64,000 nt of DNA, from positions 62,001-126,000 of the forward strand of contig JAIQFT010000013.1 of the NCBI GenBank assembly GCA_020073185.1, in the 5' to 3' direction. Below are positions 1-64,000 of this stretch, piece after piece. The position numbers and the translations under genes are program-made. Position 1 is the first letter of the stretch. Each line of letters opens with the position of its first letter. Below the pieces are notes generated by a model. It ran no database searches. It saw only the letters and a list, made by a program, of their open reading frames with translations, and was not told the DNA's origin. The DNA is from Terriglobia bacterium. Its GTDB lineage: Bacteria; Acidobacteriota; Terriglobia; Terriglobales; Acidobacteriaceae.

Positions 1-507
1 CTGGAAACCGACCTGTTCAACTCCGGCATCCGGCCGGCGGTGAACGTGGGCTTGTCGGTGAGCCGCGTCGGCGGCAGCGCGCAGATCAAGGCCATGCGCC
101 AGGTTGCCGGCACGCTCAAATTGGAGCTGGCGCAGTTCCGCGAACTGGCGGCGTTCGCGCAGTTCGGCAGCGACTTGGATAAGGCAACGCAGGCGCAGCT
201 CAACCGCGGCCAGCGTCTGGTGGAAATCCTGAAGCAGGACCAGTACACTCCACTGCCGTTCAGCAAGCAGATTCTCATCATCTTCGCCGGAACCGGCGGC
301 TACCTTGACGACCTGCCGGTGGAGCAGTGCCGCGAGTTTGAAAGGGCGATGTACGCCTACGTCGATACCATGAATCCCGGGCTACTGAAGCAGATCGAGG
401 AGAAGAAGGCGCTCGACGACGCGTTGAAGGCCGACATGGCGAAAATGGTGAAGGAAGCCAAGGAGCGCTTCGTCAGCGAACGGCAGATGGCGGCGGCAAA
501 AGCGTAA
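1..507 (+). CDS. atpA: F1F0 ATP synthase subunit alpha, C-terminal part
   Basis: The reading frame is open from the first base, so only the last 168 residues of this roughly 500-residue protein are in the window. It carries the conserved alpha C-terminal stretch [20 protein letters not shown], followed by the helical C-terminal domain with [17 protein letters not shown]. The alpha subunit forms the non-catalytic nucleotide sites of the F1 hexamer on the cytoplasmic face of the membrane. It is the first visible gene of an atpA-orf-atpG-atpD-atpC run, all on the plus strand. The stop codon is directly followed by a repeat array rather than the next gene. Confidence 0.97.
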
Positions 508-584
508 GGCAATTTGTAATTGGGCAATTTGTAATTTGAAATTTCGCCGGTTGCACCAAAATTACAAATTGCAGATTACAAATC
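508..584. repeat. Heptad inverted-repeat array (GCAATTTGTAATT words)
   Basis: The left arm consists of near-7-nt words of the type GGCAATT-TGTAATT. The right arm, 559-584, is the reverse-complement type AATTACA-AATTGCA-GATTACA. The two arms can pair as a long imperfect hairpin. It begins right after the atpA stop and ends just before the ribosome binding site of the following small gene. Similar words recur upstream of the rhodanese gene (about 21733-21757). Confidence 0.85.
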
Positions 585-596
585 ATGGAGGTCGCC

Positions 597-758
597 ATGA
601 CTTTGGAAGAGCTAGAAACTCTGATCGACGATACCAAGCGGCTGCCGCGTGCGGCGGACAAAGTCGCGCTGGCCACGGCGCTGGGCGTGCTGGAAGTGGC
701 GCGGCAGTTGGCGATCATGAATGCCGCGCTCGCAGAGCAGTCCAAGGCGAGGAGTTAG
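597..758 (+). CDS. Small hypothetical protein between atpA and atpG (53 aa)
   Basis: ATG at 597 is preceded by a clear Shine-Dalgarno GGAGG at 587-591, five bases upstream. The predicted 53-residue protein begins MTLEELETLIDDTKRLP and is acidic at the N-terminus. It continues with an Ala/Leu-rich amphipathic helix (VALATALGVLEVARQLAIMN). No membrane segment or known domain is recognised. Its place inside the F1 gene order and its good start signal argue for a real gene co-expressed with ATP synthase, perhaps an assembly or regulatory peptide (inference). The alternative is a chance ORF. Confidence 0.6.
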   Translation: MTLEELETLIDDTKRLPRAADKVALATALGVLEVARQLAIMNAALAEQSKARS

Positions 759-870
759 TTGTGAGTTCCGAGTTGCGAGCCGGAACAGCAGATTCCTCGC
801 GGGCTGAAGCCCGCTCGGAATGACAAGAACTTACAACGGCGGTTTCGCACGGCTAAAGCCGTGCGCTTCC
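759..870. repeat. Heptad arm plus two covarying TRAA-loop hairpins
   Basis: Three repeat types follow each other. At 762-782 there are GAGTTCC-GAGTTGC-GAGCC words. At 799-814 there is the perfect hairpin GCGGGC-TGAA-GCCCGC, followed by CGGAATGACAAG. At 847-864 there is GCACGGC-TAAA-GCCGTGC. The two hairpins share the loop type but have unrelated arm sequences that are each perfectly paired. Confidence 0.85.
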
Positions 871-888
871 ACGGTGGATCGTGGTTTA

Positions 889-919
889 GGAGCTAACGGC
901 TAAGAGCTAAATGGCTAAC
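889..919. repeat. Heptad array overlapping the atpG start codon
   Basis: The words GAGCTAA-CGGCTAA-GAGCTAA-ATGGCTAA run straight through the atpG initiation region, so the ATG at 911 and the second codon are part of the last word. The array therefore occupies the whole ribosome binding region of an essential gene. Confidence 0.85.
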
Positions 920-1948
920 GTTCTCGACATTCGGCGGCGGATTCGCAGCGTGCGCAACACGCGGCAGATCACCAAGGCGATGAAGATGATCTCCGCGGCG
1001 CGGTTGCGGCGGGCGCAGGAGCGCGCCCTGTCCGGACGTCCGTACGCGCAGATGCTGACCAACGTGCTCAAATCGCTAGTCTCGCGCGCGGAAATTTTCG
1101 ATCCGGAAACCGGTGCGCCGCGACATCCGCTGCTGGCGCAGCGTCCGGAGAAGAACATCCTGGTCATCGTGGTCACCGCTGACCGCGGGTTGGCGGGCGC
1201 CTTCAATGCCAACATCGTGAAGGCGGCGGCGCGCTTCCTGGCCGCGAACGAGGGCAAGAACATCGACATCGAAGCGGCCGGACGCAAAGGCCGCGACTTC
1301 TTGCGCCGCCGCTTCCCGACCGCAACCCCGGAGCAGGTGGAGCGCGCGGGCGCGGTGCAGATCGTCGGCGAACACATCGGCGTGCTCGGCAAGCTGCAGT
1401 TCGAGTACGTGCGCGATTTCTCCGAAAGCGTGATCGACCGTTACACCAAAGGCGAGATCGATTCGGTGTACGTGCTGTACAACGAATTCAAGTCGGTGAT
1501 CGCGCAGCGGCTGGTGGTGGAGAAGGTGCTGCCGATCGAGGAAATCGGCGAAAAGACCATCGCACAGGCCGAGGAGCTGACCAAGGAGGAGCGCGAGATG
1601 CGCGCCGAAGCGGCCAAGTCGGCCGGCGTTTCGCTGGGCGAGGCGGACACCGCGGAGATGGACCGGCGCGCGGCGGCCTTTGCCACGGCGCAGGTGGACT
1701 ACATCTACGAGCAGCCGCCCGCCGAGTTGTTCCGCGACCTGCTGCCGAAGTACGTGGCGGTGCAGATCTATCGGTCGATGCTGGAGTCCACGGCGGCCGA
1801 ACATGCGGCTCGCATGACCGCCATGGATTCGGCTACCAGCAATGCCGACGAGATGATTGACAAGCTGACGCTGGCGATGAACCGCGCCCGCCAGGCCAAG
1901 ATTACCAAGGAAATCATCGAGATCGTGAGTGGAGCAGCGGCGCAATAG
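911..1948 (+). CDS. atpG: F1F0 ATP synthase subunit gamma
   Basis: This is the rotor stalk subunit of F1. The N-terminal coiled-coil signature RRRIRSVRNTRQITKAMKM and the C-terminal coiled coil (NADEMIDKLTLAMNRARQAK) are intact. At 345 residues it is about 55 longer than the E. coli protein; much of the extra length is a charged, Ala/Glu-rich segment around residues 217-257. The start ATG lies inside a repeat array, and no good Shine-Dalgarno is visible apart from AGGAG at 888-892, so translation may depend on coupling or on the array structure. The gene is preceded by the 53-aa ORF and followed by atpD after an 81-nt repeat-filled gap. Confidence 0.96.
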   Translation: MANVLDIRRRIRSVRNTRQITKAMKMISAARLRRAQERALSGRPYAQMLTNVLKSLVSRAEIFDPETGAPRHPLLAQRPEKNILVIVVTADRGLAGAFNANIVKAAARFLAANEGKNIDIEAAGRKGRDFLRRRFPTATPEQVERAGAVQIVGEHIGVLGKLQFEYVRDFSESVIDRYTKGEIDSVYVLYNEFKSVIAQRLVVEKVLPIEEIGEKTIAQAEELTKEEREMRAEAAKSAGVSLGEADTAEMDRRAAAFATAQVDYIYEQPPAELFRDLLPKYVAVQIYRSMLESTAAEHAARMTAMDSATSNADEMIDKLTLAMNRARQAKITKEIIEIVSGAAAQ

Positions 1949-3475
<1,527 letters not shown>

Positions 3476-3480
3476 AACAC

Positions 3481-3541
3481 ATTTCAGTTTCAGTTTCGAG
3501 GCTCAGCCGTTGGGCGCTGGAACTGAAACTGAATCTGAAGC
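3481..3541. repeat. Heptad/hexad inverted-repeat array (TTTCAG / CTGAAA)
   Basis: The left arm, 3481-3502, reads TTTCAG-TTTCAG-TTTCGAGG. The right arm, 3519-3541, reads GGAACTGAAACTGAATCTGAA. It fills the gap between atpD and atpC and ends one base before the chosen atpC start. Confidence 0.85.
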
Positions 3542-3542
3542 T

Positions 3543-3950
3543 ATGGCCGAAACCTTACAACTCGAAATCGTCACTCCCGAGCGGCTGGTGGAGAAAGATG
3601 TCGTGGAGGAGATCCAGATTCCCGGCAAGAACGGGTACCTGGGGATCCTGCCGGGACACGCGCCCCTGATCACCGAACTTGGAGTGGGCGAAATTACCTA
3701 CAAGGCCGACGGCATGGCGTACTACGTCGCGGTGGCGTGGGGCTTCGCCGAGGTGCTGCCGGACAAGGTAACGATTCTGGCGGAGACGGCCGAGCGCGCC
3801 GAGAACATTGACGTGGAACGCGCGCGCAAGGCGAAAGAGCGCGCCGAAGAGCGTCTGCGCTCCGCCAGCGGAGAAGTAGACTACCAGCGCGCGCTGGTCG
3901 CGCTGGACCGGGCATGCGCGCGCCTGGACGTCGCGGAAAAGAAGAGATAG
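3543..3950 (+). CDS. atpC: F1F0 ATP synthase subunit epsilon
   Basis: This is the 135-residue epsilon subunit, which links gamma to the c-ring and regulates hydrolysis. It has the N-terminal beta-sandwich signature EIVTPERLVEKDVVEEIQIPGKNGYLGILPGHAPLI and the C-terminal two-helix domain (ERARKAKERAEERL). An in-frame ATG at 3510 exists, but the residues it would add (MGAGTETESEA) are a translation of the repeat array, so ATG 3543 is preferred. It is the last gene of the operon and is followed by a factor-independent terminator. Confidence 0.93.
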   Translation: MAETLQLEIVTPERLVEKDVVEEIQIPGKNGYLGILPGHAPLITELGVGEITYKADGMAYYVAVAWGFAEVLPDKVTILAETAERAENIDVERARKAKERAEERLRSASGEVDYQRALVALDRACARLDVAEKKR

Positions 3951-3972
3951 GCTTCAGGCTTCAGGCTAGAAG
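3951..3972. repeat. Heptad words GGCTTCA after atpC
   Basis: GCTTCAGGCTTCAGGCTAGAAG starts at the base after the atpC stop. It is a single-arm member of the AGGCTTC family also seen near 16.2, 34.5 and 47.3 kb. Confidence 0.7.
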
Positions 3973-4001
3973 ACGGCCGCATCGTGCGGCCGTTTGTCTT
4001 T
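3973..4001 (+). terminator. Factor-independent terminator of the atp operon
   Basis: The perfect stem CGGCCGCA/TGCGGCCG (3974-3981 with 3985-3992), with a TCG loop, is followed by TTTGTCTTT. It lies 23 bases after the atpC stop. Confidence 0.88.
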
Positions 4002-4273
4002 CGATTACCTCCCTGTCTCTTTGGTGTGGCAGGGTCCCAAGCTTCGCGAGCCATTCTGAAACTGGCGGGACGATAAACCGGCAAAAGGACCATAAAATTC
4101 TTGCGTTTCCGGGAAATCCGTAAGTACAATCCGCCAACCTCCCCCACGTACCGCAGGGGCCGGATTTGCCCCGCAAATCGCCGGACGGGATCACTGCCGG
4201 AACAGGTGCGAGCGGCTGATCCACCCTTGGTCGTCCGGCACACGCTGAGAGCATGGGAACGGAGCGCGGAACT
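4002..4273. other. Non-coding gap between atp operon and kinase gene
   Basis: No convincing gene is seen. The stretch is noticeably less GC-rich in its first half and presumably holds the promoter of the kinase operon, but no box pair was clear enough to mark. Confidence 0.5.
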
Positions 4274-6883
4274 ATGGCCAAGCCAAAGTTTCACTGGACG
4301 GATGTCGCGCTGGGTGCGGTAGTCAGCATCCTGGTACTGTTGGTCTTCTGGATGCAATGGGCGGAGGGGTTGGAAGGCAAACTCTTCGACATGCGGGCCA
4401 AACTCCGCGCCCGCGCCAAGACCGCCGAAAACGTGGTGTTGGTCGGCATTGATGACGACAGCATCCGGCAGATCGGACGCTGGCCCTGGCCTCGCTCCTA
4501 CATGGCGGAGATGGTGGATCAACTGGCCGAGGCGCAAGCCAAGGTCATCGGCTTGGATATTTTCTTTTCCGACGCCGAGTTGAACCCCGGCCTGCAGGAA
4601 GTGCGCAAAATCAAGGCAGAGTACGCCTCCAAAGTGGGCGCCAAGAGCGGTGGCGGCACGGCGGTGAAAGCGGGAGCTGAAATCACCGCCGCGGATTTGG
4701 CGCGGGCGGCGGCGCGCGCTTCGGCACGGGCCAAGACCGGCGCCGAGCAGGAGTTCGTTTCCATCCTGGATTCGGCGGACAAGCGCCTCGACAACGACGC
4801 CCACCTGGAAGATTCCCTCGCCCTGGCACAAAACGCCGTGCTGCCCATGTACTTCACGCTCGGCACGCCGATGGGCAAAGTGGACAAGCCGATCCCGGAA
4901 GAAATCGCGAAGAATTTTGTTGCCAATGTGAAGTCCGACGGCTCCGTCACCGCCGCGCAGGATTTCACTCCTCCCTATGAGCGTTTCGCTAAGGTCGCCA
5001 AGGCCATCGGGCAGGCAAACCTCACGCCATCGCCCGACGGCGTGCAACGTGAAGTGCCGCTGGTGGTGGACTTCAACGGCAAGCTGTTCCCGTCGTTCGC
5101 GCTGCAGTGCCTGCGCGCGTTCTACAACCTGGAGTCGGATGACTACCGCTTCACGCCCGGCAAGGAACTGGTGCTGGGCCGCGCGCACATTCCCGTCGAC
5201 CCGCAGGGGCGCATGCTGGTGGACTACGCCAAACTGGAGAACCTGACCGGCGTGAAATTCTCCGACGTGCGCAACAAGAAAACTCCGGCCGAGGTGTTCA
5301 ACGGCAAGATCGTGCTTATCGGCATGATCGCCACCGGCGGCGGCGACCTGTACACCTCGCCCGTCGGCACGCAATTTCCGGGCATGGCGATTCACGCCAG
5401 CGTGATTCAGAACATCATCAATGGCCAATACCTGATCCGGCCGGAGTGGGCGGGCAAGGCTGAACTGGCGCTGCTGATCCTGTTCGCGCTCTTTGTTTCC
5501 CTGGCCATCCCGCACATGAAGGCCGGGCACAGCGCCATCATCGCGGTGGTGCTGCTCGCTCTCGTCATCGGCGGCGGCATTTACCTGTTCACTGCCTACG
5601 GCTACTGGCTGAAGATGGCCTATCCGGCGCTCATGCTGGTGGCTGGCTACACCGTCGTGGTCTCGAAACGCTACCTGGTCACCGAAAAGCGCACGGAAGT
5701 GCTGGAAGGCGAATCGGCCGAGACTAACAAGATGCTCGGCCTCTCCTTCCAGGGTCAGGGCATGCTGGACATGGCCTTCGAGAAGTTCCGCAAGTGCCCG
5801 GTGGACGACTCCATGAAAGACGTTCTCTACGGCCTGGCGCTGGACTTCGAACGCAAGCGCCAGTTCAACAAAGCGGTGCAGGTCTTCGAACACATTGCCA
5901 CCGTGGACAAGAGGTTCAAGGACATCGCGGAACGCTCCCAGAAGCTGCGCATTGCGGGCGAGACGGTTATCCTGGGCGGGCGCAGCGGCCTACGAGCGGG
6001 CGGCGATTCCACCGTGCTGGTGCAGGGGGGCGTCTCCGATCTGGCCAAGCCCACGCTCGGCCGCTACGAAGTGATGAAGGAACTGGGCAAGGGCGCCATG
6101 GGCGTGGTCTATCTCGGCAAGGACCCGAAAATCAACCGCGAGGTGGCAATCAAGACCCTGCGCTTCCAGGACGAGTTCGATCCGCAGGACATGCAGACAA
6201 TGAAGGAGCGCTTTTTCCGGGAGGCGGAGTCGGCCGGGCGTCTGGTGCACCCCAACATCGTCACCATCTACGACGCGGGCGACGACGGCGACATCAGCTA
6301 CATCGCCATGGAACTGCTCAGCGGCAACGACCTGAAGGACTACACCAGCAAGGACAAGCTGCTGCCGGTGGCGGAGACACTGGAGACCATGGCCAAGGTC
6401 GCCGACGCGCTGGATTACGCGCACTCGCAGAACGTGGTGCACCGCGACATCAAGCCCGCCAACATCATGCGTTTGAAGGACGGCAAGATCAAGGTGACCG
6501 ACTTCGGCATTGCGCGCATCACCTCGCAGTCGAAGACCGCAACCGGAACGGTGATGGGCACGCCGTCCTACATGTCGCCGGAGCAATTGGCCGGCGCCAA
6601 GGTGGACGGCCGCGCCGACTTGTTCTCCTTGGGGGTGACGATGTACGAGTTGCTCACCGGCGAGAAGCCGTTTACCGGCGAGACGGTGGCCACCCTGATG
6701 TACCGCATCGCCAACGCGCCGCATCCGCCGATCGAGCAGGCGCGCGCCGATTTGCCGGTGGGCTGCCGCGCCGTCATCGACCGGGCTTTGGAGAAGGACC
6801 CGAACAAACGCTATCAGCGGGGCAGCGAGATGGCGGCCGACTTGCGCGCGCTACTCACTAAGACGGCGTGGGCGGGAGCGTAA
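4274..6883 (+). CDS. CHASE2-domain membrane Ser/Thr protein kinase
   Basis: This is a receptor-type Hanks kinase of about 869 residues. An N-terminal membrane segment (residues 10-30) leads into an extracytoplasmic CHASE2 sensor (about 35-390) with the typical start of VLVGIDDDSIRQIGRWPWPR. Three transmembrane helices follow (about 395-470), then a TPR-like region (about 490-560) and the kinase domain (about 595-865). The kinase motifs are complete: GKGAMGVVYLG near 605, VAIKTL, HRDIKPANIM near 722, DFGIAR near 742 and GTPSYMSPEQL. ATG 4274 has GGAG nine bases upstream; ATG 4253 is in frame and also possible. The phosphatase and FHA genes downstream make a complete phospho-signalling unit. 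The signal sensed is unknown. Confidence 0.93.
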   Translation: MAKPKFHWTDVALGAVVSILVLLVFWMQWAEGLEGKLFDMRAKLRARAKTAENVVLVGIDDDSIRQIGRWPWPRSYMAEMVDQLAEAQAKVIGLDIFFSDAELNPGLQEVRKIKAEYASKVGAKSGGGTAVKAGAEITAADLARAAARASARAKTGAEQEFVSILDSADKRLDNDAHLEDSLALAQNAVLPMYFTLGTPMGKVDKPIPEEIAKNFVANVKSDGSVTAAQDFTPPYERFAKVAKAIGQANLTPSPDGVQREVPLVVDFNGKLFPSFALQCLRAFYNLESDDYRFTPGKELVLGRAHIPVDPQGRMLVDYAKLENLTGVKFSDVRNKKTPAEVFNGKIVLIGMIATGGGDLYTSPVGTQFPGMAIHASVIQNIINGQYLIRPEWAGKAELALLILFALFVSLAIPHMKAGHSAIIAVVLLALVIGGGIYLFTAYGYWLKMAYPALMLVAGYTVVVSKRYLVTEKRTEVLEGESAETNKMLGLSFQGQGMLDMAFEKFRKCPVDDSMKDVLYGLALDFERKRQFNKAVQVFEHIATVDKRFKDIAERSQKLRIAGETVILGGRSGLRAGGDSTVLVQGGVSDLAKPTLGRYEVMKELGKGAMGVVYLGKDPKINREVAIKTLRFQDEFDPQDMQTMKERFFREAESAGRLVHPNIVTIYDAGDDGDISYIAMELLSGNDLKDYTSKDKLLPVAETLETMAKVADALDYAHSQNVVHRDIKPANIMRLKDGKIKVTDFGIARITSQSKTATGTVMGTPSYMSPEQLAGAKVDGRADLFSLGVTMYELLTGEKPFTGETVATLMYRIANAPHPPIEQARADLPVGCRAVIDRALEKDPNKRYQRGSEMAADLRALLTKTAWAGA

Positions 6884-6893
6884 GAGCGAGAGT

Positions 6894-6979
6894 CTAGTTT
6901 CGAGTTTCCAGCGCCGGGCACGCGGTGAATGGGTTTTGGTTCCAGAGCGAAAGAACTAGAAAACAGAAACTGGAAACTG
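6894..6979. repeat. Heptad inverted-repeat array (TAGTTTCGAGTTTCCAG)
   Basis: The left arm CTAGTTTCGAGTTTCCAG (6894-6911) pairs with the right arm GAAACTGGAAACTG type words at 6954-6979. It belongs to the same word family as the atpG-atpD array. It lies between the kinase and phosphatase genes. Confidence 0.85.
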
Positions 6980-7001
6980 ATTTAGGATTACGCGGAAGAC
7001 G

Positions 7002-7838
7002 ATGAGCCTCACAGTCGAAGTTGCCGGGAAAACCGACGTTGGATGCGTCCGCAAGAACAACGAGGACAACTTCGGCTACGACTCGCGCTGCGGAATTTAC
7101 GTGGTCTGCGACGGCATGGGCGGCCAGGCTGCCGGAGAAGTCGCCAGCAAGATGGGGGTGGACGTCATCCTCACCTACTTTCGTGAGGCGAAGAAGAACG
7201 GCTCCTATCCAACGGTGGGCCCGCCGATGGATGGCGTCTCGGAGCGCGCCAACGCGCTGGGCAGCGCGATCCATCTGGCCAACGAGGCGATTTACGAAGC
7301 CGCCACCAGGCACCAGACGCAATCGGGAATGGGCTCCACCGTCGTCGGCGTCCTGGTCGGCGCCGGGTTCTTCTCCATTGGGCATGCGGGAGACAGCCGC
7401 ATTTACCTGATCCGCGAAGGCGCCATCCAGCAGCTCACCAGGGACCATTCGCTGGTGATGGAGCAAGTGCGCCGCGGGCTGCTGACCATGGAAGAAGCGC
7501 TGCACTCGGAGATGCAGAACATCATCATCCGCGCCCTCGGTCCCGAGGAGAAAGTGCAGCCCGACCTGGACGACATGATGGCGCAGCCCGGCGACGTCCT
7601 GCTGCTGTGCAGCGACGGCCTGATCCGTCATGTTCCCGACGACAGCATTCTTGAAGTCGTACAGGGAACCATCAGCCTGCAACTGATGGCCGACCGGCTG
7701 ATCGACGCCGCCCGCGACGGCGGCGGGTCCGATAACATCACCGTGCTGCTCCTGCGCTTCGAGGAGCTGCCCTGGTACAAAAAATTTTTCCGCTGGCTCT
7801 TCGGCGGAGGGAGTCCCAAATGGCAAAACTCTATCTGA
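7002..7838 (+). CDS. PP2C-family Ser/Thr protein phosphatase
   Basis: This 278-residue PPM/PP2C phosphatase is likely the antagonist of the upstream kinase. The metal-binding and catalytic motifs are in order: TDVGCVRKNNEDNF, CDGMGG near residue 36, GHAGDSRIYLI near 127, CSDGL near 205 and GGGSDNITVLLL near 243. The acidic residues that bind Mn/Mg are all present, so it should be active. It is cytoplasmic. The 3' end overlaps the FHA gene by 19 bases, indicating translational coupling. Confidence 0.95.
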   Translation: MSLTVEVAGKTDVGCVRKNNEDNFGYDSRCGIYVVCDGMGGQAAGEVASKMGVDVILTYFREAKKNGSYPTVGPPMDGVSERANALGSAIHLANEAIYEAATRHQTQSGMGSTVVGVLVGAGFFSIGHAGDSRIYLIREGAIQQLTRDHSLVMEQVRRGLLTMEEALHSEMQNIIIRALGPEEKVQPDLDDMMAQPGDVLLLCSDGLIRHVPDDSILEVVQGTISLQLMADRLIDAARDGGGSDNITVLLLRFEELPWYKKFFRWLFGGGSPKWQNSI

Positions 7839-8575
7839 AGTTCGAACAGGCAGTTCTGAAGGAGTTCTCGCTCTCCCAGGGCGTGGTAACCATCGGGCGG
7901 CTGCCGGACAACCTCATCCAGGTGGACAACCTCGCCGTGTCCGGCCATCACGCCAAGATTTACTGGGACGTGGACCATTATGTCCTGGAGGACAACAACA
8001 GCCTGAACGGCACCTTCGTCAACAACCGCCGCATCAGCAAGGCGGTGTTGAAGGACGGCGACGAGGTGCTGATCGGCAAGCACACCGTCGCCTTCAAGGA
8101 CGAGCGGCACCCGGAGGCGTCCGGCAAACCCACAGTCGAGAGAACCGTGGCCGTGGTCCCGACGCTGGAGGCCACCGTCGTGCTCGACACCCGCAAGGCG
8201 AAGGAGATGCTGGCGCGCCAGGCGCCCACACCGCCCTCGCCGGCGCCCGCTGCCGCCGTGCCCGCTCCCGCCAGAGAGCGCACCGGGATGCTGACCGTCA
8301 TGTCCGGCAAGACCGACCAGTCGCAGTACGTCCTGACGGGTAAGCTGAACGTCATCGGTAAGAGCGACATGGCCTCGATCAAGCTCAGAGGTTGGTTCGC
8401 CCCCAAGGTCGCCGCGGTGATCAACCATCGTGATGGGAAGTACTTCATCGCCGCTTCGGAGACGAACATCAAGGTGAAGGTCAATGACGAGAGGATTGCC
8501 GGCCAGCACGAGCTCGGCGATGGCGACGTGGTGGAAGTCCACCGCGTGAAGATGACCTTCAGCTACAACGACTAG
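7820..8575 (+). CDS. FHA-domain protein
   Basis: The 251-residue protein carries an N-terminal forkhead-associated domain (about residues 1-95). The phosphothreonine-binding signature is visible as TIGRLPDNLIQVDN, SGHHAKI and NSLNGTFVNNRRI. A Pro/Ala-rich linker (about 130-155) joins it to a second, more diverged FHA-like fold (about 158-251) with NVIGKSDMASIKL. FHA domains read phosphothreonine, so this is the likely reader of phosphorylation by the CHASE2 kinase. Its start lies inside the phosphatase gene. Confidence 0.9.
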   Translation: MAKLYLKFEQAVLKEFSLSQGVVTIGRLPDNLIQVDNLAVSGHHAKIYWDVDHYVLEDNNSLNGTFVNNRRISKAVLKDGDEVLIGKHTVAFKDERHPEASGKPTVERTVAVVPTLEATVVLDTRKAKEMLARQAPTPPSPAPAAAVPAPARERTGMLTVMSGKTDQSQYVLTGKLNVIGKSDMASIKLRGWFAPKVAAVINHRDGKYFIAASETNIKVKVNDERIAGQHELGDGDVVEVHRVKMTFSYND

Positions 8576-8602
8576 CGGCAGCCCATAGCGGGCCACGAAT
8601 TT

Positions 8603-8650
8603 CCACGGATCAGCACGGATCAAGCAAGGTTGATCGGTGGCGATCCGTGG
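8603..8650. repeat. CCACGGATCA inverted-repeat array
   Basis: CCACGGAT-CAGCACGGAT-CA is followed by the inverted copy TGATCGGTGG-CGATCCGTGG. The period is about 10 nt. The same words recur at 32161-32234 and 38938-39034. Confidence 0.8.
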
Positions 8651-8733
8651 CCGATTTGTTTTGTGCCATCCACCAGCGACTAGCGACCTGTTCTGCTACA
8701 CTGCTCGGCTTTCATTTCCTCAGCGAGGCAATC

Positions 8734-9591
8734 ATGGACATCAAGACCGTCGGTGTGCTCGGCGCGGGCACCATGGGCAATGGCATCGCGCATGTGTTCG
8801 CCAAGTCGGGCTACAAGGTCGTGCTGCGCGACGTGGAGCAGCGTTTCCTCGATCGCGCCATGGACATCATCTCCAAGAATCTTGAGCGCGAGGTCAAAAA
8901 GAACAAGATCACGGCCGAGCAGCGCACGCAGGCGCTGGCTCACATCACGCTGGGCGTGGACCGCGGCGCGCTGGCCGCCTGTGACTTCGTGGTCGAGGCG
9001 GCCACCGAGAAGTTCGAGATCAAGGCCGAACTGTTCCGCGAACTCGACCGCATCTGCCGGCCGGAAATCATCCTATCGTCGAATACCTCTTCCATTTCCA
9101 TCACCAAGCTGGCGGCGCTGACCAGGCGCCCGGACAAGGTGATCGGCATGCACTTCTTCAATCCCGTGCCGATGATGAAGCTGGTGGAGGTGATCCGCGG
9201 CCTGGCCACGTCGCAGCCGACGTTCGACGCAGTCGTCGACTTGGCAAAGAAGCTGGATAAAACGCCGGTCGAGGTGAACGATTTTCCCGGCTTCGTCGGC
9301 AACCGCGTGCTCCTTCCCATGTTGAACGAGGCGATGTACGCGGTGATGGAGGGCGTAGCCACGCCGGAAGCGGTGGACGAGGTCTTCCAGCTCGGCATGG
9401 CGCATCCCATGGGGCCGCTGACGCTGGCCGACTTCATCGGCCTTGACGTTTGCCTGGACATCATGCGCGTGTTGCACGCCGGCCTCGGCGACCCCAAGTA
9501 TCGGCCCTGCCCGCTGCTGATCAAGATGGTGGACGCGGGCTGGCTGGGGCGGAAGAGCGGTCGCGGGTTTTACCAATATGATGGCAAGTAG
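8734..9591 (+). CDS. 3-hydroxyacyl-CoA (3-hydroxybutyryl-CoA) dehydrogenase
   Basis: This 285-residue NAD(P)-dependent dehydrogenase of fatty-acid or butanoate metabolism oxidises or reduces the 3-hydroxyacyl-CoA/3-ketoacyl-CoA pair. The Rossmann motif GAGTMGNGIA is at residues 9-18. The family motifs SNTSSISITKLA, HFFNPVP, VNDFPGFVGNR and AHPMGPLTLADFIGLD follow, and the length matches single-domain Hbd. ATG 8734 is chosen because MDIKTVGVLGAG is the usual N-terminus; the open frame extends upstream but reads through the repeat. The last bases overlap the next gene. Confidence 0.93.
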   Translation: MDIKTVGVLGAGTMGNGIAHVFAKSGYKVVLRDVEQRFLDRAMDIISKNLEREVKKNKITAEQRTQALAHITLGVDRGALAACDFVVEAATEKFEIKAELFRELDRICRPEIILSSNTSSISITKLAALTRRPDKVIGMHFFNPVPMMKLVEVIRGLATSQPTFDAVVDLAKKLDKTPVEVNDFPGFVGNRVLLPMLNEAMYAVMEGVATPEAVDEVFQLGMAHPMGPLTLADFIGLDVCLDIMRVLHAGLGDPKYRPCPLLIKMVDAGWLGRKSGRGFYQYDGK

Positions 9592-10012
9592 AGACGAGTG
9601 CAGCGCCCTGACGCGGAGACGAAAATTGTTGTTCGCCGCCGCGCTTGCTGCCGGGGCGTTTTTCCTGGCAGCCCATGCGGACGACAAGCCCACCTCGATT
9701 GCCGCCGCGGCGGCCGCGGTCGAAGCCAACATGAAGACGCGGGAAGGCAAAGCTTACGACGAGCAGTTCACCAAAGAACTCGGCAATCAATACCTGGCAG
9801 TGATGAAGGACTGCCAAGGAAAGGCTGGCGCCGACCTTCGCAGTTTCGACATGCTGGTCAGGATCGAGAAGGACGGTTCGGTAAAGGAGATCTTGCTTTA
9901 TCCGCCGACGAAGATCTCGCAATGCCTGCGCGAACCGCTGTTGAAAGGCAGGTTTTCGCCGCCGCCCAAGCCCGCCTACTGGGTGGACATTCACATGATC
10001 GTCCGTCATTAA
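9578..10012 (+). CDS. Exported hypothetical protein, TonB C-terminus-like
   Basis: The 144-residue protein has a signal-anchor or signal peptide (RRRKLLFAAALAAGAFFLAAHA, about residues 12-34) and a short Ala-rich stretch. Its second half (LVRIEKDGSVKEILLYPP, then LREPLLKGRFSPPPKP) resembles the small beta-alpha-beta fold of TonB/AgmX C-terminal domains. It overlaps the dehydrogenase stop by 14 bases. The role is unknown; a periplasmic location is likely. Tandem ATGs at 9578 and 9581 are both possible starts. Confidence 0.75.
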   Translation: MMASRDECSALTRRRKLLFAAALAAGAFFLAAHADDKPTSIAAAAAAVEANMKTREGKAYDEQFTKELGNQYLAVMKDCQGKAGADLRSFDMLVRIEKDGSVKEILLYPPTKISQCLREPLLKGRFSPPPKPAYWVDIHMIVRH

Positions 10013-10039
10013 GTCCAGTCGCTTGGCGTGCGAAAACCG

Positions 10040-10045
10040 TACACT
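10040..10045 (+). promoter_or_regulatory. -10 box TACACT 7 nt before ATG 10053
   Basis: This -10-like hexamer would place the transcription start at or next to the start codon. No convincing -35 box was seen. Confidence 0.4.
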
Positions 10046-10052
10046 GGAAACG

Positions 10053-10421
10053 ATGGCCGCAGCTTCACCAGGATCGGTCTCCGCCCACGGCCGCGCTGAC
10101 TGGCCATTCACCATCTTTGCGCTGGCCTTCGGCGCGCTGATCGGCTACGCGCAATTGCGATTGGGCGAGCTGGCGATTTCGGCGTTACTCGTGGCTATGG
10201 CGACCATGTTTCTCGGGGCGGTGCGTCCGCAGCGGCCGTGGTTATGGGCGTTGCTGGTGGCGCTCGGCGTCCCGGCGGCACAGTTCGTCGCGTACCTCGG
10301 GCGCGAACATTTCACGCGCGGCGCGATCTTCGGCTCGTTTGCCCTGCTGGCGCCTGCGTTCGTGTGCGCGTACGGCGGCGCGGTCGGGCGGAAACTGGTG
10401 GACGAGCTACTCTCCAAATAG
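10053..10421 (+). CDS. Small integral membrane protein
   Basis: The 122-residue protein has four predicted hydrophobic helices, for example WPFTIFALAFGALIGYA, ISALLVAMATMFLGAV and WLWALLVALGVPAAQFVAYL. No domain is recognised. ATG 10053 is preferred over ATG 10023 because a TACACT box lies seven bases before it and the extra N-terminal residues look non-conserved. The next gene is convergent (uppS on the minus strand). Confidence 0.75.
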   Translation: MAAASPGSVSAHGRADWPFTIFALAFGALIGYAQLRLGELAISALLVAMATMFLGAVRPQRPWLWALLVALGVPAAQFVAYLGREHFTRGAIFGSFALLAPAFVCAYGGAVGRKLVDELLSK

Positions 10422-10464
10422 TCTCCGTTTCAGTCTGGAGCCAGGCGCGCTGGAGGAAACGGCT

Positions 10465-11265
10465 CTAAGTGACGCTGAGCGCTGGTTCATTCGCCATTGG
10501 CAACGGCGTGCCGGCGGCGGTCTCCGGCACGCCGCCGAACCTCCGCTCGCGCCGGTGAAACGCCGCGACCGCCAGCGCCAAATCGTCGCCGTCAAAGTCC
10601 GGCCACTTGCGCGGCGTGAATACGAACTCGGCATAGGCAGCTTCCCACAGAAGGAAGTCGCTGATGCGCTGCTCGCCCCCGGTCCGGATCAGCAAGTCCA
10701 AGTCGCAGGCCGAGTCGGCGTACATGGCGTCGGCCATGGCCTGTGCGAACGCCTGGCTGGTCAGCAGGCTCGGGCGCTCGCCGTCCCGCATGGCCAGCGC
10801 CGCTTCCAGGGCGGAGCGCCGCGCGGCCTCGAGGATAACTTCGCGCGCGGAATAATCTACCGCCAGCCGGACGAGGAGCCGGCGTCCGTTCTGGGTGGCC
10901 TCTTCAGTCACTAAAATCGCGTGCTGCAGCCGGACGGGTAGGCGGTCGCGACGGCCGATAACGCTGATGCGCACGCCTTTCTCGACGCACTCCGCGGTTT
11001 GCGACCGCAGGTAGCGCAGGAACAGCTTCATCAGGGCATCGACTTCAGCACGCGGCCGCCGCCAGTTGTCGCTGGAGAAGGCATAGAGGGTCAGCGTGCC
11101 AATGCCGAGGTCCGGTGCAGCCTCGGTCACACGGCGCACCGCCCCGGCGCCGGCGCGATGCCCCGCCACCCGCGGCAGCCCGCGGGCGCGCGCCCAGCGG
11201 CCGTTACCGTCCATGATGATGCCCACATGCAAAGCGGACTTCCCGTTCGCTCCGTCATTGCTCAT
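10465..11265 (-). CDS. uppS: Undecaprenyl diphosphate synthase (cis-prenyltransferase)
   Basis: This 266-residue enzyme adds isopentenyl units to farnesyl diphosphate to make the C55 lipid carrier for peptidoglycan and O-antigen synthesis. Family motifs are complete: [13 protein letters not shown] with the catalytic Asp at residue 19, [11 protein letters not shown], and the C-terminal [21 protein letters not shown] ribosome site GGAACG precedes the ATG. It stands alone here, without the cdsA and frr neighbours common elsewhere. Confidence 0.96.
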
Positions 11266-11363
11266 GCTCGTTCCCTTCTTCCGTCAGGTCCGCTAAGCGA
11301 GAGCCGCAAACCAAGAATGCGATGCAAATAACTTTGCTTCACAAAGCTACCACCCAAAAAAAT

Positions 11364-11747
11364 TTACCCTTCGCGGGTGGCGCGAATGATCTCTTCCATG
11401 CGGTCGAGATAGCGCTGCAACGACCTGCGGCCGGTGCCGGTCAGCCAGTACTCCGTCTTGGGAACCCGCCCATCGAAATACTTGTCGCAGCCCAGGTAGC
11501 CGGCCTCTTCCAGCTTGCGCGCGTGCACGCTGAGGTTGCCGTCGGTGGTGTTCAGCAGCCGTTTCAGTTCGTTGAAGCTGAGGCGCTCGTTGACCGCCAG
11601 CGCGCTCACGATGCCCAGCCGGATGCGCTCGTGGATCATTGGATCCAGTTCCGGGACCGCCTGCTCTGCCCGTGGACGCGCCGCCGCGCCGGCCCGCCGG
11701 ACCGGTTCTTCCCGCTCGCCGTGCCGTCTTTCGTGTGCCTTAGCCAC
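11364..11747 (-). CDS. Winged-helix transcriptional regulator
   Basis: The 127-residue protein has a MarR/PadR-like winged helix: RLGIVSALAVNERLSFNELK, then the recognition segment TTDGNLSVHARKLEEAGY and the wing with the tail TEYWLTGTGRRSLQRYLDRM. The first 35 residues are charged and low-complexity. It overlaps the upstream membrane-protein gene by eight bases, so the two are translated together. In such pairs the regulator often controls its own operon and responds to a membrane or drug signal (inference). Confidence 0.85.
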   Translation of the reverse strand: MAKAHERRHGEREEPVRRAGAAARPRAEQAVPELDPMIHERIRLGIVSALAVNERLSFNELKRLLNTTDGNLSVHARKLEEAGYLGCDKYFDGRVPKTEYWLTGTGRRSLQRYLDRMEEIIRATREG

Positions 11748-12357
11748 CGTGCCTCCTTGCGATCAGATACCCGAACACCGCGTGCAGCCCGCAAAAGCCA
11801 GCCAGCATGAACCAGTTCTCCCACGCGCCCGCCGCCAGCAAGGCCAGTCCTCCCAGCATCATGAAGCAACTTCCCATGGCGGGCACGATGCGCACGGAGA
11901 AGGCGCCGCCGCTCACCACCGCCGTGCCGTACAGCAGAAGCCACATGCCGGGGATGGCGCCCAGCGAACCCGCACGATAGAGGGCAGCGGTCAACACTCC
12001 GCCGACCAGCATCGGGGGCATGAAGTTGAGCAGAAAACGACGTCCCGGGCCGGAAAATAGCGGCACGCGTGCGCGGCGGGCCTTGCGCTGCATCGTCCCC
12101 ATGGCCAGCGCGAGCGCAACCACCGCCTCCGCCAGCCAAACCGTCATCCAGCGCTCGAAGCGCGCTCCATGCGCCAGCGCGGCCGCGGCCAGCGCGGTGG
12201 CCGCCATGCCCACCATGCCCCAGCCGGGCACGGCGGTAAACGACCCCGAGTTCTCCAGGGTCTGGCGAATGAATCGCAGGTCATCGAGCGCGTTCGCCGG
12301 GGCGAGGGGAACGGCCGGCCGGATCCGCGCGCCGCGGCATCGCCTTGCCTCCGCCAT
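11740..12357 (-). CDS. Multi-spanning membrane protein paired with the regulator
   Basis: The 205-residue protein has a short soluble start (DDLRFIRQTLENSGSFTAVP) and about five hydrophobic helices, including TAVPGWGMVGMAATALAAAA and GGVLTAALYRAGSLGAIPGMW. No named domain is recognised; the N-terminal part resembles proteins found next to PadR/winged-helix regulators in Acidobacteria. ATG 12357 is chosen because a near-perfect promoter ends seven bases upstream, implying a leaderless mRNA. It overlaps the regulator gene by eight bases. Confidence 0.8.
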   Translation of the reverse strand: MAEARRCRGARIRPAVPLAPANALDDLRFIRQTLENSGSFTAVPGWGMVGMAATALAAAALAHGARFERWMTVWLAEAVVALALAMGTMQRKARRARVPLFSGPGRRFLLNFMPPMLVGGVLTAALYRAGSLGAIPGMWLLLYGTAVVSGGAFSVRIVPAMGSCFMMLGGLALLAAGAWENWFMLAGFCGLHAVFGYLIARRHGG

Positions 12358-12364
12358 GGGGGTA

Positions 12365-12393
12365 GAAATACCGCGGATGCTCGCTCTTGTCAA
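12365..12393 (-). promoter_or_regulatory. Sigma-70 promoter TTGACA-17-TATTTC (leaderless start)
   Basis: On the minus strand TTGACA (12393-12388) is separated by 17 bases from TATTTC (12370-12365). The ATG at 12357 follows after only seven bases, so +1 should coincide with the A of the start codon. Confidence 0.75.
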
Positions 12394-12441
12394 GTACTTT
12401 ATATAGCAAAGCAGAAAGCCCCGATGTGATAGACCAGGCAC

Positions 12442-12768
12442 CGGCCGCTAAAAGGTATCTGGCTCAGCGGCTTTCCCGGCCTTACGAATCGTGTGAGAAC
12501 TTCAGTCGTGCCTGCGGCGCTGAACGATCTTTCCACTATGCCCCGCCGCTGAAGCGGCGGGCTATTCTCAATCGCCCCGCTGGGGCTGCGATGTCGCTGT
12601 TTCGCGCCGCCAGCAATCATGCGACCGATTCTCACAAAGACTCTTATGGACCGGGCTGTTTTCCATCGCCCGCTTCGACTTTGCGCAGGGCAGGCTCTGC
12701 GGGACTAAGGACGCGCCGGTCCGCAGGAATGCAGCACCGAACGAAGCGGATGAGATGGCCGCCCGCCA
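12442..12768. repeat. Gene-free stretch holding several hairpin repeats
   Basis: No gene is visible. The perfect hairpin CCCGCCGC-TGAA-GCGGCGGG lies at 12542-12561, GCCCC-GCT-GGGGC at 12574-12586, and an imperfect CAGGGCAGGCTCTG element near 12686-12699. All are members of hairpin classes found elsewhere in the window. Confidence 0.7.
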
Positions 12769-13428
12769 CTATTTCGTCGATTTTTCCGTGGTCACCGTCA
12801 CCCGGATAGGGCTGGGATCGGCCAGCCGGACCAGCGGATCGGAAACGTAGGCGTGGGTGACGAAGGTCGCCGTGCCCACCACGCCGGAGGCGTCCACCGG
12901 GTCGGTGATCGCGGTCTCCACGCTCTCGACGTGCGTCGCCGGGCCCACGATGGTTACCATCTGCGGGGTGGGCGTGACCTTCTCGATGCGGTATCCGGTA
13001 GCAAAGGTGCCCATCACCCGCGGCTTGACCTCGACCTGGCGGGTCTGGCGCCTGTCGAAGCTGATGCGGATTTGGCCAGGTACGGCCTGCACCACCTGCA
13101 AACCATCAGGAACGTGAATGAGGTTGGGCGCCAGATCGTAGGTGCGCTCGCCGGGCTGCGTGTTGGCCAGGTCAATCACCGCGTGCACCTCCGAGGGTAC
13201 CAGATCGCGCACCTCGTGCACCGGGCCTCGCACCCGCACCTGCACCTGGGGGATGGTCTCGGAGCTGATCTCCAGGTGCTCCGGCGAGTTGTGAAATTCT
13301 ATGGGCACGTTCAATGCGACCTCCGCCACCGGATCGCGCGTAATCGCCATCCACAGCAGGACCGCCACGGCGAGCGACAACAGCTTCAGCCCGAAGTTGT
13401 GGAAGACGTATTTGCGAAGGAAGTCCAT
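12769..13428 (-). CDS. ybbR: YbbR-domain protein (CdaR-like), partner of diadenylate cyclase
   Basis: The 219-residue protein has a single N-terminal membrane anchor (NFGLKLLSLAVAVLLWMAI, about residues 11-29) and extracytoplasmic YbbR repeats with PQVQVRVRGP, TYDLAPNLIHVPDGLQVV and PQMVTIVGPATHV. YbbR/CdaR proteins bind and regulate the membrane diadenylate cyclase CdaA. The gene begins four bases after the cdaA stop, the conserved arrangement. The usual third partner glmM is not adjacent. ATG 13428 is chosen by homology and operon spacing; the frame stays open upstream inside cdaA. Confidence 0.9.
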   Translation of the reverse strand: MDFLRKYVFHNFGLKLLSLAVAVLLWMAITRDPVAEVALNVPIEFHNSPEHLEISSETIPQVQVRVRGPVHEVRDLVPSEVHAVIDLANTQPGERTYDLAPNLIHVPDGLQVVQAVPGQIRISFDRRQTRQVEVKPRVMGTFATGYRIEKVTPTPQMVTIVGPATHVESVETAITDPVDASGVVGTATFVTHAYVSDPLVRLADPSPIRVTVTTEKSTK

Positions 13429-13432
13429 CGCT

Positions 13433-14296
13433 TCAATCGTGTGAATCGCCGGCGCGTTCCAGCTTGGGCGGCGCCAAGCGGCGTTCCGCCTGCTCCGGCG
13501 TGGTCGCGACCGGGGTCGGCAGCGTAGTCGCAGGCACGTAGCGCCGGAGCAAGTCGCTGAGACGCGCGCGCAGTTCCTCCACCGTGATGTCGCGCTCGAT
13601 GTTGCCGGCCACCGCGATGCTGATCGCCCCGGTTTCTTCCGACACAATGACCGCGATCGCGTCCGTCTCTTCGGTGATGCCGATTCCGGCGCGGTGCCGC
13701 GTACCCAGTTGCGTGGAGAGCACCGGGTTCATGGACAGCGGCAGGAAGCAGGCGGCGGCGGCGATGCGGTCTTTCTGAATGATGACCGCGCCATCGTGCA
13801 GGGGCGCGCTGGGGCGGAAGATGGTGGCGAGCAGGTCGTAGGACATCTGCGCGTCCATGGGCACGCCGCTTTCGATATAAGTGCGCAGCCCGATCTCGCG
13901 CTCGATCACCACCAGCGCACCGGTCTGGTTCTGGGCGAACAGGTTGGCGGCCATCACGATGTCGTCATAACTCTCCGCCACCGCGGCCGACATGCGCGAG
14001 AGCGTCAGTCTCCTTCCCAGCTTGGCGAGCGCGAAGCGGATCTCCGCCTGGAAAACGACGATGAGAGCAAAAATTGCGTACGGCAGCAGCGTCCCCACCA
14101 GCCAGTTGACGGTTTTGAGCTGCAGCGCGTGCGCCAGGTAAAAGGCCAGCGTCAGTCCGCCGATTCCCACCAGAATGGGCACCGCGCGCGTGCCCCGGAT
14201 GAGCACCAGGAACTCGTAAATGAGCGCGGCCACCAGCACGATGTCGACCACCGACACCGCCGACACGTGTGGCCACTGCAGCCAGGCTGGCGTCAC
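13433..14296 (-). CDS. cdaA: Membrane diadenylate cyclase (c-di-AMP synthase)
   Basis: The 287-residue enzyme joins two ATP into cyclic di-AMP. Three N-terminal transmembrane helices (about residues 15-90) are followed by the DisA_N catalytic domain with the required motifs PLHDGAVII and GTRHRAGIGITEETDA. The short, Pro-rich C-terminus is variable. The start is GTG 14296 with GGAG upstream. c-di-AMP controls potassium and turgor; the KimA-like permease at 47.4-49.7 kb is a candidate target in the same window. Confidence 0.95.
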   Translation of the reverse strand: MTPAWLQWPHVSAVSVVDIVLVAALIYEFLVLIRGTRAVPILVGIGGLTLAFYLAHALQLKTVNWLVGTLLPYAIFALIVVFQAEIRFALAKLGRRLTLSRMSAAVAESYDDIVMAANLFAQNQTGALVVIEREIGLRTYIESGVPMDAQMSYDLLATIFRPSAPLHDGAVIIQKDRIAAAACFLPLSMNPVLSTQLGTRHRAGIGITEETDAIAVIVSEETGAISIAVAGNIERDITVEELRARLSDLLRRYVPATTLPTPVATTPEQAERRLAPPKLERAGDSHD

Positions 14297-14383
14297 TTAC
14301 GCGCTCCTTTCGTGATATCCGCCCCTTCAATTGTAATGCAAATCGAGTGATGCTCGCGAAGGGATGGAGTGGCGGAGTGCTAC

Positions 14384-14842
14384 TTATGGCGAGTTCTTCT
14401 TGCGCACGTGCAGTACCTTTTGCACCTCGGCGATCACGGCGCCAGATTCGTCCCGGACTTCGACCGTGAACGTGGGCTCGATCTTTTCCTGAGTTTCCAA
14501 GTCGCGGCGAATTGCTTCGATCTGCTCGCCGGACAAACGAAACCGCGCCACGACCTTGCCCTTGCCCGGCTTGCGCAAGCGGATGTTCGCCGACTTGTCC
14601 CACACGATATAGTCGCAACCCAGGTTCTGGATCAGCATCAGCATGTAGAAGGGATCGGTCATGGAATATAGCGACCCTCCGTAGTGGGTGCCGACAAAAT
14701 TGGAGTTCCAGAACCGCAACTTCATTTCGACATCGACTTCTTTCCAGTCGGGCTGCAGGCGTTTCACCCGGATTCCCGCGCCCAGGAACGGCGGCCACAG
14801 GTTCAGCAGGGATCGCATGTGGCGCTTCAACAGTGTTGGCAA
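14384..14842 (-). CDS. DUF4442 hotdog-fold protein (putative thioesterase)
   Basis: This 152-residue hotdog protein is recognised by NSNFVGTHYGGSLYSMTDPFY near the middle and VWDKSANIRLRKPGKG after it. DUF4442 proteins are related to acyl-CoA thioesterases, but substrates are mostly unknown. It begins four bases after the xseA stop, so it is probably co-transcribed with xseA. Confidence 0.85.
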   Translation of the reverse strand: MPTLLKRHMRSLLNLWPPFLGAGIRVKRLQPDWKEVDVEMKLRFWNSNFVGTHYGGSLYSMTDPFYMLMLIQNLGCDYIVWDKSANIRLRKPGKGKVVARFRLSGEQIEAIRRDLETQEKIEPTFTVEVRDESGAVIAEVQKVLHVRKKNSP

Positions 14843-14846
14843 GTCT

Positions 14847-16217
14847 CTACTCCGTTGTCTTCGTCACGGTGGCGTTGATGTTACCGCGATGCACCCGGGC
14901 GCGGATTTCGTCCCCGGGTCTGAGCTGTAGCGCATCTTTGACCAGACTTCCTCTGGCATCGAACACCAGCGCGTATCCGCGCTCCAGGATGTTCAACGGC
15001 GAAAGCGCCTGCAACTTTCCGCGCAGTCCGTCCAGCCAAGCACGATGCTTCATCAAATCAGCCCGCGTGGCCGCCGCCAAGGCTGATGTGTGCGCCTCGA
15101 TGTCCCGCCGCATGGCCTCCAGCGTCCGCCGCATGTCGCGGGCGCGCACCCGCGCTGTCGCCGTATCCAATCGCTGCCGATACTGTTGCAGGTGCCGCCG
15201 CTCCGCCGATGCCAGCCGGAACAGAAGCTCATCAAGCCGCTGCCGGCGGCGCCCGATCACATCGCTCATGCGCGCGAAAGCCCCGTGTTGGGCCAGTTGC
15301 GTCAGCGTCTGCCTGGCCATCAGCAACTGGTAACGCGCGGCGCGCGCCAGCCGCTGGCGCAACGTGGCCACGCGCTGCTCGAGCTGGTGCTGCGACTCGA
15401 TTACCAGCTCCGCCGCCGCCGACGGGGTGGGCGCGCGCAGGTCGGCTACGAAATCCAGGATGGTGAAGTCGGTTTCGTGCCCGATGGCGGAGATCAGCGG
15501 CACCTCGGAGGCCGTCGCGACGCGCGCCAGCGCTTCGTTGTTGAAGGCCGCCAAGTCTTCGATCGATCCGCCGCCGCGCGCGACCACGATAACGTCGACG
15601 TTGCTTGCGCGATTGAAATATCGAATACCGGCGCTGACCTCGCCCGCCGCAGCCTCGCCCTGCACCTGCGCGGGATAGATCAGCACGTTAAGCCCGCGAT
15701 GCCGCCGCCGCACGATGTTGACGATGTCGCCAATAGCGGCGCCGCGTGGCGAGGTTACCACGCCAATCCTGCGCGGCAGGACCGGGATCGGCTTTTTGCG
15801 CGACGGGTCGAACAATCCTTCGGCCGCGAGCTTCTGCTTCAGTTGCTCGAATGCGATCTGCAGCGCGCCGGTGCCCTTGGGCTCCAGACACTCGGCGCAG
15901 AGTTGCAGCTCGCCGCGCGGCTCGTACACCGTCACCCGCCCGCGCGCGATCACCGCCATCCCGTCCGCAGGCCTGAATTTCAGCAGGCGCGCCTGCGAAC
16001 GGAACATCACCACCCGCACCTGTGCGCCATCTTCTTTGAGAGTGAAATAAAGGTGTCCCGACTCCGCCGGGCGGAAATTGGAAATTTCGCCCTCCACGAA
16101 GACGTCGGTGTACTCGCGCTCGACCGCGGTGCGCACTGCGCTGATCAGGTCCTTGACGGTCCAGATGCGGCGCGACGGCGCCTGAAAGCTAAACCCCAGT
16201 TGGTCGGGAAGGGACAT
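14847..16217 (-). CDS. xseA: Exodeoxyribonuclease VII large subunit
   Basis: The 456-residue catalytic subunit of Exo VII degrades single-stranded DNA. It has the N-terminal OB fold (WTVKDLISAVRTAV, VEGEISNFRPAESGHLYFTL), the catalytic core (RRIGVVTSPRGAAIGDI, VARGGGSIEDLAAFN, ISAIGHETDFTILD) and a long C-terminal coiled coil. A TACACT box seven bases before the ATG suggests a leaderless start. No xseB gene is visible next to it. Confidence 0.95.
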   Translation of the reverse strand: MSLPDQLGFSFQAPSRRIWTVKDLISAVRTAVEREYTDVFVEGEISNFRPAESGHLYFTLKEDGAQVRVVMFRSQARLLKFRPADGMAVIARGRVTVYEPRGELQLCAECLEPKGTGALQIAFEQLKQKLAAEGLFDPSRKKPIPVLPRRIGVVTSPRGAAIGDIVNIVRRRHRGLNVLIYPAQVQGEAAAGEVSAGIRYFNRASNVDVIVVARGGGSIEDLAAFNNEALARVATASEVPLISAIGHETDFTILDFVADLRAPTPSAAAELVIESQHQLEQRVATLRQRLARAARYQLLMARQTLTQLAQHGAFARMSDVIGRRRQRLDELLFRLASAERRHLQQYRQRLDTATARVRARDMRRTLEAMRRDIEAHTSALAAATRADLMKHRAWLDGLRGKLQALSPLNILERGYALVFDARGSLVKDALQLRPGDEIRARVHRGNINATVTKTTE

Positions 16218-16224
16218 CGAAGGC

Positions 16225-16230
16225 AGTGTA
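16225..16230 (-). promoter_or_regulatory. -10 box TACACT 7 nt before xseA ATG
   Basis: This is the minus-strand hexamer TACACT. Spacing to the ATG at 16217 matches the leaderless pattern seen at several other genes here. Confidence 0.4.
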
Positions 16231-16236
16231 ACTCAG

Positions 16237-16268
16237 GCAGGCTTCAAGCTTGAGGCTGCAGGCTTCAC
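16237..16268. repeat. Heptad words AGGCTTCA / TGAGGCTGC
   Basis: AGGCAGGCTTCAAGCTTGAGGCTGCAGGCTTC-type words belong to the AGGCTTC family. They lie between the divergent xseA and DUF4440-like genes. Confidence 0.65.
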
Positions 16269-16281
16269 GCGCAGGGCTTAG

Positions 16282-16287
16282 TATATT
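16282..16287 (+). promoter_or_regulatory. -10 box TATATT 6 nt before ATG 16294
   Basis: TATATT is followed by GCCGCC and the ATG. The spacing implies a leaderless transcript. Confidence 0.45.
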
Positions 16288-16293
16288 GCCGCC

Positions 16294-16752
16294 ATGCGAC
16301 TAACCGTCACCCTCGCCGCTTCGCTATTGCTGCTGGCTCTCAGCGGGACGCCGACCGCCCAGGTTGATCCCAGCTCGTCTGCCGAACGGCAGATTCGGCA
16401 ACTCCACGCCCAACTCATCCAGGGCTATCTTCACAACGACGCCGGCTTGCTGAACCGCGTTTTGGCCGACGAGTACACGTTCATCGACGATTCCGGCCGA
16501 TTCCTCTCCAAGGCGCACATCATCGAGAGCTTTCGCTCCGGAGACCACCACATTTTTTCTTATGACATAAGCGAGGAGAAGGTCCACATTTACGGCAACG
16601 CGGCGGTCATGACCTACCGCTACGTCTCGAAGGAAAATTACAAGGGCCAGGATGAACGCGGCAACGATCGCATCACCCGGGTGTTTGCGAAGCAGCACGG
16701 AAGGTGGCAGATCGTAGCCGGGCAGGAGAGCAGGATTTCGTCGCCCAACTAG
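16294..16752 (+). CDS. Exported SnoaL/DUF4440-like protein
   Basis: The 152-residue protein has a signal peptide (LTVTLAASLLLLALSGTPTA, about residues 3-22) and an NTF2-like domain: QIRQLHAQLIQGYLHNDAGL, LADEYTFIDDSGRFLSK, then RVFAKQHGRWQIVAGQESR. DUF4440 members bind small ligands or act as enzymes in unrelated pathways, so no function is assigned. Likely periplasmic. Confidence 0.85.
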   Translation: MRLTVTLAASLLLLALSGTPTAQVDPSSSAERQIRQLHAQLIQGYLHNDAGLLNRVLADEYTFIDDSGRFLSKAHIIESFRSGDHHIFSYDISEEKVHIYGNAAVMTYRYVSKENYKGQDERGNDRITRVFAKQHGRWQIVAGQESRISSPN

Positions 16753-16761
16753 ATTGGTTTG

Positions 16762-16986
16762 CTATCGGCTGAACTTGCCAATCAAATAAAGCACGACCGA
16801 CAGCACAATGCTGAGCAAGATGGATGTCATGATCGGGAAATACACGGTCGTACTCTTGCCGCGATAGACAATGTCCCCCGGCAGCCGGCCGATGGGCAAA
16901 TGCGCGCGCGCGCCCAATACCAGAGCCATGCCAAACACCACCAGCAGCACGCCGAAGAAAATCAGGACTTTTCCGAGCGCCGTCAT
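16762..16986 (-). CDS. DUF2905 small membrane protein
   Basis: The 74-residue protein has two transmembrane helices (LGKVLIFFGVLLVVFGMALV and FPIMTSILLSIVLSVVLYLI) separated by the family signature GRLPGDIVYRGKSTTVYFP. DUF2905 is widespread and uncharacterised. The start at 16986 matches the usual N-terminus. It is convergent with the DUF4440-like gene. Confidence 0.9.
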   Translation of the reverse strand: MTALGKVLIFFGVLLVVFGMALVLGARAHLPIGRLPGDIVYRGKSTTVYFPIMTSILLSIVLSVVLYLIGKFSR

Positions 16987-17007
16987 TGCCGTCAATTCTA
17001 TAAGCGC

Positions 17008-17038
17008 CCAGCTACCAGGCGCCAACTGCCAGCTACCC
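17008..17038. repeat. Heptad words CCAGCTA upstream of the TPR membrane gene
   Basis: CCCAGCTACCAGGCGCC and CAACTGCCAGCTACC are members of the CAGCTAC family found again at 49926-50012 and 57614-57676. They abut the start of the next gene. Confidence 0.65.
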
Positions 17039-17042
17039 TATA

Positions 17043-18729
17043 ATGACCTCACACCCCATGTCTTCCAACCCGCAGCTCAGCCGCGCTGAGACCGTCCGTT
17101 CCTGGTACGAGAAGCGCTGGGTTCCTCCGGCACTGGTCTGCGGACTGGTGTTGCTGGTGTACGCGGGCGCCATCCGCTTCGATTTCGTATACGACGACGA
17201 TACCCAGATTCTGCGCAACCCCTGGCTGACCTCGTTCTCTTACCTGCCGCGCTACTTCACCTCGCATGTCTGGGCGTTTTCCAACATCGTCGGCGCTTAC
17301 TGGCGACCCCTGTTCCTCATCTGGCTCCTCGTACAGCGCACCCTGTTCGGCGCGCATCCGGCGATGTGGCACCTGGACAGCGTTCTGCTGCACGTCGCCG
17401 CCACCGGCTTCGTTTACCCGCTGGCGCGCCGCCTGGCCCGCGACCGCGTTGCCGGCATGATCGCGGCGCTGATCTTCGGCCTGCATCCCGCGCTCATCGA
17501 GAGCGTCGCCTGGATCTCCGGCGTCACCGACCCGTTGCTCGCCGTCTGCCTCGTGCCCGCGTTCCTCGCGTACCTCAACTGGCGTGGTGTGGCGCCGGTC
17601 CGCGGCCCGAGTGAGGCCGGTCAGCATCGCAACCCACGATGGCTCGTGCTGTCCCTTGTCCTCTACGCCCTCGCCCTGATGTCGAAGGAGCCGGCGGTGG
17701 TGCTGCCAGCGCTCATCTTCGCCTACGAGTGGATCTACTCGGATCACTCGCGGTTCCGCCGCACCCGCGACGCCCTCATCCCCGTGCTTCCCTACGTGCC
17801 GGTGACCATCGTGTACGCCGCCGTGCACCTCATCGTTCTGCAACGCGTGGACTACTCCCGCACGCTCACCACGCCGCTGCGCACGCTGCTCACCTCGCCG
17901 TCGCTGTTCTTGTTTTACCTGCGCACGCTGGTCTTTCCGGCGCTCATCAGCCCGCATTACAACTTCAAGCTGGTGATGGGATTTTCCTTTACGCGCGTGA
18001 TTGTGCCGGCGGTGATGGTGATCGCCGTGGCCGCCTTGCTGTACGTATCGGCACGCCGCAACCGCGATCGACTGACCGCCTTCGCATCGGTATGGATCGT
18101 GCTTCCGCTTCTGCCCGCGTTTTACTTGGCGCCGCAGGGGCCGCACGACTTCGCGCACGCCCGCTATCTCTATCTGTCCTGCATCGGCTTCGGCATCATG
18201 ATCGCCAGCGCGATTCGACGCCTCCGCCCTGTTCACGCGCGGCGTGGCCATCGGGCCCGACAACCCCACTGCGCTTACCGGGCTGGGCATCGAATACGGC
18301 AAGCGCGAGCGCTACCCGGAAGCGATCCAGCTTTTCCAGCGCGCGCTCGCCATTGATTCCACCGACTGGCACCCCAACTTTTCGCTCGGCTACACCTACT
18401 TCGTGCTCGGCCGCTACGCGGAAGCGGAGCCGCTCATCGCCCGCGCTGTCTCGCTGAACCCGTGGGGCGCCGACCCCGACCAGTTCGCCTATCTCGGCTT
18501 GGTCGAAATGAAGCTCGGCGATCTCCCCAAAGCCGAGGCCGCTATCCGCCAGGCCGCGACCCGGCAGCCCGGCCGTGAGCAGTTTCGCTATGCTCTGGGG
18601 CTCATTTACGAGCAGGAAGGCGAGCTCGCCGAAGCCGCCCACGAATTCAAGGCCACGGTTGACATCAATCCCAACAACGCTGACGCCCGCGCCCGCCTTG
18701 CCCGCGCCCAAGCTGCCGCCGCCCGCTAG
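17043..18729 (+). pseudogene. TMTC-like membrane TPR protein, broken by deletion plus frameshift
   Basis: The first frame (to about 18215) encodes an integral membrane protein of the PMT/TMTC type, with FDFVYDDDTQILRNPWL, many helices and ARYLYLSCIGFGIMIASAI. The second frame (shifted by one, from about 18215 to 18729) continues with ASALFTRGVAIGPDNPTA and at least four TPR units (YPEAIQLFQRALAIDSTDWH, YAEAEPLIARAVSLNPWG). Family members normally have further membrane helices between these parts, so an internal deletion with a frame change is likely. It could also be an assembly error. A separate TPR protein from GTG 18244 is possible. An ATG at 17058 is an alternative start. Confidence 0.75.
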
Positions 18730-18990
18730 CAACCACCCCTCAACGCATTCACCGCGGCGAGTCGAACGAACACGGGTCGCAAGTTACAACAGATCGCACG
18801 GCGGCTCGACATTTCTCCGCGATTGCGGCTTGGACGCCGCAAAATCGCACATGAGCCGTACAATGCAAGCACTTCGGTACTCAAAAACGGAGTTCCTGAT
18901 TCAGGGCTTCCGACGCCCGTTCCGGCCCCGGCCGGGCGATTTTGAATTCTTCCTGAAGGGCTTTGCCGCCAGGGCCAGAATGGAGCTGTC

Positions 18991-19836
18991 ATGTCGGAAT
19001 ATGGATTCGGTCGGCCGAAGATCATTGAGGGCTCAGGCGGTACGATCCTGCGTTCGGCTGGGATCGGCGCAGCGGTTGTGATCGTGCTAGTGCTGGTGTG
19101 GACCTCGATTGCCTATGTTCCCGCCGGCCACGTCGGTGTGCTGACGCTGTTCGGCCGGGTTACCGGCGACGTGCTGCCGGAAGGCACGCACGTAGTGAAT
19201 CCTTTCAAAGTCAACAACACCCTGTCGGTCCGCACGCAGGAGATCAAGGAGACCGCCAGCGTCCCCTCCAACGAAGGGCTGATCATTACCCTGGACACCT
19301 CGCTGCTGTTTCGCCTCAACCCCGCGCAAGCTTCAGAAGTCTACCGTTCCCTGGGCCCGCGTTACGCCGAGTTGGTGGTCGAGCCCAACCTGCGCTCGGC
19401 CATTCGCGAAGCTACGGCTTCCCACTCCGCCAATGCGCTTTACTCCAGCGAGCGCGAGCGGGTGGCGCTGCAGATCACGGAAACGCTCACGCGCGAGCTG
19501 AACAAACGCGGAGTCATTGTGGAGAACATCCTGCTGCGGGATATTCAGCTTCCGGCGGCGCTGAAAACTTCCATCGAAACCAAGCAGCAGGCGGAGCAGG
19601 AATCATTGGCGATGAGTTTCCGCCTGCAGAAGGAGAAGCAGGAAGCCGAACGCAAGCGCATCGAAGCAGCCGGCATTCGTGATTTTCAACAAATTGTGGC
19701 CCAGGGCATCAGCCCGCAACTGCTGGAATGGAAGGGTATCGAAGCCACCGAGACGCTGGCCAAAAGCGCTAACTCCAAAATCGTCGTCATCGGCAACCCG
19801 AAGAATGGGCTTCCCCTGATCCTCGGGCACCAGTGA
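18991..19836 (+). CDS. SPFH/prohibitin-family membrane protein
   Basis: The 281-residue protein has one N-terminal transmembrane helix (AAVVIVLVLVWTSIAYV, about residues 30-47) and an SPFH domain starting VPAGHVGVLTLFGRVTGDVLPEG. A charged coiled coil follows (LQKEKQEAERKRIEAAGI), then a conserved tail LEWKGIEATETLAKS. Such proteins form large ring complexes at the membrane and modulate FtsH-type proteases or membrane microdomains. It stands alone here, with no NfeD partner. Confidence 0.92.
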   Translation: MSEYGFGRPKIIEGSGGTILRSAGIGAAVVIVLVLVWTSIAYVPAGHVGVLTLFGRVTGDVLPEGTHVVNPFKVNNTLSVRTQEIKETASVPSNEGLIITLDTSLLFRLNPAQASEVYRSLGPRYAELVVEPNLRSAIREATASHSANALYSSERERVALQITETLTRELNKRGVIVENILLRDIQLPAALKTSIETKQQAEQESLAMSFRLQKEKQEAERKRIEAAGIRDFQQIVAQGISPQLLEWKGIEATETLAKSANSKIVVIGNPKNGLPLILGHQ

Positions 19837-19963
19837 GTGCGCGGCGCAGTGGGTGATGCGCCAGTGGGAACGGTCGGGGATAGCTGGAGAAAGGGCTGTT
19901 AGAGCATCAGTTGATGGTGCGACACCGGTCCGATTGCACCGCAAAGCGTGGGGGCTCCTCCGC

Positions 19964-19980
19964 TTGGCACGCATCTTGAA
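19964..19980 (+). promoter_or_regulatory. Sigma-54-like promoter
   Basis: TTGGCACG-N4-TTGAA matches the sigma-54 consensus TTGGCACG-N4-TTGCW except that the -12 GC reads GA. It lies 127 bases upstream of the DUF4097 gene start, leaving a long leader. Confidence 0.5.
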
Positions 19981-20106
19981 TCAGGACTTGTAAGCTGCGC
20001 TCCGCCACAGCATCTCACGCGCCGGGCTGGACAATTTCCCGCGAACCGCCGCCACCTCGCTTACGTATGTCTCTCCAATGCGTCTGACGCGACGAAGGGG
20101 TGTGCC

Positions 20107-20901
20107 ATGACACGAAACCACCGTTTCCGCTTGCTGTTGGTTCTCGCCGCCGTTCTCGGGCTGTGCTCGCTGAGCCGCGCGCAGCAGGGCACCGGCGACA
20201 ATTTTCACTGGACCGGCAGGCTGGCCGCCAACCAACTCCTGCAAATCAAGAACATCAACGGACCGATTGACGCCGAGGGCATCCCGGGGGACACGATCGG
20301 CGTTTCCGCCGTCAAAGGCGGCCCCGACCGCGACAAAGTGCGCATCGAAGTGGTGCAGAGCGGCGATGGAGTAACCATCTGCGCGGTTTATCCTGGTGGC
20401 AACTGCAGCGGCGACGGCAGCACGCACGAGCACGGCAGCATCAAGGCACACGTGGACTTCACCGTGCGCGTGCCGCGCAACCTGCGCTTCTCCGCCACCA
20501 GCGTCAACGGCCACGTCAAGGCCGAAGACATGGGACGTGCGGTCAAGCTGACCACCGTGAACGGCGGCATTGATGCCTCCAGTTCGGCGTGGGTATCGGC
20601 AACCTCGGTCAACGGCAGCATCAAGGTCAGCATGGGCAGCGCCGACTGGGACGGCAAGCTGAAGATTGCCACCGTCAACGGCTCGGTCACGCTCACCGTG
20701 CCCACCGACTTCAGCGCCGAGGTGCGCTTCAGCTCGGTCAATGGCTCTCTCAATACCGATTTCCCGCTGACCGTGGAGGGCAAAGGGTTCGGCATTGGTC
20801 CGAAGAGTATTCACGGCACCATCGGCAAAGGCGGGCGCGAACTGGAAGTGTCAACCGCGAACGGCAGCCTGCACATCAACAGGGGAAAAGCGGCGCTGTA
20901 G
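20107..20901 (+). CDS. Exported DUF4097-type beta-repeat protein
   Basis: The 264-residue protein has a signal peptide (FRLLLVLAAVLGLCSLSRA) and then a series of beta-strand repeats of the form SVNGHVKAEDMG, TVNGGIDASSS, SVNGSIKVSMG, TVNGSVTLTVP, SVNGSLNTDFP and TANGSLHINRG. This [ST]-x-NG-[SGH] periodicity is typical of DUF4097/adhesin-like solenoids. Location is probably periplasmic or surface. ATG 20107 is chosen for the signal peptide; the frame is open upstream. A sigma-54-like promoter precedes it. Confidence 0.85.
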   Translation: MTRNHRFRLLLVLAAVLGLCSLSRAQQGTGDNFHWTGRLAANQLLQIKNINGPIDAEGIPGDTIGVSAVKGGPDRDKVRIEVVQSGDGVTICAVYPGGNCSGDGSTHEHGSIKAHVDFTVRVPRNLRFSATSVNGHVKAEDMGRAVKLTTVNGGIDASSSAWVSATSVNGSIKVSMGSADWDGKLKIATVNGSVTLTVPTDFSAEVRFSSVNGSLNTDFPLTVEGKGFGIGPKSIHGTIGKGGRELEVSTANGSLHINRGKAAL

Positions 20902-20978
20902 AAGAGGAGCTGGTAGGTAGGCGTTAGTAGTTGGGTTGGCATTTGCGAGTAGGAGTTAACGGGTCCAGCGCGACTTAT

Positions 20979-21515
20979 CTACCATCCCATCCTCTTCCGC
21001 AGGCTCGTGATGTGCGCCACGTGATGCTTGCCGTGCCAGGCGTACAAGCCGAGGTAGCGGTCCAGATTCAACTCACCCAACTCCGGATGTTTGAGCTTGT
21101 ACTCGAACTGCTGCGGCGTCATGGCGCGCAGCAGCGCCACCCAGCGATGATGCAGCGCCTCCAGCAGCACCAGGGAAGTCTCGATCGGCACCTGCACGTC
21201 GGCCAGCTCCGCCCACAGCTTTTCGTCGTACGGCTTGATCGTGGGGTTGGGCTCGGTCAGCGCCAGCTTGAAGCGGATATAGGCATTCATGTGGCTGTCG
21301 GGGACGTGGTGCGCCACCTGGCGCAGGGTCCATCCGCCGGGACGATACGGCGTGTCCAGTTGCGACTCGCGCAAGTTGTGCACCGCGCCGCGCAGCCGTT
21401 CCGGAGCGGCCGCGATCTCGCCGATGAAACGACGCCGCTGATCGTCGGTGTACGGCCCTTCGTAGTTGAACTTGCCGATGGGATAGCTCAGGTCGGGGGT
21501 AGCTGTGCTGCTCAT
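20979..21515 (-). CDS. DinB/YfiT-family putative metal-dependent transferase
   Basis: The 178-residue four-helix-bundle protein has YPIGKFNYEGPYTDDQRRR at the N-terminus, the first His of the triad in HHVPDSHMNAY, and the others in YAWHGKHHVAHI. YfiT-like members are thiol S-transferases in Bacillus (BstA), but other thiols or none may be used elsewhere. ATG 21515 is preceded by TACAAT at six bases, again consistent with a leaderless start. Confidence 0.9.
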   Translation of the reverse strand: MSSTATPDLSYPIGKFNYEGPYTDDQRRRFIGEIAAAPERLRGAVHNLRESQLDTPYRPGGWTLRQVAHHVPDSHMNAYIRFKLALTEPNPTIKPYDEKLWAELADVQVPIETSLVLLEALHHRWVALLRAMTPQQFEYKLKHPELGELNLDRYLGLYAWHGKHHVAHITSLRKRMGW

Positions 21516-21521
21516 GCGCAC

Positions 21522-21527
21522 ATTGTA
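21522..21527 (-). promoter_or_regulatory. -10 box TACAAT 6 nt before DinB ATG
   Basis: Minus-strand TACAAT, then GTGCGC, then the ATG at 21515. Confidence 0.45.
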
Positions 21528-21752
21528 GAGCAGTTTCAGAATTAGTGTAGCCGAGAGAGGAAACAGCGAGATCCCTCGGCTCGGGTTTCCCGCGCACGAC
21601 CACCCCGGCAAGAACGCGCGGGAGTCCTTCCTTGCTCAGGACGACATCGGCGGCGGGAAGATGAACCGGCTCTAGCCTCAACTCCGCTGCAGGTCAGCTT
21701 GCGTGCGCAGCTTTTCAGTCTGACCCACTTTTCAAAATACAAATTGCAAATT

Positions 21753-21758
21753 TACAAT
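21753..21758 (+). promoter_or_regulatory. -10 box TACAAT 6 nt before rhodanese ATG
   Basis: TACAAT, CCCTCT, ATG. The TACAAT hexamer sits in a fragment of the AATTACAAATTGCA repeat family (about 21733-21757), so a repeat appears to supply the -10 box. Confidence 0.45.
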
Positions 21759-21764
21759 CCCTCT

Positions 21765-22136
21765 ATGCAGCACTCACCGCGATTTCTCCAACTCGTCAAC
21801 GATGCCAAGAAGCGCGTACGCGAAACCACCGTGGACGAGATCAAGCGCCGCCTCGACTGCGGCGACAAGTTTGTTCTGGTGGACGTGCGGGAAGAGAGCG
21901 AGTACGCCAAGGACCACCTGCCCGGGGCGATTCATCTCGGCAAGGGCATCCTCGAGCGCGACATTGAGGCGAAGGTTCCGGAGACCTCTGCCGAAATCGT
22001 TCTCTATTGCGGCGGCGGCTTCCGCTCCGCCCTGTCCGCCGACAGCCTGCAAAAGATGGGCTACAGCAACGTGATCTCGATGGACGGCGGCATCCGCGAG
22101 TGGCGGGAAAAAAAGTACCCGCTCACCGACAAGTAA
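21765..22136 (+). CDS. Rhodanese-domain sulfurtransferase
   Basis: This single-domain rhodanese has 123 residues: VDVREESEYAKDHLPGAIHLG in the first half and the active-site loop LYCGGGFRSA with the catalytic Cys. GYSNVISMDGGIREWREKKYP closes the fold. Such proteins carry persulfide sulfur in the cytoplasm. ATG 21765 fits the domain boundary; the longer upstream frame reads through repeat sequence. Confidence 0.9.
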   Translation: MQHSPRFLQLVNDAKKRVRETTVDEIKRRLDCGDKFVLVDVREESEYAKDHLPGAIHLGKGILERDIEAKVPETSAEIVLYCGGGFRSALSADSLQKMGYSNVISMDGGIREWREKKYPLTDK

Positions 22137-22241
22137 CAGGCAGTGCCAGCGCGGTGCGGGATGGGATCGGGCAGGTTTTCCGTCAGGTCTTGGGCGTCGT
22201 TTGCGGCATCTGTGCCTTGTCCTTGCGGCGGCAAACCGGAA

Positions 22242-22559
22242 CTAACAACTACGTCCGTCTGCCGCCAGGGCACACAGGTCCTTGATCGCTTCCCGGTGGC
22301 CGTCGCGCGAGTAGAGAAACTCGAGCCCGTGGTCGGTGCCGCGGGTATTGCGTACCGTGGCATAAACCCCGATCAGCGGCGGCATGTCGAGACGAACCAC
22401 TTCGCCGATATAGAGTTGGTCGGCGAGCGTGGCGCCCACGCCGCCTTCGCCGACGACGCGGCAGCGGCCGTGGACTTTGCGGATGGGTGTGTCCTCCCAG
22501 AAGACAATCGCCGTCAGAGACCGGTCGATGGCGTAGCGTGGAAACCGACGGATTTGCAC
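22242..22559 (-). CDS. PilZ-domain protein
   Basis: The 105-residue protein starts MQIRRFPRYAIDRSL, a typical PilZ RxxxR-like entry. It continues with VGEGGVGATLADQLYIGEVV (the G-x-G turn) and the closing strand RGTDHGLEFLY. PilZ domains bind c-di-GMP, but this copy has a reduced arginine motif, so binding is uncertain. It is divergent from two further PilZ genes across a 375-bp gap. Confidence 0.85.
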   Translation of the reverse strand: MQIRRFPRYAIDRSLTAIVFWEDTPIRKVHGRCRVVGEGGVGATLADQLYIGEVVRLDMPPLIGVYATVRNTRGTDHGLEFLYSRDGHREAIKDLCALAADGRSC

Positions 22560-22934
22560 GGCGGGTCACTCCTCCTGCGAAGCTCAATTGTACGAATTCT
22601 CGCCGCCGGAGGGCACGGCACCAAAGTCGCTGCCGTGAGGTAACGCAGCGAGCGCTGGTTGAAAATCGCATAGCATCGTAGAACGATATAGTTCCCAAGC
22701 AAGTGCCGGCTGGTGGTACGCCGCCGGCGCAAGCAAAGACGGCGTAACTATTGGACATGTCCGAAAGATCGCGTTGCAGGCGGCGCCTGCTTTGGGCCGC
22801 CAATCTCGCCCTCGCCTCTGGGTACGAAGGTGCAGCGCCTGCCGTAATTTGGTACATGTCCGCCAGGTAGGCTAGCATCCTCGGTGTACGGGGCGTTGCA
22901 TTGGAACTGTCCTCCCCCAAAAAGCGAGGACGCC
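22560..22934. promoter_or_regulatory. Intergenic control region with two GGACATGTCC-type palindromes
   Basis: This gap holds no gene. It contains the perfect palindrome GGACATGTCC at 22753-22762 and a near copy GGTACATGTCC at 22851-22861, both in the context TTGG..ACATGTCCG, 98 bases apart. The spacing and the divergent genes fit operator sites for a dimeric regulator (inference). Confidence 0.45.
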
Positions 22935-23273
22935 ATGTTAGTACAAGCACGCCAGGGCGTTCCGTTTGGGACGCACATCCGCTATCGCACCGCAGGGGGA
23001 GAATGGTACGCGGGAGAGACCGTGGACATTCGAGACTCGGAACTGAAGTTGCTGTGCGACGAGCCGCTGGAATTGCATGCCGACGTCGACATCCTTCTCC
23101 CCTCGAAAGTGCAAGTCAAGGGACGCGAGTTGCCGCTCAACCTGCTGTGTACGGGCCGGGTGGTCGGCCGCGTTCTGGCCAACTGGCCCGATTTGCGGTG
23201 CGCGCTGGTGGTCAGCATTTCCGGCTGTCAGATCTGGTCCGAACCGGGCGGCGGTGAAGCCAACACCGCGTGA
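22935..23273 (+). CDS. PilZ-like protein
   Basis: The 112-residue beta-rich protein contains VPFGTHIRYRTAGGEWYAGETVDI, then LKLLCDEPLELHADVDILLPS and the closing strand. The fold and length fit PilZ, but the N-terminal RxxxR motif is replaced. ATG 22935 has GAGGA just upstream. It is followed in the same direction by another PilZ-like gene. Confidence 0.75.
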   Translation: MLVQARQGVPFGTHIRYRTAGGEWYAGETVDIRDSELKLLCDEPLELHADVDILLPSKVQVKGRELPLNLLCTGRVVGRVLANWPDLRCALVVSISGCQIWSEPGGGEANTA

Positions 23274-23296
23274 TCCGACGCAGTTGGAGGTAGGAC

Positions 23297-23668
23297 ATGG
23301 AGCCCTTACAGGGCGAGTCGTACGGCCGCCGCGGCTGTCGCATCACGCGCCGTCTCCCACTGATGCTCCACTGGCGCGAAGCGCAGGGAGCCTGGCGGGA
23401 AATCCCGGCGGAAACCAAGATCCTCAGCCGGCACGGCTGCCTGGTGGCTTGCTGTGCCAGGATCAAACTGCATGATGAGGTCATGATCTGGTGGCTGGAA
23501 AAAATGAGCTACGCCCGGGCGCGCGTCGTATTTCGGTCGGTCAGCCCGAACAGCGATTCGGTAGAGATCGCGTTCGAGTTCTTGGATAGCGAGGATTTCT
23601 GGGGGCTCAATTTCCAGGACACGGTTCCGCAGCATTGCGAACCCGACCATACTGTACTGCTGCGCTGA
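23297..23668 (+). CDS. PilZ-like protein
   Basis: The 123-residue protein starts near YGRRGCRITRRLPLMLHW (RR pair) and continues TKILSRHGCLVACCARIKLHDEV and ARVVFRSVSPNSDSVEIAFEF. This is the usual strand order of PilZ proteins, with an unusual Cys cluster. AGGTAGGAC provides a ribosome site. It forms a pair with the upstream PilZ-like gene. Confidence 0.75.
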   Translation: MEPLQGESYGRRGCRITRRLPLMLHWREAQGAWREIPAETKILSRHGCLVACCARIKLHDEVMIWWLEKMSYARARVVFRSVSPNSDSVEIAFEFLDSEDFWGLNFQDTVPQHCEPDHTVLLR

Positions 23669-23823
23669 GCCGTGACATGAGATAACTCCCGCGGTTACTC
23701 GACTCCGCCCAGGGGAGGCTCCGGACACGGAGGAAACTCCACTCCCTCGAAAATTACCCTTCGACTTCGCTGGGGGTTGGAATGACAAGTCGCTGGCAGT
23801 GACCGCCAGAAGCCGGCCGGCGA

Positions 23824-24375
23824 TCAGATTTTCTCGCGATAAATCTCGTTCACCATCTGGTTGGCTTCGTGGCTTTCCACCAGCACACAACGGATGCCGT
23901 GCTTCAACCACATGTCGCACACCGGGGGGCGGTCTTCGATGACCAACTGGATCCGTTTCTTCGGCCAGCGCTGCAGGACTTCTTCCTTCATTTCGTAGTC
24001 GGGACGGTGGTCGCCGTCGCGGCGCATGAAGAGATCGGTGAAGGGAATGTCGTTTTTCTTCAGCCAAGCGACGGTGCGCTTGCGGTATAGCTCGGGGCGG
24101 CCGGTGGTGATGATGATGTCGTGATACTGCGCGAGCGACTGCACCCAGGCTACGGTGGAGGCGATGGGCCTGTCGAGGTCCATGGCTTCGAAAAAAGCTT
24201 TCCAGTTCTTCTTTTTTTCGCCGCGGATGTGGTGGAGACGATGGCGAACGTCAGCGAGCGTGCCATCGATGTCAACGAGCACAATGGGCCTCAGGTTCGA
24301 CCCCGCGGGCACAGAAAAGGCTCTTGTCGGCTGCTGGCGGTGCACTCGACTCGTTCTTCGCGCTTTCGCAGTCAT
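23824..24375 (-). CDS. HAD-family phosphatase, polynucleotide 3'-phosphatase-like
   Basis: The 183-residue HAD hydrolase has the nucleophile motif VDIDGTLADVRHR at residue 35, motif II TTGRPELYRKRTVAWL, and RIQLVIEDRPPVCDMW as motif III/IV. The layout resembles the phosphatase domain of T4 polynucleotide kinase and related stand-alone proteins acting on nucleotides or nucleic-acid ends. The substrate is not certain. It lies 18 bases downstream of dus on the same strand. Confidence 0.85.
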   Translation of the reverse strand: MTAKARRTSRVHRQQPTRAFSVPAGSNLRPIVLVDIDGTLADVRHRLHHIRGEKKKNWKAFFEAMDLDRPIASTVAWVQSLAQYHDIIITTGRPELYRKRTVAWLKKNDIPFTDLFMRRDGDHRPDYEMKEEVLQRWPKKRIQLVIEDRPPVCDMWLKHGIRCVLVESHEANQMVNEIYREKI

Positions 24376-24393
24376 CTTCGGAGGAGTTCTGGG

Positions 24394-25446
24394 CTAGACG
24401 GCGATCGAGGGCTCGCGCAGGTTGGTCTCGAAAAATCGGTCGACGGCCTCGAGGATTTCGCGCTCCTCCCGTGCCTCGTACACCGCCTTGCGCAGGGCAC
24501 TGCCGTTGCGGACGCCGTGTGTGAACCAGGAAGCGAACTGCTTCATCTTGCCGGCCGCGCCAGGCATTTGTTCCTCGATCAGCATCTGGAAATAGGTGCG
24601 GATCATGTCATAACGGTCGCGCTCGCTGGGCTCGTCGTAGGCGCCGGTAGCGGCGTGCTGCGCGATCTGGCGGAAGATCCACGGATTCGAGGCAGCGGCG
24701 CGGCCGATCATCACCGCATCACAGCCGGTCTGCGCAATCATGGCGCAGCCGTCCTGCGGCGAGCGAATGTCGCCGTTGCCGATCACCGGGATTCGCACCG
24801 CATTCTTGACCGCGGCGATCCAGCCCCACTGCGCCGTGCCGCCGTAGCCCTGCTCGCGGGTGCGGGCATGAAGGGCGACCGCCTGCAGGCCGCAGTCTTC
24901 GGCCAGGCGCGCCAGGTCTACGCAGACGATCTCGTTGTCGTTCCAACCGGCGCGAAACTTCACGGTGAACGGAATCTTCACCGCCGCGCGCACGGCGCGG
25001 AGAATTTCGCCGATGCGCGGCAGGTCGCGCAGCAGTCCCGAGCCGCCGTTGCACTTGACGACCTTCTTTGCCGGGCAGCCCAGGTTCAGGTCCACCAGGT
25101 CGAAGCCGAGATCTTCGACTATGCGGGCCGCGTCGGAAAGCGCCGCCGGGTCGCTGCCGAACAGTTGCGCCGAGATGGGATGCTCGTCGTCGTAGAAGTG
25201 GAGGTAGCGTCCGCGCATGCGCTTGTCGCGCAGCATGCCGTCGGCGGAGGTGAACTCGGTCATGATCAGGCCGCAACCGCCGAGATTGCGGATGAAGCGG
25301 CGGAAAACCGTGTCGGTGACGCCGGCCATGGGCGCCAGAACGGTGGCCGGGGAGAGCGTCACGCCGCCGATCTGGAACACGGCGGGCACCGGCGCCTGCG
25401 GGCGGGCGGCGTCGGTCGAGACCGGGTTTTCCCAGCGCTTGTGCAC
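24394..25446 (-). CDS. dus: tRNA-dihydrouridine synthase
   Basis: This FMN-dependent enzyme reduces uridine in tRNA D-loops. It has APMAGVTDTVFRRFIR near the N-terminus, DLNLGCPAKKVVKCNGGSGL with the catalytic Cys, VIGNGDIRSPQDG and MIGRAAASNPWIFRQI. GTG 25446 is proposed as the start (350 residues) because TACAAT lies six bases before it. An ATG 36 bases further upstream would add 12 or 13 residues across the promoter. Confidence 0.93.
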   Translation of the reverse strand: MHKRWENPVSTDAARPQAPVPAVFQIGGVTLSPATVLAPMAGVTDTVFRRFIRNLGGCGLIMTEFTSADGMLRDKRMRGRYLHFYDDEHPISAQLFGSDPAALSDAARIVEDLGFDLVDLNLGCPAKKVVKCNGGSGLLRDLPRIGEILRAVRAAVKIPFTVKFRAGWNDNEIVCVDLARLAEDCGLQAVALHARTREQGYGGTAQWGWIAAVKNAVRIPVIGNGDIRSPQDGCAMIAQTGCDAVMIGRAAASNPWIFRQIAQHAATGAYDEPSERDRYDMIRTYFQMLIEEQMPGAAGKMKQFASWFTHGVRNGSALRKAVYEAREEREILEAVDRFFETNLREPSIAV

Positions 25447-25452
25447 GGTTCT

Positions 25453-25458
25453 ATTGTA
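25453..25458 (-). promoter_or_regulatory. -10 box TACAAT 6 nt before dus GTG
   Basis: Minus-strand TACAAT, AGAACC, GTG. The element lies inside the longest possible reading frame and argues for the later start. Confidence 0.45.
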
Positions 25459-25545
25459 CGGATTGAGTGCAAGTCGCGTCATCACGGTTCTTGGCAGACT
25501 TCGATGACGCTGCCTTCAGTATCGCGAATTTCCCACCAACGGAGG

Positions 25546-25785
25546 TTACTTCGTGTCTGCGGTTTTTTCCGCGGTTGCAGGCTCTTTCTTAGCGTACTTG
25601 CGGCGGAAGCGCTCGACGCGTCCGGCGGTGTCAATCAACTTCTGTTTGCCGGTGAAGAACGGATGGCACGCGGAGCAGATTTCCACGTGGATGTCGCCTT
25701 TGTGCGTGGAACGAGTGGTAAAGGTACTGCCGCAGGCGCAATGCACACGCACTTCTTCGTAAACGGGATGGATGGCTGCCTTCAT
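25546..25785 (-). CDS. rpmE: Ribosomal protein L31 (zinc form)
   Basis: The 79-residue L31 has Cys 16, 18, 37 and 40 visible in VHCACG and [13 protein letters not shown], so it is the zinc-binding type. The C-terminal tail is Lys/Thr-rich. Ribosome site AAAGGAAC precedes the ATG, and a sigma-70 promoter lies upstream. Confidence 0.96.
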
Positions 25786-25815
25786 GGGACTGCAAGTTCC
25801 TTTCGCGAAACCCCT

Positions 25816-25844
25816 ATTTTAGCGGATGAAAGCAGGTTGGGCAA
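25816..25844 (-). promoter_or_regulatory. Promoter TTGCCC-17-TAAAAT of rpmE
   Basis: The minus-strand -35 TTGCCC and -10 TAAAAT are 17 bases apart. The predicted leader is about 24 nt and contains the Shine-Dalgarno. Confidence 0.6.
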
Positions 25845-25970
25845 ACCGGCGGTCTGGCCGGCGCTGTTTCAGTGAAATTGGAAGCTCGCGGAGGTCACAG
25901 CAAAACGATACGGCAGGCGTGCGGCCTGCCGATCGAGGAAGCGGATCGATAACACCTGGTTCAGCCGGTG

Positions 25971-26249
25971 TTACCTGCGGTTGACCGCCTTCTTGAGATC
26001 GATGCCCGGGGTGAACTTGGCGACCTTGCGAGCGGCGATCTTAATCAGCGAGCCGGTCTGCGGATTGCGCCCGTTGCGCGCCTTGCGCTGCGAGACGGAG
26101 AAGGTTCCGAAGCCCACCAGCGTAACGCGTTCGCCTTTCTTCAGGGCGGCGGTAACGCTGTCGGCAAGGGTGTCAATGGCCGCGGCGGCCTGCGTCTTGC
26201 TGCACTTGGTGGAGGTGGCAATCCGGTCAACAAGATGGCCTTTGTTCAT
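25971..26249 (-). CDS. HU-family DNA-binding protein
   Basis: The 92-residue histone-like protein begins MNKGHLVDRIATSTKCSKTQ. It contains VTLVGFGTFSVSQRKARNGRNPQTG, the DNA-binding arm signature, and ends KFTPGIDLKKAVNRR. It bends and compacts DNA in the nucleoid. ATG 26249 has AGGAGAG upstream. A palindrome overlaps a possible promoter 80-100 bases upstream. Confidence 0.95.
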   Translation of the reverse strand: MNKGHLVDRIATSTKCSKTQAAAAIDTLADSVTAALKKGERVTLVGFGTFSVSQRKARNGRNPQTGSLIKIAARKVAKFTPGIDLKKAVNRR

Positions 26250-26327
26250 GGTGCTCTCCTGGCAGGTCTTGCAAGTTCCCCACCCCACGGGGTTTTGTCA
26301 GACCTGGCGCGCGCCTATTCTCCCCTT

Positions 26328-26345
26328 CTTGACCTGAAAGTCAAG
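26328..26345. promoter_or_regulatory. Inverted repeat CTTGAC-N6-GTCAAG at the HU promoter
   Basis: The palindrome overlaps the minus-strand -35 TTGACT, which is followed after 16 bases by GAGAAT. This arrangement suits an operator for repression. Confidence 0.4.
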
Positions 26346-26418
26346 AACAGACGCGGGTTTTGGGCGATTTTCCTGTGCAAAGCCGGGGATGGGACTCTGC
26401 ATGGTTACGGCGGCTAGT

Positions 26419-30057
<3,639 letters not shown>

Positions 30058-30130
30058 GCTGGTTTGATTCTAACAGCCAGAATGAGGAGCGACCGGCAGT
30101 TGGCTTTTTTTGTACCGGGCCGGGAAAGCC

Positions 30131-30800
30131 TCAGCCGTTCCTTCGTTTCTCCGCGTACTCGGCCGCCAGTTCGACCGCCTTGGCGACGCGCCGCGCCCGC
30201 GACTCAGGATTGCGGTAGTAGAAAATCGCCAGCAACTGCGCGCGCCGCTGCCCCGGCGACATGCGCTGCCAGCCTTCCCATGCATGCGGAACGCGCGCGA
30301 ACTCGCGCTGCAGCAGCGGCGGCAGCTCCTGCTCGGCTTCCATGGTGGCCAGCAGGCGCTCGGCAATCGGCGCGGCGCACGCGCGCTTCGCCGCTCTTCA
30401 CCTCAGTGATCCAGTCCGCGATGTACTTGCGAGTGGAGTAGTTCAGCGCTTCGTACCAGCGCAGCAGCGCGCGGTCCCCGGCCATAGAGCGCCTCAATTC
30501 GCTGGTGAGGCTGACGGTGCGCTCTTCGGTGTCGGGCTCCAGCCGGAATTTCGCCATGCTGCCGGCGACGGTCCCGCTGCCACGCAGCATGCGCTTGTTC
30601 ACCAGCACGAAATGATCGCCCGAGCGTGCGGGAAACAGCGTGCTGCGGAACCGGAAGCCGTTGATCTCGCCCTTGACTTTCGGCCGCCGTGTTCCCCAGG
30701 TTTTCAACACGTCGAACGGCACGCGCGCGATCACCCAACCGAGCCGGCCCGGAAGGCGCTCCAGGGCGGCCGCAAACGATTTCGGTTTCGCTGCGCTCAT
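30131..30800 (-). pseudogene. DUF1905/YdeI-type protein with a frameshift
   Basis: The N-terminal frame (30800 down to about 30380) gives a DUF1905 domain: GWVIARVPFDVLKTWGTRR, VKGEINGFRFRSTLFPARSG, VLVNKRMLRGSG. It then runs into YSTRKYIADWITEVKSGEAR, the start of the YdeI/OmdA segment. Continuation of that segment (ERLLATMEAEQELPPLLQRE ... RRVAKAVELAAEYAEKR) is in another frame down to 30131. A one-base indel near 30368-30385 explains this. Either the gene is inactivated or the base call is wrong. Confidence 0.8.
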
Positions 30801-30855
30801 GCGGACGGTCGGACATTATCGCGCATTCGTTGTTACGCCGCGGTTCTGACTTAGT

Positions 30856-30861
30856 TATATT
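30856..30861 (+). promoter_or_regulatory. -10 box TATATT 6 nt before permease ATG
   Basis: TATATT, CGCCGG, ATG 30868. This is another member of the leaderless-type spacing. Confidence 0.45.
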
Positions 30862-30867
30862 CGCCGG

Positions 30868-32199
30868 ATGCCGACCGCTCCGAGAGTTCGACGCAGTCTG
30901 GGCCTGCTGCCGATGATCGCCGCCACCTTTTTCATGGTTTCCGGTGGGCCGTACGGACTCGAGGACCTGGTTCAGAAGGCGGGTTACGCCCGCGCGCTTA
31001 TCGTGCTGGTCGTGCTGCCGTTCATCTGGAGCCTGCCCACGGCGTTGATGGTGGGCGAGCTTTCCGGCGCGCTGCCGGAGGAGGGTGGCTACTACGTCTG
31101 GGTGCGCCGGGCGCTGGGGCCGTTCTGGGGATTTCAGGAAGCGTGGCTGTCGCTGCTGGCCTCCATCTTCGACATGGCCATCTACCCCACGCTGTTCGTG
31201 CTCTACCTGGGACAGTTCGCGCCGTCGCTGGGCCGCGGACGCAACGGGCTGTTGGTGGGCGCGGCGGTGGTGGCGACGGCGGCGCTTTGGAACATCGCGG
31301 GCATTCGCGCGGTGGGAAAAAGTTCGGTGTACCTGATGCTCGCGTTGCTGTTGCCCTTCGCGGCTATGACAGTTTACGCGATGTGGCCGGCTGGCAGCGC
31401 GGTCTCGCACGGCTCGTCGATGGATTTTCTCGGCGCGCTCTCGGTCGCCATGTGGAACTACATGGGGTGGGACAACGCGTCCACCATCGCGGGCGAAGTC
31501 CAGGACCCGCAACACACCTATCCGCGGGCGATGATCGGTGCGGCGGTTCTGGTGGCGGTGGTGTACGTCATCCCGGTCGCCGCGGCGATGCTGGCCGGCA
31601 TTGACGCGAGCGCATGGACTACGGGCGCGTGGGTCGAAGCCGCAGGCGCGCTCGGCGGACGCTGGCTGGGGCTGGCCGTGGTGGCCGGCGGGATGATCTG
31701 TGGTCTCGGCATGACCAACGCATTGGTGCTATCCTACACGCGCGTGCCCTTCGCCATGGCGCGCGACGGATTTCTGCCGGCGGCGTTTTTGCGCGTGCAT
31801 CCGAAAACCGGGGCGCCGTGGGTGTCGATCCTGGCGTGCGCGGTGGCGTGGACGGTATGCCTCCCGCTGGGATTCGAGCGCCTGGTGCTGATTGACATCA
31901 TCCTCTACGGCGTGGCGTTGCTGCTGGAATTTGTCGCGCTGGTCGTGCTGCGCGTGCGCGAACCGGACTTGCCGCGGCGATTTCGCGCACCGGGCGGGCT
32001 GGTCGGCGCCGCTGCGTTGGGAGTCGGACCGTCGGCCCTGCTGGTGCTGACCTTCGTGCGCGGCGAGTCGGAGCGCGCCGGACCGGTCACCGCGCTGGGA
32101 TTGGGAGCGATCCTGGGATTGTTGGGCGTGCTGGTGTATTTCGCGGTGAGAGAATTTCAGCCACGGATTTCCGCGGATGAACGAGGATCGGAACAATAA
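30868..32199 (+). CDS. APC-superfamily amino acid permease
   Basis: The 443-residue permease has about 12 transmembrane helices. The APC signature lies early: MVSGGPYGLEDLVQKAGYAR, then GELSGALPEEGGYYVWVRRA. WNYMGWDNASTIAGEVQDPQ and TRVPFAMARDGFLP follow in the core. The substrate cannot be told from sequence. The last ten or so residues (ISADERGSEQ) and the stop are read from a CGGATTTCCGCGGATGAACG repeat and are probably not part of the ancestral protein. Confidence 0.92.
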   Translation: MPTAPRVRRSLGLLPMIAATFFMVSGGPYGLEDLVQKAGYARALIVLVVLPFIWSLPTALMVGELSGALPEEGGYYVWVRRALGPFWGFQEAWLSLLASIFDMAIYPTLFVLYLGQFAPSLGRGRNGLLVGAAVVATAALWNIAGIRAVGKSSVYLMLALLLPFAAMTVYAMWPAGSAVSHGSSMDFLGALSVAMWNYMGWDNASTIAGEVQDPQHTYPRAMIGAAVLVAVVYVIPVAAAMLAGIDASAWTTGAWVEAAGALGGRWLGLAVVAGGMICGLGMTNALVLSYTRVPFAMARDGFLPAAFLRVHPKTGAPWVSILACAVAWTVCLPLGFERLVLIDIILYGVALLLEFVALVVLRVREPDLPRRFRAPGGLVGAAALGVGPSALLVLTFVRGESERAGPVTALGLGAILGLLGVLVYFAVREFQPRISADERGSEQ

Positions 32200-32234
32200 A
32201 TAAAAAATCCGTGTGAATCCGTGCCAATCCGTGG
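32161..32234. repeat. CGGATGAACG / AATCCGTG inverted-repeat array
   Basis: The left arm CCACGGATTTCCGCGGATGA plus ACGAGGATCGG overlaps the 3' end of the permease gene. The right arm (32206-32234) is ATCCGTGTGA-ATCCGTGCCA-ATCCGTGG, with a 10-nt period. It belongs to the same family as 8603-8650 and 38938-39034. Confidence 0.88.
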
Positions 32235-32242
32235 CGGCGCTT

Positions 32243-33031
32243 TCAAATTCTCGGCGTGTAGTGCCGCATCAGCCAGCGCGCGAGGCCGTCGAGGCCGGGG
32301 AAGAGGACACGCTCGGTGATGTTGGCCTGGTCGAGCTTGTCGCGCGCTTCCCACTTCAGTTCCGCGGGGATGATGATGCGGCGCAGCAGGTCGCCGTGCT
32401 CCTTCACCAGCCATTCGTCCAGGCGCGCCAGCGGGCTGGACATCATGGCGAAAATGGAAAACTGGTTGACGATGCGCTCGTCGAGCGAGGGCGGCTCGAG
32501 AAACACGGCGAAATCTTCTTTCGACAACTTCTCCAGCGCGAGCAGCGACCCGGCCGCCCTCTCTACCATTTCCACCGTGAATGCGTTGCAGCGTTCTTCG
32601 CTGAGTACCTCGCGCAGGGCTCTCGGCAGCAACTTGTGCACGGCGACGTAGTTCACGCACCAGATGATGCCGTCGCGGTCGTACTCCTGCAGTCCCTCGG
32701 TCGCGAAGTGCAGCGCGACGTAGGGGGAGTAACTCCAGTCAAGCAGGCGTGTGGGCACGCCGTGGTGCTGGGCGACGGAGAGCCAGTTCCATTCCGAGGC
32801 TTCGCGCACGGCGTCCTGGCGGGCATACTTTTTGAAGTTGCGCAGGATGTGGAATTCGACCTCACGGATGTTGCCGCCGAGTTTCATCAACCCGGTGCGC
32901 AGGTCGGCGGCGGCGTCACCCATACCGCGATAGACGAAATCGGAGCGGAAGCGCCGGATGGCCTGGTTCCAGGTGTTCTCGAAGAGCGCGCGGTTGAGCT
33001 CGGTCCAGTCCGTGACGCGTACGTCTTGCAC
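32243..33031 (-). CDS. FRG-domain protein
   Basis: The 262-residue protein carries the FRG-domain signatures: the Arg-Gly motif as VYRGMG near residues 33-38, and SVAQHHGVPTRLLDWSYSPY followed by VALHFATEG near 85-112. FRG domains occur alone or in toxin, phage-defence and polymorphic systems; biochemical function is not settled. The ORF is intact and single-domain with no toxin partner next to it. Repeat arrays flank it on both sides. Confidence 0.85.
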   Translation of the reverse strand: MQDVRVTDWTELNRALFENTWNQAIRRFRSDFVYRGMGDAAADLRTGLMKLGGNIREVEFHILRNFKKYARQDAVREASEWNWLSVAQHHGVPTRLLDWSYSPYVALHFATEGLQEYDRDGIIWCVNYVAVHKLLPRALREVLSEERCNAFTVEMVERAAGSLLALEKLSKEDFAVFLEPPSLDERIVNQFSIFAMMSSPLARLDEWLVKEHGDLLRRIIIPAELKWEARDKLDQANITERVLFPGLDGLARWLMRHYTPRI

Positions 33032-33071
33032 GATGACTCCGATGTACCTCGGCGCGATTGTAGTCGGTTTT

Positions 33072-33143
33072 CACCACGGAGACACAAAAGGCACGGAGAA
33101 AGGGCGTTTTCTATTTCCTCTGTGTCCTCTCGCCTCCGAGGTG
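33072..33143. repeat. CACCACGGAGACAC inverted-repeat array
   Basis: The left arm CACCACGGAGACACAAAAGG plus CACGGAG pairs with the right arm CCTCTGTGTCC-TCTCGCCTCCGAGGTG. It lies between divergent FRG and hemL genes. Its relatives are 40573-40600, 45297-45319 and 46744-46815. Confidence 0.85.
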
Positions 33144-33243
33144 AATCAAGAATCCATATGCAGGTTTAGCGCCAGCACCCAGACCGGAGCGGCAGCTACC
33201 GGGCTGTTATAGTACGGAGTTTGCCATCGCGCAGGAGAACCCT

Positions 33244-34542
<1,299 letters not shown>

Positions 34543-34617
34543 CTCCAGGCTTCAGGCTCCAGGCTGCAGGCGTATGACGTGGGTGACGTCGTTCCTGAAG
34601 CCTGAGGCCTGCAGCCT
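34543..34617. repeat. Heptad inverted-repeat array (AGGCTTC / GAAGCCT)
   Basis: The left arm CCAGGCTTCAGGCTCCAGGC (7-nt period) starts at the base after the hemL stop. The right arm CCTGAAGCCTGAGGCCTGCA lies at 34594-34613. It separates convergent genes and contributes the stop codon of the 38-aa ORF, so it may also serve as a bidirectional terminator. Confidence 0.88.
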
Positions 34618-34732
34618 ACTGCAACACCACTACCGCGATATAGAGCGCGATCACCATTACCGTCCAGCCGAAGCCGATGGGGATCAGGAATTCCTCTTCG
34701 AATCTGCGATATTTGCCGCTGTCGGAAGCCAT
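34616..34732 (-). CDS. Small single-span membrane protein (38 aa)
   Basis: ATG 34732 is preceded by AGGGG about seven bases upstream. The 38-residue product has a charged N-terminus (MASDSGKYRRFEEEFLIP) and one transmembrane helix (GFGWTVMVIALYIAVVVLQ). The composition is typical of genuine bacterial micro-membrane proteins. The stop codon lies in the adjoining repeat. No family is recognised. Confidence 0.6.
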   Translation of the reverse strand: MASDSGKYRRFEEEFLIPIGFGWTVMVIALYIAVVVLQ

Positions 34733-34964
34733 GGCCGCCCCTATATGCACCAGATTTCATTGCGGGATTGAATCGGAGGGGCTGCGAGTCGGAGGATCAG
34801 CTCGCGATTCCAGGGCGGTGCCGGGTCGAAGGCGCGCCGCGCGTATTCCCGTTACGCTCTACCAGCTTGGCAGCAGAATTGCCGGCACGTAAGCGACTTG
34901 GGTCACACACGCATGTGAGGGACGCTAACTTTGGTAACTACCACCAAAGTGGGAGGCGGCAACG

Positions 34965-35846
34965 CTATAGCTCCAGCTTCTTCATCCATTCGCGCAGCGG
35001 CCCGCCCAGATCCTCGCGCTTGAGGGCGAATTCCACCGTCGCCTTCAGGAATCCGAGCTTGTCGCCGGTATCGTGGCGCGTGCCGTCGAATTTGTAGGCA
35101 TAGATTTTCTCCCGCTTGAGCAACTGGCGCATTCCGTCGGTGAGCTGCAATTCGCCGCCGGCACCCAGCGGGGTGTTTTCCAGCATTTCGAAAATGGTGG
35201 GCGTGAGGATGTAGCGCCCGATCACCGCCTGGTTCGACGGCGCTTCCTCGGGCCGCGGCTTCTCCACCAGATTTTGGATATCGAACAGCTTGCCTTGCCA
35301 GCGACCGTTTACCGGCTTGGCGTCAATCACGCCGTAGGCCGAGATCGCCTTGCCTTCGACGGTTTGCGTGGCGATCACGGACGATTGCGTCTCCTCGAAC
35401 ACCTCCACCATTTGCTTCAGGCAGGGGACCTCGGCGTCAATGACGTCGTCGGCGAGCAGCACGGCGAAGGGTTCGTAGCCGACGAGTTCGCGCGCCATCA
35501 GCACCGCGTGCCCCAGTCCCATCGCTTCCTTCTGACGCACGTAGGCGACGTGAATCATGTCGGAAATGTGGCGCACCACCGCCAGCAGTTCGGTCTTGCC
35601 GCGCTCCTCCAGCATTTTTTCCAGCTCGTAGCTGACGTCGAAATGGTCCTCGATGGCGCTCTTGCCGCGGCCGGTAACGATGATGATCTGGTCGCAGCCG
35701 GACGCCATCGCTTCCTCGACGCCGTACTGGATGATGGGCTTATCCACCAGCGGCAGCATTTCCTTCGGTTGCGCCTTGGTGGCGGGAAGAAAACGCGTGC
35801 CCAGGCCAGCAGCCGGGAACACCGCCTTACGGACTTTCATCTTCAT
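34965..35846 (-). CDS. galU: UTP-glucose-1-phosphate uridylyltransferase
   Basis: The 293-residue enzyme makes UDP-glucose for polysaccharides. The N-terminal nucleotide-binding motif AVFPAAGLGTRFLPATKA is followed by KEMLPLVDKPIIQYGVEEA. FAVLLADDVI and GTRHDTGDKLGFLKA are also typical. Starts at 35846 or 35840 are both possible; upstream residues in the open frame are not conserved. A small hairpin (CTTTGGT/ACCAAAG) lies just after the stop. Confidence 0.95.
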   Translation of the reverse strand: MKMKVRKAVFPAAGLGTRFLPATKAQPKEMLPLVDKPIIQYGVEEAMASGCDQIIIVTGRGKSAIEDHFDVSYELEKMLEERGKTELLAVVRHISDMIHVAYVRQKEAMGLGHAVLMARELVGYEPFAVLLADDVIDAEVPCLKQMVEVFEETQSSVIATQTVEGKAISAYGVIDAKPVNGRWQGKLFDIQNLVEKPRPEEAPSNQAVIGRYILTPTIFEMLENTPLGAGGELQLTDGMRQLLKREKIYAYKFDGTRHDTGDKLGFLKATVEFALKREDLGGPLREWMKKLEL

Positions 35847-36033
35847 GAGGACGCTCGCATCATGGGTGACAACACGCCAAACCGGATAAGGTAGCACAAC
35901 GAAGCGCGGCGCTTTCCCGATTTCCTCTGCCGTCCACAGCAAATTCACTTCACTCGCACTCTCCCCGGTGCGCGTTACCATGAATTGCTCTTGCGCCCAA
36001 CTCCGTCTTGTCGCAATGTATCTGCCGAGCCCC

Positions 36034-36789
36034 ATGGACACCACCAAGCTGTGCCCGGTGTGCGCCGACACCGGTTGGAAGGCCATCGGCGCAGGCCGCG
36101 ATCGCCGCGTCACCCGTTGTGACTGTCGCCGTCAGGAGCGCAATCAGAACCTGCTCCAGCAGGCGCGCATCCCCAAACGCTACGAACACTGTGAACTGTC
36201 CAACTTCGTCGCGCATAATCCCTTGCTGGCGAGGGCGAAGAAAGTTGCTGAGAAGTTCGTGGAATCTTATCCGGTCGAGAAGATGGGATTGCTATTGATT
36301 GGTCCTATCGGTGTCGGCAAGACTCACCTCGCCGCTGGAATCGCGCGCGAGTTGATACTGACCAAGGGAATTCAGTGCGTATTCTGCGATTACCGTGTAC
36401 TACTGAAGCAAATCCAAGACACCTACGGACCACAATCGCAACAGAGTGAATTGCAAGTCTTGCAACCGCTGCTCGATACGGAAGTCTTGGTGCTGGATGA
36501 ACTTGGGGCTTTGACGCCAACTGAGTGGGTACAAGAAACAGTTACTCGTATCATCAACGCTCGTTATAGCGATGCTAAGACAACCATCGTAACCACCAAT
36601 TTCGCCGATGCACCTCCTGCCAAATCTCCGATTGAAGCCCATCCGGACCAGAGCCGCGCCAAACAAGCAAATGTTGAGGAAACTCTGGGCGACCGGGTAG
36701 GAGAGAGGGTACGTTCCCGCCTGCATGAGATGTGTCTATCCGTACCAATGAACGGCGATGACTACCGGCCTAGGAAGGGCAAACCGTAG
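36034..36789 (+). CDS. DnaC-like AAA+ ATPase (helicase loader type)
   Basis: The 251-residue protein has an N-terminal zinc-binding segment CPVCADTGW ... CDCRR. The AAA+ core has Walker A GPIGVGKTHLAAGIA near residue 90 and Walker B VLVLDELGALTPTEW near 151, then IVTTNF as sensor I and an Arg-rich C-terminus (RVRSRLHEMC). This is the DnaC/DnaI layout; IstB of IS21 is related but lacks the Cys segment, and no istA is present. Base composition is more AT-rich than its neighbours, and it is followed four bases later by a DUF1376 gene, suggesting a phage-type replication module. ATG 36016 is an alternative start. Confidence 0.85.
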   Translation: MDTTKLCPVCADTGWKAIGAGRDRRVTRCDCRRQERNQNLLQQARIPKRYEHCELSNFVAHNPLLARAKKVAEKFVESYPVEKMGLLLIGPIGVGKTHLAAGIARELILTKGIQCVFCDYRVLLKQIQDTYGPQSQQSELQVLQPLLDTEVLVLDELGALTPTEWVQETVTRIINARYSDAKTTIVTTNFADAPPAKSPIEAHPDQSRAKQANVEETLGDRVGERVRSRLHEMCLSVPMNGDDYRPRKGKP

Positions 36790-36792
36790 GAC

Positions 36793-37677
36793 ATGGAAGA
36801 ACCGTTGCCCAAGCTGAGTTGGTTCCCACTGTACGTGGAAAAGATTCTCAGCTCCAGTTCGTGGCTTCAGATGAAAGACTACCAGCGGGGCTGGTACATT
36901 CAGTTGCTGCTGTTGTCGGCACACTCGGTACGACCGGGGTATTTGCCTCTCGACGGGTCACTGTGGCGGCTTGCGGGTGCGCGCACGAAACAGTACTTCG
37001 AACAGGAGTCTGTGGTCGTGATGGCTTGCTTCAAGCGTCGGCAGATGGACGGGCGAGAATGGATCTACAACGAGCGTTTGGTCAGGGTGCTGGAGCAACA
37101 GGCGCGGCGTCAGATGGATTTCGACAGACGTGGAAAAAAAGGGAGTGGAAAAGACGATCAAAGACAAACATCCTTGTCTTTCTCTTCTTCTACTATCTCG
37201 ATCTCACCTGACTTGATACAAAAAACAGTGGAGGAGCTGTTTGAATATTACTGCAACACGTTCACGCGCGATCCCCGATACAAGCTCACGGAATCCAGGC
37301 GAATGGCGTGTGCGCACCGGTTGATGGAATTGGCCGAGGAGAACGGCGGCGACTTCGATGTCGCCAAGCAGGCGGGTATGCAAGCGATTGGCAACCTCAG
37401 CCGGAGTGAATTTCATGTGGCGCACGGCTACTGTGATTGGCTCGACCACATTTTCAAATCGCCTGAGGTATTCCAAAAGCGCCTCGACATGAGGTCTTCC
37501 CCGGTGGTTCTCCAACCTGGCACCCGGGCAGGCTTCTTCGCAGATCCAGAATTCGGCAAGAATGAAGACTTGGACCGGTGGCTTTCCAGCGGCGTGCAGG
37601 ACACGCAAGTACTGAAGCGAGCTCAAAGTGAAAGAGATCCCATCCCACCTGAACGCCACCGAGTCATAAACGGGTAA
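36793..37677 (+). CDS. DUF1376-domain replication-like protein
   Basis: The 294-residue protein has an N-terminal DUF1376-like domain: PKLSWFPLYVEKILSSSSWL, then QRGWYIQLLLLSAHS and LPLDGSLWRLAG. A Ser-rich linker (about residues 120-140) and a C-terminal helical domain (EELFEYYCNTFTRDPRYKLT, GYCDWLDHIFKS) follow. This resembles phage replication initiator or organiser proteins such as YdaU. It is coupled to the DnaC-like gene. Codon use is less GC-rich than the surroundings. Whether it is a domesticated prophage remnant or the cell's own loader pair is open. Confidence 0.7.
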   Translation: MEEPLPKLSWFPLYVEKILSSSSWLQMKDYQRGWYIQLLLLSAHSVRPGYLPLDGSLWRLAGARTKQYFEQESVVVMACFKRRQMDGREWIYNERLVRVLEQQARRQMDFDRRGKKGSGKDDQRQTSLSFSSSTISISPDLIQKTVEELFEYYCNTFTRDPRYKLTESRRMACAHRLMELAEENGGDFDVAKQAGMQAIGNLSRSEFHVAHGYCDWLDHIFKSPEVFQKRLDMRSSPVVLQPGTRAGFFADPEFGKNEDLDRWLSSGVQDTQVLKRAQSERDPIPPERHRVING

Positions 37678-37721
37678 ACCGGTTTCTAATCCGCGCTTCT
37701 CTGCGTTAGTCAACGGCTAGA

Positions 37722-38936
37722 ATGGTTCTCGTGCTCCCCGTGCAGCTTGAATTCCGCCCTGAGCGCGATGGCGACCTCTTCGCCACCGTGCCCGCCGCGC
37801 CCGCGGTTTTCCTGCTGCGCGGAGGCGATCCGCAATCCAAGCCTTACGTCAGCAAGACTGCCAATCTTCGCCGTCGTCTCATTCGCCTGCTCGGCCCAAG
37901 CGAAGAGCGCACCCGCAAGCTCAACTTGCGCGATCGCGTCGCATCCATCGAATACGCGCCCACCGGCTCGGACTTTGAATCCAGCTTCGTTCTCTACCAA
38001 ACCCTGCGCGAAGTTTTTCCCCAAACGTATCCGGACCGGCTGCGTCTGCGTCCGGCGCCGCTGGCCCGATTTCGCTTGGAGAACCGCTATCCGCGCGTCT
38101 CCATCACTACCCACTTGGGCAGCGGCAAGAGCGTTTACTACGGCCCCTTCCCCTCGCGCGCGGCGGCCGAGAAGTTCGCCACCGACGCGCTCGACTATTT
38201 CAAGATCCGCCGCTGCGTGGAGGAACTGAATCCCGATCCCGCGTTTCCCGGCTGCGTCTACTCAGAAATGAAGATGTGCCTGGCACCCTGCTTCAAGGGC
38301 TGCACCGACGAACAGTACGCCGCCGAAGTCGCGCGCGTCGAGACCTTCTTCGACTCGCGCGGCCAGTCGCTGATTCGCGAAATCTGTGCCGCCCGCGACA
38401 AGGCCTCCACCGACCTTGAATTCGAAACCGCGGCCGCTCTGCACGGCCAACTCGATAAGCTGAAACCTGTGGTCGCGCAATTGCCCGAAATCGTGCACCG
38501 CCTCGCCGGCCTCGCCGGCCTCTTGATTCAGCCGTCTGCGCAGCCCGATTCGGTGACCTTCTTCCGCCTTCAAGCCGGCTGCCTGTCCGACCCGATCGCC
38601 TTCCTTCTCAAGGTGGAGACTGAGTCTGCGTCCGGCCCGCGCAAGCCGCACTCCATGGAATCCCGCGTCACCGAAACGCTCGCCGCTGCGCCCGCTGCAG
38701 CTTGCTCGCGCCATGAAACCGTGGAGCACATGGCGATCCTCAAGCGTTGGTACTACCGCTCATCGAAAGTCGGGGAAATTTTTTTCGCCGAGGACAATGG
38801 CGAGCTTCCCATGCGCCGCATCGTGCGCGGCATCTCGCGCGTCTTTCGCGGCGAAAAACCCGCCGCCGACCTCAGCGAAACCGCGCGCAACTACTGGATC
38901 AACCGCGGGAGAGAAGCGGAATTGGGAAAAGACTAA
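37722..38936 (+). CDS. UvrC-like protein lacking the C-terminal nuclease half
   Basis: The 404-residue protein has a GIY-YIG-like domain (APAVFLLRGG, KPYVSKTANLRRRLIRLL, about residues 25-105), the UvrC middle signature KSVYYGPFPSRAAAEKF, a Cys cluster (PGCVYSEMKMCLAPCFKGC) and a UVR-like motif (DLEFETAAALHGQLDKLKPV). Full UvrC (about 600 residues) continues with an RNase-H-like nuclease and HhH domains, which are absent. It may make only one incision, as Cho does, or have another role. It is not adjacent to uvrA or uvrB. Confidence 0.8.
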   Translation: MVLVLPVQLEFRPERDGDLFATVPAAPAVFLLRGGDPQSKPYVSKTANLRRRLIRLLGPSEERTRKLNLRDRVASIEYAPTGSDFESSFVLYQTLREVFPQTYPDRLRLRPAPLARFRLENRYPRVSITTHLGSGKSVYYGPFPSRAAAEKFATDALDYFKIRRCVEELNPDPAFPGCVYSEMKMCLAPCFKGCTDEQYAAEVARVETFFDSRGQSLIREICAARDKASTDLEFETAAALHGQLDKLKPVVAQLPEIVHRLAGLAGLLIQPSAQPDSVTFFRLQAGCLSDPIAFLLKVETESASGPRKPHSMESRVTETLAAAPAAACSRHETVEHMAILKRWYYRSSKVGEIFFAEDNGELPMRRIVRGISRVFRGEKPAADLSETARNYWINRGREAELGKD

Positions 38937-38937
38937 C

Positions 38938-39034
38938 CGCGGATTCACAATGATCAAGAACGTCAATCGCTGTTTCATTCTGACTTCTTAATTCTTAATT
39001 TCTTCGATCCGCGTTCATCTGCGTAAATCTGCGG
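38938..39034. repeat. CGCGGAT / ATCTGCG inverted-repeat array
   Basis: The left arm ACCGCGGATTCACAATGATC and the right arm GATCCGCG-TTCATCTGCG-TAAATCTGCGG (10-nt period, 39006-39034) are separated by TTCTTAATTC words. The right arm overlaps the 3' end of the minus-strand nuclease-like gene. Confidence 0.82.
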
Positions 39035-40556
39035 CCAATTCCTTAATTGGGTGCTTGCGAAACACCACCCGCACCCCCTCTCTCCAGCGCTCATCCACCG
39101 CGACCAACTGCCACTCGATCGCCGGCGAAAGATACCGCAACAGCGTATCGGTCGCGGGATGCACGTGCAACGCGGGCGCAACCAGCAGCAGCAGCGGCGG
39201 CTCCGCCGAGAGCTCGCGTCCGGGAAAGTATCCGAACTTAGTAAACTCGCCGCGCTGCTGGTGCCAGCACACCCGCGCCCAGTAGTCCAGCCCTTGCAGC
39301 GGCAGGTGGATGTCCTCGTCGGCCTTTAACTCAATCACCGCCAGTCTGCGCTCCCGCGTCGCCGCCAGCACGTCAATCATGGCGCGGTCGGAGGCGGAAA
39401 ACGCCGGCACCTGCGAGTACACGCAGGCCGCGTCCAGCCGCGCGTCAATCGCCGTAACATCGTGCAGGACCAGCGACTCCAGCCAGCGCTCCGGACACGC
39501 GCGCCGCAGCGGATGCAGCGGGTCGCTGTGCGCCTGCCGCGCCGCCCTGACCACCTCCACGAACGCGGCAAATTGCTCCGCGTTGTCGTCCGTTACCACG
39601 GTCTCGCTGGCGCCCGCGCCGAACACCAGCTCCTCGGATGCGCGAAACGATGCCTCGTTCATCGCCATGCGCGCCCGCGCGAACTCCAGGCCGTGCAGGC
39701 GCAACGCGATCTCGCCCGGCGAGACTATGGCAATGTCCGCCTGCGGTACAAGTGACAGCACACGCGCTATGGACGTTTGGAAGCGCGCGCGCGCGGCAGC
39801 TTCATCGGCGCAGCGCACCAGCCGCGTCTCGATGTTGCCCGCATCGCTGCAATCAATCTCCCGCATTTCGCCGCTGGGCTCGTGCACTTCCAACAGCCGC
39901 CACTTACAAGCGCCGCGCGCCAGGTGCGCCATGCGCGCCCGCACCACGGCCGAGGTCCCCGCGGGCACGAACAACGCCAGGCTCTCGACAAAATTCTTGC
40001 CGCAGCGCTCGCGCAAATTATCCAGCCACAATAGGCCGAATGTCAGCGAGCCATCAATGGACGCCTGCAACTCTTCCGCGTTCACGCCCAGCACCGCCGT
40101 CCACGCGTTGCCACGCCGCAGCACGCCGCGCGCGTACACCGGACCGAAGGAGTGCTCCAGGTCCGTGGAGGAAGTGAGCCGGCCGAGCTTGTGGGTGGGG
40201 AACTCGCGTTCGACCAGCCGCGTCAGCAGCGACCGGTACTGCGCGCGCGCCGTATTCTTGGCCGACACACTGCGCCGATCGCGGCTGCGGCAAATTTCCA
40301 GCTTCGTGGGGCGCGTCTGTCCGAAGCGCAGCACGGTTAACTGCAGCGAGTCCTTCCCGCTCTCCACTTCCAAAACCCGCCGAACGACATTCCTCTCGTG
40401 CGACCACAAGTGCAGCAGGCATTTCCCATGTTGCTCGGAGATCGAATACCGCGCCTCGCGCAGGTCGAACGCCACCGCGCCGTCTTCCAGCACGACAGCC
40501 TCGGTCGAGCCGCCGAGAAATTCCTGCAACTCGCGCGTTAGCAGTTCGAGGTTCAT
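39015..40556 (-). CDS. Large hypothetical protein with C-terminal PD-(D/E)XK-like motif
   Basis: The 513-residue soluble protein has no recognised N-terminal domain. Near residues 390-425 it has AMIDVLAATRERRLAVIELKADEDIHLPLQG, given here in parts: the Asp in MIDVLA and the ELKAD motif near 409-413, followed by QGLDYWARV. This D-(17)-E-x-K spacing is that of PD-(D/E)XK nucleases. The rest may be a DNA or RNA binding scaffold. The last residues AADLRR and the stop codon come from a repeat array. No partner gene is obvious. Confidence 0.65.
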   Translation of the reverse strand: MNLELLTRELQEFLGGSTEAVVLEDGAVAFDLREARYSISEQHGKCLLHLWSHERNVVRRVLEVESGKDSLQLTVLRFGQTRPTKLEICRSRDRRSVSAKNTARAQYRSLLTRLVEREFPTHKLGRLTSSTDLEHSFGPVYARGVLRRGNAWTAVLGVNAEELQASIDGSLTFGLLWLDNLRERCGKNFVESLALFVPAGTSAVVRARMAHLARGACKWRLLEVHEPSGEMREIDCSDAGNIETRLVRCADEAAARARFQTSIARVLSLVPQADIAIVSPGEIALRLHGLEFARARMAMNEASFRASEELVFGAGASETVVTDDNAEQFAAFVEVVRAARQAHSDPLHPLRRACPERWLESLVLHDVTAIDARLDAACVYSQVPAFSASDRAMIDVLAATRERRLAVIELKADEDIHLPLQGLDYWARVCWHQQRGEFTKFGYFPGRELSAEPPLLLLVAPALHVHPATDTLLRYLSPAIEWQLVAVDERWREGVRVVFRKHPIKELAADLRR

Positions 40557-40572
40557 GCGAGCTGCTCATTGT

Positions 40573-40600
40573 TCCACCGCGGAGGCACCGTGACACGGAG
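40573..40600. repeat. CACCGCGGAGGCACCGTGACACGGAG element
   Basis: This is a single-arm member of the CACGGAG family, located upstream of the nuclease-like gene and before tldD. Confidence 0.65.
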
Positions 40601-40728
40601 AAAATCTGCACTCTCCAATCGACCGCATTTCGCAAGATTAGGAGCCGACTCGGGCCGTGCCGGTCACCTACAACCCATTTACAATGACTTGGGGTCGATG
40701 CGAGCGCCTGTCGCATCCAATCACTGTT

Positions 40729-42156
40729 ATGCACAACGGCAATTATTTCTTCGATCGTTATGGGTTGTCCGAAGCCGACTTGCAGCGCTACCTAGCGGCG
40801 GCGCTGTCGGCGGGCGGCGACTACGCTGACCTCTACTTCGAGTACCTGACCACGACCTCCATCATGGTGGATGAATCCATGGTGAAGTCGGCGACGCAGG
40901 GCATCTCCGCCGGGTGCGGGGTACGCGTGCTCAGCGGCGAGCGCACCGGCTACGCCTACACCGACGACCTCGCGCCGGAGAGAATCCTGCGCGCCGCGCG
41001 CACCGCCGCGCTCATCGCCCGCGGTCCCGCGAAGCAGCCCGAAGTCAGCCTCCAGGAAAACCGCGGGCGCAATCTGTATCCGGTAGCGCTTCCCTCGGTC
41101 AGCTCCGACGTGCGCGAGAAGCTAATTCTGGTCATGCGGGCCGACCGTGCCGCGCGCGCCTACGATCCGCGCATCAAGGAAGTCCGCGCCAGCTACGCCG
41201 ACGAGTTGCGTCGCATCCTCGTCGTCGGCTCCGACGGCACGCTTGCCGAAGACTCGCAGCCGTTGGCGCGCATGAGCGTGCTCTGCCTCGGCCGCAATAA
41301 CGGGCAATCGTCGAAAGGCACGTCGGGCGGCGGCGGGCGCGTATCGCTGGAATTCTTTCGCAGCGAGAAGACTCCGGAACACTTCGCCGAGGAGGCTGCG
41401 CGCCAGGCCATCATCCAGCTCGATGCGCGCGAAGCGCCTGCGGGCGAGATGGAAGTGGTGCTCGGACCGGGATGGCCCGGAATCCTGCTGCACGAAGCCA
41501 TCGGCCACGGCCTGGAAGCCGACTTCAACCGCAAAGGCACGTCGGCGTTCACCGGGCGGTTGGGCACGCGCGTGGCCAGCGAGAAGTGCACCGTGGTGGA
41601 CAACGGCACTGTCCCCAATCGCCGCGGCTCGCTCAACGTGGACGACGAGGGCAATACCACGCAAGAAACGGTGCTGATCGAGAAGGGCATTCTCAAGGGC
41701 TACCTGAGCGACAAGCTCTCGGCGCGTCTGATGGGCATCGCCAATACCGGCAATGGCCGCCGCGAAAGCTACGAGCACATTCCCATGCCGCGCATGACCA
41801 ATACCTACATGCTCAGCGGCACCGATTCTCCAGAAGACATCATCCGCTCCGTCCAGCGCGGCGTGTTTGCCGCCAACTTCGGCGGCGGGCAGGTGGACAT
41901 CACCAACGGCAAGTTCGTCTTCTCCGCCTCGGAGGCGTACCTGATCGAGGACGGCCACGTTACCGCGCCCCTGAAAAACTGCACCCTCATTGGCAACGGG
42001 CCTGACGTGCTCACGCGGGTGTCCATGGTGGGCAACGACCTCAAACTTGACGAAGGCGTCGGCACCTGCGGCAAGGACGGTCAGTCGGTCCCGGTCGGCG
42101 TCGGCATTCCGACCCTGAAGGTGGATCGCATCACCGTCGGCGGGACGGGACAGTAG
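40729..42156 (+). CDS. tldD: TldD-type metalloprotease subunit
   Basis: The 475-residue zinc-protease subunit has the catalytic HEAIGHGLEADF motif near residue 255 and family motifs ADLYFEYLTTTSIMVDESMV, GCGVRVLSGERTGYAYTDDL and TNTYMLSG. TldD works as a heterodimer with TldE/PmbA, which is encoded one gene downstream, and cleaves unfolded peptides and some RiPP precursors. ATG 40729 gives the usual length; the upstream frame adds residues from a region holding a TACAAT box. Confidence 0.95.
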   Translation: MHNGNYFFDRYGLSEADLQRYLAAALSAGGDYADLYFEYLTTTSIMVDESMVKSATQGISAGCGVRVLSGERTGYAYTDDLAPERILRAARTAALIARGPAKQPEVSLQENRGRNLYPVALPSVSSDVREKLILVMRADRAARAYDPRIKEVRASYADELRRILVVGSDGTLAEDSQPLARMSVLCLGRNNGQSSKGTSGGGGRVSLEFFRSEKTPEHFAEEAARQAIIQLDAREAPAGEMEVVLGPGWPGILLHEAIGHGLEADFNRKGTSAFTGRLGTRVASEKCTVVDNGTVPNRRGSLNVDDEGNTTQETVLIEKGILKGYLSDKLSARLMGIANTGNGRRESYEHIPMPRMTNTYMLSGTDSPEDIIRSVQRGVFAANFGGGQVDITNGKFVFSASEAYLIEDGHVTAPLKNCTLIGNGPDVLTRVSMVGNDLKLDEGVGTCGKDGQSVPVGVGIPTLKVDRITVGGTGQ

Positions 42157-42978
42157 ATGAGAAGTGGAACGCAGGTTTTGCGCACGTTGCTCCTTGCTGG
42201 AAGCCTCTTCGTAGCTAGCCTTGCAGCCCATTCTCAGGTCGCTCCCGCGGGCGACATCACCGGGAAATTGGAACTGGCTGAGATTCCTCCAGGTGCTGTT
42301 CCGACCCCAGTGGAAATGCTGCCTGTCACGATTCGTTCACTGGCCACTATGCAATCAATCACCGCAGATCCCGACAAGACTGGCAAATTCGTCCTCAAAA
42401 ACGTTCCTGCAGGGCAGTATTCGTTGTCATTGCCGTTTCCGGGGCTGATCCGAATTTTTGCAATGGGAAACAAGGCGCTGAATCCCGATCGCTTTGGCTT
42501 GGAGCCGGACGACACCGCTCCCCTGCAGATAGTCGTTAGTCTTAGGGAATCGACTGCAGTTGTCGATGTACATGGAATACCGACTAACGCCGGCAAGGTC
42601 GATGGACTGCTATTTCCCGACGACCCCTACATCACACCTCGGTATTCAGGACGGTCCCTTCCGGTGTTAAACGGGCGCAACGAATTTAGGGGCCTCTCTC
42701 CCGGCAAGTACCGCGTCTTTATCTACGATCACGACTATTGGCGGGTTGTCGTATCTCCCCCCATGCTTAACGCATTGCGAGAGCGTGCAGCTATTGTCGA
42801 ATTGCCAGAGCAGGGCCAAGCCAGTGTTGAGGCAAACTACATAGATACAGGAACAATCCTGGAAGCCTTTCGACACTGCACGAAAACGGAAGCGGCCTTT
42901 GACTGTCCGCCGGCGTCATATCTGCCAGAGTTCGGTAGTAAAGCGGCAGATAACCCAACCAGCAAATCACCCAATTGA
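42157..42978 (+). CDS. Exported hypothetical protein with carboxypeptidase-regulatory-like fold
   Basis: The 273-residue protein starts at the base after the tldD stop. It has a signal peptide (LRTLLLAGSLFVASLAAHSQ) and two beta-sandwich-like segments: ITADPDKTGKFVLKNVPAGQ plus YSLSL, and GRNEFRGLSPGKYRVFIYDH. This is the pattern of carboxypeptidase regulatory-like or prealbumin-like domains common in acidobacterial exported proteins. Two Cys occur near the C-terminus. Base composition is clearly less GC-rich than tldD and tldE, suggesting later insertion between them. It is not known whether it relates to TldD/E action. Confidence 0.8.
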   Translation: MRSGTQVLRTLLLAGSLFVASLAAHSQVAPAGDITGKLELAEIPPGAVPTPVEMLPVTIRSLATMQSITADPDKTGKFVLKNVPAGQYSLSLPFPGLIRIFAMGNKALNPDRFGLEPDDTAPLQIVVSLRESTAVVDVHGIPTNAGKVDGLLFPDDPYITPRYSGRSLPVLNGRNEFRGLSPGKYRVFIYDHDYWRVVVSPPMLNALRERAAIVELPEQGQASVEANYIDTGTILEAFRHCTKTEAAFDCPPASYLPEFGSKAADNPTSKSPN

Positions 42979-42983
42979 GAGAG

Positions 42984-44327
42984 ATGGACCTAAAAGAAAT
43001 CGCTGTCGATGTCGTGAACCGCGCCATGCGCGGCGGCGCGAGTGCCGCCGAAGCCGTGGTGCGCGAGGGCAACGAATTCTCCACCGTGGTCCGGCTCGGG
43101 CAGGTGGAGACGCTGAAAGAATCGGGCTCGAAGGCGATCGGGGTGCGCGTGTTTCGCGGGCAGCGCGCGGCTTCCACCTACAGCAGCGATCTTTCGCCGG
43201 AAGGCCTGGACCAGATGGTGTCGTCGGCGCTGGCGCTGGCGGAGGTCACGTCAGAGGATCCGCACGCGGGCTTGCCGGAGCCTTCGCAGCTCGGCTCCAT
43301 CGGTGGCGATCTCGATCTTTACTTCGACGACGTGTACTCGCTCTCCGGCGAGCAGCGCATTGACTACGCGCGGCGCGCAGAGAAAGCGGCGCTCGCGGTT
43401 GATCAGCGGATCAACAACTCCGAAGGCGGCTCGTTCGACGCCGCCGATGGACAAAAAGTGCTGGCTAATTCGCACGGCTTTGTCGGCGGGTACCGCAACT
43501 CCTACTGCTCGGTTTCCGCCGTGCCTATCGCGCAGGAAGGCGGCTCGATGCAGCGTGACTACTGGTACTCGGTGGCGCGCACGCTGAAGAAGCTGGACGA
43601 TCCCGAGCAGGTGGGCCGCATCGCCGCGCAACGCACGCTGCGCAGGCTGGGCGCGCGCAAGGTCAAGACCGCGAAAGTTCCGGTCATCCTCGACCCGCTG
43701 ATGGCGCGTTCGCTGATGGAGCACATCTTCGAGGCGGTCAACGGCGACTCCATCTACCGCGGCGCGTCGTTCCTGGCGGGCAAGCTGGGCGAGCGCGTCG
43801 CCGGCACCAACGTCACCGTCATTGACGACGGTACGCTGCGCGGCGGCTTCGGCACCAGCCCCTTCGACAGCGAAGGCGTGCCCACGCGGCACACCGTGGT
43901 GATCGAGAACGGCGTGCTCAAGTCCTACCTGCTGAACACCTATACCGCGAAAAAACTCGGCCTCCAAACCACCGGCAATGCGGCGCGCGGCCTGGCGGGA
44001 AATCCTTCTATTGGAATCGGCAACTTCTTCCTGCAACCGGGAACCAAGAAACCGGAGGAGATCATCGCGGGAGTGGCGGAGGGCCTGTACGTCACCGAGT
44101 TTCTCGGCTTCGGCGTGAACCTGGTCACCGGCGACTTCTCGCGCGGCGCATCCGGGTTGTGGATCGCGGGCGGCGAGCTGGCGTATCCGGTCGAGGAGAT
44201 CACGGTGGCCGGAAACCTACAAGACATGCTGCTCAACATCGCCGAAATCGGCAGCGACCTGGAGTTCCGCGGCGCCGTGGCGGCTCCCACGCTGCGGCTC
44301 GATGGGCTGACGGTCGCGGGCGAATGA
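42984..44327 (+). CDS. pmbA: TldE/PmbA protease subunit
   Basis: This 447-residue partner of TldD lacks the HExxxH motif, as expected. It contains VVRLGQVETLKESGSKAIGV, VYSLSGEQRIDYARRAEKAA, EHIFEAVNGDSIYRGASFL and NLVTGDFSRGASGLWIAGGE. Both subunits are needed for proteolysis. ATG 42984 is chosen, with GAGAG upstream. A large repeat region follows the gene. Confidence 0.95.
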   Translation: MDLKEIAVDVVNRAMRGGASAAEAVVREGNEFSTVVRLGQVETLKESGSKAIGVRVFRGQRAASTYSSDLSPEGLDQMVSSALALAEVTSEDPHAGLPEPSQLGSIGGDLDLYFDDVYSLSGEQRIDYARRAEKAALAVDQRINNSEGGSFDAADGQKVLANSHGFVGGYRNSYCSVSAVPIAQEGGSMQRDYWYSVARTLKKLDDPEQVGRIAAQRTLRRLGARKVKTAKVPVILDPLMARSLMEHIFEAVNGDSIYRGASFLAGKLGERVAGTNVTVIDDGTLRGGFGTSPFDSEGVPTRHTVVIENGVLKSYLLNTYTAKKLGLQTTGNAARGLAGNPSIGIGNFFLQPGTKKPEEIIAGVAEGLYVTEFLGFGVNLVTGDFSRGASGLWIAGGELAYPVEEITVAGNLQDMLLNIAEIGSDLEFRGAVAAPTLRLDGLTVAGE

Positions 44328-44424
44328 GTTGACGCATCGGTAAACCTTGGACGGTATACCACCCCCTCCCCGGGCCTCTAATAGAACCAGCAACTTGCGC
44401 ACGGTATACAGGTCGCGGCTTTGC

Positions 44425-44620
44425 GGCACGACTGAAAGTCGTGCCCTGACACGAGCCCAGCCCTGACACGGAGAGTCGTGCCCTGACGAGCCAGACACGA
44501 GCCAGTCGTGCCCTGACACGAGCCAGTCGTGCCCTGACACAAGCGCGTTTATCTGAATTCTGACACGGAGCCGGAGTCCCGTGTCAGGGCATGTCTTTCA
44601 GTCGTGCCGCAAAGTCACGT
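44425..44620. repeat. 21-nt tandem/inverted array with GTCGTGCC hairpins
   Basis: It starts with the perfect hairpin GGCACGACT-GAA-AGTCGTGCC (44425-44445). It then repeats AGTCGTGCCCTGACACGAGCC: 44437-44457, a variant from 44474, 44504-44524, and 44525-44545 with one substitution. Inverted fragments (CCGTGTCAGGGCATG at 44579-44593, TCAGTCGTGCC near 44599-44609) close it. The surrounding 44328-44716 contains no gene. Confidence 0.9.
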
Positions 44621-44716
44621 TTACAGAATCTGGGCTTCAGCCCCTGCGGGCCTGCCTGCAGCAGAGCAGAAGGGCAGTTTGCTTTTGCGGCGCGCGCAAG
44701 CGACAATCCTTCGCGT

Positions 44717-45223
44717 ATGAGCACAGGAGACGTGTTCTCGCCGCGCCAGGAAGAGAAACGACGCTGGATGCCGCTGGCGCTTGGCGCGATGGTGGTCGTG
44801 GTCGTCGTGGCGGTGATGCTGATCATCGGACGGCCGGCGAAGCAGCCCGCGGCAGTGGCGATTGACCCCTACGCGGAGTTCCTGCGCCTCTCCGACCCGA
44901 AGCTGAGTGCGGCAACCAATTTTGTCGGCGCCAGTGTCAGCTACCTCGACGGCAAGATTGCCAACCTCGGCAGCAAGACGGTGGCGGGCGCAACCGTCGA
45001 GGCCATCTTTCGCAACTCCATGGGACAGGTGGTGCAGCGCGAGACGCTGCCGCTGATGCTCTACCACACCGGCCTGGCGGGCTTTCCCGATGTCGCCCCA
45101 CTCAGCGCCGCCCCGCTCACACCCAATCAGACGCGCGATTTCCGGCTGACCTTCGAGCACATCTCGGCGGATTGGGACCAGGGATACCCGGAGCTGAGGT
45201 TTGTGCGGATCACAACCCAATGA
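44717..45223 (+). CDS. Membrane-anchored DUF2393/FxLYD-like protein
   Basis: The 168-residue protein has a short cytoplasmic head, one transmembrane helix (LALGAMVVVVVVAVMLIIG, about residues 20-38) and an external beta-sandwich: SVSYLDGKIANLGSKTVAGA, then TVEAIFRNSMGQVVQRETLP and RDFRLTFEHISADWDQGYPE. This strand order fits DUF2393/FxLYD-type domains. ATG 44717 is chosen because upstream codons read through the repeat region. Confidence 0.8.
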   Translation: MSTGDVFSPRQEEKRRWMPLALGAMVVVVVVAVMLIIGRPAKQPAAVAIDPYAEFLRLSDPKLSAATNFVGASVSYLDGKIANLGSKTVAGATVEAIFRNSMGQVVQRETLPLMLYHTGLAGFPDVAPLSAAPLTPNQTRDFRLTFEHISADWDQGYPELRFVRITTQ

Positions 45224-45319
45224 AGAATTAGGAATGCCGGCAGCGCCGCGCGATGTCACTGCGCCGCAATTCTTCATTCTCAGTCCTTCATTCTGAATTC
45301 CCCGTGCCTCCGCGGTGAA
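45222..45319. repeat. GAATTAGGAATG / CATTCTGAATTC words plus CACGGAG arm
   Basis: GAAGAATTAGGAATG and AATTCTTCATTCTCAG-TCCTTCATTCTGAATTCC form one inverted family. CCCGTGCCTCCGCGGTGAATCG is the arm of the CACGGAG family. The second half encodes the tail of TrmFO on the minus strand. Confidence 0.75.
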
Positions 45320-46734
45320 TCGCTTCGGTGGGAGATTGGACCGACGCGGGTGGGGCCAGGGCGGGCAGGGGATTCGGCGCGCAGGGGAAGGAAGCGTTTT
45401 TCAAATTCGCGCAGCCAGGCTTCCAGGTCGGCGAGAGCGCGTTCGCACTGCCGGCGATGGCGTAGAGCGCGGTCCCGAATCCTCTTCTCACCATTCAGCG
45501 GCGGCAATAAATCAAATGTGATGTTGGCGGGCTGGAAATCGCGCGCGTCGCTCTGCGTGATGTAGTGGACCAGCGATCCGAAGGCGGTGGCGCGCGGAGC
45601 GGGCAGCGATTGGGCGTCGCGCACCAGGGCGGCGGCGTGCAGCCCCGCGAGCAGCCCGGTGGCGATGGATTCGACATAGCCTTCCACGCCTGCAATTTGC
45701 CCCGCGAACAGCACGCGTGGGTGCGCTTTCATCTGCAGCGTGGGTGTGAGCAGTGCAGGCGCATTGATGTAGGTATTGCGATGGATCTGGCCGTAGCGCA
45801 GGAAGCGGGCCTTTTCCAGGCCGGGGATGAGGCGGAAGACCAGTTCCTGCTCGGGGAAGCGCAGGTGATTCTGGAAGCCGACGATGTTGTAGGAGTCGGC
45901 GCGCAGGTTCTCCTGACGCAACTGCACCACGGCGAAGGGGCGCTGCCCGGTGCGCGGGTCCACCAGGCCGACGGGCTTCATCGGTCCGAAGCGCAGGGTA
46001 TCGCGGCCGCGGCGCGCGATTTCCTCGATCGGCAAACAGCTCTCGAAATAATTCAGATTCTCCCAGTCGTGGCCTTCGACGGATTGCGCGGCGAGGAGGG
46101 CGTCGTAGAAGCGGTCGTACTCCTCGTGCGACATCGGGCAGTTGATGTAGTCGGCGGAGCCCTTGCCGTAGCGCGCTGCCAGGTAGACGCGCGAGCGGTC
46201 GATGGATTCGGCGTCCACGATCGGGCTGATGGAGTCGTAGAAGAACAGGTGTGGCACACCCGCCCCCGCGTGTGCGCTCAGGCGCGCGATGTCGTTCGCT
46301 AACGAATCCGAGGTCAGGGGCCCGGTGGCGATGATGGCGATACCGGAGTCTTCGTCAATCTGCGTTACCTCCTCGCGAATGACTGTGATGTGCGGGTGGT
46401 GGGAGACGGCCTCGGTGACCTGGGCAGCGAACATGGCGCGGTCTACGGCGAGGGCGTGCCCGGCCGGGACGGCGGTCTGGCGCGCGATCTCCAGCAACAG
46501 CGAGTCGGCGCGGCGCATTTCTTCCTTAAGCAGCCAGGGAGCGGTGAATTCCGACATCGACTTGAGCGAGTTGGAACAGACCAACTCCGCGAAATCGGCG
46601 GTCCGATGCGCGGGCGTGGTCCGTCGCGGGCGCATTTCGTAAAGCTCGACCGGGATGCCGCGGCGGGCACACTGCCAGGCGGCCTCGCATCCAGCCAGAC
46701 CCGCGCCGATGATTTTGACTGTCTGCTCGGGCAT
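45280..46734 (-). CDS. trmFO: tRNA (uracil-5-)-methyltransferase, folate/FAD-dependent
   Basis: The 484-residue flavoprotein makes ribothymidine 54 in tRNA using methylenetetrahydrofolate. The FAD motif VKIIGAGLAGCEAAWQCARR is at the start, ELVCSNSLKSMSEFTAPWL holds the conserved Cys, and VDRAMFAAQVTEAV and LFAGQIAGVEGYVESIATGL follow. ATG 46734 is chosen as the family start. The last residues (SPRRHGEFRMKD) and the stop are translated repeat sequence, so the natural C-terminus probably ended earlier. Confidence 0.95.
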   Translation of the reverse strand: MPEQTVKIIGAGLAGCEAAWQCARRGIPVELYEMRPRRTTPAHRTADFAELVCSNSLKSMSEFTAPWLLKEEMRRADSLLLEIARQTAVPAGHALAVDRAMFAAQVTEAVSHHPHITVIREEVTQIDEDSGIAIIATGPLTSDSLANDIARLSAHAGAGVPHLFFYDSISPIVDAESIDRSRVYLAARYGKGSADYINCPMSHEEYDRFYDALLAAQSVEGHDWENLNYFESCLPIEEIARRGRDTLRFGPMKPVGLVDPRTGQRPFAVVQLRQENLRADSYNIVGFQNHLRFPEQELVFRLIPGLEKARFLRYGQIHRNTYINAPALLTPTLQMKAHPRVLFAGQIAGVEGYVESIATGLLAGLHAAALVRDAQSLPAPRATAFGSLVHYITQSDARDFQPANITFDLLPPLNGEKRIRDRALRHRRQCERALADLEAWLREFEKRFLPLRAESPARPGPTRVGPISHRSDSPRRHGEFRMKD

Positions 46735-46743
46735 AACCAAGCT

Positions 46744-46815
46744 CAACCACGAAGGGCACGAAGGTTCACGAAGTAACCGCGTTGCCTTGGTGATCCTTCG
46801 TGTCCTTTGTGCTCA
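46744..46815. repeat. CACGAAGGTT / CCTTCGTGTCC inverted-repeat array
   Basis: The left arm ACCACGAAGGGCACGAAGG plus TTCACGAAG and the right arm TGATCCTTCGTGTCCTTTG (about 10-nt period) overlap the 3' end of the GNAT gene. There they encode STKDTKDHQG on the minus strand. Confidence 0.88.
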
Positions 46816-47293
46816 GGTCTGTTTTCGCAAGTTTCTCCAGCGCTTCGCCTGCCACGCGCATGGTGAGCCACTCGGTCATCCTTTGCGCACCGAGAGCTTC
46901 GTAGAATTCAATCGAGGGTTGGTTCCAGTCAAGCACCTGCCACTGAAAACGGCCGCAGTTCTCGCTCACCGCGATTTTTGCCAGATGCACCAGCAGCGCC
47001 TTGCCGATACCTCGGCCGCGAAACGCCGGCCGCACGAACAAATCTTCCAGATACAGCCCCGGACGTCCCTGCCAGGTGGAGTAGTTGAAGAAGAAGAGGG
47101 CGAATCCGGCGGGCTGGCGGCGCCATTCGGCGATGAGGACGCGGAATTTCGGCGCCGGACCCCAGCCGTCGCGCAGCAAATCCTCGGGACGGGCGATGGC
47201 CTGCTCGGGCGCGCGCTCGTATGCGGCCAGTTCACGAATGAATTCGAGGACCAGAGGAATGTCCTCCGGAGTGGCCGGACGGATGCAGAGCAT
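46766..47293 (-). CDS. GNAT-family N-acetyltransferase
   Basis: The 175-residue acetyltransferase has IRPATPEDIPLVLEFIREL at the N-terminus, the acetyl-CoA loop VRPAFRGRGIGKALLVHLAK in the middle and WNQPSIEFYEALGA near the end, like spermidine/diamine acetyltransferases. Substrate unknown. The C-terminal 15 residues STKDTKDHQGNAVTS are encoded by a repeat array and are unlikely to be functional. It lies 32 bases upstream of trmFO on the same strand. Confidence 0.92.
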   Translation of the reverse strand: MLCIRPATPEDIPLVLEFIRELAAYERAPEQAIARPEDLLRDGWGPAPKFRVLIAEWRRQPAGFALFFFNYSTWQGRPGLYLEDLFVRPAFRGRGIGKALLVHLAKIAVSENCGRFQWQVLDWNQPSIEFYEALGAQRMTEWLTMRVAGEALEKLAKTDLSTKDTKDHQGNAVTS

Positions 47294-47307
47294 GGCGGTA
47301 TTATACG

Positions 47308-47378
47308 GAGGCTTCAGGCTGCAGGTCCGCTGATCCAGTGTGCGAATCCGTCTTTAGCCTGAAGCCTGGCGCCTGTGC
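47308..47378. repeat. Heptad inverted-repeat array (AGGCTTC / GCCTGAA)
   Basis: GAGGCTTCAGGCTGCAGGTCC and TAGCCTGAAGCCTGGCGCC pair across 24 bases. It lies between the KimA-like gene and the GNAT gene, upstream of the latter's start. Same family as 34543-34617. Confidence 0.85.
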
Positions 47379-47425
47379 TGGACTTACGTTTGCAGAATCC
47401 GGCTCTTCAATCCTGAAATCGAGAT

Positions 47426-49672
47426 TCAATTCGGCGGGCTGCCCCCGCCTCGTTTGTCGAGCTCCTGCTGAAGCAGCGCGGTGAGGCGATCGCGCTCCGG
47501 GCCGGTCAACTCGCGCTCTAATTCCTTGAGGGCGAGCCCGACCACATCGTAGTGATGCAGACCGGCGTAGCGCGGGTCGTTGGTGAGCCGCAGCCAAAGG
47601 TTGTGCAGGAGCGCGAGGTCTTCATCGCGCAGGCGCGGGGTGTGCGGCCCGAGCAGATACTCCTTGCGGCTGCCGTCCGGGGCGACGATCTCCAGGGTGA
47701 CGCGCGGCTTGGGCGCGGGCAGGCGCTCCCAGGCATCGCCGGTCAGCTTCGCCTGTTCATCGGATGTCAGCTTGGTGGAGAGGCCGCAAACGATCTTCGC
47801 CGAGTCCAGCCGCTGCGCCGTCAGCATGATGGTGTCGAAGACATCGGTGCCAGGCACGACCAGCAGCGACACCGGTTTCCCCTCTTTTTCCGCCACCGCC
47901 ACCACGCGCGAGAACAACTCCTGCTCGTAGGTATCGAAAATTTCCTTGGCTTCGTACATGCGGTTGCCGCTGAAGGAGTGCTCGCGCGGGGAGAGGCGCG
48001 CGGTCATGACCACCACGTCCTGCTTGGTGCATTCGGTGCGGTGGAGGATGTCGCGCAGGTAGTAGAGGCTGGGATCGCGCACCGGGACCAGCACGTTGCC
48101 GGGACGGGCGCGGAGTTGCTGGTTGTCGAGTTCGGGATCGGCGAAGACGCGGAATTGCTCCAGCGCGGCGTGCTTGCCGTGCTGCTGGCGGAGCGTGTAA
48201 CGCTCGCTGAAGGTAAAGACGAGGAAGAAGACGCCGCTGAAGATGATGCCCGCGATGGTGGCATCTTGCTTGGTGAACAGATTCACGATGGCAGTGGCAA
48301 ACAGCACGAGCGCGATCATCACCAGCCCGAGCGGAATCTCCTTGTCGCCGATGTGGATATTCCCGGGCACCTTGAACTCACGCTTTTCCGGCTGGGTATA
48401 GCGCAGGCGCAACACGGCCAGCGAATTGAACGAGAAGCTCCAGATCACGCCGAAGGCGTAGAGCGCGGCCAGCAGGTAGACGTTGCCGCGGCTGGCAATA
48501 ATGGTGAATATCTGCAGGCCGACGATCAGGTTAATAATCCGGAAGCTGGTGCCGTAGCGTCGTTGCGGCCGCTGGAACCAGGGCGTGAGGACGCCATCTT
48601 CGGCGATACGATTGAGCACGCCGTTGGCGCCGACGATCGAGGTATTCAGGGCACCGGCCAGAATCAACACCCCCACCAGCACCACGAAACCGTGGAAGAT
48701 CAGCTTGGGCAATTCCGGCCCGGCCAGATAAATGGCGATGCCGCCGATCAGGTTGGCGAAGTAGGCGGGACGGACACTGTCGGGGATGATCATCTCGCCG
48801 AAGAAGGAAACCAGTCCGGTGAAAAGCAGGCTATAGAGGAAAATGACCAACCCGGCGCGTTCCAGGTTCTGGAGTTTCGGGCTCTCGATTTCCCGGTTGA
48901 CCTGGGCCAACGTCTCCTCGCCGCTCATGGCGAGCACGGAGTGGCCGAAGCCGACCAGGACGATGAGCCAGGTCAGGCTCTGCGCCCAGGTGCCATGGAA
49001 CCAACCCCACGCCTCCTTGTCCATCTTGAAGTTGCTGACCGAGGGCAGGGGCGGAAGGTGGGCGCCGCGGAGGACAATGGTGATCAGCGACCACACGATC
49101 AGGATCACCACCATGACGGTGGTGATCTTCATGATCTGCATCGCCTTTTCGCTGGACTCGTGTATGCCCTGGATGTTCTTCCACCAGAAGTACACGCACA
49201 CGAGCACGGCGAAAACGGCGGCGAAGTGGTCTTCGTTGAACTTGACGGCGTGCCCGGCATAGGCCGAGATCTCTTGGATGAAGCCGGCGAGATACTGCCC
49301 GGCGGAAACGGCGCTGATGGGGCCGGTAAGGATGTAGTCGAACAGAAGCGCGGAAACCGACAGCTTGGCCAGCGGCGCGCCCAGCGACCGCTTGACCACC
49401 CGGTACACGCCGCCACGCACGAACATGGCGCTGGACTCGATGTACACCGCGCGCACGGCGTAGCTGAACAGCATCACCGCCAAGATGAACCAGGGCGCGC
49501 TCTTGCCAATCACCTTCTCCGCGTCGCCACCGACGTAGTACGCCGAGGAGGCAAGGTCAGCCAGCACCACTGCCGCTACCCGCCAGAAGCTGATGAAGCT
49601 CAGCATCACCGTGGTAGCGATGAAGACCGGCACTGCCGGCCGTTTCAGGTTCGGGTTCTCGGCTACGGGCAT
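47426..49672 (-). CDS. KimA-like APC transporter with cytosolic C-terminal domain
   Basis: The 748-residue protein has about 12 transmembrane helices (residues 15-470) and a 250-residue soluble C-terminus. Early motifs ADLASSAYYVGGDAEKVIG and LLFDYILTGPISAVSAGQYL parallel the potassium transporter KimA (SSVAYGTE-, LLVDYILT-type). Like KimA it ends in a USP-like region (NVLVPVRDPSLYYLRDIL, VSLLVVPGTDVFDTIM). KimA is a c-di-AMP-regulated K+/H+ symporter, so the cdaA gene in this window makes a functional link plausible. An amino acid permease role is the alternative. Confidence 0.75.
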   Translation of the reverse strand: MPVAENPNLKRPAVPVFIATTVMLSFISFWRVAAVVLADLASSAYYVGGDAEKVIGKSAPWFILAVMLFSYAVRAVYIESSAMFVRGGVYRVVKRSLGAPLAKLSVSALLFDYILTGPISAVSAGQYLAGFIQEISAYAGHAVKFNEDHFAAVFAVLVCVYFWWKNIQGIHESSEKAMQIMKITTVMVVILIVWSLITIVLRGAHLPPLPSVSNFKMDKEAWGWFHGTWAQSLTWLIVLVGFGHSVLAMSGEETLAQVNREIESPKLQNLERAGLVIFLYSLLFTGLVSFFGEMIIPDSVRPAYFANLIGGIAIYLAGPELPKLIFHGFVVLVGVLILAGALNTSIVGANGVLNRIAEDGVLTPWFQRPQRRYGTSFRIINLIVGLQIFTIIASRGNVYLLAALYAFGVIWSFSFNSLAVLRLRYTQPEKREFKVPGNIHIGDKEIPLGLVMIALVLFATAIVNLFTKQDATIAGIIFSGVFFLVFTFSERYTLRQQHGKHAALEQFRVFADPELDNQQLRARPGNVLVPVRDPSLYYLRDILHRTECTKQDVVVMTARLSPREHSFSGNRMYEAKEIFDTYEQELFSRVVAVAEKEGKPVSLLVVPGTDVFDTIMLTAQRLDSAKIVCGLSTKLTSDEQAKLTGDAWERLPAPKPRVTLEIVAPDGSRKEYLLGPHTPRLRDEDLALLHNLWLRLTNDPRYAGLHHYDVVGLALKELERELTGPERDRLTALLQQELDKRGGGSPPN

Positions 49673-49749
49673 GGAATCGGCTAGTTGGATGTACCGTGAC
49701 AGTCGCTGGGTTTAAGAGTTCTGAGCTACCGCTTTCTGTAACTTGCTAC

Positions 49750-49854
49750 TCACAACACGCAAACTGGCAACCATCGCTTCCGCTGCTTCGCAAACTCCTC
49801 GTATCCTTCCGCGCCGACGCGCCGCTCGTTGTCATAGCGGAACTGGATTTCCAC
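49750..49854 (-). CDS. Possible small protein or gene remnant
   Basis: From GTG 49854 this frame encodes 34 residues, including IQFRYDNERRVGAEGYEEFA and KQRKRWLPV. The charged, evenly mixed composition looks coding. The frame is open further to a TTG codon but stops soon after, and no Shine-Dalgarno is visible. It could be a real small gene or what is left of a larger one between the RDD and KimA-like genes. The rest of the 49673-49993 gap holds only repeats. Confidence 0.35.
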   Translation of the reverse strand: MEIQFRYDNERRVGAEGYEEFAKQRKRWLPVCVL

Positions 49855-49925
49855 GGGCGTGGAGCAAGCATTAGAAATCAAATCGTCGGTTTAGGGAAAT
49901 CGCCCCCGGAAGTAGAAGGGTAACC

Positions 49926-50012
49926 GGTAATTCGTAGCTGGTAGCTGGGCGGGCGACGATTTGAGTCGTGACTGGGCGCTCGTCCACTGCCAGTTACGAG
50001 CTACCAGCTACC
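49926..50012. repeat. Heptad inverted-repeat array (GTAGCTG / CAGCTAC)
   Basis: The left arm TTCGTAGCTGGTAGCTGGGC and the right arm AGTTACGAGCTACCAGCTACC (49991-50012) are separated by about 40 bases. The right arm overlaps the RDD gene end and encodes its last residues. Confidence 0.88.
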
Positions 50013-50866
50013 ACATACGTCCGCGTGATCCGGTCGTGCCAGCACAGCGTATCTTCATCCAGCAGCGCCCAGACCAGGCCCAGGCCAAGCGACAGGGTTG
50101 CCAGCACCATGGCGAGAGCACGACCGCGGCGGGTGCGGCGGCGCGCGCGGACGCCGTCGAAGGTGACCAGCTCCAGGCGCGCCAACTTCATGCCAGGCGT
50201 CGTTCCGGCGTAGACCAGGAACATATATTCGTAGATCGCCCAGAGCAAGCAAGGCGCGGCCAAGGCAACCAGGAAGCCGATTTTGGCGTGCGGCATGGGC
50301 ACGCCTGCTTTCAGCGTGATGATGACGAATACTGCCGCCCCAACCAGCGCGAGGAGTGCGTCCACAATCCCGGCAAAGACGCGCTGCGACATGGGCGCAA
50401 CCTGCAGCGGAAGCTCGAATTCCATCGCCGGGCGCTGCTCCGCCTCGGGCGCCACGTTGATGTCGGCCAGCGGCGCCGTGGTTTCCACTTCCTCGGAAAC
50501 ATCCAGGATGCGCGGCCGGTCGATGATCGTTTCGGCCAGTTCCTCGATCGAAGGCGGCGTCACCGGCAGCATCGCCTGGCGGGGAAACTCGATGATCTTC
50601 AAATCCTGGGGCCGCTCGAAGTGGTACCGCTCCTCGGTTTGCAACTCTGGGACAAAGTTCTCGACGGTTTCTGCGTGCGACTCGAGGCTCGGGACTTCAG
50701 ACTCCTCTTCCCGGCTGGCCGACAGATTCCCGCTGGTGATCTCGCGGTTGACGGCGCGTTCGAAATCCAGCGGCAGCGATCGCTCGCGAATCGGACGCCG
50801 CCGGCGCGCGCGGTAGCTCTCTACCCGCGACGCCACCTCCTGCCTCCAAATTGCCCCGTCTTCCAT
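49994..50866 (-). CDS. RDD-family membrane protein
   Basis: The 290-residue protein has a long hydrophilic N-terminal half starting WRQEVASRVESYRARRRRP and a C-terminal RDD domain (about residues 165-285) with MSQRVFAGIVDALLALVGAA, AIYEYMFLVYAGTTPGMKLA and the ending DEDTLCWHDRITRTYVV. RDD proteins are multi-span and of varied function (one is a Na+/H+ antiporter). The last residues VAGSS and the stop are repeat-derived. The 5' region looks eroded: see the remnant just upstream. Confidence 0.85.
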   Translation of the reverse strand: MEDGAIWRQEVASRVESYRARRRRPIRERSLPLDFERAVNREITSGNLSASREEESEVPSLESHAETVENFVPELQTEERYHFERPQDLKIIEFPRQAMLPVTPPSIEELAETIIDRPRILDVSEEVETTAPLADINVAPEAEQRPAMEFELPLQVAPMSQRVFAGIVDALLALVGAAVFVIITLKAGVPMPHAKIGFLVALAAPCLLWAIYEYMFLVYAGTTPGMKLARLELVTFDGVRARRRTRRGRALAMVLATLSLGLGLVWALLDEDTLCWHDRITRTYVVAGSS

Positions 50867-51168
50867 TCCCGAACGTCCCCCCCTGCGGTTCCGATCTCAC
50901 CGGCTCGGCGCCCCACATCCGCTCCCCTTTGGCAGGTGTGGAACACGGCGCCGCCATGGTCGCCACCCGGCGCCATGCCTGCTCGTGCTGCTCATGGCGT
51001 GCGGTCCCCCGGGCGCACGCCGGCGTGCAACCTCCACCTCAGCGCCATCCAGGCTGGCGGCGAAACGCTCTTCTCTTAAGTCGCATTCATCGGGATCATG
51101 AGGAAGGAAGCCGCGCCCGCGTAGGAACATGTGCACCGTTCGCCGCACAGGGGACACGACATCGCCGG
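50867..51168 (-). pseudogene. Remnant of the RDD protein N-terminus
   Basis: From ATG 51162 the minus strand reads MSCPLCGERCTCSY, a zinc-ribbon-like start. A neighbouring frame then reads DPDECDLREERFAASLDG. In related RDD proteins such segments would precede the WRQEV...RARRRR region, but here they lie in different frames with a stop before 50866. This suggests frame-disrupting mutations or sequencing errors. The remaining 51169-51281 holds no gene that I can see. Confidence 0.4.
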
Positions 51169-51281
51169 GTTGAAAACCGCCGAGAGCTGCGGAGCCCGAT
51201 CCTGTGTAGCACGCGCCACACAATCTTTTCTTCCGGCTGCTCGCGTGTTACCTTGCCTGTTCACCGCGAGACAGACGGCAG

Positions 51282-53819
51282 ATGACACTCCGCTCCCGAT
51301 TCCTTACCACGGCGCTGCTGCTTTGTCATCTGCTGCTGCTTCCGCAGTTAGTAACCAGCGAGGCGCTGGGGGACATGGTTAGTCGTTGGATGTTAGCCGC
51401 TGACCAAGCAGCAGCGCCGGTTTCGCCACGGCCAGCCACCAACGAGCAACGGCCAACGACCGGCCGTTCTCATCTTGCGGGGCCCAACGAACCCGGCGAA
51501 GAAGTCACCATCCAGGCGCTGCAGCAGGAAAAAGTGGGTGACGTGTACTACCTGCGCGGTGAGGTCGAAATCCGTTTTCGGCGCTTCGTGCTGCGTGCCG
51601 ACCAGATCACCTATGACGCCGCCAGCGGAGAGATCGCCGCCGAGGGGCACGTCGTGTTCGACGGCGGGCCGCACGATGAGCACCTGGAAGCCGACCACGG
51701 CGCCTATAACGTGCGTACCGACAGCGGCAAATTCTACGAGGCGCGCGGCACCACCGGCGCGCGCTTCCGCGGGCGGCAGGTGTTGCTGACCTCGTCGAAC
51801 CCGTTTTTCTTCAGCGGGTCGCTGGTGGAGAAGGACGGCCCCAACCACTTTGTCGTGCACCACGGCGTGGTCACCTCGTGCGAGCTGCCGCACCCCAAGT
51901 GGACCTTCGAGGCACAGAGGGTCACGGTGGAAGTGGGTGAGGAAGCGCGCATGTACCACAGCAGCTTCCGGCTGGGTGGTATCCCGATTTTTTATTTTCC
52001 CTACGTCCAGCATCCGGTGGACAAGCTCGGGCGCCAAACCGGTTTCCTCATCCCCACCATCGGCCAGTCGTCGCGCAAGGGCACGATCTTGGGCGAAGCG
52101 ATCTACTGGGCCATCAACCGCAGCCTGGATGCGACCATGGGCGCCGAATATTATTCGCAACGCGGTTGGGCACAACACGGCTCGTTTCGCGCTCGGCCGA
52201 GCGCCACCTCGTATTTCAACGTCAACTATTTCGGCGTGCTTGACCGCGGCACGGGTTCGCCCAAGGTGGACCAGGGCGGTGAGGACATCCGCGCCAACGG
52301 CGAAATCCAGTTGCCGCACGGCTTCCGCGCGGTGGCCGACATCAATTACCTGAGCACGTTTGTCTTCCGGCTGGCCTTCGCCGAGACCTTCACCTTGGCG
52401 GTGAATTCCGAAGTGCGCTCCAACGCGTTCATCTCCCAAGCGTACCAGGGTTACTTCTTCAACCTCGCCGCCTCGCGCTACCAGAACTTCCAAAGCACCA
52501 CGCGCGGCGACTTGGTAACCATCCTGCATGCGCCGTCGCTCGATCTGGGCAGCGTGGACCACCCGATCGGGCGCTCGGGGTTTTACTGGTCGTACGACGC
52601 GGCGGTGCAAGGCGTGTCGCGGCGCGAGCCGCAGTTCGTGACCGCACCGCTGGTCGGCCGCCTGGACGTGGAGCCGCGACTGTCGCTGCCGCTGAACCAC
52701 GCCGGATGGAGCTTCCGCCCCGAGGTCGCGCTGCGCGATACCTACTACACGCAGCGGCTGGCGACCACCGACGTGCCGCAGAGCGGTATCGGCGCGCTGA
52801 TTGACCGCGCGCTCAACCGGCGCGCGCTGGAAACCACGGTCGAGCTGCGGCCACCGTCGCTTTCGCGCGTCTTCGAACAACAGGTGAAGGACCACATCCT
52901 CAAGCACACCATCGAGCCGCGCGTCGTCTATCGCTACGTCGCCGGGGTGGACAATTTTGCGGCGATCATCCGCTTCGACGCGCGCGACATCCTCAGCAAC
53001 ACCAACGAACTCGAGTACGGCATCATTCACCGCCTGTACGCCAAAGGCACAAAGTCCACCGAGTGCACCAATCGGGTGGAGCAACCAACGGACGAGGCGG
53101 CACCGTCCGTGCCGCTGCCCGCCGCGCCGGAGGTGGCGCCGCGCAAGGGTATGGTGGTCCCGGTGACGGGCTGCCAGCCGGGCCCGCCGGCGTCGCGCGA
53201 AATCATGAGCTGGGAGGTCGCGCAGAAGTATTTCTTCGATACCAACTTCGATGACGCGCTCGTGCCCGGCCGCCGCAACGTGTTCACCACCAGCGCCGAA
53301 TTCAGTGGCATCGCCTTTGTCACCGACCCGCGACGCTTTTCCCCGATCATCTCCCGCCTGCGCGCCTATCCCGGGCGCCGCACCGAGGTGGAGTGGAAGC
53401 TGGATTACGACACGAAAAAAGGCCTGATCAACGCCAGCACCACGCTGGTCTCGCACCGCTTTGGCGATTTTTTCGTCGCCGGCAGCCACGCCTTTCTGAA
53501 TGTGCCGGGCGAAATTTTTGTGCCTACGCTGGCGCCGGGGCCGAGCCAGTTCAACCAGTTTCGCTGGCTGGTAGGCTACGGCCATCCCAACAAGCGCGGC
53601 GTCAGCGCCGCCGCCAATGTCGGCTTCGACATCAACTCCGGTTTCCTGCAGTACTCCGCGTTCCAGACCAGCTACAACTGGGACTGCTGCGGCGTGAGCT
53701 TCGAATACCGGCGCTTCGCGCTGGGCTCGGTGCGCAACGAGAACCAGTTCCGCTTCGCGCTTTCGCTGACCAACGTGGGGACGTTCGGCACGCTGCGGCG
53801 GCAGGAACGGCTGTTCTAG
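51282..53819 (+). CDS. lptD: LPS-assembly protein LptD (OstA)
   Basis: The 845-residue outer-membrane beta-barrel inserts LPS into the outer leaflet. It has an N-terminal signal (TTALLLCHLLLLPQLVTSEA), an OstA beta-jellyroll (VYYLRGEVEIRFRRFVLRAD, AAEGHVVFDGG, about residues 85-200), and a large C-terminal barrel starting at IPIFYFPYVQHPVDKLGRQ. Two Cys-bearing loops occur around residues 600-635. Residues about 50-62 (RPATNEQRPTTGR) are a translated repeat in the linker after the signal. The gene indicates a diderm cell envelope. Confidence 0.9.
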   Translation: MTLRSRFLTTALLLCHLLLLPQLVTSEALGDMVSRWMLAADQAAAPVSPRPATNEQRPTTGRSHLAGPNEPGEEVTIQALQQEKVGDVYYLRGEVEIRFRRFVLRADQITYDAASGEIAAEGHVVFDGGPHDEHLEADHGAYNVRTDSGKFYEARGTTGARFRGRQVLLTSSNPFFFSGSLVEKDGPNHFVVHHGVVTSCELPHPKWTFEAQRVTVEVGEEARMYHSSFRLGGIPIFYFPYVQHPVDKLGRQTGFLIPTIGQSSRKGTILGEAIYWAINRSLDATMGAEYYSQRGWAQHGSFRARPSATSYFNVNYFGVLDRGTGSPKVDQGGEDIRANGEIQLPHGFRAVADINYLSTFVFRLAFAETFTLAVNSEVRSNAFISQAYQGYFFNLAASRYQNFQSTTRGDLVTILHAPSLDLGSVDHPIGRSGFYWSYDAAVQGVSRREPQFVTAPLVGRLDVEPRLSLPLNHAGWSFRPEVALRDTYYTQRLATTDVPQSGIGALIDRALNRRALETTVELRPPSLSRVFEQQVKDHILKHTIEPRVVYRYVAGVDNFAAIIRFDARDILSNTNELEYGIIHRLYAKGTKSTECTNRVEQPTDEAAPSVPLPAAPEVAPRKGMVVPVTGCQPGPPASREIMSWEVAQKYFFDTNFDDALVPGRRNVFTTSAEFSGIAFVTDPRRFSPIISRLRAYPGRRTEVEWKLDYDTKKGLINASTTLVSHRFGDFFVAGSHAFLNVPGEIFVPTLAPGPSQFNQFRWLVGYGHPNKRGVSAAANVGFDINSGFLQYSAFQTSYNWDCCGVSFEYRRFALGSVRNENQFRFALSLTNVGTFGTLRRQERLF
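51428..51468. repeat. Heptad array (CCAACGA) in frame inside lptD
   Basis: The words CCAACGA-GCAACGG-CCAACGA-CCGG are bounded by ACGGCC and GGCCGT, which can pair. It lies in frame in the linker after the signal peptide. Confidence 0.75.
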
Positions 53820-53888
53820 GCCACGCGGAAGACGCATCGGCAGAGCGCAAGCGGACATCGGGTCGAGGGCGGAATGCCGGATCCTAGT

Positions 53889-53913
53889 AATATCGTGTAG
53901 CGATATTTATTTT
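53889..53913 (+). terminator. Terminator downstream of lptD
   Basis: The stem AATATCG/CGATATT (53889-53895 with 53901-53907), loop TGTAG, is followed by TATTTT, 70 bases after the lptD stop. Confidence 0.65.
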
Positions 53914-53939
53914 CCGGGCAAAACGCTGGGCAATCGCGC

Positions 53940-53945
53940 TACAAT
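53940..53945 (+). promoter_or_regulatory. -10 box TACAAT 6 nt before ATG 53952
   Basis: TACAAT, GCATTT, ATG. Same spacing as the other leaderless candidates. Confidence 0.45.
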
Positions 53946-53951
53946 GCATTT

Positions 53952-54194
53952 ATGGCCAGAGGTTGGGAGTCAAAGTCAGTCGAAGCGCAAATTGAATCCA
54001 AAGCCGATTTTCCTGCACAGCCTGGGAAGACCCGCACAGCCGATCAAGTCCAGCAAATCATCGAGAAGAAGACCCTGGAGCTGGCGCGCGCCAAGGTGGC
54101 GCGCGAACTGGCATCGAGCCAGAACCCGCGCTACGCGCAGATGCTCAGGCAGTCTCTTTCGGACCTGGACAAAAAAATCGCGGCCATCGATTAG
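53952..54194 (+). CDS. Small hypothetical protein (80 aa)
   Basis: The 80-residue, highly charged helical protein starts MARGWESKSVEAQIESKADF. The middle IIEKKTLELARAKVARELAS and the end LRQSLSDLDKKIAAID suggest an amphipathic coiled coil. No domain is recognised. It stands between the lptD terminator and convergent genes, with its own -10 box immediately upstream. Confidence 0.75.
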   Translation: MARGWESKSVEAQIESKADFPAQPGKTRTADQVQQIIEKKTLELARAKVARELASSQNPRYAQMLRQSLSDLDKKIAAID

Positions 54195-54254
54195 CCGCGA
54201 AGTCTGAATGCTCGCTTTGCGCGCGCAGCGCGCGTCCGGCTGGACGCGCCAGCC

Positions 54255-54731
54255 CTACGCCAGTCTTCTCTCCAGCAGGTCGGCGCCTTCGTCGCTGGTA
54301 CGGTAGCGCACGCTCACGCGCCCCCCGACCGGGAACTGATCGCGCACGTCGCCCTTGAACACCAGCAGGCGCGGCCTGGCGCCGTTGCGCAGGGTCACGA
54401 CGCAGCGGTTCGAGCGCCCGATCCCCGACTCGTAATAGGCCACGTTCTCCACCACGCCCGATTCCCTCACTTCGCCGGTGGGCATCACCACGTAGGCGCT
54501 GCCGGCGCCGACGGCCACCATCCCCCGCTCAGCTCTCTTCCCCGGCAACGGAATCGGCAAGCCACGATCGCGCAGTTCCAGCAGCACGTTGATCCCGAAG
54601 ATCCCCGAGATGGTCAGCAGGATCAGGGACATGAAAAGATTGTCGACCGTGAGTTCCGGGTTCATCCAGATCAACGCCGCGATGCCCAGCAGCGGCAGAG
54701 TGGCCAGAATCATCGACACCAACAGCAGCAT
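54255..54731 (-). CDS. Membrane protein with C-terminal beta domain
   Basis: The 158-residue protein has two N-terminal transmembrane helices (MILATLPLLGIAALIWM, FMSLILLTISGIFGINVLLE). A soluble beta-rich C-terminus (about residues 70-158) follows, with VGAGSAYVVMPTGEVRESGV and VGGRVSVRYRTSDEGADLL. The layout recalls small NfeD-like OB-fold proteins but no signature is certain. Its start directly abuts the ligA stop, so it is in the ligA transcript. Confidence 0.75.
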   Translation of the reverse strand: MLLLVSMILATLPLLGIAALIWMNPELTVDNLFMSLILLTISGIFGINVLLELRDRGLPIPLPGKRAERGMVAVGAGSAYVVMPTGEVRESGVVENVAYYESGIGRSNRCVVTLRNGARPRLLVFKGDVRDQFPVGGRVSVRYRTSDEGADLLERRLA

Positions 54732-56907
<2,176 letters not shown>

Positions 56908-56942
56908 TCCGCGCACCCTATTTGCCGTTTCAGGAGGACCGC

Positions 56943-57599
56943 ATGAGATTGGCACGCCTACTATTAGTGTTCTGCTGCGCCGTTTCCCTGATCGCCGTTG
57001 CGCAAGAAAAGAAGCCAGCCGCCGCCCCGGACAAGGGCAAACCTGCCGCGGCCGACAAACAGAAAAAGTCCGCCAAGCCTGCCGGAATGCCCAGCATGAA
57101 GCCGTCGCCGGAGATCCAGAAGATGGCCAAATCGCTGGTTGGCAGCTACACCACCAAGGAAACCCACGAACCCGGCCCGTTCATGCCCACCGGCGGCACC
57201 GGAGTTGGTGAGGCAAAATTCACGCTCGGTCCGGGTGGCAATTCGATTATCCAGACCTATCAATCCAAGAGCGGCCCGATGGGCAGCAGGTTCCGCGGGC
57301 ACGGCGTGGTCTGGTACGACGCCAAGGCCGGTGGCTACCGCTCCGTCTGGTGCGACAGCATGTCGCCCATGTGCGAAGTCGGCGGTGTCAGCAAGTGGGA
57401 CGGCGACAAGCTCACGGGCACAACCGACAGCGAGATGATGGGCAAGAAGGTGAGCTACCACGAAACCATGAGCGGCTTCAGCCCGGAGGGCTTCAAGATG
57501 GACATGGAGATGTCCGTCGAGGGCAGCCCGATGAAGCACGTCATGACCATCGAGTACGCGCGCGTCGGCGCTGCGCCGGCCGCCGCGAAGAAGCCGTAG
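56943..57599 (+). CDS. Exported DUF1579-domain protein
   Basis: The 218-residue protein has a signal peptide (RLARLLLVFCCAVSLIAVAQ), a Lys/Ala/Pro linker (about residues 22-50) and a DUF1579 domain (about 55-210) with KSLVGSYTTKETHEPGPF, FRGHGVVWYDAKAGGYRSVW and CDSMSPMCEVGGVSKWDGDK. DUF1579 proteins are lipocalin-like and uncharacterised. CAGGAGG lies seven bases before ATG 56943. Confidence 0.88.
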   Translation: MRLARLLLVFCCAVSLIAVAQEKKPAAAPDKGKPAAADKQKKSAKPAGMPSMKPSPEIQKMAKSLVGSYTTKETHEPGPFMPTGGTGVGEAKFTLGPGGNSIIQTYQSKSGPMGSRFRGHGVVWYDAKAGGYRSVWCDSMSPMCEVGGVSKWDGDKLTGTTDSEMMGKKVSYHETMSGFSPEGFKMDMEMSVEGSPMKHVMTIEYARVGAAPAAAKKP

Positions 57600-57613
57600 C
57601 TGTTTCGCGATCG

Positions 57614-57676
57614 ATAGCTCGTAGCTGGTAACCTTCGACGCCGGTTGCCGCCTACCATCTCCCAGCTACCAGCTAC
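57614..57676. repeat. Heptad inverted-repeat array (GTAGCTG / CAGCTAC)
   Basis: GATAGCTCGTAGCTGGTAACC and CCCAGCTACCAGCTAC pair across about 20 bases. It fills the gap before the lipid kinase gene and ends four bases before its ATG. Confidence 0.88.
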
Positions 57677-57680
57677 TTTC

Positions 57681-58655
57681 ATGCGCCGCGCGCTGCTGCT
57701 CTACAACCCGGAATCCGGCCGGCGACGCGGCCGGCGCGCCGCCGACGTGCAAGCGGCTGCCGCCGCCTTCAAGGCCGCCGGTGTGGAACCGGTGCTGCAG
57801 CCGACGCGCGCGCCGGGCAGCGCCGCCGAACAGGCGCGCGCAGCCATCGAACGCGGCTGCGATGGAGTAATCGTCTGCGGCGGCGACGGCAGCGTGCACG
57901 AAGTGCTGCCCGCAGTGGTCGGAACTGAGGTAGCGCTCGGCGTCATTCCGCTCGGTACCGGCAATGGCCTGGCGCACGATCTCGGCCTGCCGCACCATCC
58001 CGCTAAGGCCGCGCAACTGCTCGCCGCAGCCGGAACAAGGTCCACCCTTTTGCCGCGCGTCGAGTTCACGCGCCTCGATGGCGTTCCAGACCGCCGTTAC
58101 TGCATCGTGGGCGCGGGTGTCGGCGCCGACGCTCGAATGGTGTATCGGCTGGGGCTCGGATTCAAGCAGCGCTGGGGCATGGCCGCGTACTACGCCGAAT
58201 CCACGCGCCAGTGGTTGACGCACGATTTCCCGCTGTTCACCGCCGAGTTCCGCTACCAGGACGGAGACCTGCGGCGCGAGCAGGTCTCGCAAGTACTCGC
58301 TGTCCGCATCACCTCCTTTGGAGGGTTGTTGGACAAGCTCGCTCCCGGCGCCGCGCTCATTCGTCCCGACTTTCAGTTGGTCCTGTTCAAGACGCGCAGC
58401 CGGATGTCATTTCTACGCTACATGATGGGCGTGTGGACGAATCGGCCTTCTGCGCAGTCTGACATCGAAATCCTGCCCTCCACCGAATGCCGATGTTTAC
58501 CGCTAGAAACGAGAAACCGGAAGCTCGAAACTCGCATCTACGCCGAGGCCGACGGCGAACTACTCGGCACGCTTCCCGTCACCATCACCATGTCGGGCGA
58601 AAGCGTGAAACTGCTGGTGCCGCGCGCTGCGGCGTCGAAATCCGCTGTGCTATAG
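57681..58655 (+). CDS. YegS/DagK-type lipid kinase
   Basis: The 324-residue kinase phosphorylates diacylglycerol or a related lipid. NADK/DagK-fold motifs are LLYNPESGRRRGRRAADVQA at the start, VIVCGGDGSVHEVLPAVVG and GVIPLGTGNGLAHDLGLP. The C-terminal fold ends with IYAEADGELLGTLPVTITM. Just before this, residues about 275-285 (LETRNRKLETR) are a translated heptad array inserted in frame. ATG 57681 follows a repeat array directly, so no clear ribosome site is seen. Confidence 0.92.
   Translation: MRRALLLYNPESGRRRGRRAADVQAAAAAFKAAGVEPVLQPTRAPGSAAEQARAAIERGCDGVIVCGGDGSVHEVLPAVVGTEVALGVIPLGTGNGLAHDLGLPHHPAKAAQLLAAAGTRSTLLPRVEFTRLDGVPDRRYCIVGAGVGADARMVYRLGLGFKQRWGMAAYYAESTRQWLTHDFPLFTAEFRYQDGDLRREQVSQVLAVRITSFGGLLDKLAPGAALIRPDFQLVLFKTRSRMSFLRYMMGVWTNRPSAQSDIEILPSTECRCLPLETRNRKLETRIYAEADGELLGTLPVTITMSGESVKLLVPRAAASKSAVL
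58502..58535. repeat. Heptad array (GAAACCG/GAAACTC) in frame inside the lipid kinase
   Basis: GAAACGA-GAAACCG-GAAGCTC-GAAACTC-G has a clean 7-nt period and codes LETRNRKLETR. Same word family as the atpG-atpD array. Confidence 0.85.
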
Positions 58656-58664
58656 TCGCGCCGG

Positions 58665-59405
58665 ATGTGGACGATCTATGCCATAGTGCCGCTGCTGCTG
58701 ACAGTGTTCGCTCTGGTGCATTTTTTCAAGCGCGGCAGCGGTAATTATCTCTGGGTGTTCCTCATCATCTTTCTCCCAACAATCGGCCCGATCGTATACA
58801 TCATCGTCGAAGTCCTGCCCGAGTTGCGTTCCGGCCCCGCCAGCCGCGCTTCTTCAGGCTGGCTCGCCAATAGGAAACGAATCAAGTACCTGGAAGCGGT
58901 CGTGCTCGACAACCCGTCGGCCGGCAACTACGAGGAACTCGCTGACCTCTACCTCCAGGACGAAAACTACGCGCGCGCCCGCGAGTGCTTCGACCGCGCC
59001 ATCTCCTCCCGCACCGATCTGCCCGATCCCTTCTACGGCCGCGCGCTGTGTTCCCTCGTCTTGAGTGACATTGCGCGAGCCACTCCCGACCTGGAAAAGG
59101 CCGTCGCCATGAATCGCAAGCACGACTACGGGCGCGCCTTGGGGCTGCTCGCGTTTTGCTATGCGCAGACCGGCAAGGCGGAAGCGGCGGAAACGCTGTT
59201 CCGCGAAGCCCTGGCCACCTCGACGCTGTCGGAAACGCAATTTCGCTTCGCCGAGTTCCTGGCTGCGCAGGGCAAAACCGATGAGGCGCGCGACTGGGCG
59301 CAGCGCGTCGTCAACAAGCGCGCCGCCCTTTCCGGCCCGCTCCGCCGCGCCGATACGCGCTGGATTCGCCAGTCCGAATCGCTGCTCAAACAACTCGGCG
59401 GGTAG
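58665..59405 (+). CDS. Membrane-anchored TPR protein with PLDc_N-like start
   Basis: The 246-residue protein has two N-terminal membrane helices (YAIVPLLLTVFALVHFF and YLWVFLIIFLPTIGPIVYII), the latter resembling the PLDc_N segment of cardiolipin synthases. A cytoplasmic TPR array follows (about residues 85-220), for example YEELADLYLQDENYARAREC and GLLAFCYAQTGKAEAAETLF. It is probably a scaffold. TATAGT lies eight bases before the ATG. Confidence 0.85.
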   Translation: MWTIYAIVPLLLTVFALVHFFKRGSGNYLWVFLIIFLPTIGPIVYIIVEVLPELRSGPASRASSGWLANRKRIKYLEAVVLDNPSAGNYEELADLYLQDENYARARECFDRAISSRTDLPDPFYGRALCSLVLSDIARATPDLEKAVAMNRKHDYGRALGLLAFCYAQTGKAEAAETLFREALATSTLSETQFRFAEFLAAQGKTDEARDWAQRVVNKRAALSGPLRRADTRWIRQSESLLKQLGG

Positions 59406-59470
59406 CGCGCCGCGCTCCCCAAAACCGCCGACTCTTAGTCCCGAAGCTCGGTGAGTTCGGGCGGCGGCCA

Positions 59471-59499
59471 TCGACCGCCGGCCATCGACTGTTTACAAT
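59471..59499 (+). promoter_or_regulatory. mnmG promoter TCGACC-17-TACAAT within a heptad repeat
   Basis: TCGACC (59471-59476), 17 bases, TACAAT (59494-59499), six bases, GTG 59506. The -35 is part of the CCATCGA repeat words (59461-59490), so a repeat appears to have supplied a promoter half for a leaderless transcript. Confidence 0.5.
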
Positions 59500-59505
59500 G
59501 ACCAC

Positions 59506-61749
59506 GTGGGGTTCAGTGAGCAATACGACGTAGTGGTGGTCGGCGCCGGGCACGCCGGATGCGAGGCCGCCATGGCTGCCGCGCGCATGGGCTTGAAGAC
59601 CGCACTGTTCACGCTTAACCTCGACCTGATCGCGCAGATGTCCTGCAACCCGGCAGTGGGCGGCATTGCCAAGGGCCACCTGGTGCGCGAAGTCGACGCG
59701 CTGGGCGGCATCATGGGCGAGGTCACCGACGCGGTCGGCATCCAGTTCCGCCTGCTCAACACCTCCCGCGGCCCGGCCGTCTGGTCGCCGCGCGCGCAGT
59801 GCGACAAACAGCAGTACCGCCTGAAGATGCGCCAGGTATTGGAGTCACAGGAGAACCTGAAAATCAAACAGGCGGAAGTGGCCGATTTGATGGTCGACGA
59901 GGACGGCCATCGACCATCGACAGTCGACCGTCGACGCATTGTGCGCGGGATTGCCCTTCGCGATGGACGGACCATCGCCGCCCAAGCCGTCATTATCACC
60001 ACCGGCACCTTTCTCAACGGCCTCATCCACTGCGGCGAGCAACAGATTCCCGCCGGACGCAGCGGCGAACCGCCCTCCGTTCTGCTCGGCGAAAACATCA
60101 AGAAGCTCGGCCTGCGCGGCTGCCGCCTGAAGACCGGCACGCCCCCGCGTCTCGACGGACGGACCATTGACTGGACGCGCTTCCAGATGCAGCCTGGCGA
60201 TGCCGACCCCACGCCTTTCAGCTTCCGTACTCGCCGCGTCGCCCACGCCGACCGCCAGGTGCCCTGCTACATCGCGTTCACGACCGAGGAGACACACCGC
60301 GTCATCCGCGAAAACGTGCACCGCTCGCCCATGTACACCGGCCAGATCAAATCTATCGGACCACGATACTGTCCTTCGATTGAGGACAAGATCGTCAAGT
60401 TTTCCGACAAGCCGACGCACCAGTTGTTCCTCGAGCCTGAGGGGCTGAACACGCACGAGATCTACGTCAATGGCATGTCCACCTCGCTCCCCTACGAAGT
60501 GCAGGCCGCTATTTTGAAGTCCATCCCCGGCCTCGACCAGGCCGACATGCTGCGCCCCGGCTACGCCATCGAGTACGACGCCATTGATCCGACCGAGCTG
60601 GAGCGTACGCTGGAAACCAAGCAGATCGCGCGCCTCTTCCTGGCCGGGCAGATCAACGGCACCAGCGGCTACGAGGAAGCGGCGTGCCAGGGAATCATGG
60701 CAGGGATCAATGCGGCGCTGGCCGTCAAGGGCGGGCCGCCGCTCATCCTCGACCGCACCGAAGCGTATACGGCGATCCTGATTGATGACCTCATCAGCAA
60801 GGGCACCAACGAGCCCTATCGCATGTTCACCTCGCGCGCCGAGTTTCGCCTGCACCTGCGCATTGACAACGCCGACCGCCGCCTCACGCCTTACGGCCGC
60901 CGCGTCGGATTGATCTCCGACCAGGCTTGGTCCGCCTATCTCGCCAAACAGGAGCGCATGACGGCGCTGAAGGAAGTGCTGGAGAAAACCAAGCTCAGCG
61001 GTGAAATGCTGGAGGGGATTGAGAAGCCGATGGTCGATGGCCAGCGGTCGATGGTCGGCAGTCGGCGGTTGATGGCCGAAGTGCTTGAAGATACAGACAA
61101 TGAATTAAGCGGCTGTCATCCCGAGCGAGGGTGCACGCCCGAGTCGAGGGACCTTGCGTTGCCTGACCTGACCGCGAATCTCGGCGCCCCTCTCGCGCAA
61201 TTGCTCAAGCGGCCCGAGATCACGATCGAAAAGCTGACTGAAGTTTTGCGCGGACTTTTGCCTGATTTCTTCGAGCCCCGTAGGGGCGGTCCGCTGGTCG
61301 CCCAGCGCGGAAGTGCTGAGTCAGGCGATCATCTCAATCTCGAGTCCCGCAGGGACGACGCTGACGATTGCCTGCTCGTGCGTCAAATCCCCGCGTTCCG
61401 TCTGCAACCCATACCACGCAACCCGAACGCTCTTTCCGCCGAAATCGGCAACGAATTGAGGTCGGTCGAAACCGAAATCAAGTACGCCGGCTACCTCAGC
61501 CAGCAGCAGAAGGCGATCGAGCGCTTGAAGAAGGCCGAACAGCGCACTATCCCCGATTGGTTTGACTACGCCTCGGTCAGCGGCCTCTCCCGCGAGATGA
61601 AGGAAAAGCTGCAGCGCGTTCGCCCGCGCACCATCGGCCAGGCCAGTCGCATTCCGGGCGTCACCCCGGCGGCGGTGTCGCTCATCAATGTGTACATTGA
61701 AATCCAGGCGCGCCGCGCGCAACAGGCTTCGGCGCTCTCCTCGGACTGA
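59506..61749 (+). CDS. mnmG: tRNA uridine-5-carboxymethylaminomethyl synthase, enlarged by repeats
   Basis: The 747-residue FAD protein works with MnmE to modify U34 of tRNAs. Core motifs are intact: [70 protein letters not shown] and the C-terminal [20 protein letters not shown] plus [20 protein letters not shown]. The usual length is about 620-650. The excess comes from repeats read in frame: [10 protein letters not shown] near residue 135, a GGTCGAT array near 508-524, a CHPERG...PESRDL segment near 536-551, and two hairpin elements near 590-617. The start is GTG 59506, supported by the TACAAT box. Confidence 0.95.
59904..59935. repeat. Heptad array (CCATCGA/CCGTCGA) in frame inside mnmG
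   Basis: CCATCGA-CCATCGA-CAGTCGA-CCGTCGA-CG encodes [10 protein letters not shown]. The second half is the partial reverse complement of the first. Confidence 0.9.
61027..61077. repeat. Heptad array (GGTCGAT) in frame inside mnmG
   Basis: The words ATGGTCG-ATGGCCAGCGGTCG-ATGGTCGGCAGTCGGCGGTTG encode [15 protein letters not shown]. Same family as the mfd array. Confidence 0.85.
61276..61356. repeat. Two GNA/GYA-loop mini-hairpins in frame inside mnmG
   Basis: CCCC-GTA-GGGG (61277-61286 region) and GTCCC-GCA-GGGAC (61344-61356) are compact hairpins of the same class as GCCCC-GCT-GGGGC at 12574. They encode EPRRGG and ESRRDD. A GTCATCCCGAGCGAGG...GTCGAGGGACC element (61113-61153) lies nearby in the same insert zone. 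Confidence 0.75.
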
Positions 61750-61769
61750 TTCCTCCGGCCTCGCTGCAC

Positions 61770-61790
61770 GGAAACTCGAAACTGAAACTG
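61770..61790. repeat. Heptad words GGAAACTCGAAACTGAAAC
   Basis: A single arm of the GAAACTG family between convergent mnmG and the zinc-ribbon gene. Confidence 0.65.
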
Positions 61791-61793
61791 TAT

Positions 61794-62285
61794 TTATGCT
61801 CCCGCGCTGCGCACCAGCGCCTGGTATTCCTGGTCCGCGCCCGGCGACACGAGCACCCACAGCGTGTAAACCCCCAGTGCAGTGCCGAATGGAATATTGA
61901 TCAGCGAAATGACCCCCAGCACGATCGCCAGGATGCGCCCCCAATCCTGACGCTGGAGCAGGCCGAGACCGGCCGCGATCCCCACCGCCGCTTTACACAA
62001 CAGCACGATCGCGATGGCCGACAGCAGAGGCCGGATAAACATGGGCGGCCCTCCCGGCATGGAAGGCAACCCGAGCGGCCCGAATATGGTGTGCGAAACG
62101 ACCATCAGAATTACCCCGCCCAACAGAGAAATTGCGGAATACGCGATCCACAAAATCCCCAGCAGGTGCGTGTGCCGCGCCACCCGCCCGCTGCCCGCCA
62201 CCACCGGCCCGATCACCTGCTTGCCGCAGCGCTTGCAGTAGCCCTGCCCCGCCTGCAACGCTTCCCCGCATGAATCGCAAAACAT
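61794..62285 (-). CDS. Zinc-ribbon membrane protein
   Basis: The 163-residue protein has an N-terminal zinc ribbon (MFCDSCGEALQAGQGYCKRCG, four Cys in two CxxC pairs). About four transmembrane helices follow, including LGILWIAYSAISLLGGVILM and LLSAIAIVLLCKAAVGIAAG. Such proteins are common and uncharacterised. It is downstream of and convergent with mnmG. Confidence 0.85.
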   Translation of the reverse strand: MFCDSCGEALQAGQGYCKRCGKQVIGPVVAGSGRVARHTHLLGILWIAYSAISLLGGVILMVVSHTIFGPLGLPSMPGGPPMFIRPLLSAIAIVLLCKAAVGIAAGLGLLQRQDWGRILAIVLGVISLINIPFGTALGVYTLWVLVSPGADQEYQALVRSAGA

Positions 62286-62412
62286 AGCCGTGCCCCTTTC
62301 CTCGGCTTCGACAGGAGATACGCGCCCGCAACCACGAAAGTTCCGCCGTTTCTTCGCCCGCCCTGATTTCGGATCCGCGGCGATTCGCTCCGCGCCCCGT
62401 AGTTTTTCGCGG

Positions 62413-64000
62413 CTATTGGCGAATCTCCCCTAGCGCCCGTTCTGTCGCCTTCAGCAGCGCTTCCGGCCCGACCGGCTTGCCCGTCGCGTGTGTCATCCAC
62501 AAATCCGGCGCGACGCTGCCGTAGCTGGCCATGCGCTCGAACTCCGGCCCCACCTTGCCCGCCTTCTTCATCCGCTCTTCGATCTGGAAGGCGATCATGT
62601 GCCCGATCGGGTAGTCCGGCAGGTAGAGAAACGAGTGGATCATGTGCGAGTACACCGCCAGCAGCACCACATCTTTTTTCTTGAACACCGGCGCGTAGTA
62701 CTGGTTCCACACGTCTTTGGCGATCTGCACCGTGGCCTCGCGCAACTGGGCTGGCGTCGCGTTGGGATGGTCGTACATCCAGTGCCACACCGCCATGTCG
62801 ACCAGCGCCACGCCCGCAATCTCGTACGTTCCCCAGAAGTCGTTCAGCGTGCGCAGCGCCTCATCTTTTGCGCTCGGCGAGTGCAGGCCCAGCAATTCCA
62901 AATCGCGCGCCTGGAAGACGAAAGCCAGCGCCTCGGTGAACGCGGTGTTGGGCACGCCCGAGAGCAGCCAGTGGTCTACGTCCTTCATCGAGAACGTCTG
63001 CTCCACGTTGTGCCCCATCTCGTGCACCGCGATGTTGAAGCCCTTGTAATTCATGCCCGCCTTATCGACGCGCGTGCGCAGGTGCACCTTGGCGTCGCGC
63101 ATCTGCGCGCCCCAGGCGTGACCGGACCCGCGTGCCGGATCGACAACGATGTTTTCCGCCACATAGCGCGCGCGCTCCGGCGCGAAGCCCAGCTTCACCA
63201 GCAGGTTCGGAATATCCGTGCGATACGCCTCCGCCGTTGGGTAGCGCTTGCGCACCATCTCGTCGAGCTGCGCCTCGTTGTATTCCGACTTCGGCCGGAA
63301 CCCGGAGTACCAGACGTCAAACGGCTCCAGCGGACGCCCCAGCCGCTTCTCGATCAGCGCCGCAATCTTCGGAACCAGCGGCGAGCTGACCACGTCCACC
63401 AGCATCTGGCGTACCCGCGGCTCCGGGATCTCGCGGTTCTCGTCGAAGCGCCGCGCAATCAGGGTGGGCGCCGTCGGCGAGTATGGGTCCAGCTTGCGCT
63501 CGGCAAAATAATCGTTCTGCAGGACGGCATAGCGCGTGTCCGGCTCGCGCGCATTGGTTGTGTGGCTCGGGTCTCCGACCCGAGAGGGTTTGAAGTCCGA
63601 ATCCTTCTCCGCTGCCGGCTTCACCTCATTCGTCCAGGGATTCCAGTCTACCTGCGGATTGTTGATCGCCGCCTCCGGAATGGTCTGCGTGACGATCCGC
63701 TCCATCACCTGCTGCACCGTGCGCTGCTTCGCCAGGGCGTTTGGCAGGTCATAATCCGCCTTGATCTCGTCGCGCAGATTCCAATGCGACAGCAGCCTCA
63801 TACCTTTTGGGAAGAGTCGCGTATCGCCAGCGCGCGAATCCGCGTTTGTTGAAAGCTGCGAGCTAAGAGCTGAAGGCTGCCCCACCACGTGGTACATCCA
63901 AAGGTTGTACTCGGCGATGTAGTTGTCCGCGTTGGCGCGCGCCTGCGCGATGGCCAGGTTCACCTCCGCCGGCACGCGCTTGGAGAACCTCTGCGCCAGG
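62413..64000 (-). CDS. M3-like zinc metallopeptidase, N-terminus beyond window
   Basis: The reading frame is open to the right edge, so at least 529 residues are present and the N-terminus is missing. The gluzincin motif is NIAVHEMGHNVEQTFSMKD, followed by NTAFTEALAFVFQARDLE with the likely third zinc ligand Glu. This resembles M3-type oligopeptidases but the family assignment is tentative. Two repeat-derived inserts are read in frame near the N-terminal side: QPSALSSQLSTN (63849-63880) and PSRVGDPSHTTN (63566-63584 region). It may be exported or cytoplasmic; the signal region is not visible. Confidence 0.8.
   Translation of the reverse strand, partial: LAQRFSKRVPAEVNLAIAQARANADNYIAEYNLWMYHVVGQPSALSSQLSTNADSRAGDTRLFPKGMRLLSHWNLRDEIKADYDLPNALAKQRTVQQVMERIVTQTIPEAAINNPQVDWNPWTNEVKPAAEKDSDFKPSRVGDPSHTTNAREPDTRYAVLQNDYFAERKLDPYSPTAPTLIARRFDENREIPEPRVRQMLVDVVSSPLVPKIAALIEKRLGRPLEPFDVWYSGFRPKSEYNEAQLDEMVRKRYPTAEAYRTDIPNLLVKLGFAPERARYVAENIVVDPARGSGHAWGAQMRDAKVHLRTRVDKAGMNYKGFNIAVHEMGHNVEQTFSMKDVDHWLLSGVPNTAFTEALAFVFQARDLELLGLHSPSAKDEALRTLNDFWGTYEIAGVALVDMAVWHWMYDHPNATPAQLREATVQIAKDVWNQYYAPVFKKKDVVLLAVYSHMIHSFLYLPDYPIGHMIAFQIEERMKKAGKVGPEFERMASYGSVAPDLWMTHATGKPVGPEALLKATERALGEIRQ
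63566..63584. repeat. Perfect hairpin CTCGGGTC-TCC-GACCCGAG inside the peptidase
   Basis: An 8-bp perfect stem with a 3-nt loop, read in frame as SRVGDPS on the minus strand. Confidence 0.8.
63849..63880. repeat. Heptad array (AGCTAAG/AGCTGAA) inside the peptidase
   Basis: AGCTGCG-AGCTAAG-AGCTGAA-GGCTGCC has an exact 7-nt period and codes SALSSQLST on the minus strand. Related to the array at the atpG start. Confidence 0.85.

Follow-up and report, generated by a model that had tools for sequence, protein, structure and literature searches.

The DNA analyzed here, a stretch of 64,000 nucleotides from a Terriglobia bacterium (contig JAIQFT010000013.1; hereafter the window), contains numerous short arrays of degenerate 7-nt words, often followed by the same words in reverse complement, and raises the question of which process could build one layout from so many different sequences. 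The window was scanned together with 400 kb of the same genome (464 kb in total, ~100 kb of it intergenic; genes were called with a simple script of our own, on which the intergenic share depends) and compared with a single dinucleotide shuffle. In the intergenic DNA, 99 period-7 self-match segments reached a score of at least 9, versus 2 after shuffling, and 50 versus 1 reached at least 13, while 19 versus 10 were found within genes. Period 14, a harmonic of 7, gave 55 versus 3 intergenic segments, and every remaining period from 4 to 18 gave 3–18 versus 0–7, so that no other fundamental period came near 7. The window-wide class of a preliminary description, made from the sequence alone, thus withstood the shuffling check proposed with it and extends to the genome. 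Of the period-7 segments with a score of at least 9, 25 lie in the window, which also has a small number with periods of 6, 8 and 10 (Table 1). Being tandem, mostly intergenic and far over chance, these 7-nt units behave like long heptameric SSRs and like the cyanobacterial heptanucleotide repeats (STRRs). Breaks at arrays caused by assembly or strain variation were rejected, as arrays were not enriched at contig ends in a small test (0 of 24 starts in the own genome, with some duplicates among them, and 1 of 17 ends in relatives; background 1.8%).

Inverted partners (score at least 10, within 120 bp) accompany 39 of the 83 intergenic arrays of the 464 kb, versus 5.4% of control draws, and 6 of the 83 have an additional direct copy. 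Hairpin pairs are about half of the arrays, not all of them. About ten pairs are clear in the window by our judgement and the remainder are single arrays, so the inverted layout previously given for more than twenty loci was an overcount. Identity with a known RNA family was rejected, since the sole Rfam match in the window at the gathering threshold (Acido-Lenti-1, 12542-12587) is unrelated to the arrays. No tRNA was found in the window.

Table 1 Arrays of the window, with their surroundings and their counterparts in related genomes (G) and loci (L)
Feature	Position	Strand	Clear inverted pair	Context and counterparts
AATTTGT/AATTACA, inverted (511-544 and 559-583)	511..583	.	yes	between atpA and next ORF; same spacer sequence in sister genome G001; L021 with AGGCTNC words
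GTGAGTT-like, lone	754..779	.		end of 57-aa ORF, ahead of atpG
GTTTCCA (1948-1978) / TGGAAAC (1997-2020), inverted	1948..2020	.	yes	atpG-atpD spacer
TTTCAG / CTGAAA (6-nt words), inverted	3482..3542	.	yes	atpD-atpC spacer; other words in G001, G002, G003
AGGCTTC, lone	3949..3967	.		past atpC
GTTTC / GAAAC, inverted	6884..7001	.	yes	between protein-kinase gene and PP2C gene; CAGTGGT words in G001; GTCGGTG + AAACCG words in G002
10-nt words CACGGATCAG / reverse complement (8593-8650) + short CCAGCGA array (8666-8687)	8593..8687	.	yes (8593-8650)	
AGGCTTC/AGGCTGC, lone	16238..16270	.		upstream of exonuclease VII large subunit gene; same word in G001
CGATGGT + GTCGACG arrays	28860..28925	-		within mfd (26419-30057); length and sequence of stretch differ among sister species
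10-nt words AATCCGTGNN, inverted	32160..32235	.	yes	end of amino-acid permease gene
CTCCAGG / CCTGAAG, inverted	34543..34622	.	yes	related words in G001; CAGTCGC + CAGGCTC mosaic in G002
TTCTTAA within outer frame CCGCGGATT ... GATCCGCG	38978..39000	.		
AGGCTTC / AGCCTGA, inverted	47309..47375	.	yes	
GTAGCTG (49919-49948) / AGCTACC (49992-50018), inverted	49919..50018	.	yes	
CCAACGA, lone	51432..51461	.		
TAGCTCG.. / CCAGCTA.., inverted	57613..57676	.	yes	10-nt AATCCGTG words at the site in G001
AGAAACT	58505..58539	+		within diacylglycerol-kinase gene; same word kind in G001, G003; longer CGACCGT array in G002
CGACCAT	59904..59935	+		within mnmG/gidA (59506-61749)
CGATGGT	61028..61069	+		within mnmG/gidA, length-variable region
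AGCTGAG/AGCTAAG, weak (score 9)	63854..63879	.		

The words are very diverse. The 83 intergenic arrays contain 58 distinct canonical words, several degenerate families in one genome as in STRRs and heptameric SSRs, and 144 words were counted in 254 arrays of the own genome and its relatives (a count that takes in genic arrays and, for the genus group, sites that are orthologous among three genomes). The "at least six" families of the preliminary description were therefore right in kind but far too few. Because of this diversity, copies of one element were rejected; with a period in common but no common sequence, a shared process that generates or maintains the arrays is the better fit, as had been proposed. 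Palindromes of 4 nt within the words were also rejected as a seed, since their excess was slight and without clear effect in the own genome (0.49 versus 0.43 shuffled) and in the most distant group they fell below the shuffled value (0.16 versus 0.25). Some likeness among words does exist within the genome: 0.99% of word pairs are identical versus 0.30% in composition-shuffled words, and 5.2% versus 2.4% differ by one mismatch. Word distance between the two atp spacers is likewise somewhat smaller within a species (2.23, 13 pairs) than across species (2.78). Both would be expected if gene conversion or recombination with arrays elsewhere in the genome swapped the words, drawing on a shared genomic dictionary, but most site pairs differ at 2–4 of the 7 letters, orthologous sites are still closer than random (see below) and ~30-nt arms made up of degenerate words offer little length for homologous recombination, so we regard this explanation as quite unlikely.

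Comparison with related genomes separates the history of the sites from that of the words. The distance between words at orthologous sites was 1.67 versus 2.98 in permuted pairs for the window and G001 (P 0.0002, 9 sites, leaning partly on identical words at 3 of them), 2.0 versus 2.86 for the window and G002 (P 0.003, 8 sites) and 1.29 versus 2.51 for G001 and G002 (P 0.003, 7 sites), and this greater closeness indicates that sites are inherited while words drift. What is new here is that the sites are inherited and the words are not: orthologous sites often retain the layout and swap the word in both arms. Arrays are frequently confined to one genome (4 in the window and 3 in G001 for the first comparison, 2 and 6 for the window and G002). 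One stretch of G001 (C133:4066-5120) corresponds to the locus L021; judging by this match, the two may belong to a single assembly, and the G001 bin may then mix two organisms. The word change at orthologous sites, invisible to the preliminary description, is the strongest point of the analysis.

The spacers atpG-atpD and atpD-atpC allow this change to be followed more widely, since the pattern was found there in 35 loci with many different words. Using 23 distinct sequences per spacer (identical spacers were removed; those of L026 and L108 are identical, and such duplicates were dropped from the arm, mismatch and word-distance tests), the complementarity of the arms was 15.6 and 14.2 within a spacer versus 8.1 and 7.2 between species, a value reached by none of 10,000 permutations, and the 5' arms of different species compared with each other gave 9.3 and 7.2. 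In atpG-atpD, both arms carry AGCTGAW words in G001, G002 and L021 and AAACTGG words in the window, with a nearly equal spacer length (78–84 nt) despite the word change. This comparison is the polarised case of word replacement in both arms. Mixed-arm states were seen in the atpD-atpC spacers of L106 and L029.

Arms that differ together could reflect selection for an RNA hairpin (acting in processing, mRNA stability or termination), with mutations that break pairing being purged, and several observations point that way. The layout from stop codon to start codon in the atp spacers recurs in many relatives. Array density is higher in co-directional spacers than in divergent ones: per kb, 1.71 versus 0.93 (own genome), 1.78 versus 1.22 (genus) and 1.92 versus 0.31 (other relatives), the last contrast being inflated by a choice of loci centred on the atp operon. 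Furthermore, the 5' arm on the sense strand is rich in T over A (716:505) and in G over C (703:553), a polarity indicating that selection or another strand-aware force acts too. However, an RNA pairing under selection should accept G.U more readily than A.C on the transcribed strand, and in 97 hairpins the arm mismatches were 97 G.U and 98 A.C (43:34 in the 38 hairpins of atp spacers and 54:64 in the other 59), versus 27:8 in the stems of 16 tRNAs, a small control counted over ARAGORN pairs plus unpaired stem positions (5 positions unmatched). The argument is tempered by the array-free hairpins, in which the G.U excess is little as well (33:28). In addition, many relatives have at the same atp positions a spacer of 3–30 nt without a hairpin, and selection for pairing alone yields no 7-nt period. 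We thus consider selected RNA hairpins unlikely. As the arms match within the spacer and G.U equals A.C, the data favour copying from arm to arm at the DNA level.

Insertion or replacement of arrays at favoured sites by a mobile system, RAYT/REP-like or other, was also considered. The absence of transposase or RAYT genes noted in the preliminary description holds for the 30 window proteins scanned with Pfam, but the genome has 12 Y1_Tnp matches. For comparison of gene content, 20 named loci with arrays (plus the own genome) and 20 without any were taken from 80, and the others were left aside, among them loci with several arrays (L083, L086, L089, L092, L096) and further array-free loci; each genome is represented by one locus of 4–21 kb and phylogeny is ignored. 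With this reservation, Y1_Tnp averaged 5.5 matches in array-rich versus 2.6 in array-poor genomes (Mann-Whitney P 0.007). Acidobacteria are reported to have Y1 transposases accompanied by terminal repeats (PMC3733652), and the arrays sometimes present in only one of two sister genomes would also agree with mobility. Nevertheless, 144 words in 254 arrays leave no common sequence for a transposase to recognize, and the closeness of orthologous words indicates inherited sites. Among the six Y1 loci inspected, of the 12 matches, arrays were not consistently adjacent (one had an array within 400 bp of the match and two had none at all), and no Y1 match was found in the array-rich genome of L024. 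We therefore find a mobile system very unlikely. REP palindromes with their Y1 (RAYT or TIRYT) transposases are similar in being short, palindromic and in many copies, with Y1 genes in the genome, but they are described as sequence families with a conserved tag (PMC3733652); the arrays form no such conserved family and lack a consistent link to the Y1 genes inspected.

Other genes were compared in the same sets. SbcD is part of a hairpin-cutting nuclease. A search of 41 acidobacterial genomes gave one with SbcD over the family cut-off and 8 others with weak matches; of 14 control genomes, 13 had a match, 8 of them over the cut-off. Loss of SbcCD, judged by SbcD, was rejected as the cause of the difference between the sets, because SbcD was missing in both (0 of 21 array-rich and 1 of 20 array-poor genomes over the cut-off). 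Reverse transcriptases were rejected as the writer, as array-rich and array-poor genomes did not differ (1.05 versus 0.95 per genome, P 0.32), and so was loss of mismatch repair, as MutS matched in all 41 genomes (36 over the cut-off).

Both 7-nt repeats and, for P6b of Nostoc trnL, motif replacement in a hairpin have precedents (PMC4679880, PMC4692102, PMC4476775). P6b, part of the group I intron of trnL (UAA), has 7-nt words (Class I TDNGATT, Class II NNTGAGT) that pair across a stem-loop; the structure is kept and the word class replaced wholesale, with loss or gain of a 7-nt repeat and with independent replacements in related strains (PMC4476775). The contrast with cyanobacteria drawn before, that here the words form hairpin pairs, therefore fails. 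It fails too for 250 kb of Trichormus variabilis plasmid, in which period 7 was the commonest (11 segments versus 0 in a single shuffle, score at least 11), 3 of 10 arrays had an inverted partner versus 6% of control draws, and some words and inverted pairs resemble the acidobacterial ones. The acidobacterial arrays are denser (83 period-7 segments in 464 kb versus 11 in 250 kb, score at least 11). As in P6b, words pair across both sides (in 39 of 83 arrays and in the atp spacers, about half of the arrays failing to do so) and are replaced in both arms with the structure kept, although the word is unchanged at some sites and the arms are mixed in some spacers. P6b, as described there, is one site in one tRNA-Leu intron with two word classes (PMC4476775), whereas here many spacers of protein genes are involved, with many words and with sites common to relatives.

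Degenerate intergenic 7-nt tandem arrays with several words are also known from Calothrix and Nostoc (PMC4692102) and from Microcystis and others (PMC4679880), and indels between two Cyanothece strains are mostly of 7 nt (PMC4679880); in the available portions of these two papers we found no description of concerted word turnover at orthologous protein-gene spacers. The TAACTGA repeats of Beggiatoaceae similarly sit in spacers, often near start codons, but one word dominates there and inverted sets are almost lacking, with 169 direct sets and one indirect (PMC4679880), whereas here words are many and pairs common. The heptamers of Xanthomonas and Nostoc (GGGAATC, GGGGA(C/T)T) form many, mostly intergenic and in part inverted arrays that lie between the same genes yet vary in related species, but their word is fixed, G-rich and able to form G-quadruplexes (PMC4692102), while here it is free.

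The explanation that we hold to be best, and somewhat more probable than all else together, is concerted evolution in place by 7-nt slippage and template switching within hairpins. Replication slippage would duplicate a word in steps of 7 nt; if its mirror copy is present, the strand would fold into a hairpin, the polymerase would switch template between the arms, and a change in one arm would be copied to the other, much as quasipalindromes are corrected. Over many rounds a mutated word could spread through both arms, so that the site would be inherited and the word would drift, leaving sister species with the same layout and different words; selection would mainly filter where arrays are tolerated. 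We infer the agents, slippage and template switching, and any reason for the number 7. What is shown here, namely the period, the inverted pairing, the conserved sites, the concerted difference of the arms and the symmetry of G.U and A.C, supports this explanation, as do the mosaic at 34543 in G002, the mixed arms of L106 and L029 and the low occurrence of SbcD. Against it count the arrays found in a single genome, word distances that lean partly on identical words, the strand polarity, the similarly small G.U excess of array-free hairpins, the small tRNA control and the equal lack of SbcD in both sets. Variation within a species was not seen either, and contig ends had no excess of arrays. 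Hairpin copying can moreover explain the arrays only in part, as about half of them lack an inverted partner. We give little credence to a dedicated DNA-writing activity, blind to sequence, that would duplicate any word in a fixed 7-nt step and copy it across the hairpin, being weak or absent in array-poor relatives.

That arrays enter genes, as the preliminary description stated, is right for mfd, mnmG/gidA and the diacylglycerol-kinase gene, where the stretches vary in length among sister species. Words of 31 of 32 genic arrays are free of stops versus 73.5 of 115, an excess that is biased, because an array with stops would fall outside the called genes. The data suggest that arrays give rise to stretches of variable length in Mfd, MnmG and similar cases.

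Concerted evolution at the ~30-nt scale, acting on DNA, is suggested in bacteria by these arrays, and the two spacers of the ATP synthase operon in 35 loci provide a natural series of rewriting events beside conserved genes. Co-varying hairpins read as RNA structure may mislead, since here the arms are complementary without the G.U signature. If a dedicated writer did exist, the cell would retain hairpins in selected spacers and keep rewriting their sequence. The old question of why some bacteria favour 7-nt repeats becomes testable.

The window belongs to a draft genome of 4.66 Mb in 121 contigs (positions 62001-126000 of contig C13), which was sampled as the window plus 400 kb (464 kb), a further 400 kb being added later. 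Genes were called by a simple codon-based script, and arrays (runs of degenerate 7-nt words) were found by a self-similarity scan at fixed offsets. Only period 7 stood out in intergenic DNA, with 99, 73 and 50 segments in the 464 kb at scores of at least 9, 11 and 13 against 2, 1 and 1 in shuffled sequence; period 14 (55 against 3) is its harmonic. The excess within genes was small (19 against 10 at a score of at least 9). At a score of at least 10 there were 83 intergenic arrays in the 464 kb, from which we estimate several hundred for the whole genome. They contain about 3-6 degenerate copies of 7 nt each, the word length being 6 or 10 nt in some arrays. A reverse-complement partner was found within 120 bp of 39 of the 83 (5.4% in control draws) and an additional direct copy for six. 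Across four sequence groups, 254 arrays had 144 distinct words, identical or near-identical word pairs being about two- to ten-fold more frequent than among composition-shuffled words. For hairpins whose arms reached 21 nt or more (83 in number), positions agreed with the pairing partner at 82%, a figure favoured by picking the best register, and with the neighbouring word of the same arm at 74%. Agreement with the opposite arm was 72-74% at a shift of 7 and about 25% at other shifts.

Other repeats were found in the same DNA. Words of about 10 nt (AATCCGTGGN, CACGGAGACA, CACCGAGA) form a second class, in inverted pairs at 8593-8650 and 32160-32235 of the window and also in spacers of the sister genomes G001 and G002; at 57600-57680 G001 has 10-nt words where the window has heptamers. 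Outside the heptamer class, the spacer after a TldD/PmbA-like gene holds 21-nt tandem units, GACACGAGCCAGTCGTGCCCT (44494-44544, 96% matches), adjoined by a looser 17-nt array (whole 44437-44544). The sole Rfam match in the window at the gathering threshold was an Acido-Lenti-1 RNA (RF01687, 12542-12587, 45.5 bits). Three pairs of contigs of this genome start identically (L005 and L242, L011 and L253, L254 and L259); the shared starts are perhaps ends of mobile elements and may explain why the assembly broke there.

The window starts inside the ATP synthase operon, whose spacers bear arrays. In the sister genomes (G001, G002 and G003) the same spacers keep this layout and the words often differ, as they do at other orthologous sites, several of which have an array in one genome alone. 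Within the genus, words at orthologous sites are closer to each other than permuted words, indicating inherited sites with drifting words. In alignments with the three sister genomes, the array stretches inside genes have conserved flanks and vary in both length and sequence. In the kinase gene, for example, the window, G001 and G003 share a GAAAC-type word in a stretch of the same length, and G002 has a longer CGACCGT array. The MnmG/GidA protein has 747 aa, and its length-variable stretches are partly heptamer arrays, read for instance as RPSTVDR. Another gene of the GIDA family is located at 45280-46734. The SRVP_22 assembly, to which G001 and the locus L021 may both belong, may hold two different atp operons, with atpD 94% and 86% identical to that of the window, so this bin may mix two organisms.

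Array sites in the window and their state in the sister genomes
Site	Position in the window	Words and comparison
atpG-atpD spacer		GTTTCCA/TGGAAAC in the window; TTCAGCT/AGCTGAW in both arms in G001, G002 and L021
atpD-atpC spacer		Four different words in four genomes; window word 6-nt; G003 without clear paired arm
	508-584	G001 identical to the window
	6884-7001	Words differ among three genomes
	16218-16326	AGGCTTC retained in G001
	20902-20978	Strong CAGGCTC array in G001; window array weak, different
mfd	28860-28925	
	34543-34622	Related AGGCTNC words in the window and G001; mosaic with CAGTCGC words in G002
	47294-47425	AGGCTTC retained in G001 and G002
Diacylglycerol kinase gene	58505-58539	
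mnmG/gidA (59506-61749)	59904-59935 and 61028-61069	

We compared these two atp spacers across relatives, starting from the best 80 AtpG protein matches, whose record titles are nearly all from Acidobacteria or its subgroups (two name other phyla). Together with further relatives' loci, and with no limit on length, these gave 94 spacers for atpG-atpD and 86 for atpD-atpC. A period-7 intergenic segment with a score of at least 10 was present in 36 of the 80 named loci, frequently in those nearest the window and recurring farther off (L079, L087, L091, L092, L094, L096). Among atp spacers of 60-320 nt, one or both carried a period-7 segment in 35 loci (46 distinct spacers). These loci include other members of the window's family as well as Silvibacterium bohemicum (L038), Terriglobus roseus (L053) and the more distant L091. 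None of six loci from a second family of the same order had arrays in these spacers, so the pattern is patchy. Inverted repeats scoring at least 12 were found in 47 of 93 atp spacers of 45-320 nt, duplicates counted; most are heptameric, with exceptions such as L066 (10-nt words) and the atpG-atpD spacers of L088 and L105. Usually 0-20 nt lie between the stop codon and the 5' arm, and 0-40 nt between the 3' arm and the next start. Complementarity between the first and last parts of a spacer averaged 15.6 and 14.2 at the two sites, with 23 distinct spacers each, against 8.1 and 7.2 with the parts of other species, and none of 10,000 permutations attained the within-spacer mean. The two arms therefore undergo concerted evolution. 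The 5' arms of different species matched each other hardly better than that between-species complementarity (9.3 and 7.2). The atpD-atpC spacer of L106 shows a mixed state, one side carrying GGTCGTT words and the opposite side AGCTAAG words; that of L029 is similar.

Under selection for pairing in the transcript, G.U pairs would be expected to be tolerated, unlike A.C mismatches. The sense-strand arms of 97 hairpins in co-directional spacers had 97 G.U and 98 A.C mismatches (43 and 34 in 38 atp-spacer hairpins, 54 and 64 in the remaining 59); 16 tRNAs of the fetched loci gave 27 and 8. Hairpins without arrays in co-directional spacers gave 33 and 28 and are thus no help as a positive control. 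The near equality of both mismatches in the arms favours a DNA-level process. Selection also acts on the arrays, since they are rarer in divergent than in co-directional spacers (0.93 against 1.71 per kb in this genome; the genus has 1.22 against 1.78, and other relatives 0.31 against 1.92, the latter inflated by the choice of atp loci) and the 5' arm is rich in T and G on the sense strand (T 716 against A 505, G 703 against C 553).

Among candidate writers of the arrays, Y1_Tnp genes, a transposase family of RAYT/REP-like systems, were commoner in array-rich genomes (P 0.007, phylogeny ignored), but arrays did not consistently flank them at the six loci inspected. Reverse transcriptases did not differ between array-rich and array-poor genomes. 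MutS was matched in all 41 acidobacterial genomes (36 above the cut-off). SbcD, part of a hairpin-cutting nuclease, exceeded its family cut-off in one of the 41 (none of 21 array-rich, one of 20 array-poor), with weak matches in eight more; 13 of 14 control genomes had a match, eight above the cut-off. Its absence may let hairpins persist, and being common to array-rich and array-poor genomes it does not explain their difference. From the pattern of the arrays, the mechanism we prefer is that slippage in 7-nt steps would extend them and template switching at the hairpins would homogenise both arms. Such homogenisation of short inverted repeats by template switching is known from E. coli (PMC7202029) and yeast (PMC8604942).

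PMC4679880 and PMC4692102 cite Mrazek and colleagues for the finding that, among long simple repeats, heptanucleotides form the most abundant class in the majority of genomes studied, and for the proposal that a polymerase contact explains the number 7. PMC4692102 describes G-rich heptamer arrays, some inverted, in Xanthomonas and Nostoc, those of two Xanthomonas species lying mostly between the same genes with variable length and sequence. In our control, 250 kb of a Trichormus variabilis plasmid, period 7 was also the commonest (11 segments against 0 shuffled at a score of at least 11) and three of ten arrays were inverted. The nearest parallel is the P6b stem of the Nostoc trnL intron, where 7-nt words pair and the word class has been repeatedly replaced with the structure kept (PMC4476775). 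A literature search that covered few subscription journals found no published report of such arrays in Acidobacteria. The arrays are a variant of the known heptanucleotide repeats and occur in spacers across all the parts of the genome that were sampled. About half form hairpin pairs; their sites are inherited, and their words change in concert.
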